64,000 nt of DNA from Nibribacter ruber (GTDB lineage Bacteria > Bacteroidota > Bacteroidia > Cytophagales > Hymenobacteraceae), in assembly GCF_009913235.1 (NCBI RefSeq), contig NZ_CP047897.1, positions 2,789,001 through 2,853,000 on the forward strand, given 5' to 3'. The translations under genes and the position numbers were made by a program. The notes beneath the pieces were generated by a model. The model made no database searches. It was not told where the DNA came from and saw only the letters and a program-made list of their open reading frames with translations. Positions 1 through 64,000 of this stretch are shown here, piece by piece (the first letter of the stretch is position 1; every line of letters begins with the position of its first letter).

Positions 1-85
1 CGGTTTTCTGTGCCTGCGCCTGCAACGCCAGTAATAGCACAAAGAAAACCGGAAGAATAGCTTGGGCGATGTTCTTAAAACGCAT
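1..85 (-). CDS. N-terminus of a secreted protein, cut off by the window edge
   Basis: Reading leftwards from an ATG at 85-83 there are 28 codons that run off the window. They encode a basic start (MRFKN), a hydrophobic stretch (AILPVFFVLLLAL) and an Ala-Gln-Ala-Gln end, which is a typical SPI signal peptide of Bacteroidota. Nothing can be said about the mature protein. The gene lies 97 nt downstream of radA on the same strand, so it may be cotranscribed with it. Confidence 0.75.
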   Translation of the reverse strand, partial: MRFKNIAQAILPVFFVLLLALQAQAQKT

Positions 86-182
86 TCCTACTAATATAAA
101 ATGGTATTTGATTTGAATGATATATGCTCTCCGCGATGATGGGGTAACGCCTTTTTGCACAAAATCATTCAATCACTACCGC

Positions 183-1562
183 CTAACCGAACAAACCACT
201 AAAAACTTCTTCTAAGCGGCTGGCCGCATGAATCCTGATGCTGAACCGGCTGAAGTCTACGCCTTTTTTGTTGTACTTAGAAATGTAAATGTCCTGAAAG
301 CCTAATTTTTCTGCCTCAGAGATGCGCTGTTCAATTCTATGAACGGCCCGTACCTCGCCACCCAAGCCCACTTCTGCGGCAAAACACGAGGTATGCGGTA
401 TGGCAATGTCCTCAAACGAGGAAAGCAACGCGGCGCAGATGGCCAGATCCAGGGCTGGGTCTTCTACCTTCAAACCGCCGGCAATGTTCAGGAACACATC
501 CTGGGTGCCTAGCTTAAACCCACCGCGCTTCTCCAGTACCGCCAAAAGCATGTTCAGGCGCTTTACGTCAAAGCCGGTGGCCGTGCGCTGGGGCGTGCCA
601 TACGTGGCAGGGCTTACCAGACTCTGCACTTCAATCAAGAGCGGACGATTGCCTTCCATAGTGCCGCCAATGGTAATGCCGCTAAAAGACTCTTCGCGCT
701 GCGAAATCAGGATCTCAGATGGATTGCTCACTTCCCGCAGGCCCGTGCCCAGCATTTCATAAATCCCCAATTCTGAGGTAGAGCCAAACCGGTTCTTGGT
801 GGTGCGCAGAATGCGGTAGGTCATGTGGCGGTCGCCTTCAAACGTCAGCACGGTGTCTACCATGTGCTCCAGAATCTTAGGACCAGCCAGCGAGCCTTCT
901 TTGGTGATGTGCCCAATCAAAAACACGGGCGTACCGCTTTCCTTCGCGAACTTCAACAACTCTGCCGTACACTCCCGCACCTGGGCAACACTACCAGCTC
1001 CGCTTTCTATAAAAGACGAGTGGAGGGTTTGAATGGAGTCTACGATCAGGACTTCGGGTTGGAGTTGCTCTATCTGCTTAAAGATATTCTGCGTGCCCGT
1101 CTCTGTGAGGATAAAGCAGTTGGGATGCTGAGCACCCAGACGCTCGGCGCGCATTTTTATCTGCTGTTCGCTTTCCTCCCCAGAAATGTACAGCACGCGC
1201 TGGTTCTTCAGGCTGAGGGCAATCTGCAACATAAGCGTGGACTTGCCTATGCCGGGCTCGCCGCCAATGAGCACCATGGAGCCGGGCACAATGCCACCGC
1301 CCAACACGCGGTTCAGTTCGCCATCCTGGGTAATGATGCGGTGCTGTTCTGAATAGGTGATTTCTGCGATGGGCTTGGGCTTGCTGGCCACCTGCTGGCT
1401 GCTGGTGCCCACTTTCCACGCTGAGGTGGGCGTCACGTCCTCGCGGGTGATCACTTCCTCCACGTAGGTGTTCCATTCGCCGCAGGCCGGACAACGACCC
1501 ACCCATTTAGCCGACTGCGCTCCGCAGCTCTGGCAGAAATATGCTGTTTTAATTTTAGCCAT
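183..1562 (-). CDS. radA: DNA repair protein RadA
   Basis: This 459-residue protein is full length for RadA, a RecA-like ATPase that helps process recombination intermediates and branch migration. It has an N-terminal four-Cys zinc finger (C10, C13, C24, C27), a Walker A motif GGEPGIGKST near residues 100-109, the RadA-specific KNRFG motif near residue 255, and a C-terminal Lon-protease-like domain containing DPALDLAICAALLSS. The ATG at 1562 gives the canonical MAKIKTAYFCQSCG start. The stop is a TAG at 183-185. The next leftward gene starts 97 nt downstream. Confidence 0.97.
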   Translation of the reverse strand: MAKIKTAYFCQSCGAQSAKWVGRCPACGEWNTYVEEVITREDVTPTSAWKVGTSSQQVASKPKPIAEITYSEQHRIITQDGELNRVLGGGIVPGSMVLIGGEPGIGKSTLMLQIALSLKNQRVLYISGEESEQQIKMRAERLGAQHPNCFILTETGTQNIFKQIEQLQPEVLIVDSIQTLHSSFIESGAGSVAQVRECTAELLKFAKESGTPVFLIGHITKEGSLAGPKILEHMVDTVLTFEGDRHMTYRILRTTKNRFGSTSELGIYEMLGTGLREVSNPSEILISQREESFSGITIGGTMEGNRPLLIEVQSLVSPATYGTPQRTATGFDVKRLNMLLAVLEKRGGFKLGTQDVFLNIAGGLKVEDPALDLAICAALLSSFEDIAIPHTSCFAAEVGLGGEVRAVHRIEQRISEAEKLGFQDIYISKYNKKGVDFSRFSIRIHAASRLEEVFSGLFG

Positions 1563-1767
1563 AGATATAAAAACCGCCCAGCGGATACCGCTCCAAGATA
1601 GTAAAACAATGTGAGGGAACGGCAGGGCTACTGGGTTCTAGGAAAACAATAAAAGCCGCGTTTTGGCTCCGAAACCCGCAAAAAAGTTCTAGTAAAGCAC
1701 CGCTTGAACCCAGCATATCTCACAACTGGTTATTTCGTTTATAGAGGGTAACTAATTGGTCTTAAAG

Positions 1768-2190
1768 ATGAACCTTTCCAACATATATACCCGCGCCGCT
1801 TTTCTTCTCTTACTGAATTTTGGCTTGCTCACCGGCTGTCAAAGCTCTCAAACGCCCACTAAAACCACCAACGCCGCCGCCACGGAGGAAACAGAGCCCG
1901 CGGTGCCACTCAAACGCGTAGACGTGCGAGGCACCATCATTAGAAAAGTGTACGACCAGGGCCAAGTGACGCTGGAAGTGGAAGGCATCACCTCGCAATA
2001 CTCCCGCTTTACCCGCGCCTACGTACTCGTGACGCCCATTACTCAGATCATAGGCCTGGACGGCAAAACCCTTAGCATGAACGAGCTGTTTGAAGGACAG
2101 AACGTGGCCATCTTGCTGCGGGGCGGCGGACAGGGAAACCTGACGGGCGTGGGCGTAGCCCGAAAGCTGTGGCTGGAGGAGAGGTACTGA
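1768..2190 (+). CDS. Small lipoprotein of unknown function
   Basis: The product is about 140 residues with a signal peptide ending in the lipobox LLTGC, so it should be lipid-anchored. The mature part begins with a Thr/Ala-rich linker. It then has a compact beta-rich domain (GTIIRKVYDQGQVTLEVEG, a T-x-I strand, an ...ELFEGQNVAIL segment) that resembles a small OB-like fold of the DUF5666/DUF3221 kind; this is a resemblance only. I chose ATG 1768 rather than the in-frame TTG 12 nt upstream because it starts directly with the signal peptide. It is followed after 54 nt by another secreted protein on the same strand. Confidence 0.75.
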   Translation: MNLSNIYTRAAFLLLLNFGLLTGCQSSQTPTKTTNAAATEETEPAVPLKRVDVRGTIIRKVYDQGQVTLEVEGITSQYSRFTRAYVLVTPITQIIGLDGKTLSMNELFEGQNVAILLRGGGQGNLTGVGVARKLWLEERY

Positions 2191-2244
2191 TTCTGAGGCG
2201 ATTTTCGTAAATTGCGATGAAATCAAGTTTTACTTCTGCGCCTT

Positions 2245-3318
2245 ATGCCCAGCTTCTTCTTACGCTCCGTCATCGTTCTTACCGGCTTGCTGTCATGCCT
2301 TTGGTTGAATAGCCAGGCACAGTCTGGCAAGGCTCTAAAAATAGCCGATTTAGAAGTGCAGGTAGCAGGTACCAAACAACCCGCCACACAGTTGCAATAT
2401 GCGTTTCAGGCGGGTGACGTGCTGGTGCTGGACCTGAATAACAAAGCGAAGGTCAACTACAAAGTGACGGTGCAGGAGTTCTATTCCAGCTCCCCGCTGT
2501 ACAGCGTGGAGGAAACCAAAAAACTCAACAACCTGCGCCTGACGGTTCCGCAGAAATCAGTGTATACCATCACCTTGCAGAGCCTGTCAGAAACCAGCAC
2601 CAAAAGCCATTTCACGTTAACGCGTATTCCGGCCAGCGCCAAAGCGCAGAACTTTAACACGCACGTTGCCTGGCGCACCATCCAAGACACTACCTGGACC
2701 ACCGCCACAGAGAAAGTCTTGGTGAAAAACGATTTACTTCCGGAGACCATCTTGGACAAGACCTTCCGGCTCGCCTCTGTCACCAACATTACCAGCAATA
2801 ACAGAACCACCGAGCGCTTCAAACTACCCGCCAATACCAAACACTGGGTGTACTGGGTAGGCGTGGGGCAGGAATCGGTGCAGGCCTTACAGGAGTCGGG
2901 CAAGCTGTTGGCCAAAGGCGCGACGGCCTTGTTGACGGGCAGCAATCCGTTGGTAGCCTTCGGAATGGGGCTGTTACCGCAATTACCGCAGGTGAAAAGC
3001 AGTGGCTACATCAGCTATTATTTGCTCAACAAGACCAACGCCAACCTGTTCAGAGAAGACGAAGATGGCTGGAAACCCTACGGTGTGGCCAAAGGACAGG
3101 ACGTGCTTTCTGACTACGGCAAAATCATGGCCAACCAGACGCCTAAAACCGATGACGGCTACCTGTACCTAGGCTTTTTGAATCCCAGCACAATCACCGG
3201 ACTGGACTTAACCTTGAAAGTAGTGGCCTTCGTGGACAATCCCGTGTACCAGACCCGCACGGTGCGCAAGCCGTCTAAAATCACTACCCACAAAGAGCCA
3301 ATCTTGCCGGCTGAATAA
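2245..3318 (+). CDS. Secreted protein of unknown function
   Basis: This 357-residue protein has an SPI signal peptide (hydrophobic core VIVLTGLLSCLWL, then NSQAQS). The mature part looks beta-rich with few Cys. It includes a conserved-looking middle section (KHWVYWVGVGQESVQALQ) followed by a Gly/Ala-rich, possibly membrane-associating patch near residues 225-250 and a C-terminal part containing DGYLYLGFLNPS. I do not recognise a named domain. It follows the lipoprotein gene by 54 nt and is closed by a palindromic element 5 nt after the stop. Confidence 0.7.
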   Translation: MPSFFLRSVIVLTGLLSCLWLNSQAQSGKALKIADLEVQVAGTKQPATQLQYAFQAGDVLVLDLNNKAKVNYKVTVQEFYSSSPLYSVEETKKLNNLRLTVPQKSVYTITLQSLSETSTKSHFTLTRIPASAKAQNFNTHVAWRTIQDTTWTTATEKVLVKNDLLPETILDKTFRLASVTNITSNNRTTERFKLPANTKHWVYWVGVGQESVQALQESGKLLAKGATALLTGSNPLVAFGMGLLPQLPQVKSSGYISYYLLNKTNANLFREDEDGWKPYGVAKGQDVLSDYGKIMANQTPKTDDGYLYLGFLNPSTITGLDLTLKVVAFVDNPVYQTRTVRKPSKITTHKEPILPAE

Positions 3319-3322
3319 TTTT

Positions 3323-3360
3323 GTTTTTAGTCTATTTTACAGAAAACAGGCCAAAAACGG
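3323..3360. repeat. 38-bp palindromic element, copy 1
   Basis: Left arm GTTTTTAGTCTATTTTAC and right arm GAAAACAGGCCAAAAACGG, with a few unpaired positions. It begins 5 nt after the stop of the 2245-3318 gene. Confidence 0.8.
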
Positions 3361-3369
3361 AATTATCTT

Positions 3370-3479
3370 CTCGCTCGCCTCCGGCGAGTGTGAGTAACAC
3401 GTGGCGTCTCGTCGCATTACGGGCTACCTAGTATCGGCCAGAGGCCGGAGGTAACTCACACTCGCCGGAGGCGAGCGAG
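3370..3479. repeat. Long inverted repeat, 29-bp arms around a 52-bp centre
   Basis: The left arm (3370-3398) starts CTCGCTCGCCTCCGGCGAG. The right arm (3451-3479) is its reverse complement, ending CTCGCCGGAGGCGAGCGAG, with 28 of 29 positions matching. The outer part of each arm is itself palindromic. The unit has no coding content and looks like a non-autonomous mobile or MITE-like insertion between two genes; that identity is inference. Confidence 0.75.
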
Positions 3480-3543
3480 TGGGATGCTTACCCCTAGTTT
3501 GCGTTTCTTACATACCTCTGGCACTGCCCTGTTTTCCTCATTC

Positions 3544-3582
3544 TTGTTTTTGGCTTGTTTTCAGAAAAACACACCAAAAACA
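3544..3582. repeat. 38-bp palindromic element, copy 2 (degenerate)
   Basis: TTGTTTTTGGCTTGTTTTC pairs imperfectly with AAAAACACACCAAAAACAG. It lies just upstream of the promoter-like TATCTTTG of the downstream methyltransferase gene. Confidence 0.65.
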
Positions 3583-3589
3583 GAAATGG

Positions 3590-3597
3590 TATCTTTG
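3590..3597 (+). promoter_or_regulatory. -7 promoter box TATCTTTG for the RsmF-like gene
   Basis: Exact match to the Bacteroidota -7 consensus TAnnTTTG, 33 nt upstream of the chosen ATG at 3631. No clear -33 TTG was seen at the usual spacing. Confidence 0.5.
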
Positions 3598-3630
3598 CGG
3601 CAGCCCAGCTCTAGATCTGATTTCATCGCT

Positions 3631-5046
3631 ATGTCTATACAACTTCCGCTTTCCTTTCAGGTGCGCATGCAAACCCAACTGGAAGAGGACTACCCCGCTT
3701 TCAAACAAGCCTTGGCCAGCCCTTCGCCCATCAGCATCCGGGTGAACGCCAACAAGACTTCTCTGCCTACTTCCTTAACACCTGTCCCTTGGACCGAAAC
3801 CGGTTTCTACCTTTCAGAACGACCCAGTTTCACATTGGACCCTATGTTCCATGGCGGGGCGTATTACGTGCAGGAAGCCAGTTCTATGTTTCTGGAGCAG
3901 GCTTTAAAGCAGAGCGTAGATTTAGAAGAGTCTTTGGCGGTGTTGGATTTATGCGGTGCCCCCGGCGGAAAGTCTACCCACATCGCCTCTCTGCTTTCGG
4001 AGGGAAGTTTGCTAGTAGCCAACGAGGTCATCAAACCCAGAGCCAACATCTTGGCAGAGAACATCCAGAAATGGGGAAGCGGAAACGTAGTAGTCACCAA
4101 TAACGACCCCAGCCACATCGGTGCCTTGACCGGTTTCTTTGATGTGATGGTGGTAGACGCGCCCTGCTCCGGCGAAGGTATGTTCCGGAAAGACCCCGAT
4201 GCCATCCAGGAATGGTCTGAGGCTAACGTCAAGCTCTGCTCTGAGCGCCAGCGCCGTATTCTCATGGACGTCTGGGACGCCCTCAAACCCGGCGGAGTCC
4301 TCATTTACAGCACCTGCACCTACAATTCAGAAGAAAACGAAGAAAACCTTGTCTGGCTGTCTACTCAACAGGACGTAGAAACCGTGCCCTTAACCCTGCA
4401 ACCCGAGTGGAACGTCACCGAAACCCAGGAACAAGGCATGCGTGGGTACCGCTTCTACCCGCACAAAACGCAGGGCGAAGGCTTCTTCCTGGCCGTGGTC
4501 CGCAAAACCGAAGGCGACGAGGCCGGTACTTACCGCAAGAGCAAACGCCCTTACTTGGTGTCTGCCTCTAAACAAGAGAAAGCCCTGGTGCAGGACTGGC
4601 TGAGTGAGCCCGGCGATTGGGAAATTGTGAAGCACAAAGAAACACTTCGTGCCCTGCCCAAAGCCTGGATGCTGGAACTAGAGCAACTCTATGAGAACCT
4701 GCGCGTGGTCTACGGCGGTATTGAACTAGCCGAGGTCATGAAAAACAATGCCAAGCCCCTGCCCGCCCTCGCCTTGTCCCAACATCTATCTGCAGGCGCT
4801 TTCCCTCGCGCCGAAGTAGACCTGGCCACCGCCCTCAAATTCCTCCACCGCGAAGACGTGGTGCTGGAAGACTCGGCCACCGGCTGGGTATTGGTTCAAT
4901 TTAACGGCGTTCCACTGGGTTGGGGAAAGAAACTGCAGAACCGCGTCAACAACCATTACCCCAAGGAGTGGCGCATCAGGATGAGCTTGGATGAGGTGCT
5001 GAAACCGGAGAATCTGGAGAAGCAGTTTGTTTTATCCAATCAGTAG
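3631..5046 (+). CDS. rsmF: RsmF/YebU-type rRNA (cytosine-C5) methyltransferase
   Basis: This 471-residue NOL1/NOP2/Sun-family enzyme transfers a methyl group from SAM to C5 of an rRNA cytosine. SAM-binding DLCGAPGGKS is at residues 106-115. The two catalytic cysteines sit in PCSGEG (Cys179) and STCTY (Cys229). The C-terminal part (from FYPHKTQGEGFF on) matches the RsmF-type RNA-binding extension. ATG 3631 was chosen because the family starts there and because the longer frame runs through a palindromic element and the promoter box. The precise rRNA position cannot be read from sequence. Confidence 0.9.
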   Translation: MSIQLPLSFQVRMQTQLEEDYPAFKQALASPSPISIRVNANKTSLPTSLTPVPWTETGFYLSERPSFTLDPMFHGGAYYVQEASSMFLEQALKQSVDLEESLAVLDLCGAPGGKSTHIASLLSEGSLLVANEVIKPRANILAENIQKWGSGNVVVTNNDPSHIGALTGFFDVMVVDAPCSGEGMFRKDPDAIQEWSEANVKLCSERQRRILMDVWDALKPGGVLIYSTCTYNSEENEENLVWLSTQQDVETVPLTLQPEWNVTETQEQGMRGYRFYPHKTQGEGFFLAVVRKTEGDEAGTYRKSKRPYLVSASKQEKALVQDWLSEPGDWEIVKHKETLRALPKAWMLELEQLYENLRVVYGGIELAEVMKNNAKPLPALALSQHLSAGAFPRAEVDLATALKFLHREDVVLEDSATGWVLVQFNGVPLGWGKKLQNRVNNHYPKEWRIRMSLDEVLKPENLEKQFVLSNQ

Positions 5047-5079
5047 GGTCAACAAATTAGATGGGACTTTCCTTAAGAT

Positions 5080-5118
5080 GCGTTTTTAGCCTATTTTGGA
5101 GAAAGTAGGCTAAAAACG
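5080..5118. repeat. 38-bp palindromic element, copy 3
   Basis: GCGTTTTTAGCCTATTTT pairs with a right arm ending GGCTAAAAACGC, 33 nt after the rsmF-like stop. The A-T pair in TTAGCC/GGCTAA replaces the G-C pair of other copies on both arms. Confidence 0.85.
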
Positions 5119-5171
5119 CCAGAAGTGATAGTTGCATTCATCACATCTTCCAAGCTCTTTTATTCCCATTC

Positions 5172-5984
5172 ATGAGAAAACCACTTTACTTAAGCCTTCT
5201 TCTGCTCCTAATTGGTTGTGGTGACAAAGCGAAAAAGGAGCAAGCCACCGTCACGGTTAAACCGGAAGAAAAAGTAGTAGAAACCCAAGCAATACCCTCA
5301 TCAGTACCAGACTCCTTACTTGGCTATTATATCAATACTCTTTATGTAAATAGTCTACAGAAAACAAAGTCAACTAAAGCATCTCAATATGTATCTCCGC
5401 TTTCTATGGTGAAGATATTCAAAGACAGGGCTTCTGTCAAGTTGGAAACAGCTTGGAATTTTCATGAGGGCGGCGCAGATGGCATTCTCACCATGGTGGC
5501 AGGCAGCTCCTTTCAAGTGACGGGAACTGACGGAAATCATATGTTTTATCTGAGTTTAACTAAAGGCGGCGGAATCATTTTAAAAGCAGGGACAAACGAA
5601 TATAAACTAGCCAAGTGCCCACCCGAATCCGCAGACTATGAACAGGCAGGGGATTTGACGGTTAACTCAACGTTGTTTGCTGGAGACTACTGGTTGGGCA
5701 AGAAAACGGTGAGCCTTACAAAGGAGGGAAAGATAACCGGCATTGATAGTTTATCTTCTTTTGTGGTGGCCACAGATTACATGGACGTAGGAATGTCTTT
5801 TGACAAAATTTACTTTAAAGTGAAAGGCAAAAAGCATTTAGGGTGGGGAGATGAATATGGATATGAATTCAGAGGGGACACACTGAATATATACAGAGTT
5901 GTCTGCTTAGACAAAGACAACGACCCAACCTCTTGTGAAGAAGATGCGAAGGGACCTGTTGCTTTTTCACTTGTAAGAAAATAA
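5172..5984 (+). CDS. Lipoprotein of unknown function
   Basis: The 270-residue product has a signal peptide with lipobox LIGC, followed by a charged, Lys/Glu-rich linker. The mature domain has features of a beta-rich fold (repeated GDYW-, LSGK-like strands) and a Cys pair near the C-terminus (VVCLDKDNDPTSCEED). I recognise no family. The gene is visibly more AT-rich than its methyltransferase neighbours, which could reflect acquisition or relaxed selection. It is convergent with rlmI and separated from it by a strong palindromic terminator. Confidence 0.75.
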   Translation: MRKPLYLSLLLLLIGCGDKAKKEQATVTVKPEEKVVETQAIPSSVPDSLLGYYINTLYVNSLQKTKSTKASQYVSPLSMVKIFKDRASVKLETAWNFHEGGADGILTMVAGSSFQVTGTDGNHMFYLSLTKGGGIILKAGTNEYKLAKCPPESADYEQAGDLTVNSTLFAGDYWLGKKTVSLTKEGKITGIDSLSSFVVATDYMDVGMSFDKIYFKVKGKKHLGWGDEYGYEFRGDTLNIYRVVCLDKDNDPTSCEEDAKGPVAFSLVRK

Positions 5985-5994
5985 ACAACTGATG

Positions 5995-6034
5995 GAAACA
6001 CCCCTCTTCGCTCCCCTCAAGGGGAGAATCTGCG
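5995..6034. repeat. Dispersed repeat B (CCCCTC...CTCAAGGGG), copy 1
   Basis: ACACCCCTCTTCGCTCCCCT followed by CAAGGGGAGAATCTGCG. The same block recurs at 43216-43257 and, inverted and split, at 59433-59510. Confidence 0.75.
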
Positions 6035-6061
6035 CTTAGTCCAAGCCTAAGGTATTTCAAT

Positions 6062-6101
6062 CCGTTTTTGGCCTCATTTTCAGAAAATAGCTCAAAAACG
6101 G
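6062..6101. repeat. 38-bp palindromic element, copy 4
   Basis: CCGTTTTTGGCCTCATTTTC pairs with AAAATAGCTCAAAAACGG with small mismatches. Its right end overlaps the first bases of the 46-bp perfect palindrome that follows. Confidence 0.8.
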
Positions 6102-6141
6102 AAAGCCCTAGCAGTGCATGCACTGCTAGGGCTTTCCGTTT
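6096..6141. terminator. 46-bp perfect palindrome, probable bidirectional terminator
   Basis: Perfect self-complementary sequence centred between 6118 and 6119 (TGCATGCA centre; arms AAACGGAAAGCCCTAGCAG and its complement). It lies between the convergent genes ending at 5984 and 6188, and each strand ends its stem in TTT. Confidence 0.7.
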
Positions 6142-6155
6142 AAATCAACTCTAAT

Positions 6156-6184
6156 CTTGCTACCTGATACGTGCTACTTGATAC
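6156..6184. repeat. Degenerate short tandem tract (GCTACCTGATAC / GCTACTTGATAC)
   Basis: Two imperfect copies of a CTTGCTACYTGATAC-like unit, directly abutting the end of rlmI. The same unit occurs at 22420-22445 and inverted at 22318-22347. Confidence 0.6.
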
Positions 6185-6187
6185 TAA

Positions 6188-7375
6188 TTATTCTACATAC
6201 AGCACCAAACCCTTCAGATACTCACCTTCTGGGTGGAAGATGCTGATGGGGTGGTCTGCGGGTTGGGAGAGGTGATGCATGACTTTGACGTTACGGCCGG
6301 CTTCAATGGCGGCGGCCATGACGGTGCTCTGGAACAGGTATTTGTCTACTACGCCGGAGCAGGAGAAAGTGAAGATGATACCGCCCGGCTTGATTTTCTC
6401 AATGGCTTCGGCATTCAGGCGCTTGTAGCCCATGAGCGCGTTGTGGCGTACTTTTTGGCTCTTGGCAAAGGCTGGTGGGTCCAGCACAATCACATCATAG
6501 AAGTCTTCCCGGCCTTTCATGAAATCAAAGGTGTCCATCGCGAACGCTTCGTGGCGGTCCTGGCCGTTGTTCAGTTCGGCGTTCTGCTCGGTGAGTACGA
6601 TGGCTTTTTTGGAAACGTCCACAGAATGCACGGCTTCGGCGCCAGCGTTGAGGGCATAGATGGAGAAACCGCCGGTATAGCAAAAGGTATTAAGGACGGT
6701 CTTGCCTTTGGAGTAATGGGCCAACAATTCGCGGTTTTCGCGCTGGTCAATGAAGAAGCCTGTTTTCTGGCCGGTCACCCAGTCCACCAAGAACTTGTTG
6801 CCATTCTCGGTGACCACGTGCGGGGTAGCAGTTTCACCAATCAGGTAGCCGTTCTGACCTTGCTCGGTGCCTTTTCCTGGTAACGTCTCGGCGCTCTTGT
6901 CATACACAGCCGTCAGTTTGCCGTCATAGACTTCTACTAGGGCCTTTGCAATATCATGACGCACGTGGAACATGCCCACATTGTGCGCCTGCAACACGGC
7001 GGTGTTACCGTACACATCAATGATGAGGCCCGGCAAGCTGTCCCCTTCGGCGAATACCAAGCGGTACACATCTGTATCTGGGGTGTCCAGGAAACCTTGC
7101 TCGCGACGGTAATCCACGGCGCGCTGTACCCGGCTTTTCCAGAAGGCGTAGTCTATTTCTATCTCTTGAAAAGAGAAAATGCGCACGGCAATAGAACCCG
7201 GCTGATAATGGCCAATGCCCAGAAACTCGCGACGGTGGGTGTACACAGCCACAATGTCGCCTTCCTGTACATCGCCCTCAATCTTCTTGATGGCCCCCGA
7301 GAAAACCCACGGGTGGAAACGCTTTAAGGAATGCTCTTTGCCGTTATGCAGTAAAATAGAAGGTAAGGACGTCAT
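6188..7375 (-). CDS. rlmI: RlmI-like class I rRNA methyltransferase
   Basis: About 395 residues. The protein has an N-terminal PUA RNA-binding domain (LKRFHPWVFSGAI...GDIVAVYTHRREFLGIG) followed by a Rossmann methyltransferase (VLNTFCYTGGFSIYALNAGA; VLDPPAFAKSQ; FTFSCSG). This is the architecture of RlmI, the 23S rRNA m5C1962 methyltransferase, with the catalytic Cys in the FSCSG segment. ATG 7375 gives MTSLPSILLHNG; the longer open frame upstream runs through a degenerate palindromic element. It is divergent from the M19 peptidase gene. Confidence 0.88.
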   Translation of the reverse strand: MTSLPSILLHNGKEHSLKRFHPWVFSGAIKKIEGDVQEGDIVAVYTHRREFLGIGHYQPGSIAVRIFSFQEIEIDYAFWKSRVQRAVDYRREQGFLDTPDTDVYRLVFAEGDSLPGLIIDVYGNTAVLQAHNVGMFHVRHDIAKALVEVYDGKLTAVYDKSAETLPGKGTEQGQNGYLIGETATPHVVTENGNKFLVDWVTGQKTGFFIDQRENRELLAHYSKGKTVLNTFCYTGGFSIYALNAGAEAVHSVDVSKKAIVLTEQNAELNNGQDRHEAFAMDTFDFMKGREDFYDVIVLDPPAFAKSQKVRHNALMGYKRLNAEAIEKIKPGGIIFTFSCSGVVDKYLFQSTVMAAAIEAGRNVKVMHHLSQPADHPISIFHPEGEYLKGLVLYVE

Positions 7376-7407
7376 AAGAATATAAAGAAAGGCAGTTTGG
7401 AGTACCG

Positions 7408-7450
7408 CCGTTTTTGACTTGTTTTTGCAAAATTCGGCAAAAAATACGGC
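7408..7450. repeat. 38-bp palindromic element, copy 5 (degenerate)
   Basis: CCGTTTTTGACTTGTTTTTG and a right arm GGCAAAAAATACGG. This is one of the few copies between divergent genes, so it does not sit at a 3' end. Confidence 0.6.
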
Positions 7451-7533
7451 ATTGTTGTGCATTGCCCACTACGTTGCGCGTAAACTGCCTTGAAACGCCT
7501 ATTCTCATTCTCTCAATCACTCATTCACTCATT

Positions 7534-8520
7534 ATGAAAAGGCCCATCATTGACCTGCACTGCGACCTGACCGGCTACCTAGCTTGGATAGAAGGATCCA
7601 CCGCCCTAGACGAAGACATTATTGGCTGTGCCATTCCGCATTTGAAAGCGGGCAAGGTGCGTTTGCAGACCATGGCCTTCTTCACACCCACTGAGCCGGG
7701 CAGCTCTGCGTTTACCTTAAAGCAAGCGCATCTTTTCAAGGAAGTGTTGTTAGCAGAGCGTGATGTTTTCACCTTGGTTAGGCCTGAAGAACTGGAGAAA
7801 CAAGTCTTGCAGGAAGACAAAATCGCCATGGTGTCTGCCATTGAAAACGCCTCAGGCTTATGTGACGAAGGCGAGCCTTTGGCCAACACTTTCACCCGTC
7901 TGGAGGAAATCACAGAACTGGCTGGGCCGTTGCTGTACATTGGGCTTACCCACGCAGATGAGAATCGGTTCGCGGGAGGCAACTTCACCCCGGGCATCGG
8001 CCTGAAGCCAGACGGCGAGGAACTGTTGCGGTACCTCAGCGGAAAACGGATAGCCGTGGATTTGGCACATACCTCAGACGCTTCAGCATATGACTTATTC
8101 AATTTCATAGAAAAGCACTCTCTGGACATTCCCATCATTGCTAGTCATTCTAACTTCAGAAGCGTCTATGACAACCCTAGAAACCTGCCCAATGAGCTAG
8201 TACAGGAAGTAGTGCGCAGAGACGGCTTGATAGGTATAAATTTCTTGAAGAAGTTTGTGCACCCAGACAGGCCCGAGGCATTGCTGGAGCATATTCTGTA
8301 CGGATTGGAGAAGGCACCGCAGGCGCTGGCATTTGGGGCGGACTTCTTTCAAGAATCCGGCATCATGGAGGGCGGGGAGTCTTACTTTCATCCAGAGCAC
8401 AGAAACGCCACCAAGTACCAGAGCGTCTTGCAGGGGTTGGAAGGACAAGTGTCAGAGAAAGAATTAGAAGCCATCAGTTATGGAAACGCGCTTAGGTTTA
8501 TGCAGAGGCTGTGGCTCTAG
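7534..8520 (+). CDS. Membrane dipeptidase family protein (peptidase M19)
   Basis: 328 residues. The start MKRPIIDLHCDL contains the zinc-binding HxD of the M19 (renal dipeptidase) family. Further family landmarks are an internal Glu region (VSAIENASG), GLTHADEN, IAVDLAHTSD and IASHSN, which carry the other metal-binding and structural residues. These enzymes hydrolyse dipeptides including D-residue-containing ones. No signal peptide is seen, so it is probably cytoplasmic. ATG 7534 follows a short CACTCATT tandem tract. The exact substrate is unknown. Confidence 0.88.
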   Translation: MKRPIIDLHCDLTGYLAWIEGSTALDEDIIGCAIPHLKAGKVRLQTMAFFTPTEPGSSAFTLKQAHLFKEVLLAERDVFTLVRPEELEKQVLQEDKIAMVSAIENASGLCDEGEPLANTFTRLEEITELAGPLLYIGLTHADENRFAGGNFTPGIGLKPDGEELLRYLSGKRIAVDLAHTSDASAYDLFNFIEKHSLDIPIIASHSNFRSVYDNPRNLPNELVQEVVRRDGLIGINFLKKFVHPDRPEALLEHILYGLEKAPQALAFGADFFQESGIMEGGESYFHPEHRNATKYQSVLQGLEGQVSEKELEAISYGNALRFMQRLWL

Positions 8521-8619
8521 GGAAGGCGATAAACAAAAAGCCAAGCTTGGGAGAATGAAAGCACATCTTAAATTCACTATATTTAAGAAACTATTCTTCT
8601 ATCCAATATTTTATAGTAC

Positions 8620-11334
8620 ATGCATTCCCCTTACAAGCTTCTAAAGTACCCTCTTGCCCTGGCATTTTTAATTCTTCTGGCCGGCTTTGCCCCTAAACAC
8701 TGGCAGGCCAACCCGGTGCTGGAGAAAATTCTGGCCCAGCTTACTTCTTTCACTAAGAACTACCCGCAGGAAAAAGCCTACCTGCACCTGGATAAACCTT
8801 ACTACGCCGCCGGTGAAGACCTCTGGTTCAAGGCCTATCTGGTAAATGGGGCAGACAACACGCCCAGCCTCATGAGCAAGGTCTTGTACGTGGAGCTTTT
8901 GAATGAACAAGACTCCATCTACAGCCGAGCAGTGGTGCCGGTAGAAAACGGGGTAGGCAAGGGAGACTTCGCCTTGCAGGACACCATCCCAGAAGGAAAG
9001 TACCGGCTGCGGGCCTACACCAGCTGGATGCAGAACTTTGACGAGGACTACTTCTATCACCAAGACCTCCAGATTTGGAACCCCAGAACCAGCGACGTAG
9101 CCACAACGGCTAGTTTCCAGTTTATTCCGCAAACCAGCGGAGACTCTGTAGTGGCCACCGTCACGGTGAAAGACCAACGGGAAAGTCCCCTTAGACAGAC
9201 ACCCTTCACCTACCGTACTACCATCCATCAAAAGACGGCCTCTGTGCGTAAGGGAGTCACTAATGCCAATGGCACTTCTCAGATTAGGTTTTTCCTCCCG
9301 CATACAGAGAAGCCCCATGCCGCCCAACTAGCAGTGACGGTACAACCCGAGGGAAAGCGCCCCACCAAACACCAATTTCTGGTGCCCAACCCCAGTCAGA
9401 GACTAGACGTGCAGTTCATGCCAGAGGGCGGGCACCTGGTGGCAGACATGTGGAGCATGGTAGGAGTGAAAGTCACTAACGCCGCAGGCATGGGCCAAGA
9501 CCTGCAAGGAGGCATCTATGACCAGACCGGCAAGAAAGTAGCAGATTTTAAGACCCAGAAGTTTGGCATGGGCCGGTTTGGCTTAGTACCGCAGAAAGGC
9601 ATGACCTACCAGGCACGGGTGAAAGACGGCGCTGGCAAAGAAGTCACTTATCCTTTGCCAGCGGCCCAGGCAGAAGGAGTGGTGCTGGCCGTTGACAACA
9701 GCAAGAAAGACAACATCAAGATGAAGATCTTCTTGGTGGGCTACTCAAGCGAGTCTAATAGACCTCAATCTATCAGCATTGTGGGTCAGAGCGGCGGCCG
9801 TGTGTATTTTACCGGGCATGTGGCCCAGCCAAAAGAACTGCTCATGGTAGACGTACCGCGGGCCAACTTCCCTACAGGCGTTGCGCAATTCACATTGTTC
9901 TCAGAAACCGGAACGCCTTTGGCAGAGCGTCTGGTCTTTGTAAACCACCAACAGCACCTGCAACTCACCCTTACTCCAGACCAGCCTTCCTATAAGACCC
10001 GTGAGAAAGTAACCATGCGCCTGCAGGCCAAAGACCATACAGGCAAACCTGTCTCGGGGCACTTCTCTGTGGCCGTGACAGACGCCCAGAAGGTAGAACT
10101 AGTAGAGAACGGTTCTTCCATCCTCACACATTTGCTGCTCACCTCAGACCTGCGGGGCCACATTGAACAGCCCGGCTACTATTTCTCTTCAGAGAATCCA
10201 GAAGTAACCCTGGCCCTGGACAACCTCATGCTCACGCAAGGCTGGCGAAGATTTGTCTGGAAAGACATCCTGGCCGGAAAGATGCCCACTGCGTCCTTCC
10301 CCATGGAGCAGAGCTTGACGGTGGGTGGCACCGTTCTTAAGCCTTCTGGCAAGCAAGAGCCCTTTGCGCTACTCACGCTCTATGACCTCAGAAACATCAC
10401 CAACATGGCCAAAGATACCGCAGACGCACAGGGCAAGTTCAGGTTTGGGGTAAACGGCATCACAGACAGCACCTACCTAGTTGTAAAAGCCAAGCCCGCC
10501 AAAGGTAAGGGAAGCCTGGAACTGCGCTTGGACAAAAGCCTGCCCATTGCCAAAGTGCAACCCCGCGCACCGTTCGGGCCGCTGCCAGAAAGCATCTCTG
10601 CCGCCCAGCAAAGCTATTTAAAGGCCAACCGGGAGCAGCTTCGCCTGGACCAATTGTCTGGCAAAAGCATTCTTCTAGGCGACATAGACATAAAAGCCAG
10701 GAAGGAGGCAGCAGAGACGCCGTACTACAACGGCTTACTTACGCACCCAGATAGAACCGTCAAGTCCTCTGAGTTGGTGCAAGGACTGGATCTATTGAAC
10801 AACTTGAATGGCCGCGTGGCCGGCATCATGCTCCGTAACGGGAACATTAGCATGCGGGGCGCGGGTCCGCCGCTGTACCTGTTGGATGGTATGCCGGTAG
10901 ACGTGGAGTACATAAGAGGCATTTCTGTGATGGAGGTGGAGCGCATAGACATTATAAAGCCGGGGCCCACCGCTGTCATGTACGGCACCGAAGGCGGCAA
11001 CGGCGTCATTGTGGTTTCTTTGAAGAAAGGCAGCACCGGGGCAAGCACCGCCAGCCGGTTCAGCGGAACAGCGGGGTATACCGGCGTTCGTTTCCAGAAC
11101 GCGCGGGAGTTCTACATGCCTTTGTATGACCAGCCCCAGAAAGAAGAGAAGCCAGATTTCAGGACCACCATCTTCTGGAGCCCGGCTGTACAGACAGACA
11201 CAGACGGCCACGCCGAGTTCTCATTTTTTGCCGCAGACGCCCCAACTACCTACCGGGCCCTGGTGGAAGGATTCACCGCCTACGGCCAGCTAGGACACGG
11301 AACGGCCACGCTGCAAGTGAAAAAGGCGCTGTAA
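8620..11334 (+). CDS. Large exported protein with MG2-like N-terminus and TonB-plug domain but no barrel
   Basis: 904 residues with a signal peptide (LALAFLILLAGFAPKHW). The N-terminal segment KAYLHLDKPYYAAGEDLWFKAYL is the hallmark of the alpha-2-macroglobulin MG2-type domain common in Bacteroidota. Several beta-sandwich repeats follow. Residues about 715-810 form a TonB plug-like domain (NNLNGRVAGIMLRNGN, PLYLLDGMPV, VERIDIIKPG, GTEGGNGVIVV). The C-terminus returns to an A2M-like strand (TTIFWSPAVQTDTDGHAEFS). There is no transmembrane beta-barrel after the plug. Such proteins are usually annotated simply as plug-domain proteins; their function is not known. A palindromic element begins 6 nt after the stop. 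Confidence 0.85.
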   Translation: MHSPYKLLKYPLALAFLILLAGFAPKHWQANPVLEKILAQLTSFTKNYPQEKAYLHLDKPYYAAGEDLWFKAYLVNGADNTPSLMSKVLYVELLNEQDSIYSRAVVPVENGVGKGDFALQDTIPEGKYRLRAYTSWMQNFDEDYFYHQDLQIWNPRTSDVATTASFQFIPQTSGDSVVATVTVKDQRESPLRQTPFTYRTTIHQKTASVRKGVTNANGTSQIRFFLPHTEKPHAAQLAVTVQPEGKRPTKHQFLVPNPSQRLDVQFMPEGGHLVADMWSMVGVKVTNAAGMGQDLQGGIYDQTGKKVADFKTQKFGMGRFGLVPQKGMTYQARVKDGAGKEVTYPLPAAQAEGVVLAVDNSKKDNIKMKIFLVGYSSESNRPQSISIVGQSGGRVYFTGHVAQPKELLMVDVPRANFPTGVAQFTLFSETGTPLAERLVFVNHQQHLQLTLTPDQPSYKTREKVTMRLQAKDHTGKPVSGHFSVAVTDAQKVELVENGSSILTHLLLTSDLRGHIEQPGYYFSSENPEVTLALDNLMLTQGWRRFVWKDILAGKMPTASFPMEQSLTVGGTVLKPSGKQEPFALLTLYDLRNITNMAKDTADAQGKFRFGVNGITDSTYLVVKAKPAKGKGSLELRLDKSLPIAKVQPRAPFGPLPESISAAQQSYLKANREQLRLDQLSGKSILLGDIDIKARKEAAETPYYNGLLTHPDRTVKSSELVQGLDLLNNLNGRVAGIMLRNGNISMRGAGPPLYLLDGMPVDVEYIRGISVMEVERIDIIKPGPTAVMYGTEGGNGVIVVSLKKGSTGASTASRFSGTAGYTGVRFQNAREFYMPLYDQPQKEEKPDFRTTIFWSPAVQTDTDGHAEFSFFAADAPTTYRALVEGFTAYGQLGHGTATLQVKKAL

Positions 11335-11339
11335 AGATT

Positions 11340-11379
11340 CGCGTTTTTGGCCGGTTTTCCGTAAAACAAGCTAAAAACG
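11340..11379. repeat. 38-bp palindromic element, copy 6
   Basis: CGCGTTTTTGGCCGGTTTTC against AAAACAAGCTAAAAACG, 6 nt after the plug-protein stop and upstream of the prfA promoter box. Confidence 0.8.
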
Positions 11380-11406
11380 ATCCTGCCAGTTGCGCAGGAA
11401 ATTTCG

Positions 11407-11414
11407 TATCTTTG
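11407..11414 (+). promoter_or_regulatory. -7 promoter box TATCTTTG for prfA
   Basis: Exact TAnnTTTG match 26 nt upstream of the prfA ATG at 11440; a TTG lies at 11390-11392, somewhat closer than the usual -33 spacing. Confidence 0.55.
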
Positions 11415-11439
11415 CCCCCTGAATTAAGTAACGCAGAAG

Positions 11440-12513
11440 ATGTTAGATAAACTGGAAGCGATCAAGGTTCGGTTTGAGGACGTGAGCCAACAACTGATCC
11501 AGCCGGACGTAGTGAGCGACATGAAGAAGTACAAGTCCCTGAACAAGGAGTTCAAGGACCTGGAAAAGATCGTGGCCGAATACGAGCGCTATAAACTGTT
11601 GCTGAGCAACATTGAGCATACTAAACTGGTGATTTCCACGGAGAAGGACGAAGACTTCAGGGAGATGGCCAAGGAGGAACTGGACGAGCTGTTGCCTCAG
11701 CGCGAGCAGATGGAAGAAACCATCAAGGAGATGTTGATTCCAACGGATCCAGATGACAGCAAGGACATTATCATGGAGATTAGAGCCGGCGCCGGTGGCG
11801 ATGAAGCCTCTCTGTTTGCCGGTGACCTTTACCGCATGTACAGCCGATTTGCAGAAAAGCAAGGCTGGAAAATGGAAGTGATTGACGTGATGGAAGGTAC
11901 CGCCGGTGGCTACAAAGAAGTAATTGTAGGCATCAAAGGCGAAGACGTGTACGGCAAGCTCAAGTTTGAGAGTGGTGTGCACCGTGTACAGCGCGTACCG
12001 GCCACAGAGACGGCTGGTCGTATCCACACCTCGGTGGCCTCTGTGGTAGTATTGCCCGAAGTTGAGGAATTGGACATTGACTTGAATATGAATGACATCC
12101 GGAAGGATTTGTTCTGTTCTTCGGGTCCGGGTGGTCAGTCTGTGAACACCACGTATTCTGCCGTTCGCTTGACCCACTTACCCACTGGTTTGGTGGCCCA
12201 GTGCCAGGACCAGAAATCACAGATGAAGAACTTTGACAAGGCCTTGGCCGTGTTGCGTTCCCGTATCTATGAGCAGGAATTGGCCAAGAAAAACGAGATT
12301 GAAGGCGCCCAGCGCAAAAGCATGGTAGGCGGCGGTGATCGTTCTGACAAAATCAGAACCTACAACTATCCGCAAGGCCGTGTGAGCGATCACCGCATCG
12401 GATTGACCGTGTATAACCTGCCCACGGTGATGGACGGCGGCATTGACGAGTTCGTGGAACAACTAAGAATTGCAGAGAACGCCGAACGCCTGAAAGAAGG
12501 CGCCCAGGCATAA
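11440..12513 (+). CDS. prfA: Peptide chain release factor 1
   Basis: 357 residues, full length for RF1. It terminates translation at UAA and UAG. The stop-codon-reading tripeptide PAT is at residues 187-189 (HRVQRVPATE), which marks RF1 rather than RF2, and the catalytic GGQ is at residues 231-233 (GPGGQSVNTTYSAVR). The following HLPTG and RVSDHRIGLT segments are canonical. There is no programmed frameshift, as expected for RF1. A strong intrinsic terminator follows 17 nt after the stop, so the unit ends here. Confidence 0.97.
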   Translation: MLDKLEAIKVRFEDVSQQLIQPDVVSDMKKYKSLNKEFKDLEKIVAEYERYKLLLSNIEHTKLVISTEKDEDFREMAKEELDELLPQREQMEETIKEMLIPTDPDDSKDIIMEIRAGAGGDEASLFAGDLYRMYSRFAEKQGWKMEVIDVMEGTAGGYKEVIVGIKGEDVYGKLKFESGVHRVQRVPATETAGRIHTSVASVVVLPEVEELDIDLNMNDIRKDLFCSSGPGGQSVNTTYSAVRLTHLPTGLVAQCQDQKSQMKNFDKALAVLRSRIYEQELAKKNEIEGAQRKSMVGGGDRSDKIRTYNYPQGRVSDHRIGLTVYNLPTVMDGGIDEFVEQLRIAENAERLKEGAQA

Positions 12514-12530
12514 GATCTTATCATAAAAGG

Positions 12531-12560
12531 AAAGCGCAACCCGTTGGGTTGCGCTTTTTT
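12531..12560 (+). terminator. Intrinsic terminator of prfA
   Basis: 12-bp perfect stem AAAGCGCAACCC / GGGTTGCGCTTT with a 3-nt loop (GTT) followed by a T-tract. A classical terminator, unlike the palindromic element 10 nt further on. Confidence 0.9.
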
Positions 12561-12569
12561 GTTTCTGGC

Positions 12570-12607
12570 CGTTTTTGGGCTATTTTTCAGAAAACAGGCA
12601 AAAAACG
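12570..12607. repeat. 38-bp palindromic element, copy 7
   Basis: CGTTTTTGGGCTATTTTTC and AAAACAGGCAAAAAACG, placed immediately after the prfA terminator. It is almost identical to the copy at 13030. Confidence 0.85.
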
Positions 12608-12622
12608 ACACCTATCATCTAG

Positions 12623-12991
12623 ATGAGGAAATCCATTTTTACTAACAGAGCCTTTTACTGGGCGGTGATTATACTCATCGGAGCATTGCTGTCTTGGAAT
12701 ATCTTTTTAGCTCTTGCGTACTCTAAGTTCCTTGGAATCATTCCAATAGCAGTACAGGCCACCTTACTGTATTTAGTTTGGAGCAAACATGAGTATGCCA
12801 AAAATGGTCTCAAAACATGGGCCGTCGTGTTCTTGATCATAGGCCCAAGCCTAAAACTTTTTGGTGGGCTATTGTCAGATATTGCGCAATCAACAGTACT
12901 TGAAAACCTAGAATCTTACTTGGTTAATGCCGTTTCTATTTTAATTGGAATAGCCATTGTAGACTTTACTAATAAAACCGTCAAGGTATAA
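12623..12991 (+). CDS. Small membrane protein of unknown function
   Basis: 122 residues with four likely membrane segments (about residues 11-31, 36-53, 64-84 and 98-115). There are no recognisable motifs. The gene is AT-rich compared with prfA and is bracketed by palindromic elements on both sides. The ATG at 12623 is 15 nt after the element. It could be any small integral membrane protein. Confidence 0.6.
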   Translation: MRKSIFTNRAFYWAVIILIGALLSWNIFLALAYSKFLGIIPIAVQATLLYLVWSKHEYAKNGLKTWAVVFLIIGPSLKLFGGLLSDIAQSTVLENLESYLVNAVSILIGIAIVDFTNKTVKV

Positions 12992-13029
12992 GTATTAGAA
13001 CAAGAATAAAGCCTGACATTCGCACACGT

Positions 13030-13068
13030 CGTTTTTGGGCTATTTTTCAGGAAACAGGCAAAAAACGG
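13030..13068. repeat. 38-bp palindromic element, copy 8
   Basis: CGTTTTTGGGCTATTTTTC and GGAAACAGGCAAAAAACGG, 38 nt after the preceding stop. Nearly identical to copy 7. Confidence 0.85.
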
Positions 13069-13108
13069 CCATAAACGTTGAGCTTAGTCAACAAGCAATA
13101 CAAGAATC

Positions 13109-13540
13109 ATGATTATGAGAAAACTTTGTATTCTATTTAGCTTCCTCTTGTTGGCTATTCCTTCTTTCGCCTGTGACTGCGAAGGCCCAGAGAAGCTTTT
13201 ACAGGAATCTATTCAGCAGGCACACACTATTTTCTTGGGAAAGATGGTTTCTATCAAAGAATACAAACCAACCCTAAAACCTAAGGGCAAGTGGGACAGG
13301 TATTATCTTGTAGAATTTGAGGCGGAAGAAGTATTCAAAGGCACTACCACGAAGACCATCCAATTGATGGAGGAAAGCAACTCTTGCGGTCTTGACATTA
13401 TAAAGGGACAAACTTATTTAGTGTTCGCTTATTTTGATGAGCAGGAGAAAATGCCCGCCTATCACCAGTGTTTTAAGTCAGCCCTTCAAAAAGACAAGGC
13501 ATCTGAAGAATTAGCTGTTTTGAGGGCCAGCAAAAAGTAA
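13109..13540 (+). CDS. Secreted cysteine-containing protein, TIMP/NTR-like
   Basis: 143 residues with a signal peptide ending PSFA, so the mature protein begins with CDCEG. An N-terminal Cys-x-Cys, a central strand-rich region (FLGKMVSIKEY..., YLVEFEAEEVFKG) and later Cys residues (SNSCGLD, YHQCFKS) match the pattern of netrin/TIMP-like (NTR) OB-fold domains found in bacterial secreted proteins. The mature N-terminal Cys could also be lipidated, but the preceding PSFA is not a good lipobox. An in-frame ATG at 13115 is an equally possible start. Function unknown. Confidence 0.7.
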   Translation: MIMRKLCILFSFLLLAIPSFACDCEGPEKLLQESIQQAHTIFLGKMVSIKEYKPTLKPKGKWDRYYLVEFEAEEVFKGTTTKTIQLMEESNSCGLDIIKGQTYLVFAYFDEQEKMPAYHQCFKSALQKDKASEELAVLRASKK

Positions 13541-13562
13541 CATAGGGGCCTCACCAAACCAC

Positions 13563-13603
13563 TTCGCTTTTGGGCTACTTTAGACAAAACAGGCGAAAAA
13601 TGG
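13563..13603. repeat. 38-bp palindromic element, copy 9 (degenerate)
   Basis: TTCGCTTTTGGGCTACTTTAG with AAAACAGGCGAAAAATGG, about 20 nt after the preceding stop. The outer stem keeps complementarity only partly. Confidence 0.55.
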
Positions 13604-13665
13604 AGATGATGAATTTGATAGGTGTTGGGTACTAGCTCTCCTTCAACGAACTACGGCTACTCTAG

Positions 13666-13696
13666 CTTGACCACAAGATCCTTTCAGGATGACAAC
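13666..13696. repeat. Dispersed repeat C, copy 1 (CACAAG-TCCTTTCAGGATGACAA)
   Basis: The block CACAAGATCCTTTCAGGATG plus ACAAC recurs at 54455-54489 with one base difference in the core. It contains a small inverted repeat, ATCCTTTCAGGAT. Confidence 0.6.
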
Positions 13697-13800
13697 AGGT
13701 GGTAAGAGATTGGAGATTAAAAACGAAAAACAATTTTGCACCGTCCTTCTTTATCTTCACGTACTACAACATCAGCACATTAAATGCATAGCATCCTGCC

Positions 13801-15210
13801 ATGTCCTCAGTAAAGTCAGCTTTCTTCGCTTCACTTCGTCCTTTATTGCAATGCTTAGCCATGGTGGCGTTTATGGCATGGAGTGTGGTTTCCTGCACGC
13901 CCAAGGACGAGGAGTTTACCCCAGAAGCCAGTGCTGTGCTTCGGTTTGAGGCAGACACGGTGGTGTTTGACACGGTCTTCACCGTGGTGGGCAGTGTGAC
14001 CAAGCGCCTGAAAGTTTACAACAGCAACAAGAACGCAGTGCGCATCTCAGAGATTAAGGTGGCGGGCATGGGCGCATCACCGTTCCAAGTATTTGTAAAT
14101 GGGAGGCCGGGCCCCTTGCTGGAGAGCGTAGAAGTTCGGGGCGGCGACAGTTTGTTGCTTTTGGTCAAAGCTACCATCAACCCCACGGCAGACAACCAGC
14201 CATTCCTGGTAAGAGACTCCATCCAGTTCCTGACCAACGGAAACCAACAACAGGTAATTCTGGAGGCGTATGGCCAGAACGCCGCGTTCTACAGAAAATA
14301 CACCACAGGTTGCGCCGAAACTTGGACCGCCAGCAAAGCGCATGTGATTTATGATTCGGTGACGGTGCCGGCGGGTTGTACGTTGATTATTGAGAAGGGC
14401 GCTCAGATTCACCTGCACAAGAATGCCAAACTCAAAGTGCTAGGCACGCTCTTGGTGCGTGGTGAGGCAGAAGAACGAGTGCGCTTTCAACAAGTTCGGC
14501 AGGAGGAAGATTACCGCAATGCGCCCGGTCAGTGGCAAGGAATTGAGTTGGCTGCTACCAGCACCGGAAACCGATTGCAATACACAGAGATTAAGAACGC
14601 CGTCACGGGCATTTTCCTGAAAGCCGAAGGAAATCAAGTGCCCTCCGTCACGCTGGAGCAGACGTTTATCAAGACCATGCTGCAATCCGGTATTTTGAGC
14701 CACGGCGGAAATGTGACGCTCATCAATAGCATTATTACCAATACCGGCGAGTATGCTTTGGCGGGCCTGGGAGGCGGACTGTATAAAATCTACTTCAGCA
14801 CGCTGGCTAACTACGCGAATGAATTCGTGCGCTTCTCCCCGTCCTTTGTGTTTAGTGAGGAATTAGGTAATACTAGAAAAGCGCGGTACCAGGTAGAAGT
14901 GGTCAACAGCATCCTTTGGGGAAGGCAGGACGAGGAACTTCAGTTTGGCGCGGCAACGCTGGGCTCTACCAGAAACATCAGACATTCCTTTATAAAAACA
15001 ATGGCTTACGCGACTGAACTAGCGGGCAACAACAACCAAATCAATGTGGATCCTAAATTCAGGGATGCGCCCAAGTTCGACTTCCAGATCATCAAGCTCT
15101 CACCGGCTAACAAGGCAGGTATACCGCTGTCTGGCATCTTGCTGGACTATGAAGCCAAAGAGCGCGACACCACCACGCCAGACGTAGGCGCCCTAGAAGT
15201 AATTGACTAA
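13801..15210 (+). CDS. Lipoprotein with right-handed beta-helix domain
   Basis: 469 residues. The signal peptide ends VVSC, so the product is probably a lipoprotein. The N-terminal ~150 residues look like a beta-sandwich (TVVFDTVFTVVGSVTKRLKVYN). From about residue 180 on, repeated short strands with I/V-I-x-G-x-L and NSI-TNT patterns indicate a parallel beta-helix. The C-terminal DVGALEVID resembles the end of choice-of-anchor-Q type proteins. It probably sits at the cell surface and may bind polysaccharide, but this is inference. The next gene starts 11 nt downstream. Confidence 0.8.
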   Translation: MSSVKSAFFASLRPLLQCLAMVAFMAWSVVSCTPKDEEFTPEASAVLRFEADTVVFDTVFTVVGSVTKRLKVYNSNKNAVRISEIKVAGMGASPFQVFVNGRPGPLLESVEVRGGDSLLLLVKATINPTADNQPFLVRDSIQFLTNGNQQQVILEAYGQNAAFYRKYTTGCAETWTASKAHVIYDSVTVPAGCTLIIEKGAQIHLHKNAKLKVLGTLLVRGEAEERVRFQQVRQEEDYRNAPGQWQGIELAATSTGNRLQYTEIKNAVTGIFLKAEGNQVPSVTLEQTFIKTMLQSGILSHGGNVTLINSIITNTGEYALAGLGGGLYKIYFSTLANYANEFVRFSPSFVFSEELGNTRKARYQVEVVNSILWGRQDEELQFGAATLGSTRNIRHSFIKTMAYATELAGNNNQINVDPKFRDAPKFDFQIIKLSPANKAGIPLSGILLDYEAKERDTTTPDVGALEVID

Positions 15211-15221
15211 TCCCCTATTCC

Positions 15222-15644
15222 ATGAAGTGGTTCCAAAAGTCCATCCGGCTCCCGGCCGTCAAGCGCGGCTTTCATCTCATCACAGATTTGCTAGAATCCC
15301 AACTCCCCGAACTAGAGGATTATCAGGTGGGTTTGGCGCATGTGTTTATTCAGCATACCTCGGCGGGACTGTGCATCAATGAGAATGCAGACCCTACGGT
15401 GCGGCATGACTTTGAACAGCATTTCAATAAGATGGTACCCGAGAACGCGCCGTATTATAGACATACCTTAGAAGGACCCGATGATATGCCCGCGCATATT
15501 AAGTCGGCTTTGCTGGGCTCCTCGGTTACTATTCCCATTTCCAAAGGCCGTTTGGCATTAGGCACCTGGCAGGGCATTTACCTCTGTGAGCACCGCAACA
15601 ACGGCGGCAAGCGCACGGTGGTGGTCACGTTGCAGGGGCAGTAG
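15222..15644 (+). CDS. YjbQ/UPF0047 family protein
   Basis: 140 residues, the usual length. The family signature is clear: HTSAGLCINENADP near residues 45-58, GPDDMPAHIK near 86-95, and a C-terminal LALGTWQGIYLCEHR. Members bind metal through conserved His residues and can show weak thiamine-phosphate synthase activity; the physiological role is unsettled. It starts 11 nt after the beta-helix lipoprotein gene and is probably in the same transcript. A palindromic element starts 6 nt after its stop. Confidence 0.9.
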   Translation: MKWFQKSIRLPAVKRGFHLITDLLESQLPELEDYQVGLAHVFIQHTSAGLCINENADPTVRHDFEQHFNKMVPENAPYYRHTLEGPDDMPAHIKSALLGSSVTIPISKGRLALGTWQGIYLCEHRNNGGKRTVVVTLQGQ

Positions 15645-15649
15645 GCATC

Positions 15650-15688
15650 CGTTTTTGGGCTATTTCCCATAAAACAGGCCAAAAACGC
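15650..15688. repeat. 38-bp palindromic element, copy 10, fills a convergent gap
   Basis: CGTTTTTGGGCTATTTCCC with TAAAACAGGCCAAAAACG. It occupies nearly the whole 44-nt gap between two convergent stop codons (15644 and 15689). Confidence 0.85.
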
Positions 15689-17923
15689 CTATCGGGCCTC
15701 AGGGGAGTATTCAATCTGATTGAAATGCACTGTGAAGGTGGTGCCTTCCCCGGGTTGGCTGTCTACGGTGATGGTGCCGCCCAAGGCTTTCACCTGCATT
15801 TTGGTCAGGTACAGACCCAGGCCCTTAGAGTGCTCGGTTCTATGAAACACCTTGTAAAGCCCGAACAGCTTGGAACCCATCTTATCCAAGTCCATGCCAA
15901 TGCCGTTGTCTTGCACCGCCAGATGCAGGGTGCTGCCCGTGCGCCAGCTCTTGACGGTGATAACGGGTTGCCTCTGCGGAGAACGGTATTTGAGGGCGTT
16001 GGAGATGAAGTTGTGCAATATGCTTTCCAGGTACAGTTTGGGCATGAAGATGGAAGAAACCTGCAGGTCCTGCACCACCTGCGCCTGTGTCTGCTCCAGA
16101 ACGGCCGCCAGGTTCTCCTTCTCCTTCTGAATCAATTCCTCCAGGTTTACTTCTTCCTGCGGCAACTGCTGCACCAGGTGCGTCTCTAGAATCACGTTCA
16201 GGTCATCCAGGGTCGCCATGATGTTATCACTTACCTGCTTAATGCTGTCCATCACGTAGGCAGACGTTTCCTCGCCTGGCTCTTCTACATAAAACTGGTA
16301 CAGGCTCTTGATGTTGGCCAAAGGCGAGCGCAGGTTATGGGAAATGATGTACGCGAAGTCTTCTAGCTGGGCATTCTTGGTTCTGAGCTGTTCTGCGTTC
16401 AGCAATAATTCTTCGTTTAAGGTCTGTAGGTCTTGGGCCTGGTTGCGGAGCCGGATGGCAATGAGGTCTTTCAAGAGGACCTGCGCTATGTCCACCTCGT
16501 TCACGTTCCAGGGCTGCGACTTGCCTTTGATCACCTCCACCCACTCTTCAAACGACTTTCTGGGGTGAATATGCAGTCCCTGGCCCAGCATGGGTTTCTC
16601 AGGGTTTCCGGCCCAAATACGGGTTTCGGTAATTTCAGGCTTAAAGAAAAGCAGGTATTCTTGGTTGTACCTGGAGATTTCCAGGGCTAGCAAGCCACTG
16701 GCCTGCTCCTGGAAAGGCGCCGCCTCTGGCCAATGGGCAGACAACTGCCGGGTGGCAAACACGCCCTCTGGCACGTGCCCAGACAGCCACTTGATGAGTT
16801 GGCGCACTTGTTCCTCTGGCGGGGTAACGCCTAGCATGGTCATTTCGCCGTCCAGTACCAGAGCGGCGCCGTGGCCTCCGGTGAGGTCCAACAGCGTGAG
16901 CTCCTGCGTGGACAATCCTCTTGACAATCCCAGGGTGCTGTCTGCGTACTGCACCAGCGCCTGTTCTACCTGCTTGTATTGATTGAACTGCGCTATGTCT
17001 CGCTTCTCCTGGATGGCGGCAATGGCGTTACCCAGGGTTTTGCACATCAGGTCGCAGAGCTGCCGGCGCCAGACATCTATAAACACGGGTTCTACGTGAT
17101 GGCAGGCCACCACGCCCCAGAGCTGGTTCTTGACAATGATGGAGAACGAGATGGTAGCGCTCACGCCCGTGTTTCTGATGTACTCTAGGTGAATCTCAGA
17201 AGGATTGCGAAGTTCAGAACGCAAAATATTAGCGGGCGCGCCGGTACCAGGATTGAGGTACGGAGAAATCTCCACGGCCCGGGCGTTCACATTGGGTATC
17301 TGGCGCACATGCTTCTGCCGCAAGAGTTCGCGGGCGGGCGCGGGAATGTCGGTGGCCGGGAAATGGTGCCCTTCAAAGGACGAAAGGTGGGCGCTGCGGC
17401 TTTCGGCAATTACGTCTGTGTTCCACTCCTCGTCAAACCTGGTGATGTCTACCCGGTCATACTGCAGCACCTCCCGGAGCGTATGGGCAACGGCCAGGGC
17501 CACCGGTTCCAGCGCGTCTAACTTGTTTAACTGGTCATACAACTGGCACAGAATGCTGTTGTGGCGCAATTTCTCAGTGTCTGGGTAGGGTACATAGGGT
17601 TCTCCTTCCAGAATAAGCTTCTCCTCAGAAAGATGCACGTGCACGGTAAACAAAACGCCCTGGATGGACAGGAAATAGGTACCTGGTTCTGTCGGGTTGA
17701 ATTCTAGCCGGCCCGGCGCCACAAGTTCTGACAGGGTCTTGCCCAACACGTCTTCTAAGGGGTAAGGCAGAAACTCTTGAACGTTCTTGCTGGCCTGTTC
17801 TACCTCAAGGGAGTCTTTGTGCAGTATAAATAAAAAGCCGTATGGCTGTATCTGGCCAATCTGATGAATGGGCTCATTGTCACAATTGGTAAGGTCAACC
17901 TGGTGGTGGTGATAATTTTGCAT
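15689..17923 (-). CDS. Bacteriophytochrome sensor histidine kinase
   Basis: About 744 residues. The N-terminus DLTNCDNEPIHQIGQIQPYG holds Cys14, the expected biliverdin attachment site, before a PAS domain. The GAF domain follows (HFPATDIPAPARELL, IPNV; LRNPSEIHLEYIRNTGVSAT), then a PHY domain with a PRKSFEEW tongue motif. The kinase part has the H-box ISHNLRSPLANI (His near residue 528), N-box FISNALKYR and G-boxes DNGIGM and GLGLYLTK. It is a red/far-red light sensor that autophosphorylates. ATG 17923 is preferred over a TTG 36 nt upstream. No response regulator lies beside it. It is divergent from an IsdG-like monooxygenase gene. Confidence 0.93.
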   Translation of the reverse strand: MQNYHHHQVDLTNCDNEPIHQIGQIQPYGFLFILHKDSLEVEQASKNVQEFLPYPLEDVLGKTLSELVAPGRLEFNPTEPGTYFLSIQGVLFTVHVHLSEEKLILEGEPYVPYPDTEKLRHNSILCQLYDQLNKLDALEPVALAVAHTLREVLQYDRVDITRFDEEWNTDVIAESRSAHLSSFEGHHFPATDIPAPARELLRQKHVRQIPNVNARAVEISPYLNPGTGAPANILRSELRNPSEIHLEYIRNTGVSATISFSIIVKNQLWGVVACHHVEPVFIDVWRRQLCDLMCKTLGNAIAAIQEKRDIAQFNQYKQVEQALVQYADSTLGLSRGLSTQELTLLDLTGGHGAALVLDGEMTMLGVTPPEEQVRQLIKWLSGHVPEGVFATRQLSAHWPEAAPFQEQASGLLALEISRYNQEYLLFFKPEITETRIWAGNPEKPMLGQGLHIHPRKSFEEWVEVIKGKSQPWNVNEVDIAQVLLKDLIAIRLRNQAQDLQTLNEELLLNAEQLRTKNAQLEDFAYIISHNLRSPLANIKSLYQFYVEEPGEETSAYVMDSIKQVSDNIMATLDDLNVILETHLVQQLPQEEVNLEELIQKEKENLAAVLEQTQAQVVQDLQVSSIFMPKLYLESILHNFISNALKYRSPQRQPVITVKSWRTGSTLHLAVQDNGIGMDLDKMGSKLFGLYKVFHRTEHSKGLGLYLTKMQVKALGGTITVDSQPGEGTTFTVHFNQIEYSPEAR

Positions 17924-18069
17924 ATGCTCACGTGCTCCCCTATGACGCTCCAACAACAATAGGGCTTCTGCGATAACGCTATTGCAAGAAATACGTTACA
18001 AGTCTAAATTACGGCGCATTTCAAGCCCGACTACCTAAAGCCACAGGCGCTTCCCTTCATTTTTACAGC

Positions 18070-18369
18070 ATGTTTGTTTCCCTTAGCACCTTCACCATTG
18101 CCAACGACTCTAATGCCAACGTACACGAGGCATTCAAGAACCGGCCTCATTTAGTAGACAACGCCCCCGGCTTTCAACGGATGGAGGTACTCTCGCCGCA
18201 GGAGAACCCCAAAGAAATCTGGCTGATGACCTACTGGGACGATGAGGAGAGCTTTAAGACCTGGTACAAAAGTCATCAGTACCAAGATTCTCATAAAGGC
18301 ATACCCCAGGATACCAAGCTGGTGCCCGGCAGTGTCAAAATCAAATACTTTTCAGTGGTGAGCCATTAG
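18070..18369 (+). CDS. Antibiotic-biosynthesis-monooxygenase (IsdG-like) domain protein
   Basis: 99 residues, one ferredoxin-like ABM domain, mostly dimeric in this family. The segment ESFKTWYKSHQYQDSHKGI places a Trp and a His ten residues apart, as in the heme-degrading enzymes IsdG and IsdI (W67/H77). The position equivalent to their Asn7 appears to be Thr. The protein could bind or degrade heme, or be a general ABM-fold monooxygenase. Its divergent pairing with a biliverdin-dependent phytochrome makes a tetrapyrrole role attractive but unproven. Confidence 0.8.
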   Translation: MFVSLSTFTIANDSNANVHEAFKNRPHLVDNAPGFQRMEVLSPQENPKEIWLMTYWDDEESFKTWYKSHQYQDSHKGIPQDTKLVPGSVKIKYFSVVSH

Positions 18370-18510
18370 GCAGCGCCGTAGAGCAATGGTTCTGACTTAA
18401 TGCGAAGACGGGTTTTTACTGCCTTTCCTATCGCGAGTTCTCAATTACCGGCCCAAAGCCTGCTTCATGTCGCCTGGGTGATTTACTTTCTTGGAAGGAA
18501 GGCGCTTCTC

Positions 18511-19098
18511 CTAACGTACCACCTCGCCTTTTACGCCATAGCGCTCTGTATTGGAGAACAGGAGCGTCTGGGACTCATCCAGGCTGTAGGATTGCAGTTG
18601 CGGGTGGGTGCCCGGTTGAGCGTGTAGGGTAAGTTGCTTGTGGGTGGTGAACAGGAAATTTTTCTGCAGCAAGGTGGCTTCCAATTGCACCAAGCGGCCT
18701 TGCCCATCCAGGGTATAGGTGGCCTTCTGGACCATGGCGTCTGTGTCTTCCTTAGCGGTGAACTGGTACACTTGCTGGCCCTGGGCGTTGGTAGTTTTCT
18801 GCACGTCAAAGAGGCCCAGCAAAGCGGGTTTGTTTAAGTCGGCCTCAGAAAAGGTGCCTAGTTCCTGCGCCCATTCTATGTCTTGCATGGTTTTGGTTTC
18901 CATCACCTGACCGTCTTCCAGCACCGTTTTCTTTACCTGCGCGTGCGCCTGCTCCAGAGACTTCGCCTCTTGGTCCAGAAAACCCACCAGGTCAAATGCC
19001 TGGTGCGTAGAGCGCGCCGCCCTGGGCACAGGTTGATCCTGGCAAGAAACCGAAAGGAGACAAACAGACAGGCCAAAGAGAAGGGTTACTTTCCTCAT
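18511..19098 (-). CDS. Lipoprotein of unknown function
   Basis: 195 residues with a signal peptide ending in SVSC. The mature part is hydrophilic and alternates strands (VYQFTAKEDTDAMVQKATYTL, GRLVQLEATLLQ). No family is recognised. It lies downstream of gpmI on the same strand, separated by 163 nt that include a perfect palindromic element. The 141 nt between its stop and the ABM gene show nothing. Confidence 0.7.
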   Translation of the reverse strand: MRKVTLLFGLSVCLLSVSCQDQPVPRAARSTHQAFDLVGFLDQEAKSLEQAHAQVKKTVLEDGQVMETKTMQDIEWAQELGTFSEADLNKPALLGLFDVQKTTNAQGQQVYQFTAKEDTDAMVQKATYTLDGQGRLVQLEATLLQKNFLFTTHKQLTLHAQPGTHPQLQSYSLDESQTLLFSNTERYGVKGEVVR

Positions 19099-19149
19099 AG
19101 AGGTAGGAGTAAAGAATACGGTGGTAAAAGAATGAGGTGAACCAATAAA

Positions 19150-19189
19150 CCGTTTTTGGCCTGTTTTCTGGAAAACAGGCCAAAAACGG
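19150..19189. repeat. 38-bp palindromic element, copy 11 (perfect)
   Basis: CCGTTTTTGGCCTGTTTTC and its exact complement with a 2-nt centre. This copy is close to the family consensus. It lies between gpmI and the downstream lipoprotein gene. Confidence 0.93.
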
Positions 19190-19261
19190 CATTACGCGGG
19201 CAGAGGCAAGTTAGATGCAAACCAGTTGGCGCTCTTCTTCCTTTGCCCTAGCAACCAACTG

Positions 19262-20797
19262 CTAAACCGTATGCGGCGTCAGCAGGGAGGTACCAGTCAT
19301 GTCAGCGGGTGCCTGTAGTCCCAGCAGGGCCAGGATGGTAGGGGCAATGTCGCCTAGTTTTCCGTCCTGCAGTTCGCCTTTGTAAGTGTCATCTGCCAGA
19401 ATGAAAGGGACCAGGTTGGTGGTGTGCGCGGTGTTGGGCGTGCCGTCTGGATTACGCATGATGTCGGCGTTGCCGTGGTCCGCGATAATGATGCTGGCGT
19501 ATCCGTGGGCCAGGGCTGCCGTCACTACGGCTTCTGCGCATTGGTCAACGGTTTCTACAGCTTTCACGGCGGCCTCAAACACGCCCGTATGGCCAACCAT
19601 GTCTGGGTTGGCGAAGTTCAGGCAGATGAAATCGGCGGTCTCGGCTTCAATCTCCGGCACAATGGCGTCTCTGAGGTCAAAGGCACTCATTTCAGGCTGC
19701 AGGTCATAGGTAGCCACTTTGGGAGAGGGGCACATGAGACGCTTCTCTCCGTTGAACGGCAACTCACGGCCTCCTGAGAAGAAGAAGGTCACGTGCGGGT
19801 ACTTTTCAGTCTCAGCTATACGTATCTGGGTTTTACCTTCCTTCTCCAGTACTTCGCCCAGCGTATTCACCAGGTTGTCTTTATCAAAGATGGGCGTTAC
19901 GCCTACAAACGTGTCGTCATAATTGGTGAGGGTGTAGTAGCGCAGGGACAGCGGGTGCATGTCCTGCTCTGGGAATTCGCGCTGGGTCAGGGCCTGGGTA
20001 ATCTCCCGGCCGCGGTCCGTCCTGAAGTTGAAACAGATCACCACATCGCCTTCCTGGATCTTGGCCATGGGCTCGCCGTTCTCATTCAGGCAGACAATGG
20101 GCTGTAAGAACTCATCGGTCACGGCATCGTCATAAGACTCCTGCACGGCCTCGCGCCAGTTCACAGAAGCACGGCCCTGGCCATTCACTAATAAATCATA
20201 GGCTAGTTTTACGCGCTCCCACCGGTTGTCTCTATCCATGGCGTAGTAACGGCCAATGATAGAGGCAATCTTGCCGGTGCTGGTAGCTAAGCTCTCTTCT
20301 AAGTCGGTGAGGTAGCCTAAGCCGCCTTTGGGGTCGGTGTCACGGCCATCGGTGAAGGCGTGCACAAACACGTTGGACAGCCCTTGTTCATGGGCCAGGG
20401 AGCAAAGGGCCTTTACGTGGTTGAGATGCGAATGCACGCCGCCGTCAGACACCAGACCTATTAAATGCACGGGCTTGTTGTTTTCACGGGCGTAGGCAAA
20501 GGCCTCCTGCAAGACAGGATTCTGGCCCAGAGTCTTTTCTCTGATGGCTACGTTAATGCGCACCAAGTCCTGGTACACTACGCGGCCGGCACCCAGGTTC
20601 ATGTGGCCCACCTCAGAGTTTCCCATCTGGCCCTCAGGCAGGCCCACGGCCTCACCAGACGCCATTAGGCGGGCATGCGGAAAGCGGTCAAACATGGCGT
20701 CCATAAAAGGCGTGCGGGCGTGCGCAATGGCAGACACGGCAGGATCTGTGCCCAGTCCCCATCCGTCCAGAATCATTAAAAGTACCTTCTTGCTCAT
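19262..20797 (-). CDS. gpmI: 2,3-bisphosphoglycerate-independent phosphoglycerate mutase
   Basis: 511 residues, the normal length. It interconverts 3- and 2-phosphoglycerate in glycolysis and gluconeogenesis using two manganese ions. The N-terminal LMILDGWG and QMGNSEVGH (catalytic Ser61) and the C-terminal IADHGNAD metal site are all present. ATG 20797 gives the canonical start MSKKVLLMILDGWG. A TATCTTTA box lies just upstream on the same strand (20802-20809), very close to the ATG, so the leader would be short. Confidence 0.97.
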   Translation of the reverse strand: MSKKVLLMILDGWGLGTDPAVSAIAHARTPFMDAMFDRFPHARLMASGEAVGLPEGQMGNSEVGHMNLGAGRVVYQDLVRINVAIREKTLGQNPVLQEAFAYARENNKPVHLIGLVSDGGVHSHLNHVKALCSLAHEQGLSNVFVHAFTDGRDTDPKGGLGYLTDLEESLATSTGKIASIIGRYYAMDRDNRWERVKLAYDLLVNGQGRASVNWREAVQESYDDAVTDEFLQPIVCLNENGEPMAKIQEGDVVICFNFRTDRGREITQALTQREFPEQDMHPLSLRYYTLTNYDDTFVGVTPIFDKDNLVNTLGEVLEKEGKTQIRIAETEKYPHVTFFFSGGRELPFNGEKRLMCPSPKVATYDLQPEMSAFDLRDAIVPEIEAETADFICLNFANPDMVGHTGVFEAAVKAVETVDQCAEAVVTAALAHGYASIIIADHGNADIMRNPDGTPNTAHTTNLVPFILADDTYKGELQDGKLGDIAPTILALLGLQAPADMTGTSLLTPHTV

Positions 20798-20801
20798 GCG
20801 G

Positions 20802-20809
20802 TAAAGATA
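20802..20809 (-). promoter_or_regulatory. -7-like box TATCTTTA before gpmI
   Basis: One mismatch to TAnnTTTG, only 5 nt before the gpmI ATG, so a transcript starting from it would be nearly leaderless. Confidence 0.35.
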
Positions 20810-20861
20810 CGAGACCTATGGGAAAAAGCGCGCCGTTCTACCTGTTTCTATAGATTTCCCG

Positions 20862-20869
20862 TATCTTTA
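20862..20869 (+). promoter_or_regulatory. -7-like box TATCTTTA before the DUF4783 gene
   Basis: One mismatch to TAnnTTTG, 69 nt before the ATG at 20938. It faces away from the gpmI box, making a divergent promoter pair. Confidence 0.4.
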
Positions 20870-20937
20870 AGGCATCTCATCTTGGTAGGGGTTTGGCATA
20901 GTTTTGGCTACCTATCTGTAAACAGGAGAAAGACGTG

Positions 20938-21339
20938 ATGAAAAATATGAAACGAGTGCTGGCCATGGTAGTGGTGATGCTGGGGATGTTGGTAGGCGCC
21001 GGACAAGTGGCTGCTCAGTCTGATGTGGTTTCTGGCGTGAAGTCAGCGATCAAGGCAGGCTCTTCCCGTGACCTGGCCCGTTACCTCAACACCAAAGTGC
21101 AGGTGAGCATTGACGGTGACAACGCCAGCTACAGCCAAAGCCAGGCTGAAATGGTGCTGCGCAACTTCTTCAGCAAAAATGCGCCCTTGAGCTTTGACTT
21201 TGAACACCAGGGCGGCTCTGAAGACGGGCAACGCTATGCCATTGGTAAATACGCCCACAAAGGCGGCCGCTACACCGTGCTGGTTCGCATGAAAAAGTAC
21301 GGCGACGCCTACAAGATTGACACCATAGAGTTTAAGTAA
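20938..21339 (+). CDS. DUF4783 domain-containing secreted protein
   Basis: 133 residues with an SPI signal peptide ending AGQVAAQS. The mature domain matches DUF4783 (VVSGVKSAIKAGSSRDLARYL, RNFFSKN, GGRYTVLVRMKKY), a fold related to NTF2-like lumazine-binding proteins. In Bacteroidota this gene is commonly found just before nadC, as here, but its role is unknown. ATG 20938 is preferred over the adjacent GTG. A terminator between it and nadC suggests separate transcripts. Confidence 0.88.
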   Translation: MKNMKRVLAMVVVMLGMLVGAGQVAAQSDVVSGVKSAIKAGSSRDLARYLNTKVQVSIDGDNASYSQSQAEMVLRNFFSKNAPLSFDFEHQGGSEDGQRYAIGKYAHKGGRYTVLVRMKKYGDAYKIDTIEFK

Positions 21340-21350
21340 TCGCCTTCGGG

Positions 21351-21370
21351 TGCAAGTAGCAAGCCGTAAG
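21351..21370. repeat. Short tandem tract (GCAAGTAGCAAGCCGTAAG)
   Basis: Three imperfect GYAAG units directly after the DUF4783 stop; same style as the tracts at 22318 and 57904. Confidence 0.4.
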
Positions 21371-21420
21371 ATTCTTAGATAAATTGAAAATAAACCCGCT
21401 CTTTGGAGCGATAGTTAGAA

Positions 21421-21449
21421 AAGGCACCGATTGTTCGGTGCCTTTTTTT
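21421..21449 (+). terminator. Intrinsic terminator between DUF4783 and nadC
   Basis: 10-bp perfect stem AAGGCACCGA / TCGGTGCCTT, loop TTGT, followed by a T-tract. Its T-tract merges with the nadC promoter box. Confidence 0.88.
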
Positions 21450-21456
21450 ATTTTTG
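21449..21456 (+). promoter_or_regulatory. -7 promoter box TATTTTTG for nadC, leaderless geometry
   Basis: Exact TAnnTTTG match ending 5 nt before the GTG start of nadC at 21462. Transcription would begin at or next to the start codon. Confidence 0.55.
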
Positions 21457-21461
21457 CACCC

Positions 21462-22322
21462 GTGAAAGCTCCGTACCTTACCCAAGAAAGCATACAGGCG
21501 TTTATCCGGCAGGCCCTCCAGGAAGACGTAGCCGATGGAGATCATTCCTCCCTGGCCGCTATTCCGGCCTCTGCCACCAACCAGGCCAAGCTTTTGGTGA
21601 AGGATGAAGGCATCTTGGCGGGTGTGGAACTGGCCGTGGCTATTTTCAAGGAGGTAGACCCAACCCTGCGCGTAGAAGTTTTGTTGCAGGACGGCACGCC
21701 CATCAAACACGGCGACGTAGCCTTGACCGTGCACGGCAAAGCCCAGTCTATTTTAACGGCTGAGCGCCTGGTCTTGAACTGCATGCAGCGCATGAGCGGC
21801 ATTGCCACCTACACGCAGAGCATTGTCAAACTGATTGAAGGCACTGGCACTCGGTTATTAGACACTCGCAAGACTACGCCTAACTTCAGGATGATGGAGA
21901 AATGGGCAGTTTTGATTGGCGGCGGCACCAACCACCGGTTTGGCTTGTTTGACATGATCATGCTCAAAGACAACCACGTGGATTACGCCGGCGGCATCAA
22001 ACCCGCCATTGAAGCCACACACGCCTACCTTAAAAAACTGGGCAAAGACCTGAAGATTGAAGTAGAAACCAGAAACATAGAAGAAGTTAGAGAGGCCCTG
22101 GAAGTAGGTGGCATTCACCGCATCATGCTGGACAACTTCCCGGTAGAGAAACTGAAAGAAGCCGTAGATTTGATTGGCGGTCGGGTAGAAGTGGAAGCTT
22201 CTGGCGGCATCACGGAGAAAACCATCAGAACTGTGGCAGAAACCGGGGTAGACTTCATTTCAGTGGGTGCCCTCACGCACTCCAACAGAAGCCTTGACCT
22301 GAGTTTGAAAGCTTATAAGTAG
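21462..22322 (+). CDS. nadC: Nicotinate-nucleotide pyrophosphorylase (carboxylating)
   Basis: 286 residues. It converts quinolinate and PRPP to nicotinate mononucleotide in de novo NAD synthesis. Family features are EDVADGDHSSLA, LVLNCMQRMSGIATYT, LLDTRKTTPNFRMMEKWAV, GGGTNHRFGLFDMIMLKDNH and EASGGITEKTIR. The GTG at 21462 gives the expected N-terminus (V/M)KAPYLTQESIQAF. Further upstream the frame continues only through a terminator hairpin and has no ATG, so GTG is the likely start. No leader would separate it from its promoter box. Confidence 0.95.
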   Translation: MKAPYLTQESIQAFIRQALQEDVADGDHSSLAAIPASATNQAKLLVKDEGILAGVELAVAIFKEVDPTLRVEVLLQDGTPIKHGDVALTVHGKAQSILTAERLVLNCMQRMSGIATYTQSIVKLIEGTGTRLLDTRKTTPNFRMMEKWAVLIGGGTNHRFGLFDMIMLKDNHVDYAGGIKPAIEATHAYLKKLGKDLKIEVETRNIEEVREALEVGGIHRIMLDNFPVEKLKEAVDLIGGRVEVEASGGITEKTIRTVAETGVDFISVGALTHSNRSLDLSLKAYK

Positions 22323-22347
22323 CAAGTAGCGCGTAGCAGGTAGTAAG
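22318..22347. repeat. Degenerate tandem tract (AAGTAGCAAGTAGC...GTAGCAGGTAGTAAG)
   Basis: Repeats of an AGYAGGTAGC-like unit starting at the nadC stop. It is inverted relative to the tract at 22420-22445, so the two can pair. Confidence 0.55.
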
Positions 22348-22419
22348 ACCTAGTACGTGGTTTGACAGAATAGTAAAAAGCAATTAAATAGATTACCCAA
22401 GGAGCACTAACCAAGTCAT

Positions 22420-22445
22420 GATACTTGCTACCTGCTACTTGATAC
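22420..22445. repeat. Degenerate tandem tract (ATACTTGCTACCTGCTACTT)
   Basis: Imperfect repeats of CTTGCTAC/CTGCTACTTGATAC; the same unit as at 6156-6184 and the inverse of 22318-22347. Confidence 0.55.
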
Positions 22446-22457
22446 CCAACAAAAATT

Positions 22458-23054
22458 ATGCAGCAACCTAATCAAAGAGGAGGATATAGACAGGCGCAGG
22501 GAGCTTCTAATCCATTGGCCATCAGAACAAAAAAGCACCAGCAAGACAAGAACGACTACGCCAAAATGGCCATGGCCCAGGTTTGGAAGAAAGAATGGTG
22601 GCGGGCGTTGATTCCGTTGGTATTGTTTTCTCTGCCGGCGGCGTTTGCGTTCTCCTGGTGGTGGGTAGCCGCCGCCGTGCTGGTGACGGTCATTTACGTA
22701 TTGTTGCGCTCAGCGCAGGTGATGGGCGTGACCCAGATGGAACAGAGCAACCCGCTGTTCCAGCGCGTGAACTATGAGATTGACCAACGCCAGGTGTTGT
22801 TGAAACTGAACGAGCGCGAAGGCATGAACATTGGCTGGGACATGATTGAGCGCGCCGCCAACCAGAAGGACGGCTACATGCTGTGGTTAAAGCAGCCCAA
22901 CGCAGACCAGTTGCCCGCCGGTTTCAAAGGCTGGCTGGCCCGTACCTTCACCGTGCCGGTTTTCCTGCACCTGCCCCACAGAATTTTCAACAGCACCAAT
23001 GACTTAAAGCTGATGGACTCTTTGCTGAAACGCAAGAACCTTCTGCCTGCCTAA
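22458..23054 (+). CDS. Membrane protein with YcxB-like C-terminal domain
   Basis: 198 residues. A hydrophilic Gln-rich N-terminus is followed by two adjacent membrane helices (LIPLVLFSLPAAFAF and WVAAAVLVTVIYVLL, about residues 52-86). The C-terminal soluble domain has the YcxB-like pattern (VNYEIDQRQVLLKLNEREGMNIGWDMIERA...PVFLHLPHRIF). Family function is unknown. It stands alone between nadC and a small lipoprotein gene. Confidence 0.78.
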   Translation: MQQPNQRGGYRQAQGASNPLAIRTKKHQQDKNDYAKMAMAQVWKKEWWRALIPLVLFSLPAAFAFSWWWVAAAVLVTVIYVLLRSAQVMGVTQMEQSNPLFQRVNYEIDQRQVLLKLNEREGMNIGWDMIERAANQKDGYMLWLKQPNADQLPAGFKGWLARTFTVPVFLHLPHRIFNSTNDLKLMDSLLKRKNLLPA

Positions 23055-23097
23055 GCAAGTATACATACCACTTCATTACGCATATAATTTCTGACCG

Positions 23098-23388
23098 ATG
23101 ATAAAGAACCTCCTTTCCGTATTTGCCGTGGCCGGCGCTCTTGCCCTGGCTTCTTGCAGCAGCGAACCATCAGACCTGCGTCCAGGGACCAAAGTGTCTG
23201 TTGACACCGTACCTCCCGGAACCCGCAACAACACGTCTAACATTGATGCCCAGGCAGACGCCGCTGAGCACCGCGAAGACGTGCAGGTAAACCATGACGA
23301 GCACGCCACTGACATTGACACCAAGACCCAGGGCACGCCGGCACATGAAGAAACCACCAAGAAAGAAGCCGTAGAGAACCACAACTAA
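23098..23388 (+). CDS. Small lipoprotein
   Basis: 96 residues with lipobox ALASC. The mature 75 residues are hydrophilic and likely disordered, rich in Asp, Glu, His and Thr (HREDVQVNHDEHATDIDTKT). No domain is recognised. The acidic and His-rich composition could bind metal weakly, and metal-related genes follow, but this is speculative. Confidence 0.7.
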   Translation: MIKNLLSVFAVAGALALASCSSEPSDLRPGTKVSVDTVPPGTRNNTSNIDAQADAAEHREDVQVNHDEHATDIDTKTQGTPAHEETTKKEAVENHN

Positions 23389-23407
23389 GGTTTTTCTAAC
23401 TCACTGA

Positions 23408-23454
23408 ATACCCGTTTTTAGCCTGTTTTCCAGAAAACAGGCTAAAAACGGGTA
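23408..23454. repeat. 38-bp palindromic element, copy 12 (perfect, extended stem)
   Basis: TACCCGTTTTTAGCCTGTTTT pairs with AAAACAGGCTAAAAACGGGTA around a 5-nt centre. The stem extends past the core by GTA-specific flanks. Confidence 0.93.
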
Positions 23455-23474
23455 TTTGCTGTATACCTTACTTT

Positions 23475-23762
23475 ATGAAAAAGATCTTTTTAGCCGGCAG
23501 CCTGGCCCTTGCCCTGCTCACCGCAACGTCCTGCAACACCACCGCCACCAAAGAAGAGGCAACCACCGCAGAAGCCACAGAGACTCCTGCCGCTACCGCC
23601 GCTTCAGACACTACTGCTACTTCTACCACTCAAATGGCGTACATCTGCCCCATGGAGTGCAAAGGAAGCGCCAGCATGCAACCTGGCAAATGCCCCGTGT
23701 GCGGCATGGATCTGGAAAAGAATCCAAAGTACACCGCGGCAGAAACTCCGGCGCAGCAGTAA
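23475..23762 (+). CDS. Lipoprotein with heavy-metal-binding (HMBD/YHS-like) motif
   Basis: 95 residues. The signal peptide ends TATSC, so it is a lipoprotein. A long Ala/Thr/Glu linker precedes MAYICPMECKGSASMQPGKCPVCGMDL, the heavy-metal-binding domain with C-P-M-(x)n-C-P-V-C-G-M found in copper and other soft-metal efflux proteins. As a free lipoprotein it probably buffers or senses metal at the envelope. A ZIP transporter gene lies 0.8 kb downstream on the same strand. Confidence 0.85.
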   Translation: MKKIFLAGSLALALLTATSCNTTATKEEATTAEATETPAATAASDTTATSTTQMAYICPMECKGSASMQPGKCPVCGMDLEKNPKYTAAETPAQQ

Positions 23763-23822
23763 TCACGCCTGCTCAGGACCCAACCCGTCTTAGAAGCAGT
23801 CTTTACCCTTTTGGCAACACCC

Positions 23823-24557
23823 ATGGAAGTACCCTCTGATTGGTTTAGTACCTGGTTTGACTCACCGTATTACCATATTTTGTACAAGAACCGCGACGCG
23901 CACGAGGCCCAGCGGTTCATGGACAACCTACTGGAGCACCTGCACCCCAAACCCACCTGCAAATTGCTGGATTTGGCCTGCGGACGGGGACGCCATGCCA
24001 TCTACCTAAACCAGAAAGGGTATGACGTGACCGGTATTGACCTCTCTGAGCAGAGCATTGCCATTGCCAGGCAGTCTGAGAATGAGCGTCTGCACTTCTT
24101 TGTGCATGACATGCGCAACATCTTCCGGCCAGACACCTTTGACTTTATCTTCAACCTGTTCACCAGCTTCGGGTATTTTCAGGAGGACTATGAGAACGTG
24201 GTGGCCTTGCGGGCTACTACCGCCTCCATTAAGCCGGGCGGCAAGCTCATCATTGACTTCATGAACACCCAGCGCGTAATAGACCGTCTGGTGGCCCATG
24301 AAACCAAAGAGGTGGACGGCATCACCTTTGACGTCTCCCGCCGGGTAGAGATGGGCTTCATCATCAAGACCATCCAGTTCCAGGACAAGGGGCAGGACTT
24401 TGAGTACCAGGAGCGGGTGCGCGCCCTGCGCTATGAGGAGTTCCTGGAGTATTTCCAGATGTGTCAACTGCGCCTGGCCGAAGTGTTTGGCGATTACCAG
24501 CTAGGCCCGTTTGATCCTCAGAAAAGTGAACGCATGATTTTCGTGCTTAAAAAGTAA
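23823..24557 (+). CDS. Class I SAM-dependent methyltransferase
   Basis: 244 residues. SAM motif I is LLDLACGRGRHAIYLNQKGY, motif II VTGIDLS, and later FNLFTSFGYF and a PGGKLIIDFMN segment follow, as in UbiE/TrmN-like small-molecule methyltransferases of the family often annotated only as class I. The substrate is unknown. ATG 23823 (MEVPSDWF) is preferred over the TTG 12 nt upstream. The ZIP transporter starts 6 nt after its stop, so the two are almost certainly cotranscribed. Confidence 0.85.
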   Translation: MEVPSDWFSTWFDSPYYHILYKNRDAHEAQRFMDNLLEHLHPKPTCKLLDLACGRGRHAIYLNQKGYDVTGIDLSEQSIAIARQSENERLHFFVHDMRNIFRPDTFDFIFNLFTSFGYFQEDYENVVALRATTASIKPGGKLIIDFMNTQRVIDRLVAHETKEVDGITFDVSRRVEMGFIIKTIQFQDKGQDFEYQERVRALRYEEFLEYFQMCQLRLAEVFGDYQLGPFDPQKSERMIFVLKK

Positions 24558-24563
24558 GACCTC

Positions 24564-25349
24564 ATGTTGGTAGCTGTTTCCATTCTCTTTCTCACCGTGA
24601 TGCTGGCCGGCTGGCTGGTGAAGTTTCTGCCCCCGGGCAACCAGCGGTGGCTCAAGATTCTTCTGGCTTTCAGCGGGGCCTACTTGTTTGCACTCACCAT
24701 CCTGCACATTCTGCCAGACGTATTGCTTAGCACCGAGGATCCGCACCGCGTAGGCTTCTACATTCTGGCAGGTTTCTTCCTGCAGTTGATTCTGGAGGTG
24801 TTCTCGCATGGCGTGGAGCACGGGCACATTCATGCGCACGCACAGGAACACGGGCACACGCATGGCATAGGCGCCGTACCGGTCTTGTTACTGGTCTCGC
24901 TCATCATTCACTCGTTCTTGGAAGGCAGCGTGCTTATTCAGAGTAGGATGGCGGCCCAGCAGGCACACTCCCATTTACACTCCCATGCCGCCGTGGGCGA
25001 CAATTTCTATCATATTCTGGCGGGTATTGCCCTGCACCACATTCCGGCCGCCATTGCGCTTATGTCGGTGCTGGTAGACCGGTTGCACAGTTTCAAGAAG
25101 GCCATGGGCTATTTGTTTCTGTTTGCCATCGCCTCACCGCTGGGGCTTTTGTTCAGTAATTACGTGGCCTTGGAGCAACTGCTCACCGGCGATGTCTTCA
25201 CGGTGCTGTCTGGCCTGGTAGTAGGGAACTTCCTGCACATTTCTACCACCATCCTGTTTGAGAGCAGCCCAGAGCACCGCTTCAACCGCGGCAAGCTCAT
25301 TGCCACCATTGCCGGGGCCTCCCTGGCCATCGGGGCCGGACTGCTTTAA
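24564..25349 (+). CDS. ZIP family metal transporter
   Basis: 261 residues with about eight membrane segments. A His-rich loop (HGHIHAHAQEHGHTHG) lies between helices 3 and 4, and the metal-site helices carry HSFLEGSVL and HHIPAAIAL, the ZIP signature. It should import Zn(II) or related divalent cations. It directly follows the methyltransferase gene with a 6-nt gap. A palindromic element begins 2 nt after its stop. Confidence 0.9.
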   Translation: MLVAVSILFLTVMLAGWLVKFLPPGNQRWLKILLAFSGAYLFALTILHILPDVLLSTEDPHRVGFYILAGFFLQLILEVFSHGVEHGHIHAHAQEHGHTHGIGAVPVLLLVSLIIHSFLEGSVLIQSRMAAQQAHSHLHSHAAVGDNFYHILAGIALHHIPAAIALMSVLVDRLHSFKKAMGYLFLFAIASPLGLLFSNYVALEQLLTGDVFTVLSGLVVGNFLHISTTILFESSPEHRFNRGKLIATIAGASLAIGAGLL

Positions 25350-25351
25350 CT

Positions 25352-25389
25352 CGTTTTTAGCCTCTTTTCAGGAAATCAGGCTAAAAACG
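25352..25389. repeat. 38-bp palindromic element, copy 13
   Basis: CGTTTTTAGCCTCTTTTC with GGAAATCAGGCTAAAAACG, 2 nt after the ZIP stop; one arm has a small bulge. Confidence 0.85.
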
Positions 25390-25488
25390 GATTACTGACG
25401 TTCTTTATGTAGACGTCTGGTCTAAGCTGGAATAGGAACTGGGTCAAAACCCGTATACAGCCTTCACGCATCCTTTAATGAGCATTCT

Positions 25489-26151
25489 ATGAAAAAGCCG
25501 TTTGTTTGGATTCTGATTCTAGTGTTGTTGGGGGCAGGCGCCTGGTTCTATGACCGCTACGTGCAAGGCCCCGAGTTCTCCCTTTACCAGATCAAAAAGG
25601 CGGTAGAGGCCCACGACATGGTGGCCATTGAAAAGTACGTGGACATTAGTAGAACGTCTACCAGCCTTTTGGAACAGACCACCCAGGCGGGCCTGGCCCA
25701 GATGTCTGAGAAAGACCGCGCCATTGCCGGCTTGTTCATTGGCATGATGATGACCTCACAGAAAGACAAAGTGCTGCGCACGCTTAGGGCAGAACTGGAG
25801 CGCTACGTGCGCGAAGGCAAGGCAGGTCAGGGACCGCCCGCGCACATGGATCGGCAGGAATGGGAACAGGTTCAGGCATTGTTGCCTCTGGAGAAGGTGC
25901 TTAGAGAAAGCCAGTTGGCGAACAGCCAGGTAAAGGACATTGCTTATGTGAATAAACAGGATTCTCTGGCTACCGTGGGCTTGTCTTTAAGCATCCCGCT
26001 TCAGCCAGACCTGGTCATCTTAGACGTGCAGATGCTGGACAAAGGCAACCATTGGCAGGTGATTGGCCTGCCCAACGCCGGGGCTGTCCTGAAACAACTG
26101 GGCGTGCTGGAGTCTTTACAGCAAATTAAATTGCCGAAGCTCAGATTTTAG
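25489..26151 (+). CDS. DUF2939 domain-containing protein
   Basis: 220 residues with an N-terminal membrane anchor or signal (FVWILILVLLGAGAWFY). The mature region matches DUF2939: SLYQIKKAVEAHDMVAIEKYVD near residues 34-55, then a helical section and a C-terminal ILDVQMLDKGNHWQVIGL. The family is envelope-associated and uncharacterised. It is monocistronic by spacing. Confidence 0.8.
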   Translation: MKKPFVWILILVLLGAGAWFYDRYVQGPEFSLYQIKKAVEAHDMVAIEKYVDISRTSTSLLEQTTQAGLAQMSEKDRAIAGLFIGMMMTSQKDKVLRTLRAELERYVREGKAGQGPPAHMDRQEWEQVQALLPLEKVLRESQLANSQVKDIAYVNKQDSLATVGLSLSIPLQPDLVILDVQMLDKGNHWQVIGLPNAGAVLKQLGVLESLQQIKLPKLRF

Positions 26152-26262
26152 CGTCATCTCTTCAGTCACTGACGGGCTTTCTCCGTATAAATACGTAGCA
26201 CATAGGACTTGGTTAGTAACCGGGACTTCTGTGTGCATGACCTCTTTGCTCTTTCCCTACTC

Positions 26263-26781
26263 ATGATAGAACTGTCTCAGCTAGACCAAAAACACCTGCC
26301 CTATTTTCTGGATTGGATCAATGACCAGGAGGTGATCAAGTATTCCCTGTCGGCGTTCCATGACCTTTCCACAGAGGCAGACATCACGCAGTGGTTTGAG
26401 GGGGTGTTGCAGGACACGGAGAGCATGAACCTGGCCATCATAGACACAGAGACGCAGGAATGCCTGGGCTACGCCACCATCAGCAACATGTCTGAGGCCA
26501 GTGACGGCGGCGAGTTCTTCCTTTTCATAGGCGACAAGTCTGCCTGGGGCAAAGGCATTGGGACGGAGGTGACCCGCCAAATGGTGGAGAAGGGCTTTAC
26601 CGAGCAGGACCTGCACTGGATCATTCTGGTAGTGTCCAAATCTAACCGAGGGGGCGTAAAAGCCTACCAGCGCGCCGGTTTTACCATTGAGACCATGTTC
26701 AGGCAGCGCAGCATGGAAGACGGAAAATTGCATGACACATTCCTCATGTCCATAAGAAGGGAAGAGCAGGAGGCCGCCTAA
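26263..26781 (+). CDS. GNAT family N-acetyltransferase
   Basis: 172 residues. The acetyl-CoA binding motif appears as SAWGKGIGTEVTRQMVEKGF, followed by ILVVSKSNRGGVKAYQRAGF, which is a standard GNAT layout close to the RimJ/RimL branch. The substrate cannot be predicted. ATG 26263 begins the family-typical MIELSQLDQ; a TTG further upstream only adds unlikely sequence. Confidence 0.85.
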   Translation: MIELSQLDQKHLPYFLDWINDQEVIKYSLSAFHDLSTEADITQWFEGVLQDTESMNLAIIDTETQECLGYATISNMSEASDGGEFFLFIGDKSAWGKGIGTEVTRQMVEKGFTEQDLHWIILVVSKSNRGGVKAYQRAGFTIETMFRQRSMEDGKLHDTFLMSIRREEQEAA

Positions 26782-26939
26782 GTTTCTAGGTGTTAGGCCC
26801 TTCCCTTGCGCCAGCCATAAAATATTCTTTGCCCACAATTTTGCATTTTCAATGTATATATAGTAATATAGGTTTTTGAATGTATCTACCGCGCCAACTC
26901 CCCCACTGGCCAAGACGCTACTACAGCCAAACAACCTAC

Positions 26940-28379
26940 ATGAAACAAACTCTACTTCTGGCATCTTTCCTGGCCCTGGGGACCTGGGCACAGGCTCAAA
27001 ACTCTGCCTTCAGCATCAAGCCTGCGCTTCCGCAGACCGGGCAGGAGATTACCATCACTTACAACCCCGCAGGCACTGCCCTGGCTGACGCTAGCTCTAT
27101 CACGGCCCTGGCGTACTTATATGACGGCAACAAGCCCAAGGTGCAGGAAATACAGCTTTACAAAAAGAACAACGGCTGGGAAGGGTGGTTTACCCCGGCA
27201 GCCGGCATAGACGGCGCACTGCTTCAGTTCAGGGCCGATGAGAACAATGAGAACAATGGTGGTTACGGCTACTCTGTTCTGGTGCACAATGCCAAGAAAC
27301 AGCCGGTGGCAGACGCTTTGCACGGGTTGGCCGCCGCCTACATTGAGTGGGGCACCGTGGTGGGCATTACGCATGACCCTAAGAAAGGGCTTCAGCTGTT
27401 GGACCAGGAGGTAAGCCAGTACCCGCACCAGGCCAGAGCCATCATCAACACTAAATTAAACGGCTTGGCCGCCGCCTACCAGGGCGAAGAAAAAAGACAG
27501 CAGATTGCCGCCGAGCTGGAAGCCTTCACCCAGTTGAAAGGATTGTCTGGCAAAGAATTACGCATGCTGGCCCAGTTCTACCAGGTAATTGGCAACACAG
27601 AGAAAGCTTCTGACTACACTTCGCGCGCCAAGGTCATGGACCCTAAGGTAGGCACGGAGAACGAGCGTCTGGCCGCCTTTAACCAAGAGAAGAACGCAGA
27701 CGCCCGCATTGCCATGGGTCTGGTGTTCCTGAAAGATTTCCCTATTCATACAGAGGTGCCTAGCGTGGTTGCCTCTATGGCCACCTTGTATGCCAAGAAG
27801 CAGAAATGGACTGAGTTTGAGAACCTCTTAAAGCAGTACCCGTCTGCCAACATGTATGAAATCTACACCTCTGCCGCCTGGGCATTGTATGAAACCGGCC
27901 AGAACGCGCAGAAGGCCAAAGAACTTGCCTGGAAAGGCTATCAACTAGCCTTAAAAGAAGTAAACGAGCCTTCAGGTGCCAAAGACAACCTGCTTACCAG
28001 TGCAGACTGGAGAACCAAGCGGGAGTATGCCCTGGGCGAGGTAGCCGACGTGTGCGGTGCCATCATGCTGAAAGAAGGCGACAAGGCTACGGCCACCAAA
28101 TACCTGGCGAAGGCCTATGAAAGCACCAGAGGCCTGAACCCAGGCATCAACGAGCGCTACGCCCAGGTGTTAGCAGCATCGCCTAACAAGGCCGAAGCCC
28201 AGAAAACCATTGAAGCCATTGTAGCCAGCGGCAACGGCACCTCTAGGGTGAAACAATCACTTAAGCAGTTGTTCGTGTCCCTGGGCAACAGCGAAACCGG
28301 TTTTGACGCTTACTGGAGCAAAGTAGAGGCCCCAGCCCGTGACAAAATGAAAACCGCCCTACAAAAATCTTCTCTCTAG
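26940..28379 (+). CDS. Secreted protein with Ig-like N-terminus and TPR-like helices
   Basis: 479 residues with a signal peptide (LLLASFLALGTWAQAQ). The first ~100 residues form a beta-sandwich (FSIKPALPQTGQEITITYNP). The rest is helical and repetitive (AAYIEWGT, AQFYQVIGNTEKASDYTSRA, AWALYETGQNAQKAKELAWK), consistent with TPR-like repeats. The N-terminal domain resembles that of Bacteroidota redoxin-family proteins, which carry a C-terminal thioredoxin domain; none is present here. ATG 26940 was chosen because it begins the signal peptide. Function unknown. Confidence 0.82.
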   Translation: MKQTLLLASFLALGTWAQAQNSAFSIKPALPQTGQEITITYNPAGTALADASSITALAYLYDGNKPKVQEIQLYKKNNGWEGWFTPAAGIDGALLQFRADENNENNGGYGYSVLVHNAKKQPVADALHGLAAAYIEWGTVVGITHDPKKGLQLLDQEVSQYPHQARAIINTKLNGLAAAYQGEEKRQQIAAELEAFTQLKGLSGKELRMLAQFYQVIGNTEKASDYTSRAKVMDPKVGTENERLAAFNQEKNADARIAMGLVFLKDFPIHTEVPSVVASMATLYAKKQKWTEFENLLKQYPSANMYEIYTSAAWALYETGQNAQKAKELAWKGYQLALKEVNEPSGAKDNLLTSADWRTKREYALGEVADVCGAIMLKEGDKATATKYLAKAYESTRGLNPGINERYAQVLAASPNKAEAQKTIEAIVASGNGTSRVKQSLKQLFVSLGNSETGFDAYWSKVEAPARDKMKTALQKSSL

Positions 28380-28409
28380 TTCCTACTAGAAAAGCGTAGT
28401 TACAACTAA

Positions 28410-28469
28410 ATAAACCCGGTCGTTTTTGGCCTGTTTCCTAGAAAACAAGCCAAAAACGACCGGGTTTAT
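28410..28469. repeat. 38-bp palindromic element, copy 14 (stem extended to ~28 bp)
   Basis: The core CGTTTTTGGCCTGTTTCC / AAAACAAGCCAAAAACG is enlarged by copy-specific complementary flanks ATAAACCCGGT and ACCGGGTTTAT. It lies 30 nt after a stop between convergent genes. Confidence 0.92.
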
Positions 28470-28860
28470 CTTTTTAAAAGCCACCGCGTCCAACGGCGGT
28501 TTTTATTTTTATTCTGAAAAGGAGAAACAAGATAAAATGCCCTTTCCTTTCGCAGTTCTCTATATGCTGGCTGCTACGCTTGATGCCTTAAAGTCAAGGG
28601 CTGTCGCGGTTGAATTCGCAGTTAGCTGCCACCGTATTACATAGGCGGGATGATAAAAGCTTGGCTTCAGCCCATTCTAAGCAAGAGGACTTTTTTCAAA
28701 ATCCGCCCGCCAGACATCCAGTAACAGAGCTTCCTAGACACCATTTTTCCTGGAACCTCCGGCAGGTAGCCGCTTCAAGTAGATGGCAACTGCTCTTTCG
28801 CGCCTTGTTTACCATTCCACAGGAGAGGCAAAACCCAACCATCAGCAATCAACCATCCTG
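28470..28860. other. Gene-free stretch before the 3' end of dgt
   Basis: It starts with a weak hairpin (AAAAGCCACCG...CGGCGGTTTTT, 28476-28504) that could act as a terminator. The remainder has short open frames but no codon-like pattern or motif I can support. Confidence 0.5.
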
Positions 28861-30228
28861 CTAGTACATCTTGGGCAGTTCAATGCCTTTCATTTTGCGG
28901 TACAGGCTAATGGCGGCGCTGTCTGTGAGGCCAGAGATGAAATCGGTGATGTTGAGGATTCGCTCATAGGCATCAGTGACGATGTGGCGATCGCGGGCCA
29001 GGTATTGGTTGGGAATGAGGTCTTTGTACTTTTTATGACGACTGGCGTCTGGGTAGAAAACCGTTTTCAGGAACATGTCCAGCAGGCCGCCCAGCACCTC
29101 AAAACCGGCAGACTCAATCTCCAGCACGGGGCGGTTGCGGTACACGCGCTCAATAGACACTTTCTTAATCTGGTCCAGGGCGTGCTTCTGCTTCACCTCA
29201 TTGATAAGCGGTTGGTCATAGGTGCCGGCCAGAATCTCCTCTTCATGCTGCAGGAAAATATCGGCGCACTCCTGAATGAGGTTGCCAATGATGATGGCCC
29301 GCCAGAAGCCCAGCTGCTCATGGTGGTCATAAAACTCCACGCTTGATTTCTTGTTTGGGTCCCGGTTCAGGAGGGGTTGCAGCAGGGCCTCGGCCTGGTC
29401 AAAAGGAATGAGCCCCAGTTTGCAGCCGTCCTCAAAGTCAATGATGCGGTAGCAGATGTCATCGGCGGCCTCCACCAGAAACGCCAGCGGGTGCCGGTGA
29501 AACGCGCCATCGCCGGCGGGCAATAGGCCTAGTTCTGTGGCTATCTTGGCAAAATGCGCCTGTTCAGCCTGAAAGAACCCGTACTTCTTCTCACTGGTGC
29601 GCTTGGTGCCTTTCACCACCTGGTCAGAGGGGCGTGGGTACTTGGTGAACGTGGCCAGGGTGCTGTAGGTAAGGCGCATGCCGCAGGTACCAGAGCTCTG
29701 ACCCGGGTGCGTGTGCGTAAGGATTCTGAAACCGGCGGCGTTGCCTTCAAAGTTCTGCAGGTCTGCTTTTTGGGCTTCGGTGAGCGGCAGTAGAAAGCGC
29801 GCAGCTTCTTCGCTTCTAAAATAGGCAGAGATGGCGTCCTCACCAGAATGCCCGAAAGGCGGGTTGCCAATGTCATGGGCCAGGCAGGCAGCGGCCACCA
29901 TGTCTCCTATGTCTGAGTCTGACAGGTCTTGGTGCGTCTGCAACAGCGCTGGGTGGCGGGCCAGAACTTCCTTACCCACAATCCTGCCCAGCGATCGGCC
30001 CACGCAAGAAGCTTCTAGGCTGTGCGTGAGGCGGTTGTGCACAAAATCACTTTCAGGCATGGGCATGACCTGCGTCTTGTTCTGCAAGCGCCTGAACGCC
30101 GAAGAGAAAACAATACGGTCATAATCCCGCTGAAAATCACCGCGCACGGGGCTGTTGAGAGCCAAGGAAGTAGCAGGCGTGTCTGAGCGTTCTCTGGAGA
30201 TGAGGCGCTCCCAGGTCATGGTAGGCAT
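28861..30228 (-). CDS. dgt: Deoxyguanosinetriphosphate triphosphohydrolase (dGTPase)
   Basis: 455 residues. It hydrolyses dGTP to deoxyguanosine and triphosphate, adjusting nucleotide pools. The HD-domain residues are visible: VHNRLTHSLEASCVGRSLG near residue 56, AACLAHDIGNPPFGHSGEDA near residue 112, and a later ADDICYRIIDFED. The N-terminus has the family-typical RDFQRDYDRIVFSSAFRRLQNKTQV, read in parts. The ATG at 30228 is followed by a second in-frame ATG three codons later. The next gene on this strand ends 127 nt upstream, with a perfect palindromic element between. Confidence 0.93.
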   Translation of the reverse strand: MPTMTWERLISRERSDTPATSLALNSPVRGDFQRDYDRIVFSSAFRRLQNKTQVMPMPESDFVHNRLTHSLEASCVGRSLGRIVGKEVLARHPALLQTHQDLSDSDIGDMVAAACLAHDIGNPPFGHSGEDAISAYFRSEEAARFLLPLTEAQKADLQNFEGNAAGFRILTHTHPGQSSGTCGMRLTYSTLATFTKYPRPSDQVVKGTKRTSEKKYGFFQAEQAHFAKIATELGLLPAGDGAFHRHPLAFLVEAADDICYRIIDFEDGCKLGLIPFDQAEALLQPLLNRDPNKKSSVEFYDHHEQLGFWRAIIIGNLIQECADIFLQHEEEILAGTYDQPLINEVKQKHALDQIKKVSIERVYRNRPVLEIESAGFEVLGGLLDMFLKTVFYPDASRHKKYKDLIPNQYLARDRHIVTDAYERILNITDFISGLTDSAAISLYRKMKGIELPKMY

Positions 30229-30308
30229 GGGCAGAGTCTATAAACACCCCAAGCTACACCAACGGCAGGAGTCCTGCAAAACAACACCACCGCCAGCGAA
30301 GATAAAAT

Positions 30309-30353
30309 TTCCGTTTTTGGGCTGTTTTACCCAAAACAGCCCAAAAACGGAAA
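30309..30353. repeat. 38-bp palindromic element, copy 15 (perfect)
   Basis: TTCCGTTTTTGGGCTGTTTT pairs with AAAACAGCCCAAAAACGGAA around ACCC. It begins about 3-6 nt after the metalloprotease stop. The GGGC/GCCC inner pair differs from GGCC/GGCC of other copies but remains matched. Confidence 0.93.
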
Positions 30354-30355
30354 AC

Positions 30356-32500
30356 TTACTGCGGCCTATCAGCAATCTTTAAGAACCTGAACGTGCCGTT
30401 CTGGCTGCCGGTGGTCCACCTGATGATGTAATACCCCGGGGCCAGGTCTGGTAATTGCAGTGAGTAGCTTTTCACCTCGGGCACTACGTCTATGGTCAAG
30501 GCGCCAAAGAACCGGCCGGCGGTGTCAAAGAACTCCAGCTTGAGCTGATCTCTCTGCGCGGTGTTGAAGTTAAGGTTCACGTCCTTCACTCCTGGGTTAG
30601 GGAAGATGAGGTTGGTGAACTCAGGCCCGGCCACCTGGGCAAGCTCAGAGAACTCCACGGTGTTGTTGCTTTTGAGTATGCGCAAACGATAATAAGCCAG
30701 CGTAGGCAATGGATTGGGGTCTGTGAACTGATAGGTGCCCCGGTTGGCAGCCGTCACCCGTCCAATTTCAACGTAACTGTCTGGGTTGCCGGTGGCGCTA
30801 CGCTCTACCACGTACGTGAGCACGTTCTCCTCATTCTCCACCTCCCACTGCAGCAGCACGGTGTTGGTGCCGGTTTGGTAGGTGCCTTGCAAGACTATGG
30901 TTTCTACCGGTATGGAGCAGGCGTTCTGCTGTTTAGGAATCATGATGGGCTCCTCACAGAACTGGGCAGAAGCGTTCAGGTTCATTACGTATTTACCTCC
31001 GGCAATGTCATTGGCCTGGCTCAACGTCCTGGATACCTGCCCGCGGCCCACGGCGTAGTGCATGACCGCCCTTGGCAAGATTAAGTGGCTCAATTGGTGC
31101 GCGTGCCCCAGTTCATGCAACGTCACCGACTCAAAGTCATACTGCACGTTGGTAGGCTGATCCGGGCCATACTGCCAGGCGAAGCTAGGCGAGAACTCCA
31201 TGTCTATCTCCTCCACCCAGAAATTCACGTCCTTGCCAATGATACAACCTGCGTAGCGGCTGATGGTACGACCCAGCACATTCGCCGGCAGTTCGGCGGT
31301 ATTACTAAACCGTACAGAGTTGAGGTTGTCATCGGCGGTTCTGGCAATGTTAGAGCCAGACTGGGTGTCCCAGTTGATGAGCGTACTACAAGACCACTCG
31401 TTCATGGACCGTTTGAAGGCGTACAGTGCCGGTTTGTTGGCCTCAAAGCTGGCCCCGAACTGGAACGTATACCCGCCTTTCGTGTTCTGATTGATATGCT
31501 CTGGTCCGTAGCTTGTCAAAGGAATGCCTCGCTCATCATCGTCATAGCCCACGTTAGAATAGGCGAAGATGATCAGCAGGTCTGATGCCGCGGTGGAGGT
31601 GCTGGGGTCACTATTCACCACTCTGAACTTACCGGTGCCAGCCGTGCCGCCGTCTATGCCGTAGGTGGGTACTTTTACCTTGATCTGGGTATTGCTCCAG
31701 CTGATGTAGTCGGTGTCCAGGGGTTTGATGAAGCTTTTGCCGCCGTCATCAGCGTCTGGGAACTCTACGTAACCGCTGCCCCGCGTGGCACCAAAGTTGT
31801 TGCCGGTGATGGTGAGGACGTCTGCGGTACCGGCCCTAAGGCTCTTGGGCGTAAAGTCGGAGATCTCAGGCACGGCCCGGCGCAGCTGCCGCTCCGGCAC
31901 CTTGGGCGTTCCTTCTAGCTCGTGGTTAGGGTTGATGGTTTTAAAAGGCACACCGCTTAATCTGGTGAGGTTAGGGTAGAGGTCTCCTTGAATGGATGCA
32001 TACCGCCCGAAGGGATCTCTGGCACTTTTCTGATCCACCTTGTAGTGAATGAAGCCTTGCATGGAGCCATACGCCTGGTAACGATTTGCAGTTTCTTTGC
32101 CTTTAGGTGCCTGCTGCAGAAAAAACACGCCCTGCTGCTGGGGCAGGAGTTGCAGGGTGGCAGAGTATACGTGCATGCGCAGGCCCACGCGGCCGCCTTC
32201 GGTGAGAACCTCCACGGTGCTGCCGGCAGCCTGCCCCTTGAAGAGCTTATACACCTGCACCTGGTTCACGGTGTAGATGTTTTCATGACGAGCATCCCAG
32301 AAAGACTTCTGCGAAATGACTTTTCCTTCCAGCACCAAGTCAGAGGCGCTCATGCGTTCTTCCAGGGAAAGCGGGACCAGGGTGGCATTGTCTTGCTGCG
32401 CCCAAGCTCCGGCACTGGCCATGAGCCAAAGCGTAAGCAGGCAGAAAAGCTTTTTGAAGCCAGTAACACCTGGCAGCGTACGGGAGGAAAGGTGTTTCAT
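30356..32500 (-). CDS. Secreted metzincin-type metalloprotease with IPT domain and T9SS sorting domain
   Basis: About 714 residues. After a signal peptide (FCLLTLWLMASAGAWA) there is a beta-rich N-terminal region, an IPT/TIG domain from about residue 210 (PEISDFTPKSLRAGTADVL), and a protease domain with HELGHAHQLSH near residue 461 (HExxHxxxxxH zinc site) and the Met-turn AVMHY. A fibronectin-like segment follows. The final ~80 residues (NLIFPNPGVKDV...FRFLKIADRPQ) form a type IX secretion sorting domain. It should be exported across the outer membrane and surface attached. ATG 32500 starts the signal peptide region. Confidence 0.9.
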   Translation of the reverse strand: MKHLSSRTLPGVTGFKKLFCLLTLWLMASAGAWAQQDNATLVPLSLEERMSASDLVLEGKVISQKSFWDARHENIYTVNQVQVYKLFKGQAAGSTVEVLTEGGRVGLRMHVYSATLQLLPQQQGVFFLQQAPKGKETANRYQAYGSMQGFIHYKVDQKSARDPFGRYASIQGDLYPNLTRLSGVPFKTINPNHELEGTPKVPERQLRRAVPEISDFTPKSLRAGTADVLTITGNNFGATRGSGYVEFPDADDGGKSFIKPLDTDYISWSNTQIKVKVPTYGIDGGTAGTGKFRVVNSDPSTSTAASDLLIIFAYSNVGYDDDERGIPLTSYGPEHINQNTKGGYTFQFGASFEANKPALYAFKRSMNEWSCSTLINWDTQSGSNIARTADDNLNSVRFSNTAELPANVLGRTISRYAGCIIGKDVNFWVEEIDMEFSPSFAWQYGPDQPTNVQYDFESVTLHELGHAHQLSHLILPRAVMHYAVGRGQVSRTLSQANDIAGGKYVMNLNASAQFCEEPIMIPKQQNACSIPVETIVLQGTYQTGTNTVLLQWEVENEENVLTYVVERSATGNPDSYVEIGRVTAANRGTYQFTDPNPLPTLAYYRLRILKSNNTVEFSELAQVAGPEFTNLIFPNPGVKDVNLNFNTAQRDQLKLEFFDTAGRFFGALTIDVVPEVKSYSLQLPDLAPGYYIIRWTTGSQNGTFRFLKIADRPQ

Positions 32501-32653
32501 AGAAGCGGGTAGAAGCGGATGAACAGTAGCCCTACGTCTACTAGTACAGAGAAATATACACAAGTGCGATGGAACTGCAAAAACTACCTGAATCTACGTA
32601 CATTCCTCCTATTTAGATTGAAAAATACGACTGCCCGCAAGGACATAAAAAAT

Positions 32654-32683
32654 GAGGCACCCATCTCTACAGACAGGTGCCTC
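32654..32683 (-). terminator. Terminator-like hairpin for the YCII-protein gene
   Basis: 8-bp perfect stem GAGGCACC / GGTGCCTC. On the minus strand it is followed by ATTTTTTAT. It lies downstream of the 32798-33295 gene beyond the palindromic element. Confidence 0.6.
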
Positions 32684-32756
32684 TAACAAGCTAAAAACAG
32701 GAACTACTTCTGGGCTTATAACGGCTTAGGCCAGGCCGGTATTGTACTGCTTTTTT

Positions 32757-32794
32757 CGTTTTTTGCTTATTTTCCAGAAAACTGGCCAAAAACG
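32757..32794. repeat. 38-bp palindromic element, copy 16
   Basis: CGTTTTTTGCTTATTTTCC with GAAAACTGGCCAAAAACG, 3 nt after the YCII-protein stop on the minus strand. Confidence 0.82.
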
Positions 32795-32797
32795 CGT

Positions 32798-33295
32798 TTA
32801 CTGCAGCTTAGCGCCCTTCATGCTATACCAGGGGTGTAGTTCCATCACCAGCCGCCCGGACTTAACGGCGGGGTCTGCCTCTGTGAGCGCCTTGGCTTCT
32901 TCCATGGTTTTTACATTGAAGATGAAAATGCCGCGCAGCTCGCCGTCATCCATGAAGGGACCGGCCATGGTCAGCTTGCCATCGGCGGCCATCTTGTTGA
33001 TGTGGGCCATGTGCTCGTCCTGGATGCGCGCTGCGGTGAGGGCGTCATGGGTTCTGTTGGGGCCTTTCTTCAAAATGGCCATGTAATAGGTTTTCATCTC
33101 GCCATCCTTCGGCTCCTTGGCCTCAGCAGGAGCTGGCTCTGGGGCTTTCGCGGCGGCTTGCGCAGGATTTGCCTCAGCGGCTTTGGTCTGCGTCTGGGCG
33201 GCTTTGGCTTTTTTGCCTTTGGCGGGCTTGGTCTGGGCCAGGGCGGTAGAGAGAACGCCTAACAGCAACAGGCAGGTAAAAAGGAATCTGTTCAT
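32798..33295 (-). CDS. Secreted YCII-related domain protein
   Basis: About 165 residues. A signal peptide (FLFTCLLLLGVLSTALAQ) is followed by a low-complexity Lys/Ala/Pro linker of ~45 residues. The C-terminal ~95 residues (KTYYMAILKKGPNR..., LTMAGPFMDDGELRGIFIF, LTEADPAVKSGRLVMELHPW) match YCII-related proteins, small ferredoxin-like dimers with a catalytic-looking His/Asp. An extracytoplasmic YCII protein is less common than the free cytoplasmic form. ATG 33295 begins the signal peptide. Confidence 0.85.
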   Translation of the reverse strand: MNRFLFTCLLLLGVLSTALAQTKPAKGKKAKAAQTQTKAAEANPAQAAAKAPEPAPAEAKEPKDGEMKTYYMAILKKGPNRTHDALTAARIQDEHMAHINKMAADGKLTMAGPFMDDGELRGIFIFNVKTMEEAKALTEADPAVKSGRLVMELHPWYSMKGAKLQ

Positions 33296-33480
33296 AGAGA
33301 ATAGGTTACTTACAACAAGTATACGCAAAGGAACAATACTACAGATTTTCTGTTGAAGTTCTCATACCGGCCACCCAGGCCTTGAAGCCAGGCAGAAGGC
33401 GCCCGCAGGAAAAGAGTTGATTTTCATGCGCAGGCTGTGCAACTTAGGAGAATCAATAAGCCTACCTAATCGCAAGCCCT

Positions 33481-35663
33481 ATGAAGACTTCCTCTACTTT
33501 CCTGTTGGCCAGTGCCCTTGCGTGGGGGTGGGCTGTCAAAGTAACAAACCCAGCAGCGTGGCCGTGGCCGCTCCAGAAACCGTGGAGGCCAAAGCGCCCA
33601 CGCTAGACTCTTTACCTATGTACCCTACTACCAAAAAGATAAACCACACAGACACTTACCACGGCACCCAGGTACCTGACCCTTACCGCTGGTTAGAAGC
33701 AGACACCGCCCAAGACGTAGCCGAGTGGGTAAAGGCGCAGAACCAGGTCACGTTTGAGTATCTGGAGAAAATCCCGTTCCGGAACCAGATCAAGGAGCGC
33801 CTCACCCAACTCTGGAACTACCCTAAATACGGTGCGCCGTTCAAAGAAGGAGACTACTATTATTTCTATAAGAACGATGGTCTCCAAAACCAGGCCGTGC
33901 TCTACCGCATGAAAGGCTTGAACGGCACCCCAGAACTGTTCCTTGACCCCAACAAGCTGTCTATGGATGGCACTACCTCTTTGGGCAGCCTGGCCTTCAG
34001 CAAAGACGCCAAATACGCGGTGTACACTACCTCTACTGGCGGCTCTGACTGGCGCGATGCTTACGTGCTGGACGTGGCCACGGGCAAGAAACTCACAGAT
34101 GAGCTGCACTGGATCAAGTTCTCGGGCACCAGCTGGCACAAGGACGGTTTCTTCTACAGTCGTTACGCAGAACCTACCCAGGGCTCTAAAATGGCCAACA
34201 AGAACGAGTACCACCAAGTCTACTACCATAAAGTAGGCACGCCGCAAAGCCAGGACCAGCTTATCTGGGAAGCCAAACAACACCCGTTACGCTTGTTATT
34301 TGCCGGCACCACCGAGGATGAGAAATACCTGATTTTAACCGCCTCTGAAGGCACCAGCAACAACTCTTTGTATGTGAAAGACCTGAGCAAAGCCAGCAAC
34401 CCCATTGTGCCCTTGGTGGAGAGCTTTGACAAGGAATATGGCGTGGTGGAAAACCTAGGCGACAGGCTCATTGTGCTTACCAACCAAGAAGCGCCCAAAT
34501 ACAAACTCATAGAAATTGACCTGAGCCGCCCGCAGAAAGCCAACTGGAAAACCTTGGTCCCCGAGACCGACAACGTACTTAATTCGGCTTCACTGGTGGG
34601 TGGCAAATTAATTTTGAACTACATGAAGGACGCCGCCACTCTGGTACGCGTGCATGACACCCATGGCAAGTGGCGGCATGACGTGCAACTGCCCACCCTG
34701 GGCACGGCCAGCGGTTTTGGCGGCAAGAAAGAGGACAAGACCGTTTTCTATACCTTCACCTCTTTTACCTACCCAAGCGCCATTTACCAGTATGACGTGG
34801 CCAGCAATACCTCTACACTCTACAAGAAAGCCGAGGTAGACGTGAACATGGATGCCTATGAAACCAAGCAGGTTTTCTACCCCAGCAAGGACGGCACCAA
34901 GATTCCCATGTTCATCACGCACAAGAAAGGCCTGGCGTTGAACAGTGACAATCCTACCTATCTGTATGCCTACGGTGGATTCAACGCTTCTATGACGCCT
35001 TATTTTAGCGTGAGCAACATGCTGTGGCTGGAGAACGGCGGCGTGCTGGCCATTGCCAACATTAGAGGCGGTGGCGAGTACGGCGAGGCCTGGCACCAAG
35101 CCGGCATGACGCCCAACAAACAAAACGTGTTTGACGACTTCATTGCCGCCGCAGAGCATCTGATTGCTCAGAAATACACCTCCTCCCAGAAGTTGGCCAT
35201 TGCCGGCGGTTCTAACGGCGGCTTGCTTATTGGTGCCGTGGTCAACCAACGCCCCGACCTCTTTAAAGTAGCCCTGCCGGCAGTGGGCGTGATGGACATG
35301 CTGCGGTTCCATAAGTTTACCATTGGGTGGGCTTGGGTACCAGAATATGGCTCGTCAGAGGATGCCGCGCAGTTTCAGAACCTGTTGGCGTTCTCGCCCA
35401 TCCACAACATCAAAGATGGCGTGAATTATCCGGCCACCCTGGTCACCACCGCCGACCATGACGACCGCGTGGTACCGGCCCACTCGTTCAAGTACATTGC
35501 CACCTTGCAGGAGAAAGGCGCTGGCTACAACCCCTACTTGATTAGAGTAGACGTGAAAGCGGGCCACGGCGCCGGTAAATCTACCACCGCCCAAATAGCC
35601 GAAGCCACCGATGTCTGGTCTTTTGTATATGAGAACATGCACATCAACCCGTACCAGAAGTAG
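33481..35663 (+). CDS. Prolyl oligopeptidase family (S9) lipoprotein, apparent frameshift in the signal peptide
   Basis: The protease cleaves after proline in short peptides. A beta-propeller N-terminal part begins at PTTKKINHTDTYHGTQVPDPY. The catalytic Ser is in GGSNGG (near 35206), with the Asp in TADHDDRVV and the His in AGHGAG. The long frame lacks a signal peptide. One starts at ATG 33481 in another frame (MKTSSTFLLASALAWG). Adding one G to the run at 33524-33528 joins them as ...ALAWGVGCQSNKPSS, a lipobox. I give the joined coordinates; as printed, the frame is broken near 33524. Confidence 0.8.
33524..33528 (+). other. Five-G homopolymer at the apparent frameshift
   Basis: GTGGGGGTGGG within the signal peptide coding region. 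One extra G restores frame between the signal peptide and the mature oligopeptidase. Confidence 0.7.
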
Positions 35664-35680
35664 AATATTTTCTAAGACAG

Positions 35681-35716
35681 AAAGGCCGATGCTCTCAATA
35701 GCATCGGCCTTTCTTA
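35681..35716 (+). terminator. Intrinsic terminator after the S9 peptidase
   Basis: 13-bp perfect stem AAAGGCCGATGCT / AGCATCGGCCTTT with a 6-nt loop, followed by a short pyrimidine tract (TCTTATT). Confidence 0.85.
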
Positions 35717-35778
35717 TTGCGCTGGCTTTGCTATATCTTGCCTCTAGTATTTTAATTCGATTTTACTTTTTAAACCAT

Positions 35779-36255
35779 ATGAGCCTTACCCTCACCATCA
35801 GAAAAGGAACCCCAGACGATCTGGCCGCCGTGCATGCCCTTATTGTGGAACTGGCCGTGTTTGAAAAAGCACCAGACGAAGTGACCAACAGTCTGCAGGA
35901 TATGCATCAGGACGGCTTCGGGGAGCAGCCCATCTTTGAGTTCTATGTGGCAGATTCTGAGGAAGAGGGAATTGTGGGCATTGCCTTGTATTACACTGCC
36001 TACTCTACCTGGAAGGGCAAGATGCTGTTCTTAGAAGACATTGTAATCACAGAGCGCCACCGTCGTAAAGGATTCGGGCGATTGCTGTTCAACGCCGTGG
36101 TGGAGGCGGCAAAGGCGGGCAACTACAAGCGCATGAAGTGGCAGGTACTGGACTGGAACGAGCCGGCCATCAACTTCTACCGCAGCATTGGCGCCCAACT
36201 GGACGGTGAATGGATCAACTGCAATCTCTCCCAGGAACAGATACAGCGGTTCTAA
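35779..36255 (+). CDS. GNAT family N-acetyltransferase (diamine/thialysine type)
   Basis: 158 residues. The sequence FLEDIVITERHRRKGFGRLLFNA carries the acetyl-CoA loop, and WQVLDWNEPAINFYRSIGA is the C-terminal GNAT motif. The arrangement resembles the spermidine/spermine and thialysine acetyltransferase group, which is a family-level guess. ATG 35779 starts MSLTLTIRKGTPDD; the longer frame runs back through the terminator. Confidence 0.85.
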   Translation: MSLTLTIRKGTPDDLAAVHALIVELAVFEKAPDEVTNSLQDMHQDGFGEQPIFEFYVADSEEEGIVGIALYYTAYSTWKGKMLFLEDIVITERHRRKGFGRLLFNAVVEAAKAGNYKRMKWQVLDWNEPAINFYRSIGAQLDGEWINCNLSQEQIQRF

Positions 36256-36277
36256 CCCAACTTACTTTTTAAAACAG

Positions 36278-36314
36278 AACAGCCCGAAGACGAACCAAGC
36301 GTTTTCGGGCTGTT
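36278..36314 (+). terminator. Hairpin sharing an arm with a palindromic element
   Basis: AACAGCCCGAA (36278-36288) pairs with TTCGGGCTGTT (36304-36314). The second segment is also the left arm of the palindromic element at 36300, so the two hairpins are mutually exclusive. Confidence 0.6.
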
Positions 36315-36338
36315 TTCATGAAAAGAGGCCAAAAACGA
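36300..36338. repeat. 38-bp palindromic element, copy 17
   Basis: CGTTTTCGGGCTGTTTTC with GAAAAGAGGCCAAAAACG, between convergent genes (stops at 36255 and 36389). Confidence 0.78.
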
Positions 36339-36388
36339 ATCTGCCCCCTTTCTCACTGTTTACTTATTTACTGTTTATTTATTCACGG

Positions 36389-36694
36389 CTAGGCTACTAC
36401 TTCCAGCACCGTCCTGAAGGCGGCGTACTTACCGGGGAACTTGGCCTGCATCTTGCCTTGCATGGTTTTGTCATGGTCGCGGTGGTACTCCAACAGATCG
36501 TCCATGTGGCGGGCGTAGTACTGCACGGCGTAGGTGGTGCCGCCGTTGTCCTCGTCCTCCATCACTTTGGCAATCTGGAATTTTACAAAAAAAGTGGTGG
36601 CCATTACTTCTGGCACGTGCGTCTCCTGCATCCACTGCAGCCACTCGGTAGCCACAGCGTTCTCAATGCTCACGGTCTCGTTGAAAAGAATCAT
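36389..36694 (-). CDS. DUF4286 family protein
   Basis: 101 residues, the usual family length. MILFNETVSIENAVATEWLQ at the start, FVKFQIAKVMEDEDNGGTTYAVQYY in the middle and QAKFPGKYAAFRTVLEVV at the end are the DUF4286 pattern, a small ferredoxin-like cytosolic protein of Bacteroidota with unknown role. The ATG at 36694 was preferred over a TTG two codons upstream. Confidence 0.88.
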   Translation of the reverse strand: MILFNETVSIENAVATEWLQWMQETHVPEVMATTFFVKFQIAKVMEDEDNGGTTYAVQYYARHMDDLLEYHRDHDKTMQGKMQAKFPGKYAAFRTVLEVVA

Positions 36695-36782
36695 CCTCAA
36701 AATTAGTGCTTATCTGGTTATAACAGAAACGAAGGCGGGAATAGTGCCAGAGAAGAAATACATAAAGCCAATAACCCGCATC

Positions 36783-36830
36783 GCTTTTCGTTTTTGGCCT
36801 TTTTCACCAAAACAGGCCAAAAACGAAAAG
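36783..36830. repeat. 38-bp palindromic element, copy 18 (extended stem)
   Basis: CTTTTCGTTTTTGGCCTTTTT pairs with AAAACAGGCCAAAAACGAAAAG. The outer CTTTT/AAAAG flank is specific to this copy. About 10 nt after the stop at 36840. Confidence 0.88.
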
Positions 36831-36839
36831 CTTGAATGC

Positions 36840-37484
36840 CTATACAATGTAAGATGACATACACCAGTCTAGTACCTTTCCCTGTTTATCTAACAAGAAA
36901 TAATAGAATCGACCTCCCGTCCCAGATTTTCCCGCTTCATCTATGGATACCAAGAAGTGCTCTTCTAATTCAACCGCCTCCAATACTCTCATATTATAGG
37001 AATACCGGCGGAACTTGCTTACCAACTTTCTTATAAAGCCATAACTAGAATGCTTATGCGTCAGATTATCTACTGCCTTAAATTCCTTTGGGATGAATAA
37101 ATGGATGGCCGACACCCTGTCTGTAGTATCAAATGGTTGGGTTTTTACATAATCATACCATTGGCCCGCTTTTTTTAACCAGTAGGCAGAAGTTTTTAAT
37201 GAGTCAGGTCTTTCTCTATCTTGAGAATGTTTACAATGGAAAAAGTCATACCCCAACCCAGCCACCGACTCTAGGTTGGTGCTCCTTCTAGTTATCCTGC
37301 CGTCATATTTAAAAACGCGCGCCTTTGATTCCTGAGCGTGAATCTCCGATGCCAAATAATCTAATGCGTATTGTTCTATACGAGGTTGAATGGTTTGGCA
37401 AAAAGTACTTATGGGCATAAGGTATGTGCCTATAGCCAGCACCGACATAAAAGTTTTATATAAGTACCTCTTTCTATCAATCAT
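36840..37484 (-). CDS. Hypothetical protein, secreted or membrane anchored
   Basis: About 214 residues. An N-terminal hydrophobic segment (TFMSVLAIGTYLMPISTF) suggests a signal peptide or anchor. The mature part has several aromatic and basic residues, two Cys (FHCKH, DWCMSS) and the segment GGRFYYFLLDKQGKVLDW. No family recognised. The gene is markedly AT-rich compared with the MFS gene upstream. ATG 37484 is preferred, because the more upstream in-frame ATG lies inside a palindromic element. Confidence 0.62.
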   Translation of the reverse strand: MIDRKRYLYKTFMSVLAIGTYLMPISTFCQTIQPRIEQYALDYLASEIHAQESKARVFKYDGRITRRSTNLESVAGLGYDFFHCKHSQDRERPDSLKTSAYWLKKAGQWYDYVKTQPFDTTDRVSAIHLFIPKEFKAVDNLTHKHSSYGFIRKLVSKFRRYSYNMRVLEAVELEEHFLVSIDEAGKSGTGGRFYYFLLDKQGKVLDWCMSSYIV

Positions 37485-37503
37485 ATAGTTTGATTTAACA
37501 ACT

Positions 37504-37541
37504 CGTTTTTGGCTTGTTTTCATGAAAACAAGCCAAAAACG
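37504..37541. repeat. 38-bp palindromic element, copy 19 (perfect)
   Basis: CGTTTTTGGCTTGTTTTC and GAAAACAAGCCAAAAACG around AT. It begins 7 nt after the MFS stop. The GGCT/AGCC pair is matched on both arms. Confidence 0.93.
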
Positions 37542-37548
37542 GCTCTAC

Positions 37549-38787
37549 TTACTCTTCTAGGTAATCCAGTTCCTTGCCATAGCTTTCTTGCAGGGTGAGG
37601 ATGGCTACCAACGCGATGCTCAAGGCAATGACGCCTAAAATGCCTGCGGTCTGGATTAGCCCAAATTCTTCCTTAAAGGCACTAAAGGAAAGCGTCAAGG
37701 GAATGACGGCGCCGCGCACAAAGTTGGGAACGGTGGTGGTGACGGTGGCGCGTATGTTGGTGCCAAACTGCTCGGCGGCAATGGTCACGAAGACCGCCCA
37801 ATATCCGCTGCAGAAACCAAGCGCTACGCATAAGCCATAGAAGTAGGCCTCAGAAGCATTGTCGGCTAGAAGGTACATGGCTATGACGCCTGCCAGTAGG
37901 AACAGGAAGAGGACCACCACGCGCTTCCGGCTTTTCAGTTGCTGGCTCAGTAGACCGCTGGCCACGTCTCCCAGACTCAGCCCGAAATAGGAGAACCCAA
38001 TGGCTTTGGCCACCGAAATGACGGCCGGCACGCCCAATGCTTGCGCAAACTCAGGGGAGAAGGTGATGAGCACCCCAATCACAAACCAGATGGGCACGCC
38101 AATTAAAATGCACTTGAGGTACTTGAGAAACCTTGGCCCGTTGGTGAATAAGCTCAGGAAGTTGCCGCGTTTCACTTCTTCGCGCTGAGAACGCTCAAAC
38201 ATACCCGACTCAAACACGCCAATACGTAGCAGCAAGAGCAGCAGACCCAAACCGCCGCCCACAAAGTAAGCCGTGCGCCAGTGGAAGTATTCGCCAATCA
38301 CCCCAGCCAAAATAGCCCCAGAAATACCCACCGAGGCCACAATGGTAGTCCCGTAGCCGCGCTTCTCCTTGGGCAGCACCTCAGACACCAGCGTAATACC
38401 GGCCCCCAACTCACCCGCCAGCCCCACTCCGGCAATAAACCTTAGCCAGGCATAGGCATCAATGCTGGTCACAAAGCCATTGGCAATATTAGCGGCAGAA
38501 TACAAAAAGATAGACCCAAACAAGACCGATATGCGACCTTTCTTGTCACCTAACACGCCCCAAAACACACCGCCCAGCAGCATACCCGCCATTTGCATAT
38601 TTATAAGACGCACACCCTGATCTAGAAGATCAGCTGGTTGGCTAATGCCAAGGTCTTTGAGGCTGGCTATTCTTACAATGCTGAATAAAACTAGGTCATA
38701 AATATCCACAAAGTACCCTAGGGCGGCCACCACCACGGCTACATTGAGAAGTTTGACCTTAGGGCTGTCAATCACAGAAGGATTCAT
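37549..38787 (-). CDS. MFS transporter
   Basis: 412 residues with about twelve membrane segments. GDKKGRISVLFGS between helices 2 and 3 is the MFS A-motif, and the region RFIAGVGLAGELGAGITLVSE resembles the metabolite:H+ symporter subfamily that includes sialate and aromatic-acid transporters. The substrate is unknown. The ATG at 38787 gives MNPSVIDSPKVKLLN. It is divergent from a TraB/GumN gene across a very AT-rich control region. Confidence 0.87.
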   Translation of the reverse strand: MNPSVIDSPKVKLLNVAVVVAALGYFVDIYDLVLFSIVRIASLKDLGISQPADLLDQGVRLINMQMAGMLLGGVFWGVLGDKKGRISVLFGSIFLYSAANIANGFVTSIDAYAWLRFIAGVGLAGELGAGITLVSEVLPKEKRGYGTTIVASVGISGAILAGVIGEYFHWRTAYFVGGGLGLLLLLLRIGVFESGMFERSQREEVKRGNFLSLFTNGPRFLKYLKCILIGVPIWFVIGVLITFSPEFAQALGVPAVISVAKAIGFSYFGLSLGDVASGLLSQQLKSRKRVVVLFLFLLAGVIAMYLLADNASEAYFYGLCVALGFCSGYWAVFVTIAAEQFGTNIRATVTTTVPNFVRGAVIPLTLSFSAFKEEFGLIQTAGILGVIALSIALVAILTLQESYGKELDYLEE

Positions 38788-38832
38788 ACTAGGACAAGGC
38801 GAAAACGATAATTGCACTTTTAAAACAGAGCA

Positions 38833-38916
38833 CTGTCAATATTAATATATTCAAAAAAACATATAATTACTTTATTGACAGACTTTTATATTTTTTCAAT
38901 ATATTTAAAAAATATA
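38833..38916. promoter_or_regulatory. AT-rich divergent control region with inverted repeats
   Basis: CTGTCAATA (38833-38841) and TATTGACAG (38873-38881) form a 9-bp inverted repeat. A second one, TATATTTTTT / AAAAAATATA, spans 38887-38916. They lie between the MFS and TraB genes and could be operator sites. Confidence 0.4.
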
Positions 38917-38960
38917 CAGAGATAGAGGGGCTTGACTTCTTAGACCACAAAAAAAATTTA

Positions 38961-38968
38961 TATTTTTG
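38961..38968 (+). promoter_or_regulatory. -7 promoter box TATTTTTG for the TraB/GumN gene
   Basis: Exact TAnnTTTG match 25 nt upstream of ATG 38993. Confidence 0.5.
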
Positions 38969-38992
38969 TTAAGAATTTGTAACCTTGCTCCC

Positions 38993-39871
38993 ATGAACCC
39001 GTATAAGGCCGCCGCACTTTGGTTGTTTCTATCCCTCTTGACCAGCTTGAGCTCTGGCGCGTGGGCGGCAGAAACGCCAAATGCTTCTCAGCAATCTCTG
39101 CTTTGGAAGGTGAGCGGCAAGGGCATCAAGACCTCTTATGTATTTGGCACCTTCCACTTGGTACCCAAAGACCAGTTCGATCTGCCTCAAAAGGTAAAAC
39201 AAAAACTCATAAAATCCGAGACGGTGGTGTTTGAAGTGGATCTGGACAGCCCAGAACTCACCCACGGCCTCACCCGTGCCATGCGCATGGCCAAGCCGCT
39301 GGAAACCCTCATGACCCCGCAGGACTACAACTGGCTGGCTCAGTTTGTGCAGGACAGTCTGGAGCGCAACATGCAGTTCTTCCGGTACATTAAGCCGGGT
39401 TTCCTGGGACAGATGCTGCTCTACCCTAAAATGCTGGGCTATAGCCCAGAGTCCTATGATCTGGCGCTGTTGGACCTGGCCAAGAAATTTAATAAGTCTG
39501 TGCACACTCTGGAGACCCCGGCAGAACAGCTGGCCCTGTTTGACCAAGTAAACCTGGAGACGCAGACTCAGCAGTTTCTGAACAGCGTAAAGCAGTTTGA
39601 CCGCCAGCGCAAGCTCATGAAGCAGATGCTGACGCTTTATCACCAAGAAGACCTCAACGGCCTGTATGCCCTTATTAATTCAGAAAACGGCCCAGACAAC
39701 CAAGACTTTTTACTAGATGAGCGCAATGAACGCTGGCTCATGCCCTTGGTAAAGAAGATGAAGAAAAGCGCTTCGTTCATTGCCGTGGGCGCTGCTCACT
39801 TGCCAGGAGAGCATGGCCTCTTAGAGTTACTCAAAGCGAAAGGCTACAAAGTGGAGCCGGTTCTAAACTAA
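38993..39871 (+). CDS. TraB/GumN family protein
   Basis: 292 residues with a signal peptide (LWLFLSLLTSLSSGAWAAE). The family pattern is clear: SYVFGTFHLVPKD, VFEVDLDSPE, a central TLETPAEQLALF, LLDERNERW, and the C-terminal AVGAAHLPGEHGLLELLKAKGY. TraB/GumN proteins share a fold with putative metalloproteases (Tiki/EreA), with GxxH and GAAHLPG as signature motifs; their bacterial role is poorly known. Likely periplasmic. It is followed by a terminator-like hairpin at 39913. Confidence 0.9.
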   Translation: MNPYKAAALWLFLSLLTSLSSGAWAAETPNASQQSLLWKVSGKGIKTSYVFGTFHLVPKDQFDLPQKVKQKLIKSETVVFEVDLDSPELTHGLTRAMRMAKPLETLMTPQDYNWLAQFVQDSLERNMQFFRYIKPGFLGQMLLYPKMLGYSPESYDLALLDLAKKFNKSVHTLETPAEQLALFDQVNLETQTQQFLNSVKQFDRQRKLMKQMLTLYHQEDLNGLYALINSENGPDNQDFLLDERNERWLMPLVKKMKKSASFIAVGAAHLPGEHGLLELLKAKGYKVEPVLN

Positions 39872-39912
39872 ACATCTCCCTATAGCGGCACTACTACTAT
39901 ATTTTAATTCCT

Positions 39913-39951
39913 GCATCGGCTGGTTCTTTAGACAAGGACCAGCCGATGTGC
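39913..39951 (+). terminator. Terminator-like hairpin after TraB/GumN
   Basis: GCATCGGCTGGTTC pairs with GACCAGCCGATGTGC with a small internal mismatch; only a weak T-tract (GCTTTA) follows. Confidence 0.5.
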
Positions 39952-40050
39952 TTTACAGGCTTCTTCTTGCTAGTTGATTGGCAGTTGTAGAGCCGTACCA
40001 TCACAGGAGTCCAAGCAAAGCGCAAAAGACTGATCGCTCTTACTGGCTTG

Positions 40051-40099
40051 AAAACGGAAGCGCCTTCCCGAAACAGTATCGGGGAGGCGCTTCCGTTTT
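40051..40099. terminator. Hairpin joined to a palindromic element
   Basis: 14-bp perfect stem AAAACGGAAGCGCC (40051-40064) / GGCGCTTCCGTTTT (40086-40099). Its 3' arm ends in the T-run that is the left arm of the next palindromic element. Confidence 0.6.
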
Positions 40100-40132
40100 T
40101 GGCGTATTTTGGCCAAAAGAGACTAAAAACGA
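40093..40132. repeat. 38-bp palindromic element, copy 20 (degenerate)
   Basis: CCGTTTTTGGCGTATTTTG with a right arm CAAAAGAGACTAAAAACG, 3 nt after the TonB-receptor stop on the minus strand. Confidence 0.7.
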
Positions 40133-40135
40133 CTT

Positions 40136-42559
40136 TTACCCAAAGGGAACCACCAATTTAAAACTCACATTGCGACCCATGTTATACACGCCGGTTCTGC
40201 CAGTGGCCTCGTTGACGGGAGCGTATTTTAAGCGGCTCAGGTGGCTTTGGTAGGCTTTGTCCAGAACATTGTTGGCCGTGATGTAAAGTGAGGCGAAGGT
40301 CTTGCCTGCGGCGTTGGTCAGGTTGGCGCCCACCCCCAGGTTCAAGAGGCTATAGCCGGGCGTGGGGGTTTCCGTGTCAAAGGCGGTGTAGACCTGGCTC
40401 TGCTCAAAATAGTTTTCCAGTTCGGCCTTGGCGTACCAGTTCCTGATGTAGCTACCGGCCTTGGGGAAACTAATCTGCAACTCAGAGTCTAACCGCGGGC
40501 CGGGCGTAAACGGCAAAAACTTTCTATCTGCAGGCACGTTTTTTTGAATTGAGCGCACCCAGGAGAAGGAATTCTCAAAGTGCAGCCAGTCCAGCGGGTG
40601 CGGGTGAAAGTCAATGGTCACCTCGCCGCCGTACACGTAAGCATTGCCTTGCACGTATTTAAAGGTAGGCGCCAGGTCGTCCTCGTCGCCAGACAGGGAA
40701 TCACCGCCCAGCACGCTGTTTAGTTTCTGCGCGAAGATGTAGTTCTGGATGTTGTTCCTGAAGCCGTTGAGGCCTAGCGTGATGTGCTTGCTATCATAGG
40801 TCACGCCGGCGTCTAGCTGAAAACTGGTCTCGGGATCCAGGCGCTGGTTGCCAAGTTCATACCTAAACGTGCCCTCATGACGGCCATTAGATGCCAGCTC
40901 GGCCATGTTAGGCGTTCTGAATCCTCTGGAAACGTTGGCTTTTACACTCAGCTGCTCATTGAAACTGTAAGTGGCGCCAATGCTACCGGACACGTTAGAA
41001 AAGTTGGCCTCAAACGAGTTGAACTTGGTTTGTGCCGCGTCCTGCGGGTTAGTGGTGAATTCGTCCTCGTCGGTTACATACAAGGCATCACTCAACACCC
41101 GCCGAAGGTCATAGCGCAGGCCGCCGCTCACGTTCAAGGCTCCAAACTCGCGCTTGGCAAAGGCAAAGATGCCCGCGTCTATGGTTCTATACTCCGGTAT
41201 TAAGACTTCCTCGCCCTCGTTATGATTCTGCTGCCACATGCCGTTCACGCCAATGGTAGACTCCCACTCAGAGAATTGCGGCAAGAAGTATTTTACGTCA
41301 TAGTTGAAGGTGTTCAGGCGCATGGCAATCTCCTCTTCGTTCACGTCTAGCGGGTTGCCATACTCGCGGCGCAGGTTCTGCTGCCAGGCCAGGTTGAACG
41401 CCAGCCTGGACTGGTCAAAGATGAGGCTGTTCTGTGAGGCCACCTTAAAATGATTGATGCGCTGCTGCGGAATGTCCAGGTCATAGCCTTTCAGGTCATC
41501 CTCGGTCACGGGCTGCTCCTCTACCTCTCCGTTCACGGGCACCAGTTTCAGGAACGTACCGTGCTCATCGCGCTCGCCCTCCACCAGGCCTACCTGCTGG
41601 TTGAACGTACTGAAAGCCAAGTGCGCGTAGCCCCAGCTTTTGTTCAGGCCTACATAACCGTTGGCATTGGTTTCCCTGAAGCCCGAGTTATGCACCTTGC
41701 CATCATACTTGTTCTGGTAGTTGCCCGCAAACTTCTGGCTGAAGCGCGCCGCCCAGTTAAAGCCGTTCAGGTTACCCGCGTTGTAGCCAGAGTAGCCAAT
41801 GAGATGATTATTGGTCTGGTAGTTGGTGGTCACAGAACCCAAGACCTTGCCTTCCTCCACGGGGTCTGGCGTTAAGAAATTGATGACGCCGGCAATTCCG
41901 TCAGAGCCGTACATCAGGCTACCGGGGCCTTTCACCACCTCGGCGCGCTCTACAGAATACTCATCCAGTTCAAGGCCGTGCTCGTCTCCCCACTGCTGGC
42001 CTTCCTGCTTGATGCCGTCATTTAAGGTGATGATGCGGTTGAAACCCAGCCCCCGGATGACGGGTTTAGAAATGCCGGCTCCGGTAGAGATTTGAGACAC
42101 ACCGGGCGTTTTGGCAATGGCGTCAATGATGTTGGTGGCGGCGCCTCGGTTTAGCTGTTCCTTCCCGATGACCGTGGTGGGCACCGGATTCCGCTTGGCT
42201 TCCGTAGAGGAGGACACCCCCGTCACCACCACCGCCTGCAGTTCTGTCACAGAAGGAGCCAGCGTGAAGTTCACCGTGGTAGCCCCGTTGATTTGAATGG
42301 ACCTGGCCTGCGTGATGTAGCCTACATAGCGCACCTGCGCCAGGTATTTGCCCTTAGGCAAGTCTTGCAACGTGTAGGCTCCGTTCACATCTGTAGAAAC
42401 GGCCCGCTTCAGGTCTGGGAAATAAATGCTGGCCCCTATCAGCGCCGTGCCGTTGTTGGCGTCTTTGATGGTGCCAGAAAGGGAATTGTTGTTTTGAGCG
42501 AAGGCGCTCCCTACCAGAAGGAACAGGCCTGCCACTAGAAAAAATCTATGAAAGGACAT
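40136..42559 (-). CDS. TonB-dependent outer-membrane receptor
   Basis: About 807 residues. A signal peptide (FFLVAGLFLLVGSAFAQ) is followed by a carboxypeptidase-D regulatory-like domain (SGTIKDANNGTALIGASIYF), a plug domain (GAATNIIDAIAKTPGVSQIS, VVKGPGSLMYGSDGIAGVIN) and a 22-strand-type barrel ending VSFKLVVPFG. The plug loop NDGIKQEGQQWGDEHGLELD is charged and His-containing. The upstream cotranscribed gene encodes a small His-rich protein, so a metal substrate is plausible. Binding specificity cannot be read from sequence. ATG 42559 starts the signal peptide. Confidence 0.92.
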   Translation of the reverse strand: MSFHRFFLVAGLFLLVGSAFAQNNNSLSGTIKDANNGTALIGASIYFPDLKRAVSTDVNGAYTLQDLPKGKYLAQVRYVGYITQARSIQINGATTVNFTLAPSVTELQAVVVTGVSSSTEAKRNPVPTTVIGKEQLNRGAATNIIDAIAKTPGVSQISTGAGISKPVIRGLGFNRIITLNDGIKQEGQQWGDEHGLELDEYSVERAEVVKGPGSLMYGSDGIAGVINFLTPDPVEEGKVLGSVTTNYQTNNHLIGYSGYNAGNLNGFNWAARFSQKFAGNYQNKYDGKVHNSGFRETNANGYVGLNKSWGYAHLAFSTFNQQVGLVEGERDEHGTFLKLVPVNGEVEEQPVTEDDLKGYDLDIPQQRINHFKVASQNSLIFDQSRLAFNLAWQQNLRREYGNPLDVNEEEIAMRLNTFNYDVKYFLPQFSEWESTIGVNGMWQQNHNEGEEVLIPEYRTIDAGIFAFAKREFGALNVSGGLRYDLRRVLSDALYVTDEDEFTTNPQDAAQTKFNSFEANFSNVSGSIGATYSFNEQLSVKANVSRGFRTPNMAELASNGRHEGTFRYELGNQRLDPETSFQLDAGVTYDSKHITLGLNGFRNNIQNYIFAQKLNSVLGGDSLSGDEDDLAPTFKYVQGNAYVYGGEVTIDFHPHPLDWLHFENSFSWVRSIQKNVPADRKFLPFTPGPRLDSELQISFPKAGSYIRNWYAKAELENYFEQSQVYTAFDTETPTPGYSLLNLGVGANLTNAAGKTFASLYITANNVLDKAYQSHLSRLKYAPVNEATGRTGVYNMGRNVSFKLVVPFG

Positions 42560-42691
42560 GGTATATCTTATGTGTGAGAAAAGGGAAACAACTGCCATTG
42601 GCAGATATGCACCCAATTAAAATCAGTGGACAAGTCTCACCCGCACCTTAGCCAGGCACTTAAGCACGCACGTGAGAAAAGAAAGATAAGA

Positions 42692-43024
42692 TTATACCAG
42701 AGCAGGCGGTCCCCGCGAAGGAGCCGTCTGCGGATAGCTGAACTTCCAGATGCACGCATAGCCGCTCAGATAATTGTCTATCCATGCAGTAGGTGCCGCG
42801 AAGTACACTCTATGGTCAGAGAGCTGAAAAGGCGCGTCAAAGAGTTCGGCGGTGGGGCAGTGCGTGTGCTTTACATCTATGTGCAGCGTACGCTCATCAT
42901 GGTTGGTGTGGACCGTGTGCGCGTGGGCGTGCAGCATCACCAGCGCCTTCTCCGGCACCATGACCCGCATAAACAGCAGGAGCAGCAAGTAAGCGCTTAT
43001 GTTTCTTAACGCACGCACAAACAA
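42692..43024 (-). CDS. Small His-rich exported protein upstream of the TonB receptor
   Basis: 110 residues from a TTG start at 43024 (or 108 from GTG 43018). An N-terminal hydrophobic stretch (ISAYLLLLLFMRVMV) suggests export or anchoring. The next ~35 residues are His-rich: LHAHAHTVHTNHDERTLHID then VKHTHC, with nine His and one Cys. That composition fits metal binding. It is 132 nt upstream of the TonB receptor on the same strand. A good -7 box (TATATTTG) at 43037-43044 supports the non-ATG start. The only ATG downstream would remove the signal peptide. Confidence 0.72.
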   Translation of the reverse strand: MFVRALRNISAYLLLLLFMRVMVPEKALVMLHAHAHTVHTNHDERTLHIDVKHTHCPTAELFDAPFQLSDHRVYFAAPTAWIDNYLSGYACIWKFSYPQTAPSRGPPALV

Positions 43025-43036
43025 CAGGTTAATCTA

Positions 43037-43044
43037 CAAATATA
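43037..43044 (-). promoter_or_regulatory. Promoter (TTG-N18-TATATTTG) of the His-rich/TonB operon
   Basis: On the minus strand TATATTTG matches TAnnTTTG and a TTGA lies 18 nt upstream (43063-43065), close to the -33/-7 spacing of Bacteroidota. The TTG start is only 13 nt away. Confidence 0.6.
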
Positions 43045-43137
43045 ACAGCACCCACTACATTTCAATGCACGCAGCCCATTCTTCCAGCAAAATGCAATAG
43101 TTTTTACTTTAAGTGAAGCAGGGACAGAAAGCGCAAT

Positions 43138-43175
43138 CGTTTTTGGCTTGTTTTCTGGAAAATAGGCTAAAAACG
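43138..43175. repeat. 38-bp palindromic element, copy 21
   Basis: CGTTTTTGGCTTGTTTTC with GAAAATAGGCTAAAAACG. It lies in a gene-free stretch, upstream of the His-rich gene, not near a stop codon. Confidence 0.87.
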
Positions 43176-43650
43176 GGAGAATTGTTGATTGTCAATTGCT
43201 GATTGATTTTATCTGTTGGTGTAACACCCCTCTACGCTCCCCTCAAGGGGAGAATCCTTGATTGGCAAAGGCCTCTGCTACGGGCACCTGTTCCAATTGC
43301 GACCTACAGAGGCCTTTACTAAACGCACCCGTTCCAGTCTTTCCGTCGAGTCGCCTAAGCAGGTTGCCGCCTCAGGTTGGAACTGCAGCAAAGACGGAGA
43401 GCTAGCCGTTCCTCCACCATGCCAGTTCCCACGCAGAGGAGGCAAGCTGGTACAGCGCGAGGCGGGAAGACGGGGCCCCGCGGCCGCGAGCGCTTAGCAG
43501 ATAAAATGTAACAAGGCAGCATAAGGGCACCGGAAGGAAGAACCTTCTCAGGAAAAGCCAACTGCATGCACAAGATATTACAGATGGAAAGGCAGTCTTG
43601 GTCGTTAGTGATAACACCAACAACGGTGAATCGGCCAACGAGCCTAACGC
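43176..43650. other. Gene-free stretch before htpG
   Basis: It holds repeat B (43216-43257) and a hairpin with 11-bp arms AAAGGCCTCTG / CAGAGGCCTTT (43267-43316). The remainder contains GC-rich palindromic bits near 43470 (GGGGCCCC, GCGGCCGC) but no coding signal. Confidence 0.5.
43216..43257. repeat. Dispersed repeat B, copy 2
   Basis: GGTGTAACACCCCTCTACGC then TCCCCTCAAGGGGAGAATCC; near-identical to 5995-6034. Confidence 0.75.
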
Positions 43651-43688
43651 CGTTTTTCGCATAATTCCCATAAAACAAGCCAAAAACG
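43651..43688. repeat. 38-bp palindromic element, copy 22
   Basis: CGTTTTTCGCATAATTCCC with TAAAACAAGCCAAAAACG; the inner left arm has diverged. Confidence 0.7.
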
Positions 43689-43841
43689 AACCAACCCCGC
43701 ATTCAGATAAATCAAATTGACATTTGCAGACCTCAAAAACACCCACGCATTCTGCCATCCTGTCACAAAACTCGCTCTGGAACAGCTTTTGCCAAGCCTC
43801 CTCTACAAAAGCAACAAACCACATTTTTATAGATATAGGAA

Positions 43842-45668
43842 ATGGAAGAAAAAGGCACGATTTCGATTCACACCGAGAACATTTTCCCCATCATCAAGAA
43901 GTTCTTGTACTCAGACCATGAGATTTTCTTGCGCGAACTGGTGTCCAACGCTGTTGACGCCACCCAGAAAGCCAAAAGCCTCTCCAGCATCAGTGAGCTG
44001 AAAGGCGACCTGGGCGAGCTGAAGGTGACCGTGAAGGTGGACAAAGAGAAAAAGCAGATCATCATCTCGGATAACGGTATTGGGATGACCGCCGAGGAGA
44101 TTAAGAAATACATCAACCAGATTGCCTTCTCTGGTGCCACAGAATTTGTGGAGCGCTACAAAGACTCCAACGCCGACAAGAGCCAGATCATCGGGCAGTT
44201 TGGTTTAGGATTCTACTCGGCGTTCATGGTGGCCAATACCGTTGAGATTGACACCTTGTCACACCAGGACGGTTCTGAGCCCGCGCACTGGACCTGCGAC
44301 GGTTCTACGGAGTTCACTATCACAAAAGGCACCCGCACTGAGCGTGGAACGGATGTGATTCTGAACATCGCGGAGGATTCTGAGGAGTTTCTGGAAGAAG
44401 CCCGCATCCAGACCATCCTAAACAAATACTGCAAGTTCCTGCCCATTCCCGTGGAGTTCAACGGCGAGATTATCAACAACCCGAACCCTATCTGGACCAA
44501 GTCACCTTCTGATTTGACCGACGAGGACTACAAGAATTTCTACAAAGAACTGTACCCGTTCTCTGAAGACCCGCTGTTCTGGATTCACCTCAACGTGGAC
44601 TATCCGTTCAATTTGACCGGTATTCTGTACTTCCCTAAGGTGAAGAACGAGTTTGACTTCCAGAAAAACAAAATCCAGTTGTACAGCCGCCAGGTGTTCA
44701 TCACCGATGAGGTGAAAGACGTGGTACCGGAGTTCCTGATGCTGTTGCACGGCGTGATTGACTCGCCAGACATTCCGTTGAACGTGAGCCGCTCGTTCTT
44801 GCAGGCCGATGCCAACGTGAAGAAAATCAACACCTACATTACCCGTAAGGTAGCCGATAAACTGAACGAAATCTACAAGAAAGATCGCACCGCCTACGAA
44901 GAGAAGTGGAACGACATTGCGGTGTTTGTGAAGTACGGCATGCTTTCAGATGACAAGTTCTATGAGAAAGCCAAGGACTTCGCGTTGCTGCAAAACACCG
45001 AAGGCAAATTCTCTACCCTAGAGGAATACCGTGGCCTGGTACAAGCCAACCAAACCGACAAAGACGGCAACCTGGTCATCTTGTACACCACAGACCCAGA
45101 GAAACAGCACGCCTTCATTGAGACCGCCAGCAACCGCAATTATGATGTGGTGAAACTGGACACCATGATTGACCCGCACTTTATTGGGCAACTAGAGCAG
45201 AAACTGGAGAAAACCACGTTGAAGCGTGTAGACGCTGACACCATTGACAAGCTCATCCAGACAGATGCCAAGCCAGAAAGCGTTTTGTCTGAGGACGAGA
45301 CCAAGCGTTTGAAGGAACTGTTTGAAAAAGCCATTGACAACCAGAACATGACCGTAGGCGTGGAAGCTTTGTCTACCGATGACCAACCGGTGATCATTAC
45401 CCTACCCGAGTTCATGCGCCGCATGAAGGACATGAACCGCATGGGCGGCGGTGGCATGATGATGATGGGCAACCTACCGGACATGTACAACGTGACCATC
45501 AACGCCAATCACCCTATCAACCACCGCATCTTAAAAGCCAAGGATGATCGCGGCGAGAAAATTGCCAAGCAAGCCTATGACCTAGCCTTGCTGTCGCAGA
45601 ACATGCTATCCGGCGCCGCCTTAACGGCCTTCGTGAAGCGCAGCGTTGAATTGATTGACAAAGAGTAG
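43842..45668 (+). CDS. htpG: Chaperone protein HtpG (Hsp90)
   Basis: 608 residues. N-terminal ATPase motifs include FLRELVSNAVDATQKAK (catalytic Glu and nucleotide-binding Asn), DNGIGMTAEEI and GQFGLGFYSAFMV. The middle domain has LNVSRSFLQADANVKKI, which carries the conserved Arg of Hsp90, and the C-terminal dimerisation domain is present. It folds and remodels proteins in the cytoplasm under stress. The sequence just upstream shows no -7 box that I can defend. A strong terminator follows 22 nt after the stop. Confidence 0.96.
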   Translation: MEEKGTISIHTENIFPIIKKFLYSDHEIFLRELVSNAVDATQKAKSLSSISELKGDLGELKVTVKVDKEKKQIIISDNGIGMTAEEIKKYINQIAFSGATEFVERYKDSNADKSQIIGQFGLGFYSAFMVANTVEIDTLSHQDGSEPAHWTCDGSTEFTITKGTRTERGTDVILNIAEDSEEFLEEARIQTILNKYCKFLPIPVEFNGEIINNPNPIWTKSPSDLTDEDYKNFYKELYPFSEDPLFWIHLNVDYPFNLTGILYFPKVKNEFDFQKNKIQLYSRQVFITDEVKDVVPEFLMLLHGVIDSPDIPLNVSRSFLQADANVKKINTYITRKVADKLNEIYKKDRTAYEEKWNDIAVFVKYGMLSDDKFYEKAKDFALLQNTEGKFSTLEEYRGLVQANQTDKDGNLVILYTTDPEKQHAFIETASNRNYDVVKLDTMIDPHFIGQLEQKLEKTTLKRVDADTIDKLIQTDAKPESVLSEDETKRLKELFEKAIDNQNMTVGVEALSTDDQPVIITLPEFMRRMKDMNRMGGGGMMMMGNLPDMYNVTINANHPINHRILKAKDDRGEKIAKQAYDLALLSQNMLSGAALTAFVKRSVELIDKE

Positions 45669-45690
45669 TAATTAAGTTTTTTGTTTGGAA

Positions 45691-45720
45691 GAGGCCGGAG
45701 AGATTCGGCCTCTTTTTTTG
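45691..45720 (+). terminator. Intrinsic terminator of htpG
   Basis: Stem AGAGGCCG / CGGCCTCT with an 8-nt loop and a T-tract of 7. It ends exactly at the stop of the convergent lipoprotein gene (45721). Confidence 0.88.
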
Positions 45721-46656
45721 CTAGTACAGCAAGCCTGCTTTCATATATTTTCTAACCAGTGAGTTTGCCTGAGCCGTATCGTTTTTCAGAAGAGCCTGGT
45801 AGACTGGCTTCACCAACTTATTCGCATCTGAAGAGGGCGCCTTATTCTCCAGATGTTTATAGGCAGTTGCGTAATAATCATCTAATCTATGATTATCAAA
45901 ACTAAGCACCGGTGAGTTATCCATTCCATTTAACAAGGTGCCTAGATAACCTCTTCGCTCTTCATCAGCTTCTTGCAGGAGAACAAATCCAGGATTTCTT
46001 TTAATAAAGCTTTCCCACCAGATAACTCTGTCGGCCAGTTGGGTGGGACTAATAGACAAGCCTCCGTCTTCCTGAAATCCTTCTTTGTTTTCCTTATTCA
46101 GTTGCGTCAGATATTCTTTCAAAGCTGGACCGGTGTAGGGGTAGAAATGCTTGGTAATAAAGTCGCGGTCCTGCTGAAGATAGGTCATGCCTTCACTCAT
46201 AGCTAACTGAAAGCCATTGGACTTTAAAAGCATTTCATACGCCTTAATCTCTTTTGATTGCTTTAAAGATTGGGAGAGGCTATGATTTATGAGCAGTGAA
46301 TCAAATCTGACAAAATCATGCTTCTCATTGAGCGTATTGTCTGTCCGCAAGTAAAACCTGTCAAACAACACATAGCCAGAATCAGCTAACGCAGTAGGCT
46401 GGCCTTTGAACAAGGCGTCAAACTTTGCGGCGGCAACAGATACATTCTCTACTTTGCCACTGTCCAGTTGGGCTAAGAACTGCTCATATTCCACCAACAA
46501 TGGATTATATCCAAACGGCTTTTTGAGCATCGGAGTGGAGGCAGCAGGAACTTGATTCTCTTCAACAACCGGACTTTCTTGAGTAGAAGTTTCCGTCTTA
46601 GTTTGACAGCTAACCAAAACCCCGAAGGCAAGCACCGCTGAATATAAGTATCTCAT
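45721..46656 (-). CDS. Lipoprotein of unknown function
   Basis: About 311 residues. The signal peptide ends GVLVSC, so it is a lipoprotein. A Thr/Glu-rich linker is followed by an all-helical domain with the segments EYEQFLAQLDSGKVENVSVA, YLQQDRDFITKHFYP and DRVIWWESFIKRNPGF. No family recognised. Two in-frame ATGs (46665 and 46656) are possible; the second gives MRYLYS. Low GC compared with htpG. It is downstream of the serine hydrolase on the same strand, with a perfect palindromic element between them. Confidence 0.72.
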   Translation of the reverse strand: MRYLYSAVLAFGVLVSCQTKTETSTQESPVVEENQVPAASTPMLKKPFGYNPLLVEYEQFLAQLDSGKVENVSVAAAKFDALFKGQPTALADSGYVLFDRFYLRTDNTLNEKHDFVRFDSLLINHSLSQSLKQSKEIKAYEMLLKSNGFQLAMSEGMTYLQQDRDFITKHFYPYTGPALKEYLTQLNKENKEGFQEDGGLSISPTQLADRVIWWESFIKRNPGFVLLQEADEERRGYLGTLLNGMDNSPVLSFDNHRLDDYYATAYKHLENKAPSSDANKLVKPVYQALLKNDTAQANSLVRKYMKAGLLY

Positions 46657-46693
46657 GATAATCATTTAGAATATACCAAATCCTTCTCAAGCT

Positions 46694-46738
46694 ACCCGTT
46701 TTTGGCTTGTTTTCTCCAAAACAAGCCAAAAACGGGTC
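46694..46738. repeat. 38-bp palindromic element, copy 23 (perfect, extended)
   Basis: ACCCGTTTTTGGCTTGTTTT pairs with AAAACAAGCCAAAAACGGGT around CTCC. Its right edge touches the stop codon of the serine hydrolase. Confidence 0.93.
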
Positions 46739-47835
46739 TACTTCTTCACCACGGCATTCACCTTCTTCCAAAGGTCATTCAGGAAAACCACGGGTACCTC
46801 GTTGTCATCTGGGTTCTCGCCCATGCGCACTAAGATGAGGTTCTGGCTGGGGACGATGTTGAGGAACTGACCGTTCTTGCCCAAGGCGGCATACATGTCA
46901 GAAGGGGCATCGGGCACCAGGCTGCCAGAGAAAGTGGTTTGCAACGTGGGGAGCATGAACGAAGACTGGCCGTTGAGCCACCAGAGATACCCATAGGAGC
47001 GGTTCAGGTCTTGCGAAGGACTGATCATGGCGTTGAAGTAGGCTTGGTCTCTCATGACGGCCGTAGTTTCCCAGACACCTTTGTTGAGCATAAGCAAGCC
47101 GAAACGCGCCATGCCGCGGGCGGTGCTGTGAAAGACAAAATCATCCTTGGAGGCGAACCACAAACCACCCATGCCAATCTTATCGCCTAGCTGGGTTTTA
47201 AAAAAGGCATTAAAATCTTGTTTAACGGCCTTGGCCACCACATCTTTAAGCCGGGTGTAAGGCCCGTTGTGATACGCCCAGCGGGTACCGGCGTCTGCCT
47301 TGTAGGTAAGACAGGAAGGAGCATAGCAATGGGGATTGGGCACCTGGTCGTTGAGACCGGTGGTCATGGTGAGTTGGTGTTTGATGGTGATTTTCCTTTC
47401 CTGTTCCAGGGGAAGGCTGGTCCAGCCGTTGCCTATGAAGTTGGCCGGCCTGTCCAGGATGGATAGATACCCATTTTCCTGCGCCTTGCCCACTAGAAAG
47501 GCGTTCAGCGTCTTCCCCGCCGAAGCCCAGTACCAAGGGCTGTTGACGGTAAAAGCGGTACCGCTGGAATTGGTGCCATTATAGTACTCTACCACAATCT
47601 TCCCGTTTTTCAACAGTAAGAAGGCGCGGGTGTTGCTTTGGTCTAGAAAAGCGTCTAAATAAGGGAGAGCAGCGGTATTCCAACCCAGACTTTGGGGCGA
47701 AGTGGTTGCCCAGGCATCAGAATTCACCGGCGGGAAATACAGGCTCTGAGCAGTAGGGGCGGGAGTTACGCCTTCTTTCTTACAAGCCACAAGGCCAAGA
47801 CCGGCCAAGGCGCATACCAAAACAAGTTTTTTCAT
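46738..47835 (-). CDS. Serine hydrolase (class C beta-lactamase-like), lipoprotein
   Basis: About 365 residues. Lipobox LVAC. The catalytic S-x-x-K is in WYWASAGKTLNAF and the Y-x-N in WAYHNGPYT, as in the serine beta-lactamase/penicillin-binding-protein family of esterases and peptidases. The C-terminal active-site KTG equivalent is not obvious; GKNGQFLNIVP occupies that region. It may be a peptidase or esterase and not a resistance enzyme. ATG 47835 starts the signal peptide. Confidence 0.85.
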   Translation of the reverse strand: MKKLVLVCALAGLGLVACKKEGVTPAPTAQSLYFPPVNSDAWATTSPQSLGWNTAALPYLDAFLDQSNTRAFLLLKNGKIVVEYYNGTNSSGTAFTVNSPWYWASAGKTLNAFLVGKAQENGYLSILDRPANFIGNGWTSLPLEQERKITIKHQLTMTTGLNDQVPNPHCYAPSCLTYKADAGTRWAYHNGPYTRLKDVVAKAVKQDFNAFFKTQLGDKIGMGGLWFASKDDFVFHSTARGMARFGLLMLNKGVWETTAVMRDQAYFNAMISPSQDLNRSYGYLWWLNGQSSFMLPTLQTTFSGSLVPDAPSDMYAALGKNGQFLNIVPSQNLILVRMGENPDDNEVPVVFLNDLWKKVNAVVKK

Positions 47836-47990
47836 AGTACAAAGGGCAGTTGGCGGTAGATGTGGTCTCCTGCAAAAGATTACAAGCACGCACGTTTGAT
47901 TTTACCCTCTGTAAAGCTATAAAATAGTCATAAGTCTATGTTGAAAACTTGTATGTGAACTGAGGTTTGAGCCCTTAGCTCGCATTGAGT

Positions 47991-48743
47991 CTATACCGTA
48001 CTGGCTGTTCGCTTTTGCCGTGCATGCAACCAAGCATGAACCACCAGCAACACCAAGATGCCTCCGCTACAAATAGCAATGGAGACGTGGGTATATGGTA
48101 GTTTCATGCCCAGTGTCAAAAAACACATGTTGCCCACCGCCAATAGCACAATCAGTTTCTGCAGCCTGTCCAGCGCATGGGGTAGAATCACGGTGGCTCC
48201 TGCCAAACAGAAGGTAAGTAGGCCGGCGGCATTGGTCAAGGGATAATTGAATCTGGAAAGCCCAAGCGTGAGTAAAGCCGCTCCTATGACGGCCCACGGC
48301 AGCTTACCTGTTCTCAAGGTATCTAACGCGAGCGAGGGAGCAGACAAGGCGGGTTCAATTGAGAAAAGGAACTGGAAGCGCTTCCTATCATACAGCAACA
48401 GCGCCAGGTTCATGGCCAGGAACACGGCATTGACGTACGGCGTACCAGCCCAGTTCTGCGAGATGGTCACTGCCAGAATTGCAATGTTCATGGGCACCAG
48501 CATGACCGCTCCCAGCGTACTAAAGCGCTGCGTGAACAGCAACGTGCCCAGCACCACCTGGCACACGGCCACCACCTGCGCAAAAAAACTCAATCCGTAT
48601 TCAGCTAACCGTTCTTCCAGCCACGGCGGGCCAATCAGCTGCCCAAAATTGCCATGCGTCAGCTTGCAGACGCCGGCAGAGAAAAATACATAGCCCAAGA
48701 AGAGCCGAATGAGCAGAACCAGAAAGTCTTTGTTTTGAAGCAT
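47991..48743 (-). CDS. DoxX/MauE-type membrane protein
   Basis: About 250 residues with six to seven membrane segments. The first helix region LLIRLFLGYVFFSAGVCKL is the DoxX-like N-terminus, with the next helix VVAVCQVVLGTLLFTQ. The C-terminal helices and HARQKR tail are less conserved. The family is involved in thiol or quinone-related membrane chemistry in some bacteria; the role here is unknown. ATG 48743 gives MLQNKDFLVLLIRL. It is divergent from the three-gene operon at 49065. Confidence 0.75.
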   Translation of the reverse strand: MLQNKDFLVLLIRLFLGYVFFSAGVCKLTHGNFGQLIGPPWLEERLAEYGLSFFAQVVAVCQVVLGTLLFTQRFSTLGAVMLVPMNIAILAVTISQNWAGTPYVNAVFLAMNLALLLYDRKRFQFLFSIEPALSAPSLALDTLRTGKLPWAVIGAALLTLGLSRFNYPLTNAAGLLTFCLAGATVILPHALDRLQKLIVLLAVGNMCFLTLGMKLPYTHVSIAICSGGILVLLVVHAWLHARQKRTASTV

Positions 48744-48890
48744 GGCCGTAAACCGTTTTAGTGGACACAACAGGCAAGCCAAACGCCTTACCTGACACTA
48801 AGTAAACCAAGTACTTTTACTCCTTAAAATCTTTTAGACCAACTGCCTCTGCACCTAGACCAACCGGCCAGATGTCTAGAAAAGATACAT

Positions 48891-48930
48891 CCGTTTTTGG
48901 CTCATTTCCCAGAAAACAGACCAAAAACGA
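48891..48930. repeat. 38-bp palindromic element, copy 24
   Basis: CCGTTTTTGGCTCATTTCCC with AGAAAACAGACCAAAAACG, in the divergent region between DoxX and the 49065 operon. Confidence 0.72.
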
Positions 48931-49064
48931 CCCCTAAATCTGTATGCCCATTCCTGCTATTGAAACGATGGAAGAGGGTAGTAAGAATTTATTCTCATCT
49001 TTGACTTACCATTCTGCATCTCCTGCTATTAACCCACTCCAACCTTTATCACCCCTTTATTAAA

Positions 49065-50636
49065 ATGAAGAAAATTTACGCCCTCCTTCTTCTTGGCTTC
49101 TTGTCCAAGAGCTTCAACACGCATGCTCAGAAAATAGAGCTGACCGTTAAATCTGATTACAAGAACAAACTTATTCCCGTGACCGGAAATAGAGCGTCAG
49201 AGAAAGTAAATGACAATCTATTCCTCATGTTCAGGGAGACCGACAAGAAAAAAGCAGCCATTGTTGGGTATGACGCTACCACCCTTGCCCCAACTTTCAG
49301 CATTCCTTTAGAACATGGGCAATACTCACGGCCCCTTTTTAAATACAATGCAGAAACCAGCCAGGTGTTTGTTATAGAGAGCTACGCCAGAACCAACATC
49401 TATACCAAAAAAGGACATGGCTTTAAGGCGTCTGTATATGACCTGCAAGGCAAATTGGTAAAAACCAAGGATGTGGCCATAGACATTCCGTTACTATCCC
49501 CGCTGGTGATGCCAAGGGCATTTAAAGCCCCGGCGCCGGCGCTAGCCCCAACCGTATTCAGTTCTTATGCGGTCAATTTCTCTGAGAATGGAAAATATCT
49601 GTACACCCTTGAGAACTCGCCCAAAAAAGGGAAAGGAGCACTCTTGACGGTGTATGACATCAACCTGGAAGAAGTAGTAAAGAGAGAAGTAAAGACAAGT
49701 GCCAATGAAGACATTGAAGCCTCAGCTATCACCAATGACGGCGAAATGATTTTAGTACTTGCAGACCAAAAAGAAAAGGCTACCGTCCTTAAATTAGATG
49801 CCAAGGGCAAGGACGCCTCCAGAATTGCCCTTAAACACCAATTGGCTAACAGAGAGACTTTCGGCAATTACAACATTAAAATAGCTGGCGCCAGGGTACT
49901 GGTGACCGCCGAGAAGAACTTCAACAAGTCTGAACTAATGGCCATCCATGTATATGATGTAGACTTCGCTACAAGGGCCGCCAAGCTTTATGCCTCTAAG
50001 GAATTTGATAAAGGCTATGTTGCGCAACTCTATGGCAAAGTCAACGACAAAGACGTACTCCATGGCGGCCAAATGCTGAGCAAGAAGTTTGACCGGCCCA
50101 AGACCATAAAATCAATGAACGTGAAACAGATTTTAGTGGATGGCTCTACTATCTATCTGGTTTCTGAGGCCATCAACAACACCAGCACAACCCGTACTAC
50201 CAGTATGCCAGCAGGTACTTCTGGTGCTACCACCACCTCCACCAAGACCATACCCCTAATCTTTGCAGAAGATATTCTAATCACAAAATTTGAGGGTGGC
50301 GTGAATACGTGGAACAGTGTTATTGGCCGCAACTTTATGGTGAGAGACATGCAGGCGGCAGACATGACCCACTCTATTGTAAACCAAAACAGCACTAGCA
50401 TTCACCTCATCACATCAGAATCTTCCAGAGACAAGAACAACATCTCGGCCTACGCCAGAACCATTGACAAGACCACCGGCGAGGTAAGCAGCCCCAAAAG
50501 AATAAATGAGGGCAAATTTGTGACCTTCTCCAACTTTGCGTGCTGGCTTTCCCCAGACCAGGTGGTGCTTTTTAGAACCAATAAAATCGCCTTTGGCAAG
50601 GGAGGCTACTCTTTAGAAAAAGTGTCTCTTAACTAA
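49065..50636 (+). CDS. Secreted protein, operon gene 1, function unknown
   Basis: 523 residues with a signal peptide (MKKIYALLLLGFLSKSF...HAQ). The mature region is strand-rich with blade-like repeats (AIVGYDATTLAPTFSIPLEH, SVYDLQGKLVKTKDVAID, AIHVYDVDFATRAAKLYASK), consistent with a beta-propeller; the number of blades cannot be set by eye. A Thr/Ser/Gly-rich insertion sits near residue 380. No family is recognised. The next gene starts 22 nt downstream, forming an operon with two other envelope proteins. Confidence 0.78.
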   Translation: MKKIYALLLLGFLSKSFNTHAQKIELTVKSDYKNKLIPVTGNRASEKVNDNLFLMFRETDKKKAAIVGYDATTLAPTFSIPLEHGQYSRPLFKYNAETSQVFVIESYARTNIYTKKGHGFKASVYDLQGKLVKTKDVAIDIPLLSPLVMPRAFKAPAPALAPTVFSSYAVNFSENGKYLYTLENSPKKGKGALLTVYDINLEEVVKREVKTSANEDIEASAITNDGEMILVLADQKEKATVLKLDAKGKDASRIALKHQLANRETFGNYNIKIAGARVLVTAEKNFNKSELMAIHVYDVDFATRAAKLYASKEFDKGYVAQLYGKVNDKDVLHGGQMLSKKFDRPKTIKSMNVKQILVDGSTIYLVSEAINNTSTTRTTSMPAGTSGATTTSTKTIPLIFAEDILITKFEGGVNTWNSVIGRNFMVRDMQAADMTHSIVNQNSTSIHLITSESSRDKNNISAYARTIDKTTGEVSSPKRINEGKFVTFSNFACWLSPDQVVLFRTNKIAFGKGGYSLEKVSLN

Positions 50637-50658
50637 TCAGCTAGCGTAGTAACCATTT

Positions 50659-51648
50659 ATGTTCAAACTTATGAAAACAGCCAGTGCAGCCCTTTTGCTG
50701 TGCTGGCTGTTTACTTCCTGTGAGAAGCAATACATAGACATCATCCCGGTCCTGCAGATAGAGCAAGATATTTCCATAGCCGGGGCCGGAGACATCAAAT
50801 TTTTCACCTTCCCTACAGAACAGGTAGGGTACGCGGCTACAGAGAAAGCTATCGTGTATAAAACGACAGACGGCGGTATAACCTGGAAAAAACTTGCCAC
50901 TCCCTTCTCTGCCTCCTGCAAAGGGTTAGAGTTCTATGACCTACAGAACGGCATGTGCCTTATCAACCAGTCTGTGTACGTAACAGAGAACGGCGGCCTT
51001 ACCTGGGTACTCAGAGACAGCTCTCCTTTCATGGGCATCACCAAAGAGGGGGTTGGGGTAATAGGTAAGGAGTGTGGCTACAACGTGTATTGTATCTATA
51101 CCTCCACCAACAAAGGGAAAAGCTTTCAGCAGATAGGGAAGGTGACCTTAGACGGAGACTTGGCCTTTGCCAAGGTCACGGGCTCTAAAGTCTACCTGGT
51201 GCCAACCAACGTCATGGATGAAGAAATCTTTTATGGCCTTGACCTTAAAACCAAGCAGACAGAAAAGGTGGCCGTGTACAGTATTGGCTATGACAGTGCT
51301 CCAAATGACATTTTCGTGGATGAGCAGCAAGGATACATTGTAGGCAAAGGCGGATTGATCATGGAACGCCAAGCAGATTTCACGACCACAGCCAGCCTTT
51401 ACCATCAAGTGAACGGCTACTTTGGTCAGGATAATCTGTCTGTAGATGCCTACAATAACCTGGCCGTAGGCGTGGGAGAGAGAACCATCTCTGTGAACAT
51501 TGACTTCGGGAAGGACGGCACCTGGACGGAACTTCTATCTCCTGCCGCCAAGAGCTTTGAGCCCACCTTTTACAAGGTGAAGTTTGCTGGCGAAAACAAA
51601 TTTTACATTAGTGGTAGCAACGGACTTTTATGGAAAGCCAAAATATAA
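50659..51648 (+). CDS. Lipoprotein with BNR/Ycf48-like propeller repeats, operon gene 2
   Basis: 329 residues. The signal peptide ends LFTSC (lipobox). Repeats with the Asp-box signature are visible: TTDGGITWKKL, TENGGLTWVL and STNKGKSFQQI, typical of photosynthesis-assembly Ycf48-like and sialidase-type propellers. These usually act as surface or assembly-binding scaffolds. It overlaps the next gene by 19 nt, so translation of the two is likely coupled. No sign of an active site. Confidence 0.8.
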   Translation: MFKLMKTASAALLLCWLFTSCEKQYIDIIPVLQIEQDISIAGAGDIKFFTFPTEQVGYAATEKAIVYKTTDGGITWKKLATPFSASCKGLEFYDLQNGMCLINQSVYVTENGGLTWVLRDSSPFMGITKEGVGVIGKECGYNVYCIYTSTNKGKSFQQIGKVTLDGDLAFAKVTGSKVYLVPTNVMDEEIFYGLDLKTKQTEKVAVYSIGYDSAPNDIFVDEQQGYIVGKGGLIMERQADFTTTASLYHQVNGYFGQDNLSVDAYNNLAVGVGERTISVNIDFGKDGTWTELLSPAAKSFEPTFYKVKFAGENKFYISGSNGLLWKAKI

Positions 51649-52259
51649 GTAAGACAATCCTTCTGGCTGCTTTTATGCTAATCGCTGCAGCAGCAAGCAC
51701 TTTCGCGCAAAAGCGCAGCTGGCAGGTAGACAAGTTGCGCGTAGCCACGGGTGCCACCCTCGGCTACCAGCCCCTCAAAGTAAGAGGAATTGATGAGTCT
51801 GTTGACAACCCCGGCACATATGAAATGAAGGATGCAGAAGCCAGTTTTACCAACATATTGCTACAAGCAGAAGTAGTCCTACCCTTTTATAGGACGGACG
51901 CCTGGAGCGTTGGTGCCAGGGCAGGAGCTGCTCTAGGGCTACAGATGGTTTCACAAGGAGTGAAAGGATTAGAAGACTTGAACGGAAGCGTAGTGTATGA
52001 TTTCCCGCAGTTTTTATACTACCGCAACTACCAAACTTCCTTTGACTTTACGGTTCTAGCTGGCTATAAGTATACCAAAGCCTCGTTCTCCACTCATTTT
52101 GCCTTGGCAGGCTTGGAGGTGCAGTTAATGGATAGTTATTCAATCAGAGGATACGGTTCCCTTAACTCTTACCAATACTACTTGCTTTACACAGATGGCC
52201 GTGAGGAGCCAGCACTCACCATCAGGGAGTTTGGCATCAGCCTAATGAAGTCATTCTAG
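51630..52259 (+). CDS. Outer-membrane beta-barrel-like protein, operon gene 3
   Basis: 209 residues with a signal peptide (FMLIAAAASTFAQ). The mature part has alternating strands with aromatic ends (TNILLQAEVVLPFYRT, DFTVLAGYKYTKASFSTHFA, LTIREFGISLMKSF); the C-terminal Phe fits an outer-membrane barrel. The start lies inside the previous gene (ATG 51630, overlap 19 nt). The protein probably anchors a surface assembly with the two preceding proteins, but this is inference. Confidence 0.75.
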   Translation: MESQNISKTILLAAFMLIAAAASTFAQKRSWQVDKLRVATGATLGYQPLKVRGIDESVDNPGTYEMKDAEASFTNILLQAEVVLPFYRTDAWSVGARAGAALGLQMVSQGVKGLEDLNGSVVYDFPQFLYYRNYQTSFDFTVLAGYKYTKASFSTHFALAGLEVQLMDSYSIRGYGSLNSYQYYLLYTDGREEPALTIREFGISLMKSF

Positions 52260-52324
52260 ATCAGCGTTGCTGTAAAAACAAAAGAGGCTCTTTACGCCTC
52301 TTTTGTTTTTACAGCAACGCTGAT
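52260..52324. terminator. Bidirectional terminator with a 29-bp perfect stem
   Basis: The left arm starts at the stop codon (ATCAGCGTTGCTGTAAAAAC...) and pairs perfectly over 29 bp with the right arm at 52296-52324 around a 7-nt loop. It lies exactly between two convergent stop codons. Confidence 0.85.
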
Positions 52325-52326
52325 TT

Positions 52327-53211
52327 TTACGCCCCAATCTTTACCGAGGTCATGGTCAAGGAACCACCCACCATCTTGTCATTGAAGAAAGACGTCCCCT
52401 CGTTTTTGCCTTGCAGACCCAAAGTGTACAAAAGTGGTAGATAATGCTCAACCGTGGGTATGGCCAGAAGCGCCTCCTTGCCCATGCTATGGTAGTTGAT
52501 TAGTGGCTTATGGTCACGGTTTGAGATCAAGTCCTTGAACTTCTCATTCATGGTCTGGGTCCAGTCATAGCCACCTCCGTTGATGAGGTTCCAGTCCATC
52601 ATGCGCAGGTTATGTACCATGTTGCCGCTTCCCATAATCAAGACGCCTTTCTTGCGCAACGCCTGAAGTTCTTTGGCCAGGTCATAATGGTACTGCGGGC
52701 CTTTGGTGTAGTCAATACTCAATTGCAGAACGGGCACATCGGCGTCTGGGTACATATGGCGCACAATGGTCCAGGTGCCGTGGTCCAGGCCCCAGTCATG
52801 GTCTAGTTCCACGTGGGCAGATTGGATAAGGTCTACGGTTTCTTTGGCCAACATAGCATGACCAGGCGCAGGGTACTGCACGGCAAACAACTCCTGCGGG
52901 AAGCCCCCGAAGTCATGGATGGTCTTCGGGAAGTCCATGGCCGTAATCTTGGTGCCCTTGGTAAACCAGTGCGCCGAAATCACCAGCACCGCCTTGGGCA
53001 CCGGAATGTCTTGGGCCAGCTTCTTCCAGCGTTGGCTGAATTCATTGTCTTCAATGCCGTTCATGGGCGAGCCGTGCCCAACAAACAGAACCGGCATGGT
53101 ATAGTCTTGCGGCGCTAGGCCATCAGTAAATTTCTTGAATGCGCTTAAACTTGTCATGGCTATTCCTCCTGTAATTGCTAGTTTAATAAAGCTTCTTCTT
53201 TCCACGGTCAA
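52327..53211 (-). CDS. ygiD: 4,5-DOPA-dioxygenase-type extradiol dioxygenase, with twin-arginine-like signal
   Basis: About 294 residues. The family pattern is PVLFVGHGSPMN (metal His), VLVISAHWFTKGTKI (metal His), LDHDWGLDHGTW and LIMGSGNMVHNLR. YgiD-type enzymes cleave catechols such as L-DOPA. The N-terminus VERRSFIKLAITGG contains RRSFIK, a twin-arginine signal, which would export a folded metalloenzyme. The start is a TTG at 53211 or GTG at 53205; the first downstream ATG would remove the signal. Downstream of a Crp-type regulator gene, 125 nt apart. Confidence 0.85.
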   Translation of the reverse strand: MTVERRSFIKLAITGGIAMTSLSAFKKFTDGLAPQDYTMPVLFVGHGSPMNGIEDNEFSQRWKKLAQDIPVPKAVLVISAHWFTKGTKITAMDFPKTIHDFGGFPQELFAVQYPAPGHAMLAKETVDLIQSAHVELDHDWGLDHGTWTIVRHMYPDADVPVLQLSIDYTKGPQYHYDLAKELQALRKKGVLIMGSGNMVHNLRMMDWNLINGGGYDWTQTMNEKFKDLISNRDHKPLINYHSMGKEALLAIPTVEHYLPLLYTLGLQGKNEGTSFFNDKMVGGSLTMTSVKIGA

Positions 53212-53336
53212 TCAAATTTTGGGTGAAGAATTTAGCGTAAACCTGCCCGTAGAAGCCACTGCTTGACAACAGCCTAACTACCTCAGATTTATAATGCAAA
53301 GGTCGGGAAGACGGGAGCTGAAAAGAATAAGGTACC

Positions 53337-53927
53337 TTAAGAAATGGCTTGTTGGTAGAGGTCCAACCCCTCAGACTTGATGGTACTGAAGAACTCAGGT
53401 GTGATGCCCAGGTAAGAGGCAATATGGTACTGCGGAATGCGCTGGCTCAGGTCAGGGAATTTGAGGAGGAAGTCGCGGTAATTCTCGGCAGCGGTCTGGG
53501 TCATACCAGACAGCATGCGCTTCTTAAATGCGAAGTAGCCGTTTTGGAGCAGTTTTCGGTAAAACAGGTTAAAAACGGGATGCTGTTGTGTGAGCGCTTC
53601 AAAGGCATTCACGTTGATTTGCACATACTGCGTGGGCTCCAAGGCTTGGATAGAAAGGAGCGCCGGTTTATGAAAGGCCACGTCACTAATCCAGTACCGC
53701 TCCACCGCAAACTCCAGGTTCACCTCCTTGCCGCTCTGATCAATGATGAACGACCGTAAACAACCGCTCTGTACGAAATACAAGTACAAGTTCTGCTCCC
53801 CCGTGCGCAACAGAAACTCCTTCTTCTTGGCCTCTTTCTGCTCACAGATAGCCAGGAAAACCGCTTCTTCCTCTGGCGTGAGGGAGACGTGTTTCTGAAG
53901 AGCGGTGAGAAGCAGATGTTGAGGCAA
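53337..53927 (-). CDS. Crp/Fnr family transcriptional regulator
   Basis: 196 residues. The cyclic-nucleotide-binding-like domain occupies roughly residues 15-125 (EFLLRTGEQNLYLYFVQSGCLR, YWISDVAFHKPA), and the helix-turn-helix is near the C-terminus (RIPQYHIASYLGITPEFFSTI). The length and layout are those of Bacteroidota Crp-like regulators that often sit beside stress or catabolic genes. The start is a TTG at 53927, since no ATG lies upstream in frame. A sequence matching the palindromic element occurs inside the gene (53538-53579). Confidence 0.85.
   Translation of the reverse strand: MPQHLLLTALQKHVSLTPEEEAVFLAICEQKEAKKKEFLLRTGEQNLYLYFVQSGCLRSFIIDQSGKEVNLEFAVERYWISDVAFHKPALLSIQALEPTQYVQINVNAFEALTQQHPVFNLFYRKLLQNGYFAFKKRMLSGMTQTAAENYRDFLLKFPDLSQRIPQYHIASYLGITPEFFSTIKSEGLDLYQQAIS
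53538..53579. repeat. Palindrome-like sequence inside the Crp-type gene
   Basis: GCCGTTTTGGAGCAGTTTTC with GTAAAACAGGTTAAAAACGG, in the codons for PVFNLFYRKLLQNG. It could be a family member within a gene or coincidence, as the encoded residues also fit the Crp family. Confidence 0.4.
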
Positions 53928-53998
53928 GGATATGTGATTTAGAGATTTCTCTCTTTTGTGACCCTAAAAGGATTTAATGAGCGAACTAAACAAATGGC

Positions 53999-54445
53999 TT
54001 ATTCAAAATCAGTCTTTAACAATAGTTTTAGCCTTTCTGATATCTTAAATTCTATATTTGTCCAATAAGTCAAGCTAGGTTCATGGATTGCAAAGTTCTG
54101 CTTAATCCTTTCCTCAACGCTTGGGAAGTAAAACTCAAACTCACTTAATTTACTCTGCTCAAGTAGAGATTCAAGACCGTCTAACACCATTTCTAATAGA
54201 GTTTCTCTTTCTTTTGTAGTCGTGTTTAGCTTGTCATATTCTGCAATAAAGTCACGCATCCTTTTATAGTCTGAAACTTCATACTCCCAATCCTTCATGT
54301 CCTCAGAAAAAGGCAACTGCAATTTCTCGGCGAGCCTCTGTCTAGCTTGTTGATTCGGAATAAAGTTCATCTTAATCGCATAACTTCTGAACTCAATTAT
54401 TTGGCTATCGGCTAAACTTGGTAAGCTGAAGTCTGAATATAGCAC
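53999..54445 (-). CDS. Hypothetical protein
   Basis: Up to 148 residues from a GTG start at 54445; an ATG at 54370 gives a shorter protein (MNFIPNQQARQRLAEKL...). It is predicted mostly helical and charged (DYKRMRDFIAEYDKLNTTTKERETLLEMV, FEFYFPSVEERIKQN). No family recognised and no signal peptide. It is notably AT-rich relative to its surroundings. Coding is likely because it keeps amphipathic helices, but not certain. Confidence 0.55.
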   Translation of the reverse strand: MLYSDFSLPSLADSQIIEFRSYAIKMNFIPNQQARQRLAEKLQLPFSEDMKDWEYEVSDYKRMRDFIAEYDKLNTTTKERETLLEMVLDGLESLLEQSKLSEFEFYFPSVEERIKQNFAIHEPSLTYWTNIEFKISERLKLLLKTDFE

Positions 54446-54454
54446 CTGCTTTTA

Positions 54455-54489
54455 CGGCTTGCTCACAAGGTCCTTTCAGGATGACAAGT
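54455..54489. repeat. Dispersed repeat C, copy 2
   Basis: CGGCTTGCTCACAAGGTCCT followed by TTCAGGATGACAAGT, matching 13666-13696 across about 25 nt. Confidence 0.6.
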
Positions 54490-54529
54490 TGTATGTGCGT
54501 GTACAGCAGAAGTAGTTGCAAAGAAAACC

Positions 54530-54958
54530 TTACTTCTGCGACTCGGCGTGCTTTTTAAAATTGTCCAGAATAGCCTGCCAGCCGTTTCTTTGCAGTTCAA
54601 TGGTGTTCGCGTCTTCTACTTCAAACACCTCTGTCACTTTGGTCTGGTCGCCTAGGCTTTCAAAGTTGATGCGTACCTGCCGGTTATCGTCCAGCTTAAG
54701 CACAATGCTTTTGTACGGGACTACCTGTTCATAGGTGCCGGCGTAGTCAAAGCCCACGCTTCCGTCTCTGGCTTCCATGCGCCATACAAACCGACCGCCG
54801 GGTTGCAAGTCATTGGTAGCGGCAGGGCACTGCCATGATTCATGCGCGAAGTTCCATTGAGTGATATGTTCTGGCGCTCCCCAGAGTTCCCATACTTTTT
54901 CTAACGGTTGCTGAACAGTAGTCTCAACCGTTATGGTGGTTTTGTCTTTAGTTTCCAT
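54530..54958 (-). CDS. SRPBCC (AHSA1-like) domain protein
   Basis: 142 residues, one START-like ligand-binding fold. TVQQPLEKVWELWGAPEHITQW at the start, LQPGGRFVWRMEARDGS, and the C-terminal ELQRNGWQAILDNFKKHAES are standard for Bacteroidota SRPBCC/AHSA1 proteins. The ligand is unknown. ATG 54958 gives METKDKTTITVETTV. Confidence 0.9.
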   Translation of the reverse strand: METKDKTTITVETTVQQPLEKVWELWGAPEHITQWNFAHESWQCPAATNDLQPGGRFVWRMEARDGSVGFDYAGTYEQVVPYKSIVLKLDDNRQVRINFESLGDQTKVTEVFEVEDANTIELQRNGWQAILDNFKKHAESQK

Positions 54959-55023
54959 AGTGTTTGGTCAATAAGGTCTTTGAAAAAGCGGAAATGGATT
55001 TGGTCTCTGATGGTTATTAATGC

Positions 55024-55965
55024 TTACCATTCAGCACAAAACTTTTTTTTGGCGGCTAAGAACTCCTGCCACATCTCTTGCACAATCTCCCCAGCGGGCT
55101 GAATGCGGTTAACTATGGCGGCAGCCTGACCAATCTCCAGTTCGCCTTCTTCCAGGTCACCTTCGTACATGCCGCGTTTGGCACGTCTGGAGCCTAGCAG
55201 TTCTGCTAGTTCCTGGGTGCTGGCACCTCTAGACTCGGCTAATTTTACGTCTTGGTAGAACTTGTTCTTGAGGAGGCGTACTGGCGTAAGTTGCTTCAAG
55301 GACAGTTCTGTGTCTCCTTCTTGAGCGGCTACCACGCGGTCTTTAAAGCTCTGGTGCGCACTGGATTCAATACTGGCTACAAATCGGCTTCCCACTTGTG
55401 CCCCATCAGCACCTAAAGCGAATGCGCCAAAAATGCCGGCGCCGTTGGCAATTCCGCCGGCAGCAATCAACGGCAAGTTCACTGCGGCGCGCACCATTGG
55501 AATAAGACAGAAGGTAGTGGTTTCCTCGCGGCCATTATGCCCACCGGCCTCGAAGCCTTCAGCCACGATAGCATCTACGCCGGCCTCTTCACATTTCTTC
55601 GCAAATTTGACGTTGCTCACCACGTGGATGACTTTGGCACCGTTATCCTGCAGAATCTTAGTCCAAGTCTTCGGGTTACCAGCAGAGGTCACCACCACCT
55701 GTACTTTCTCTTCCATGATGATCTGGAAATGATGCTCCAGGTCTGGGTACAGCAAAGGCACGTTCACGCCAAACGGTTTATCTGTAGCGGCTTTACATTT
55801 CTGGATGTGCTCACGCAGAATGTCTGGGTACATAGAGCCCGCGCCAATCAGACCCAGTCCACCGGCATTACTCACGGCACTGGCCAGTTCCCAGCCACTG
55901 CACCAAATCATGCCTGCTTGTACAATAGGGTATTCTATGTTAAGGAGTTCTGTAATTCTGTTCAT
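55024..55965 (-). CDS. FMN-dependent nitronate monooxygenase / FabK-like oxidoreductase
   Basis: 313 residues. TIM-barrel FMN protein: IVQAGMIWCSGWELASAVSNAGGLGLIGAG at the start, PFGVNVPLLYPD, the GFEAGGHNG flavin-site motif with its His, PLIAAGGIANGAGI and ADGAQVGSRF. The family includes nitronate monooxygenase and the enoyl-ACP reductase FabK, which cannot be separated by eye. ATG 55965 gives MNRITELLNIEYPIVQAGM. An imperfect tandem-repeat tract lies just upstream. Confidence 0.85.
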   Translation of the reverse strand: MNRITELLNIEYPIVQAGMIWCSGWELASAVSNAGGLGLIGAGSMYPDILREHIQKCKAATDKPFGVNVPLLYPDLEHHFQIIMEEKVQVVVTSAGNPKTWTKILQDNGAKVIHVVSNVKFAKKCEEAGVDAIVAEGFEAGGHNGREETTTFCLIPMVRAAVNLPLIAAGGIANGAGIFGAFALGADGAQVGSRFVASIESSAHQSFKDRVVAAQEGDTELSLKQLTPVRLLKNKFYQDVKLAESRGASTQELAELLGSRRAKRGMYEGDLEEGELEIGQAAAIVNRIQPAGEIVQEMWQEFLAAKKKFCAEW

Positions 55966-55973
55966 TTTAATGG

Positions 55974-56060
55974 ATGTTAGATGCTAGATGTTAGACACTA
56001 GACTATGAAACAAAATAAGTCTAAAATCTAATGTCTAACTACTAGCGTCTTTCTAACTGC
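55974..56060. repeat. Degenerate tandem tract in inverted arrangement (TTAGATGCTAGATGTTAGAC / GTCTAAAATCTAATGTCTAA)
   Basis: Imperfect TAGATGT/TTAGAC repeats on one side face the complementary GTCTAA/TCTAAC repeats on the other, so the tract can fold on itself. It separates two unrelated minus-strand genes. Confidence 0.6.
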
Positions 56061-57051
56061 TAAAATCTATCTCAGTGCTGTCACCAATATTCAACCGCTG
56101 GCTTTGGCCTTTAAGCGCCGAGTCTGAGCCTACCAGTGATTCTTGCAAAACAGCGTAGGCTAGTTCTGAGTACCCGCCTATGATGGAGTCGCGCACGATG
56201 GTGTAGTTGAGGATGGCCCGCTCACCAATGGCCACATTGGGCCCAATGATGGAGTTACTGATTTGCGCGTCCTTTCCAATGCTCACCGGCGGAATGATGA
56301 TGGTGTTCGGGAATTCTGGGTAGTCTGTGTGCTTGAACTCTGGACGGTTGAGAAGCGTGGCATTGGCGTGCAGGAGGGTTTCTTTTCTTCCGCAATCAAA
56401 CCAGTTGTCCACATCAAAGGTGAGCATGGGTTCGCCGTTCTGGATCATGTGCATGAGCGCATCCGTGAGGTGGTACTCGTTCTGGGTGCGTATGTCCTGG
56501 GCAATAATGTATTCCAGCGCCTCGGCCAGGCCTCTGGGGTTGTTGATTTTGTAGAGACCTACCAAGGCTAGATTGGACTTCGGGATTTTAGGCTTTTCTA
56601 CCACCTTGGTGATGTAGGCGTCCTGGCCTACTTCTGTGATGCCGAACATGGTGGGCACTTTCACTTTTTTGACGGCCAGCACGGTTTGGTCAGAGGCCAG
56701 GATGGCTTCCATGTTCACGTCCACAATGGTATCGCCTAACTGGATGAGCACTTCTTTTTCGTTCCGGAAGGTCTCACGCGCCGTCCACAGGGCGTGGCCC
56801 AGCCCCTCGCGGGGCTGTTGTACCACAAACTCCATCTGCAGGTCTGGGTATTTCTTCTGCACATAGTGCATGATCTTCTCGCCCAGGTAGCCCACCACCA
56901 ACACAAATTGGGTAATGCCTGCGGCCTGTAATCGTTCAATAATATGGCCTAGTATGGCCTTGCCTGCAATGGGTACTAAAGACTTGGGTTGGGTATGCGT
57001 ATGTGGCCTGAGACGCGCGCCCATGCCTGCCACTGGTATAATTGCCTTCAT
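56053..57051 (-). CDS. Sugar-phosphate nucleotidyltransferase
   Basis: 332 residues. The nucleotide-binding N-terminus is AIIPVAGMGARLRPHTHTQPKSLVPIAGK, a GT-A fold; the catalytic region has LIQLGDTIVDV and VVEKPKIPKSNLALVGLY, and DVDNWFDCGRKETLLHAN. The C-terminal ~90 residues form a left-handed beta-helix (IIIPPVSIGKDAQISNSIIG...), as in glucose-1-phosphate thymidylyltransferase and related enzymes. It probably makes an NDP-sugar for surface polysaccharides. ATG 57051 gives MKAIIPVAG. Confidence 0.88.
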   Translation of the reverse strand: MKAIIPVAGMGARLRPHTHTQPKSLVPIAGKAILGHIIERLQAAGITQFVLVVGYLGEKIMHYVQKKYPDLQMEFVVQQPREGLGHALWTARETFRNEKEVLIQLGDTIVDVNMEAILASDQTVLAVKKVKVPTMFGITEVGQDAYITKVVEKPKIPKSNLALVGLYKINNPRGLAEALEYIIAQDIRTQNEYHLTDALMHMIQNGEPMLTFDVDNWFDCGRKETLLHANATLLNRPEFKHTDYPEFPNTIIIPPVSIGKDAQISNSIIGPNVAIGERAILNYTIVRDSIIGGYSELAYAVLQESLVGSDSALKGQSQRLNIGDSTEIDFSS

Positions 57052-57178
57052 AGAAACCTCTCCTTGAACAGCTAAAATAACGAATTTGTGATAGGGATGA
57101 TGCTTTTCTGAAAGAGCAGAGAGAGAACCGGCGCAAAACAAGGGCCAAGTCTCCCTGAGCGGCTCTTCCTCTTGCCTC

Positions 57179-57216
57179 CGTTTTTTGCCTCCTTTCCGGA
57201 AAATAGCCCAAAAACG
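57179..57216. repeat. 38-bp palindromic element, copy 25
   Basis: CCGTTTTTTGCCTCCTTTCC with GGAAAATAGCCCAAAAACG, in a divergent region with no stop codon nearby. Confidence 0.7.
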
Positions 57217-57321
57217 TATATTTTTATGGGATTGTGCGTATGAGAAGTACCCGAACCGAAAACGTGCGGTAAATACGGTAAAAGAACTATATTACACGCT
57301 GGATAAAACTACCCTACAACT

Positions 57322-57900
57322 ATGAAAAAATTATTGCTTTACTTCTTCGGACTGGTGGTCTTGGTGTCGCAGTCTTCTTGCGGATACAATGAGATGGTCA
57401 CCCTAGACGAGCAGGTATCTGGCCAGTGGGGACAGGTACAAAACGCCTACCAACGCCGCGCCGATCTTATTCCTAACCTGGTGAACACTGTGAAAGGTGC
57501 CGCCAACTTTGAGAAATCAACGCTAGAGGCCGTGATTAACGCCCGCGCCAAAGCCACCAGCATCAACTTGAACGCAGATGACCTCACGCCAGAGAACATA
57601 GCCAAATACCAGGAGGCCCAAAGCCAGTTGAGCGGTTCTTTGTCTAGGTTGATGGCCACCGTAGAAGCCTATCCAGACCTGAAAGCCAACCAGAACTTCC
57701 TGGAGCTACAAGCTCAGTTGGAAGGCACGGAGAACCGCATCTCTGTGGAGCGCAACAAGTTCAACCAGACGGTGCAGCAGTACAACACCTACATCAGGTC
57801 GTTCCCGCGCAACATCTACGCCGGCTGGTTTGACTTTGAGAAGAAAGGCTACTTTGAGGCCGAAGCCGGTGCTCAGAAAGCCCCAACCGTACAGTTCTAA
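57322..57900 (+). CDS. lemA: LemA family protein
   Basis: 192 residues. The N-terminal segment ends SQSSC, a lipobox-like start, followed by the LemA helical bundle (GQVQNAYQRRADLIPNLVNTVKGAA, ALVG-type helices, and the signature NRISVERNKFNQTVQQYNTYIRSFPRN). LemA proteins are envelope proteins of unclear role. The two downstream genes encode TPM-domain proteins, a common partner arrangement in Bacteroidota. Confidence 0.92.
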   Translation: MKKLLLYFFGLVVLVSQSSCGYNEMVTLDEQVSGQWGQVQNAYQRRADLIPNLVNTVKGAANFEKSTLEAVINARAKATSINLNADDLTPENIAKYQEAQSQLSGSLSRLMATVEAYPDLKANQNFLELQAQLEGTENRISVERNKFNQTVQQYNTYIRSFPRNIYAGWFDFEKKGYFEAEAGAQKAPTVQF

Positions 57901-57903
57901 AAT

Positions 57904-57936
57904 AGACGCAAGATGTAAGACGCAAGACGTAAGACT
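57904..57936. repeat. Degenerate tandem tract (AGACGCAAGATGTAAGACGC)
   Basis: Imperfect repeats of the unit AGACGYAAG directly after the lemA stop. Confidence 0.55.
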
Positions 57937-57975
57937 GCTTCAAGTCTCCTTGTCTGTGCTTGCCTAAACCACCTT

Positions 57976-58016
57976 ATCGTTTTTGGCCTGTTTTACCCAA
58001 AACAGGCCAAAAACGC
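57976..58016. repeat. 38-bp palindromic element, copy 26 (perfect core)
   Basis: CGTTTTTGGCCTGTTTT and AAAACAGGCCAAAAACG around ACCC, between lemA and the first TPM gene. Confidence 0.92.
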
Positions 58017-58028
58017 ATATTCTATAAT

Positions 58029-58063
58029 TGACTCGAGACTCACGACTCAGAACTCAAGACTCA
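58029..58063. repeat. Degenerate tandem tract (GACTCGAGACTCACGACTCA)
   Basis: Five imperfect GACTCRMRA-like units ending 6 nt before the start of the next gene. Confidence 0.6.
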
Positions 58064-58068
58064 TAAAA

Positions 58069-58530
58069 ATGCCGCGCGATATCATTACCCCAGCAGACGA
58101 GGCCGCCCTTGTAGCGGCCATTGAGGAAGCCGAGCGCAACACCTCTGGCGAAATACGCGTGCATTTTGAAAATACATGCGAGATTAACGTGCTGGACCGG
58201 GCCGCTCAGGTGTTTGCCGAACTGCATATGCACGAGACCAAGCTGCGCAATGGCGTGCTGTTCTATGTGGCTCTCCGAAGCCACAAATTTGCCGTGCTGG
58301 GCGATGGCGGCATCAACGCGGTGGTACCCGCCAATTTCTGGGAAGACATCACCCAGCAGGTCATCCAAGACTTTAAGCAAGAAAAATACGCCGAGGGCCT
58401 GGCCAAAGGCATAAGACTGGCCGGCGAGCAGCTCAAAAGCTATTTCCCGTACGCTGGCGCGCACAAAGACGTGAACGAGTTGTCAGACAGCATCTCGTTC
58501 GGAACCCCTAAAGAAGACCCTTCCGCATGA
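58069..58530 (+). CDS. TPM domain-containing protein, short form
   Basis: 153 residues, cytoplasmic or membrane-peripheral (no signal peptide). The TPM/TLP18.3 pattern is ITPADEAALVAAIEEAERNTSGEIRVHFENT, NGVLFYVALRSHKFAVLGDGGINAVVP, and DFKQEKYAEGLAKGIRLAGE. It overlaps the next gene by the ATGA tetranucleotide at 58527-58530, indicating translational coupling. Confidence 0.88.
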   Translation: MPRDIITPADEAALVAAIEEAERNTSGEIRVHFENTCEINVLDRAAQVFAELHMHETKLRNGVLFYVALRSHKFAVLGDGGINAVVPANFWEDITQQVIQDFKQEKYAEGLAKGIRLAGEQLKSYFPYAGAHKDVNELSDSISFGTPKEDPSA

Positions 58531-59324
58531 AAAAACACATCTGGCTTCTAGGGCTGCTTTTTTTATACTCGTTTGCCATCTTTGCCCAGGTGCAGGACAA
58601 AGATTTTCCGCCCAGGCCCACACCACCCAGACTGGTCAATGACTTGGCAGATATTCTGAGTCCGCAGGAAGAGGCGGCACTGGAGCAGAAGCTGGTTGCC
58701 TACAGTGACAGTACCTCTACCCAGATTGCCATTGTCAACATCACCTCCATTGGCCCTTATGACATCTCTGACTATGCCTTCAGGCTAGGCGAACAGTGGG
58801 GCATTGGCGGGAAAGAGGATGACAACGGTATTCTCATTTTAACCGCCGTCAACGAGCGCAAGGTGTACATTGCCACTGGTTACGGTATGGAAGGCGTTTT
58901 GCCAGACGCCATCGCCAAACGCATTACAGAAGGTACATTAAAGCCCAATTACCAACAGCAGCAGTTTTACCAGGGCTTAGACCAGGCCACCACGCAAATC
59001 ATTACCCGCGCGGCCGGTGAGTATAAGGCAGATCCCAAACAACGACAGGGAGAAGGCGAAGGTGGCGGCTCCAGCATCTGGGTGATCCTGTTCATCCTAT
59101 TGATTATCTTCTTGATCAGTCGCAGAGGCGGCGGTGGCAAAGGCGGCCGGCGCGGAATGCGTGGCATGGGCGGACCTTTCATTCCGCCTATCATCTTCGG
59201 AGACTTCTCCGGCGGACGCGGCGTCTTCGGTGGCGGCGGCGGTGGCTTTGGAGGAGGAGGCGGTGGTTTCGGCGGCTTCGGGGGCGGTAGCTTCGGAGGT
59301 GGCGGCGCCGGTTCTGATTGGTAG
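58527..59324 (+). CDS. TPM domain protein with Gly-rich C-terminus
   Basis: 265 residues. A signal peptide (LLGLLFLYSFAIFAQ) precedes a TPM domain (RLVNDLADILSPQEEAALEQKL, STQIAIVNITSIGPYDISDYA, GILILTAVNERKVYIATGYG). A membrane helix follows (IWVILFILLIIFLIS) and the C-terminus is very rich in Gly, with GGGFGGGGGGFGG repeats, typical of Psb32/TLP18.3-like proteins. Together with lemA and the short TPM gene it forms an envelope-maintenance operon of unknown function. Confidence 0.9.
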   Translation: MKKHIWLLGLLFLYSFAIFAQVQDKDFPPRPTPPRLVNDLADILSPQEEAALEQKLVAYSDSTSTQIAIVNITSIGPYDISDYAFRLGEQWGIGGKEDDNGILILTAVNERKVYIATGYGMEGVLPDAIAKRITEGTLKPNYQQQQFYQGLDQATTQIITRAAGEYKADPKQRQGEGEGGGSSIWVILFILLIIFLISRRGGGGKGGRRGMRGMGGPFIPPIIFGDFSGGRGVFGGGGGGFGGGGGGFGGFGGGSFGGGGAGSDW

Positions 59325-59356
59325 CAGGAAGCTTTCGCTTTGTAGAAATTATGAAG

Positions 59357-59401
59357 AAGCGTTTTTGGCTTGTTTTCTCGGAAACTGGCCAAAAACGCTT
59401 T
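59357..59401. repeat. 38-bp palindromic element, copy 27 (extended)
   Basis: AAGCGTTTTTGGCTTGTTTTC with GGAAACTGGCCAAAAACGCTT, 32 nt after the TPM gene. Confidence 0.82.
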
Positions 59402-59432
59402 TCTGTTTCCCATCGTGACTAGCGCAACTCAA

Positions 59433-59510
59433 CGCAGATTCTCCCCTTGAGGATTACCCAAACGAGAGTTTGAGGTAGCGAGCGTAGCTCAGTAGAGGGG
59501 TGTTTACACC
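59433..59510. repeat. Dispersed repeat B, copy 3, inverted and split
   Basis: CGCAGATTCTCCCCTTGAGG (59433-59452) and GAGCGTAGCTCAGTAGAGGG (59480-59499) plus GTGTTTACACC are the two halves of repeat B in reverse, separated by 27 nt that the other copies lack. Confidence 0.65.
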
Positions 59511-59994
59511 AACTGGTCAATACCGCGCGCCGTTGTTGGTGTTCTCACCAACGACCTAACATGGCCTCTACCTCCCAGCTCTGCCATTCTCAACCATCTT
59601 CTTCCTTACTTTCTACCCGGGTTTGTCACTTTTCTCCTTGATGAGAAAAGTAACCAAAAGAATCAAGAGCCCCCGAACTCGCTGACCGCTCAGACAGGGC
59701 GGGGCTCATTAAGGTGCACCGTGAGAAGTGATTTGCTCCATAGCCAGCTTACGCCACTGCCAATGGATAAGCCATTACTTTCTCCCTCGTGAAAAGAGAC
59801 TTAAATTGACCAGTCTCTTTTCCCTCGGTCAAGGGCGGGCGGACTGCGGTGGGAGACGTTGCAATGCCTGCATCGCCTTGAAGGCGGGAGACAAGGCGGT
59901 GCCGTTGCCTCTACGATTCTATCCTAACGCATCTGCCGCTACTCAAAAGACCTCGTAGCGTCCGGCAGGACCTGCGAGTGTCTGCGACAATATC
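59511..59994. other. Gene-free, repeat-rich stretch
   Basis: It contains hairpin pairs ACTTTTCTC / GAGAAAAGT (59628-59651) and GAAAAGAGACT / AGTCTCTTTTC (59791-59822). The TTTTCTC...GAGAAAAGTAACC string is a type often seen between genes in Bacteroidota. No gene can be supported. Confidence 0.55.
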
Positions 59995-60032
59995 CCTTTT
60001 TGGCATATTCTCCAGAAAACAGGAAAAAAACA
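59995..60032. repeat. 38-bp palindromic element, copy 28 (degenerate)
   Basis: CCCTTTTTGGCATATTCTCC with AGAAAACAGGAAAAAAAC, directly beyond the fbaA terminator. Confidence 0.55.
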
Positions 60033-60060
60033 AAAAGCCGGCCCTAAAGGACCGGCTTTC
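60023..60060 (-). terminator. Intrinsic terminator of fbaA
   Basis: On the minus strand the stem AAAGCCGG / CCGGCTTT (loop with inner CC/GG pairing) is followed by a long T-rich tract (TTTTTGTTTTTTT). It lies 45 nt after the fbaA stop. Confidence 0.85.
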
Positions 60061-60104
60061 CATTTGTTCATATGCACCAAAATAGCACATCAACATATAT
60101 AAAA

Positions 60105-61172
60105 CTATGCGTTGCGATTGATGCAATTTAGGTCTTCAAAGGCTTCTTTCAAGCGGGTGATGAAGGCCTCTTCGCCTTTGCGCAACCAAACGCGTGGGTC
60201 GTAGTGCTTTTTGTTCGGGCTGTCTTCGCCGTCTGGGTTGCCAATTTGGCCTTGCAGATAGTCGCGCTTGCTCTCGTAGTAGTTCTTCACGCCGTCCCAG
60301 AATGCCCATTGCATGTCTGTGTCAATGTTCATTTTGATGGCACCGTACTCAATGGCTTCTCTGATTTTCTCTTTCTCTGAGCCAGAACCGCCATGGAACA
60401 CGAAGTCAACCGGGTTAGGGCCTGTGCCTAGTTTCTCCTGGATGTACTCTTGCGAGTTCTTCAAGATTTCTGGACGAAGCTCTACGTTACCAGGCTTATA
60501 CACACCGTGTACGTTACCAAAGGCGGCGGCCACTGTGAAGCGGTTGCTCACTTTGTTCAGCTCAGTATAGGCGTGGGCTACGTGCTCAGGCTGGGTATAC
60601 AAGTGGGCGCTGTCCACATCAGAGTTGTCTACGCCGTCTTCCTCACCGCCGGTCACGCCTAGCTCAATTTCAATGGTCATGCCCAGCTTGTTCATGCGCT
60701 CCAAATACGTCACGCAAGTGCTCACGTTCTCTTCCAATTCTTCTTCAGAAAGGTCTAGCATGTGCGAGCTGAACAATGGCTTGCCATTTTGCTTAAAGTA
60801 TTTCTCACCAGCATCCAGCAAGCCGTCAATCCAAGGAAGGAGTTTGCGGGCGGCGTGGTCTGTGTGCAATACAACCGGCACACCGTAAGCCTCGGCCATT
60901 AGGTGCACGTGCTGAGCGCCCGAGATGGCACCGGCAATGGCGGCGGCCTGTCCGTCGTTGTTCAAGCCTTTTCCGGCGAAGAACTGGGCACCGCCCTGTG
61001 AGAACTGGATGATAACGGGGGAATTCACTGCCTTGGCGGTTTCCAGCACAGCGTTGATGGAGTTGGTGCCAATCACGTTCACGGCTGGCAATGCAAAGTT
61101 ATTGTCGTTTGCGTACTTGAATAGTTCCTGCACTTCGTCGCCGTGCAGAACACCAGATCTAAATTTAGGCAT
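60105..61172 (-). CDS. fbaA: Class II fructose-bisphosphate aldolase
   Basis: 355 residues. It reversibly splits fructose-1,6-bisphosphate in glycolysis and gluconeogenesis with a zinc ion. The metal and substrate motifs are visible: VVLHTDHAARKLLPWIDGLL (catalytic Asp and zinc His), IEIELGVTGGEEDGVDN, AAAFGNVHGVYKPGNVEL, FVFHGGSGSEKEKI and NIDTDMQWAFWDGVKN. ATG 61172 gives MPKFRSGVLHGDEV. A TAGTTTTG box on the same strand (61196-61203) fits its promoter. Confidence 0.96.
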   Translation of the reverse strand: MPKFRSGVLHGDEVQELFKYANDNNFALPAVNVIGTNSINAVLETAKAVNSPVIIQFSQGGAQFFAGKGLNNDGQAAAIAGAISGAQHVHLMAEAYGVPVVLHTDHAARKLLPWIDGLLDAGEKYFKQNGKPLFSSHMLDLSEEELEENVSTCVTYLERMNKLGMTIEIELGVTGGEEDGVDNSDVDSAHLYTQPEHVAHAYTELNKVSNRFTVAAAFGNVHGVYKPGNVELRPEILKNSQEYIQEKLGTGPNPVDFVFHGGSGSEKEKIREAIEYGAIKMNIDTDMQWAFWDGVKNYYESKRDYLQGQIGNPDGEDSPNKKHYDPRVWLRKGEEAFITRLKEAFEDLNCINRNA

Positions 61173-61195
61173 GGGTTGGCTTTTTGGTCTTTGGA

Positions 61196-61203
61196 CAAAA
61201 CTA
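61196..61203 (-). promoter_or_regulatory. -7 promoter box TAGTTTTG for fbaA
   Basis: Exact TAnnTTTG match on the minus strand, 23 nt upstream of the fbaA ATG. No -33 TTG is seen at the usual distance. Confidence 0.45.
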
Positions 61204-61341
61204 ACTAATTATTGCTTAGCTTCTAAGGTTTCCTGTCTTTGGATTTGCGCCTTAAGAAGCAATTGTATTCAAAATAAAGCAGGAAGCCCAACAATTAGAG
61301 AACATCAGCGCACTGCCTACGCTTTTTCATGGGAAAAGGCT

Positions 61342-61380
61342 CAGTTTTTAGCCTCTTTTCTGGAAAACAAGCCGAAAACG
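61342..61380. repeat. 38-bp palindromic element, copy 29
   Basis: CAGTTTTTAGCCTCTTTTC with GGAAAACAAGCCGAAAACG, between the divergent fbaA and SNF2 genes; the rest of this 309-nt gap shows nothing else. Confidence 0.75.
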
Positions 61381-61481
61381 GTTTCGGGCGCTATACCACT
61401 ATCAAGGTAAAAAACTCGCTTTTTCTCAGGCGGGCTACAAAATAAGTAGTACTTTCAAAGTTAAGATTGTTTGCGCCTGCC

Positions 61482-64000
61482 ATGAAAGTCTATACCACAC
61501 AGCCTTTTCAGATTATCTACTCCTTGTTAGAGCATGAATATCTGGGCTATCTGTTTGAGTCTTTTGTGATTCAGGTCAACTCTAAGAAACAGCTCACGCT
61601 CCAACACCAGAACATCTCGGCCAAGAACGCAGACGAGTTTGCTTCAAGGCTGGACGAGACCGATTTCCAGCTCATCAAGCTCATAGACCAGATTCAGCAA
61701 GAGGCGGTGTTCAAGAAGTTTGCCGTCAAGAAAGGCACGCTGGCCGACTTCTTTCTGAAGACCTATGACCCCGTAAAAGGCGACAAGCTGTTACAGGAAA
61801 ACATCTTGCATTACGTGCAGACCCGCATGGCCAAGATTTTGACCTTGTTGCAGAACAAGATGACGTTCATCATGGGCAAGGACGGCGAGCCTACCTGGAA
61901 GCGCATTCAATCGGCCACTGAAAAGGCCACGGTGCTGTTCCACTTTGTGCGCAACGCAGACAATACCCACTACTTTCCTACCATCAAGTACCAAGGCGAG
62001 CGGATAGATTTCCAGTATAAGGACGCGGTGCTGGTATGCCATGAGCCGGCCTGGCTCTTGCTCAATGACACGCTCTACAACTTTGAGAAAGAGGTGGACG
62101 GCAAGAAGCTTCAGCCGTTTTTGAACAAGCGCTTTATTGTAGTGCCCCGTAACGTGGAAGACAGCTACTACCGCAAGTTCGTGGCCCCTTTGGTAGAGCA
62201 GTTTGACGTGTATGCCCGAGGCTTCTTGATAAAGTCTGAGCGCTATACCCCGCAACCGCAGATTGTCTTCTCAGAACTGGCGGTGGCAGAGACCTCAGTG
62301 GCCTTGTTCACGGCGGGCGGTGAGATGCTGGAAGAAGAGGAGATAGTACAGCCGTCTGGCGCCGAGAAGATGGTGTTTCAGCTCAACTTCCAGTACGGCA
62401 CGTATCACCTGCCCATGCAGGATGCCAAAAAGATGAGCGTGAGCGTGGAGAAAACGCCTGATTCTTACATCTTCCATAGAGTGCACCGGGATTTGGAGCA
62501 GGAGCGCCATTTTGTGCGCGAGTTGGCCAGTCGGGGCTTAGAAATTAGAAACGGGAAAGCGGTGTTGGACAAGGCCTCTGCGTTTAGCTGGCTGAACCAA
62601 TATGCGGGTGCGCTCGAGGAACTGGGCTTCTCTTTAAAGCAGAACCAATCAGACAAGAACTACTTCATCGGGGAGACCTCGGTGAACGTGGGCATCAATG
62701 AGAACAACGACTGGTTTGACATTTACGGGACGGTGCGCTTCGGGCCGTATGAGATTCCGTTTATCAAGCTCAGGAATCATATTTTGACCAAACGGCGCGA
62801 GTACAAACTGCCCAATGGTCAGATTGCCATCATCCCCGAGGAATGGTTTACGCAGTACCTGGAGCTCTTCGCGTTTGCCGAAGGTGAGGACGATGAACTG
62901 AAACTGCGCAAGCATCACTTGGCACTGGTAAGTGACCTGCAGAACGGCAACCTGGCCACCGTCACCATGACCCGCAAGCTGGAGAAGCTACGCGAGTTTG
63001 AGATGGTGGAAGACAAGCCTCTGCCCGAAGGCTTTAAAGGCGAATTGCGTCCGTACCAAAAGGCTGGTTATAACTGGTTGCATTTTGTGCAAGACTACCA
63101 TTTTGGCGGTTGTCTGGCAGATGACATGGGTTTGGGAAAAACCGTGCAGACACTGGCCATGCTCCAGCACCGCAAGGAGAACGGCGCGCAGAGTGCTTCC
63201 TTGCTGGTTATGCCTACTTCTTTGATTTACAATTGGTTAGCCGAGGCCCAGAAATTCACTCCGCACCTGCGCATTCTGGTGTACACGGGCACGTACCGCA
63301 CTAAAAACGTGTCACAGTTCAAGCACTATGACGTGGTCTTGACATCTTATGGTATTGTGCGCTTGGATTCAGAGCTTCTACAGAAATACTACTTTGACTA
63401 CATCATTCTGGATGAGAGCCAAGCCATCAAAAACCCGAACTCCAATACCTCAGAAGCCATCCGGGAGCTCAAGTCGAAGCACAGGTTAATCCTGACGGGT
63501 ACGCCCGTAGAGAACAGCATCATGGACCTCTGGAGCCAGATGTCGTTTATCAATCCGGGTTTGCTGGGCACGCAGGCGTTTTTTAAGAAGGAGTTCCTGA
63601 AGCCCATTGAGAAGCTCAAAGACGAGCACAAGACCAAGCGCCTGCACGCCCTTATAAAGCCGTTCATTTTGCGCCGGCATAAAAGCCAGGTAGCCCGTGA
63701 ACTGCCCGAAAAGATTGAGCAAATCACCTACTGCAAAATGACCGAGGAGCAGGAGCACGCCTATGAGGAGACCAAGTCTTTCTACCGCAACAAAATCCTG
63801 AAGACCATTGAGGAGCAGGGCGCGGCTAAAAGCCAGTTCATGCTCTTGCAGGGTTTGATGAAGTTACGCCAAATTGCCAATCACCCCCGCATGGCCGACC
63901 CGTCTTATGAGGCGGAATCTGGCAAGCTGGGCGAGGTGATGCGCCTGACCAAGACCGTGGTGAGCAAAGGGCACAAGGTCTTAATCTTCAGTCAGTTTGT
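61482..64000 (+). CDS. SNF2/SWI2-family DEAD-like ATPase, runs off the window
   Basis: At least 839 codons, still open at the window end. The N-terminal ~500 residues are a non-catalytic region with little recognisable homology. The SNF2 ATPase domain begins near residue 520: CLADDMGLGKTVQTLAMLQ (Walker A near residues 547-554), LVMPTSLIYNWLAEA, LTSYGIVRLD, IILDESQAIKNP (DESQ in place of DEAH or DEAQ), LILTGTPVENSIMDLW and the start of the second lobe (KVLIFSQF). Bacterial SNF2 proteins remodel DNA- or RNA-bound complexes. ATG 61482 gives MKVYTTQPFQIIYSLL. Confidence 0.9.
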   Translation, partial: MKVYTTQPFQIIYSLLEHEYLGYLFESFVIQVNSKKQLTLQHQNISAKNADEFASRLDETDFQLIKLIDQIQQEAVFKKFAVKKGTLADFFLKTYDPVKGDKLLQENILHYVQTRMAKILTLLQNKMTFIMGKDGEPTWKRIQSATEKATVLFHFVRNADNTHYFPTIKYQGERIDFQYKDAVLVCHEPAWLLLNDTLYNFEKEVDGKKLQPFLNKRFIVVPRNVEDSYYRKFVAPLVEQFDVYARGFLIKSERYTPQPQIVFSELAVAETSVALFTAGGEMLEEEEIVQPSGAEKMVFQLNFQYGTYHLPMQDAKKMSVSVEKTPDSYIFHRVHRDLEQERHFVRELASRGLEIRNGKAVLDKASAFSWLNQYAGALEELGFSLKQNQSDKNYFIGETSVNVGINENNDWFDIYGTVRFGPYEIPFIKLRNHILTKRREYKLPNGQIAIIPEEWFTQYLELFAFAEGEDDELKLRKHHLALVSDLQNGNLATVTMTRKLEKLREFEMVEDKPLPEGFKGELRPYQKAGYNWLHFVQDYHFGGCLADDMGLGKTVQTLAMLQHRKENGAQSASLLVMPTSLIYNWLAEAQKFTPHLRILVYTGTYRTKNVSQFKHYDVVLTSYGIVRLDSELLQKYYFDYIILDESQAIKNPNSNTSEAIRELKSKHRLILTGTPVENSIMDLWSQMSFINPGLLGTQAFFKKEFLKPIEKLKDEHKTKRLHALIKPFILRRHKSQVARELPEKIEQITYCKMTEEQEHAYEETKSFYRNKILKTIEEQGAAKSQFMLLQGLMKLRQIANHPRMADPSYEAESGKLGEVMRLTKTVVSKGHKVLIFSQF

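What the first reader, a model, noticed from the sequence alone, without database searches (positions are those of the whole stretch)
3323..61380. A high-copy ~38-bp palindromic element occurs about 29 times in 64 kb, almost only between genes
The consensus is roughly CGTTTTTGGCCTGTTTTC, a 2-4 nt loop, then the complementary arm. Copies are listed individually as features. A density of about one per 2 kb suggests hundreds to over a thousand copies per genome if the window is typical. I know of no named family with this sequence. Several copies are perfect palindromes (19150, 23408, 30309, 37504, 46694).
Basis: seen in the sequence. Interest (0 to 1): 0.85.

Follow-up and report, generated by a model that had tools for sequence, protein, structure and literature searches.

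The report
Species-dialect palindromes marking Rufibacter gene boundaries
Some 1,600 copies of one 38-base mirror-symmetric DNA sign sit mostly between the genes of this Rufibacter bacterium; in sister species the same places carry the sign in another spelling, so many signs seem to change spelling together, and what reads them is unknown.

Summary
The window (Rufibacter, Bacteroidota) holds 30 copies of a 38-bp dyad: 18-nt arms, 2-nt centre. The genome holds 1,636 matches to the symmetric core, reversed control 0; the 16 held genomes of the genus have 627-2,257 each, controls 0-1. Elsewhere 10 of 134 family genomes gave 1-4 hits and 1 of 394 phylum genomes a weak one.

Sites are orthologous: of 189 region-by-relative comparisons occupied here, 177 are occupied in the relative (about 86 expected). 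Yet species differ in consensus. In a held-out test orthologous copies follow their own species: 18/18, 8/8, 12/12, 20/21, 9/10, 12/15 in six relatives, not a detection artefact.

Arms do not covary in this genome, though they do partly in some relatives. Where a tandem region has one terminator and one element, the terminator comes first in 47 of 57. This favours a double-stranded DNA site over an RNA terminator. REP, uptake-sequence and terminator membership tests each failed a defining feature. I propose binding sites at transcription-unit borders for an unidentified symmetric DNA-binding factor. Neither reader nor purpose is identified.

The parts
3322..3359 (.). palindrome copy, tandem intergenic, 3 nt after stop
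   Evidence: 51.7 bits, 13/18 paired
3545..3582 (.). palindrome copy, probably upstream of the true start of the RsmF-like gene
   Evidence: 43.3 bits; family matches begin at residue 54 or later
5081..5118 (.). palindrome copy, tandem intergenic
   Evidence: 50.5 bits, 16/18
6063..6100 (.). palindrome copy, convergent intergenic, next to a 23-bp perfect inverted repeat
   Evidence: 50.5 bits; I5
7409..7446 (.). weak copy inside a predicted gene, possibly chance
   Evidence: 28.3 bits, 10/18
11342..11379 (.). palindrome copy, tandem, 7 nt after stop; orthologous in 7 relatives
   Evidence: 52.6 bits
12570..12607 (.). palindrome copy, tandem
   Evidence: 55.6 bits
13030..13067 (.). palindrome copy, tandem
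   Evidence: 53.8 bits
13565..13602 (.). palindrome copy, tandem, degenerate
   Evidence: 33.9 bits, 11/18
15650..15687 (.). palindrome copy filling a convergent intergenic region
   Evidence: 57.3 bits, 5 nt and 1 nt from the two gene ends
19151..19188 (.). perfect consensus palindrome, tandem
   Evidence: 64.9 bits, 18/18
23413..23450 (.). perfect palindrome, tandem; orthologous copies in 9 relatives
   Evidence: 61.5 bits, 18/18
25352..25389 (.). palindrome copy, tandem, 2 nt after stop; orthologous copies in 9 relatives
   Evidence: 54.7 bits
28421..28458 (.). palindrome copy nested in a longer inverted repeat, convergent
   Evidence: 61.0 bits; I2
30312..30349 (.). palindrome copy, tandem; orthologous copies in 10 relatives
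   Evidence: 53.7 bits, 17/18
32757..32794 (.). palindrome copy, tandem
   Evidence: 53.7 bits
36300..36337 (.). palindrome copy, convergent; orthologous copies in 9 relatives
   Evidence: 52.4 bits
36788..36825 (.). copy with a 1-nt centre (shifted by one base in the matrix scan), tandem
   Evidence: 30.0 bits
37504..37541 (.). perfect palindrome, tandem
   Evidence: 56.4 bits, 18/18
40094..40131 (.). palindrome copy, convergent
   Evidence: 42.0 bits
43138..43175 (.). palindrome copy, divergent
   Evidence: 60.3 bits
43651..43688 (.). palindrome copy, divergent
   Evidence: 42.7 bits
46697..46734 (.). palindrome copy, tandem, 3 nt from the next gene's stop
   Evidence: 55.8 bits, 17/18
48892..48929 (.). 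palindrome copy, divergent
   Evidence: 51.6 bits
53540..53577 (.). copy inside a predicted gene
   Evidence: 37.7 bits, 13/18
57179..57216 (.). palindrome copy, divergent; orthologous copies in 9 relatives
   Evidence: 52.7 bits
57978..58015 (.). palindrome copy, tandem; orthologous copies in 10 relatives
   Evidence: 56.5 bits
59360..59397 (.). palindrome copy, convergent
   Evidence: 55.2 bits
59995..60032 (.). degenerate copy beside a terminator-like hairpin, convergent
   Evidence: 32.1 bits, 11/18; flank read
61343..61380 (.). palindrome copy, divergent
   Evidence: 48.2 bits

Best explanation
The palindrome is a double-stranded DNA recognition site, one per about 2.1 kb outside three deserts, placed mostly at the borders between transcription units and read by an unidentified symmetric (dimeric or tetrameric) DNA-binding factor of Rufibacter. 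Two contacts per arm one helical turn apart (T4-T5 and T15-T16, 11 bp, mirrored) would form the fixed skeleton; the bases between them are the species dialect. Shown: copy number, location, orthology of the sites, different consensus at the same sites in six relatives tested, no arm covariation in this genome, position after the terminator in most tandem regions that have one of each, absence from three islands. Inferred: that a protein reads it, that it works as DNA, and that its job is to mark or insulate transcription-unit borders (a roadblock, supercoil boundary or nucleoid anchor).
For: Sites are kept in place: 46 of 46 own-occupied syntenic regions shared with G012, median offset 1 bp; 177 of 189 comparisons over 11 relatives, about 86 expected. 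Ungapped flanks differ at 0.35-0.55 per base between G000 and G012, while T4-T6 differ at 0.00 and T15-T16 at 0.02-0.04 over 41 pairs. Held-out dialect test on six relatives: their copies are nearer their own dialect in 18/18 G014, 8/8 G003, 12/12 G006, 20/21 G002, 9/10 G013, 12/15 G007; 162-171 of 171 G000-type copies would have passed each relative's detection threshold, so detection does not force this. Arm pairing in G000 is not above shuffles (2,321 of 3,024 observed, 2,348 expected). Sense-strand G-U against A-C 315 to 288, p 0.29. Terminator first 47, element first 7, overlapping 3 in tandem regions with exactly one of each. Occupancy outside the deserts: convergent 32 of 39, tandem of at least 150 bp 54 of 72, divergent of at least 150 bp 19 of 39, divergent 60-150 bp 0 of 9. 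Isolated arms are near background.
Against: No reader protein was found or searched for beyond Y1 transposases. Copies in divergent regions do not fit a marker of gene ends only. In G006, G013, G002 and G007 the free inner positions covary between arms (z 5.0 to 6.2, mostly at positions 6-7), and position 7 covaries in G012 (z 5.9) and G014 (z 2.7). Both-arm changes at paired positions exceed expectation between G000 and G012 (39 against 28.3, sd 4.0). A second orientation count gave G-U 266, A-C 217, p 0.029, in the direction expected for RNA. When convergent ends are counted too, the terminator precedes the element 75 times and follows it 33 times. In 289 of 357 element-bearing tandem regions no terminator was recognised, so the element could end transcripts there. 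Near-identical copies are in excess in the six genomes tested, which also fits copying.
Confidence: 0.5

Rival explanations
1. A self-targeting element: an enzyme copies the palindrome, or one arm at a time, onto existing copies, so a new variant overwrites old ones in place and islands without a copy stay empty.
For: In 160 kb of G003 four copies at different loci are identical perfect palindromes; canonical arms combine with old arms about as expected for independent units (both 24, one 38, none 25 of 87); identical canonical-arm pairs number 353 against 259 expected, sd 22. Substitutions between G000 and G012 cluster within arms (variance 3.22 against 1.99, sd 0.28, 92 of 96 arms) with no left-right correlation, r 0.04. 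Near-identical copies are in excess in the six genomes tested.
Against: Arm clustering was not significant against G014, G006 or G002 (p 0.64, 0.10, 0.13). No target duplications. No element with the arms as ends was seen in the regions read; the few isolated arms look, by eye, mostly like indel variants or chance. Y1 transposases, the usual REP partner, were not found in G012. Strong and weak half-sites under selection would also give arm-wise clustering.
Confidence: 0.25
2. An RNA-level 3' hairpin: a terminator or mRNA end protector.
For: 34 of 168 copies start within 0-10 nt of a stop; can form a hairpin; arm covariation in four looser-dialect species; G-U excess in one of two counts; no terminator recognised in 289 of 357 element-bearing tandem regions.
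Against: An A-tract, not a T-tract, follows the stem. Ordinary terminators co-occur with it at about the expected rate (convergent ends 18 against 16.3; tandem 14 against 9.5), and where a tandem region has one of each the terminator usually comes first (47 to 7). No covariation in G000. 19 of 57 divergent regions hold one.
Confidence: 0.1
3. A self-recognition tag such as a DNA uptake sequence with species dialects.
For: Different consensus in different species, about 1,600 copies in this genome, absence from three islands.
Against: Isolated arms are near background (11 against 7 at 12 bits, 6 against 4 at 14, 3 against 0 at 20), whereas uptake sequences are often inside genes (passages of PMC3630211). 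Natural competence of Rufibacter was not examined.
Confidence: 0.12
4. A dead ancient repeat family decaying in place.
For: Orthologous sites and some degenerate copies.
Against: No change at T4-T6 over 41 pairs while flanks differ at 0.35-0.55; orthologous copies follow species dialects.
Confidence: 0.03

Closest known systems
Repetitive extragenic palindromes (REP; GTAG and CGTC families)
   Same: Short high-copy intergenic palindromes, mostly between tandem and convergent genes and near 3' ends (PMC3733652: abstract, passages and section 15 seen).
   Different: No unpaired tag at one end, no tie to a RAYT seen, sites conserved across species, different consensus at the same sites.
Neisseriaceae DNA uptake sequence dialects
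   Same: Species dialects of a sequence in very high copy (PMC3630211: passages seen).
   Different: Uptake sequences are short sites, also common in genes; here the unit is a 38-bp dyad and arms are rarely alone.
Bidirectional intrinsic terminators
   Same: Palindromes often at gene ends.
   Different: A-tract instead of T-tract after the stem; ordinary terminators exist separately and mostly precede the element in tandem regions with one of each.

Membership tests
REP (GTAG/CGTC) | unpaired GTAG or CGTC tag at one end | tested here: not met
   Both ends are alike; the base before the C is mainly C or T on both sides, no tetranucleotide tag
REP (GTAG/CGTC) | RAYT gene flanked by two inverted copies | tested here: not met
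   Y1_Tnp found in 15 of 16 genomes, not in G012. Of three G000 loci two were scanned: L163 has two copies, both after the gene (ORF 1429-1974), L175 one copy. The third G000 locus and the other genomes' loci were not scanned for copies
REP (GTAG/CGTC) | high copy, extragenic, near 3' ends | tested here: met
   1,636 core matches; 154 of 168 intergenic; 34 of 168 within 0-10 nt of a stop
DNA uptake sequence | over-represented short site, also within genes | tested here: not met
   Isolated arms near shuffled level
DNA uptake sequence | drives transformation through a receptor (ComP) | not tested
Intrinsic terminator | stem followed by a T-tract | tested here: not met
   Consensus 3' arm ends AAAAACG
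Intrinsic terminator | lies at the transcript end | tested here: inconclusive
   After the recognised terminator in 47 of 57 tandem regions with one of each; no terminator recognised in 289 of 357 element-bearing tandem regions
Rfam RNA families | match at gathering score | tested here: not met
   0 matches in the window
Transposable element or MITE | target site duplication and presence/absence polymorphism | tested here: not met
   Direct flank repeats at expected level; 46 of 46 own-occupied regions shared with G012, 3 occupied only in G012

The most novel reading that the evidence does not exclude
A new kind of chromosome-wide punctuation: a genus-specific dyad at most core transcription-unit borders whose more than a thousand orthologous sites switch dialect together, driven either by a coevolving global DNA-binding protein or by an arm-by-arm overwriting enzyme.
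Probability: 0.35. Interest if true: 0.92.

Novelty: new variant of a known kind. Interest (0 to 1): 0.77.

Why it matters
Sites that hold their positions while their sequence changes in step, if the sampled pattern holds for the whole genome, are hard to explain by ordinary selection on single sites.

Tried and rejected
Intrinsic terminator: disfavoured by co-occurrence and order, with a terminator finder of my own. RNA hairpin under pairing selection: not supported in G000, partly in some relatives; alignment A2 shows strong covariation, but its rows were chosen for pairing, so it is no evidence. REP/RAYT. Uptake sequence. Mobile ends. Phage origin: the exact consensus palindrome of this species occurs in 0 viral contigs; other dialects were not tried there. 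Limits: outgroup synteny is thin, 5 own-occupied regions in three of four outgroup genomes, 0 with an element. Gene calls come from my own hexamer-based caller. Synteny and dialects were read on parts of genomes only (20 to 453 kb each), and G005, G008, G009 and G011 on about 5 kb each. The dialect test was run on six relatives plus G012, not on G001, G004, G010 or G015. The family and phylum scans used a model of Rufibacter dialects, strict filters and 45 or 17 scored candidates a genome, so distant dialects could be missed; two of the ten other family genomes with hits reach E 4e-9 and 7e-10, not followed up. Match counts are capped, so copy numbers come. Model R1 was built from 27 of the 30 window copies.

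Papers: seven library searches (open-licence PubMed Central only). I saw listings for all; abstract, passages and section 15 of PMC3733652; passages of PMC3630211, PMC2817692 and PMC2267715.
Full report
Observation. The half-site pattern occurs 46 times in the window with up to 2 mismatches; shuffles give 0.14. Scanning for paired arms gives 30 palindromes, 29 with a 2-nt centre. A symmetric weight matrix on 453 kb of the same chromosome gives 167-170 copies at thresholds from 10 to 20 bits and none in one shuffled and one reversed copy, a cleanly separated family. The consensus is CGTTTTTGGCCTGTTTTC-NN-mirror, with T4-T6 and T15-T16 nearly invariant. The whole genome has 735 exact half-arms (0 reversed) and 1,636 full cores with up to 3 mismatches (0 reversed). 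The window is G000:C1:2789001-2853000 of a 4.35-Mb one-contig genome. The genus is inferred: the three public stretches with the exact palindrome are all Rufibacter.

Distribution. A symmetric core pattern matches 627 to 2,257 times in each of the 16 held genus genomes, controls 0 or 1. A covariance model of mixed dialects gives 40-45 matches of 45 scored candidates in all 16, and 1-4 matches in 10 of 134 other family genomes; most of those are weak, two reach E 4e-9 and 7e-10. In the phylum sample 1 of 394 other genomes has a weak match. In 400 kb from four outgroup genomes a pooled matrix finds 11 hits against 12 in shuffled and 6 in reversed sequence, and 0 of 5 own-occupied syntenic regions has one.

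Location. Of 168 copies in 453 kb, 154 are intergenic, 13 lie inside called genes and 1 is on an edge; by region of at least 38 bp, 38 of 57 convergent, 81 of 181 tandem and 19 of 57 divergent ones hold a copy. Outside the three longest gaps, taken out after seeing them, occupancy is 32 of 39 convergent regions of at least 60 bp, 54 of 72 tandem regions of at least 150 bp (22 of 60 shorter), 19 of 39 long and 0 of 9 short divergent ones. 34 of 168 copies start within 10 nt after a stop. The gaps (42, 38 and 20 kb; G+C 0.46, 0.51, 0.39 against 0.50 overall) look like islands: of 64 genes listed there, 16 were scanned, and matches include LmuA/LmuB, SIR2, HerA and MzaC/D/E defence models, a serine recombinase and copper-oxidase and metal-pump-like proteins.

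Orthology and dialects. In 464 syntenic region-by-relative comparisons with 11 relatives, 177 are occupied in both, 12 only here, 33 only in the relative and 242 in neither; about 86 shared are expected from occupancy alone. With G012 it is 46 of 46, median offset 1 bp; for the other relatives except G010 (2 copies, 302 bp) the median offset is 5.5 to 18 bp. In the looser-dialect genomes the matrix also gives background hits (G015: 141 hits, 14 and 6 in two shuffles), so their figures are less firm. Consensus differs: G000 and G012 CGTTTTTGGCCTGTTTTC, G014 CGTTTT(C)GG(G)CTCATTTC, G003 CGTTTAGGGGCTGTTTTT, others looser. With orthologous copies left out of training, the relatives' copies lie nearer their own matrix than G000's in 18/18 (G014), 8/8 (G003), 12/12 (G006), 20/21 (G002), 9/10 (G013) and 12/15 (G007); G012, which shares the dialect, is not separable (13/49). 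Copies in relatives were found with the relatives' own matrices, but 162 to 171 of 171 G000-type copies would pass those thresholds, so detection does not create the result. So the same places carry different spellings. Between G000 and G012 flanks differ at 0.35-0.55 per base (ungapped, 41 pairs); T4-T6 do not differ.

DNA or RNA. In G000 arms do not covary (2,321 Watson-Crick cells observed, 2,348 expected). On free inner positions z is 5.0 to 6.2 in G006, G013, G002 and G007, 2.9 in G001, and between -1.9 and 1.7 in G000, G012, G014, G003, G004 and G015; the signal is mostly at positions 6-7, and position 7 alone covaries in G012 and G014. Both arms change together more than expected between G000 and G012 (39 against 28.3, sd 4.0). 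Sense-strand G-U against A-C is 315 to 288, p 0.29, and over free positions 266 to 217, p 0.029. Recognised terminators co-occur with the element at about the expected rate (convergent 18 against 16.3; tandem 14 against 9.5). In tandem regions with exactly one of each the terminator comes first 47 times, the element first 7, overlap 3; counting convergent ends too it is 75 before and 33 after. In 289 of 357 element-bearing tandem regions no terminator was recognised. On balance this favours a DNA-level site, without excluding some role of pairing.

Unit of change. Isolated arms are near background, so the dyad is the unit that is kept. The arm may be the unit that changes. In 160 kb of G003, both, one or no arm is canonical in 24, 38 and 25 of 87 copies, close to independence (21.3, 43.5, 22.3); identical canonical-arm pairs number 353 against 259 expected, sd 22; four copies at different loci are identical perfect palindromes. 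Between G000 and G012, substitutions cluster within arms (92 of 96 arms after dropping 4 with indels; variance 3.22 against 1.99, sd 0.28) but not between the arms of a copy (r 0.04). Against G014, G006 and G002 the clustering is not significant (p 0.64, 0.10, 0.13). This fits block overwriting, and also strong and weak half-sites under selection. Near-identical copies exceed column shuffles in the six genomes tested.

Interpretation. The fixed skeleton, two T contacts per arm 11 bp apart and mirrored, is what a symmetric DNA-binding protein could read; the rest is dialect. I commit to a binding site for an unidentified reader, acting at borders between transcription units, at 0.5. The in-step dialect change is the real puzzle. 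REP, uptake-sequence, intrinsic-terminator, transposon and Rfam membership each failed at least one tested feature.

Noticed in passing
window coordinates -158854..-116597, -109467..-71469 and 199509..219974 (outside the window): Three element-free stretches; the 16 of 64 genes scanned include LmuA/LmuB, SIR2-HerA and Mza defence models, a serine recombinase and copper-resistance-like proteins: likely acquired islands.
   Followed up: partly
window 3484-5046: The RsmF-like methyltransferase ORF is probably too long at its start; an element lies in the extra stretch.
   Followed up: no
window 28410-28469: This copy is nested in a longer inverted repeat; 9 of 168 copies have at least 6 bp of inverted flank against 0.21 in permuted flanks.
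   Followed up: partly
L163:2254-2291: A G000 copy near a Y1 transposase gene is spelled rather like the G014 dialect.
   Followed up: no
window 52260-52324: A 29-bp perfect inverted repeat with 7-nt loop between convergent genes, without an element: probably an ordinary terminator.
   Followed up: no
G096 and G132 (other genus of the family): One or two places match the mixed-dialect model well (E 4e-9 and 7e-10), outside Rufibacter.
   Followed up: no
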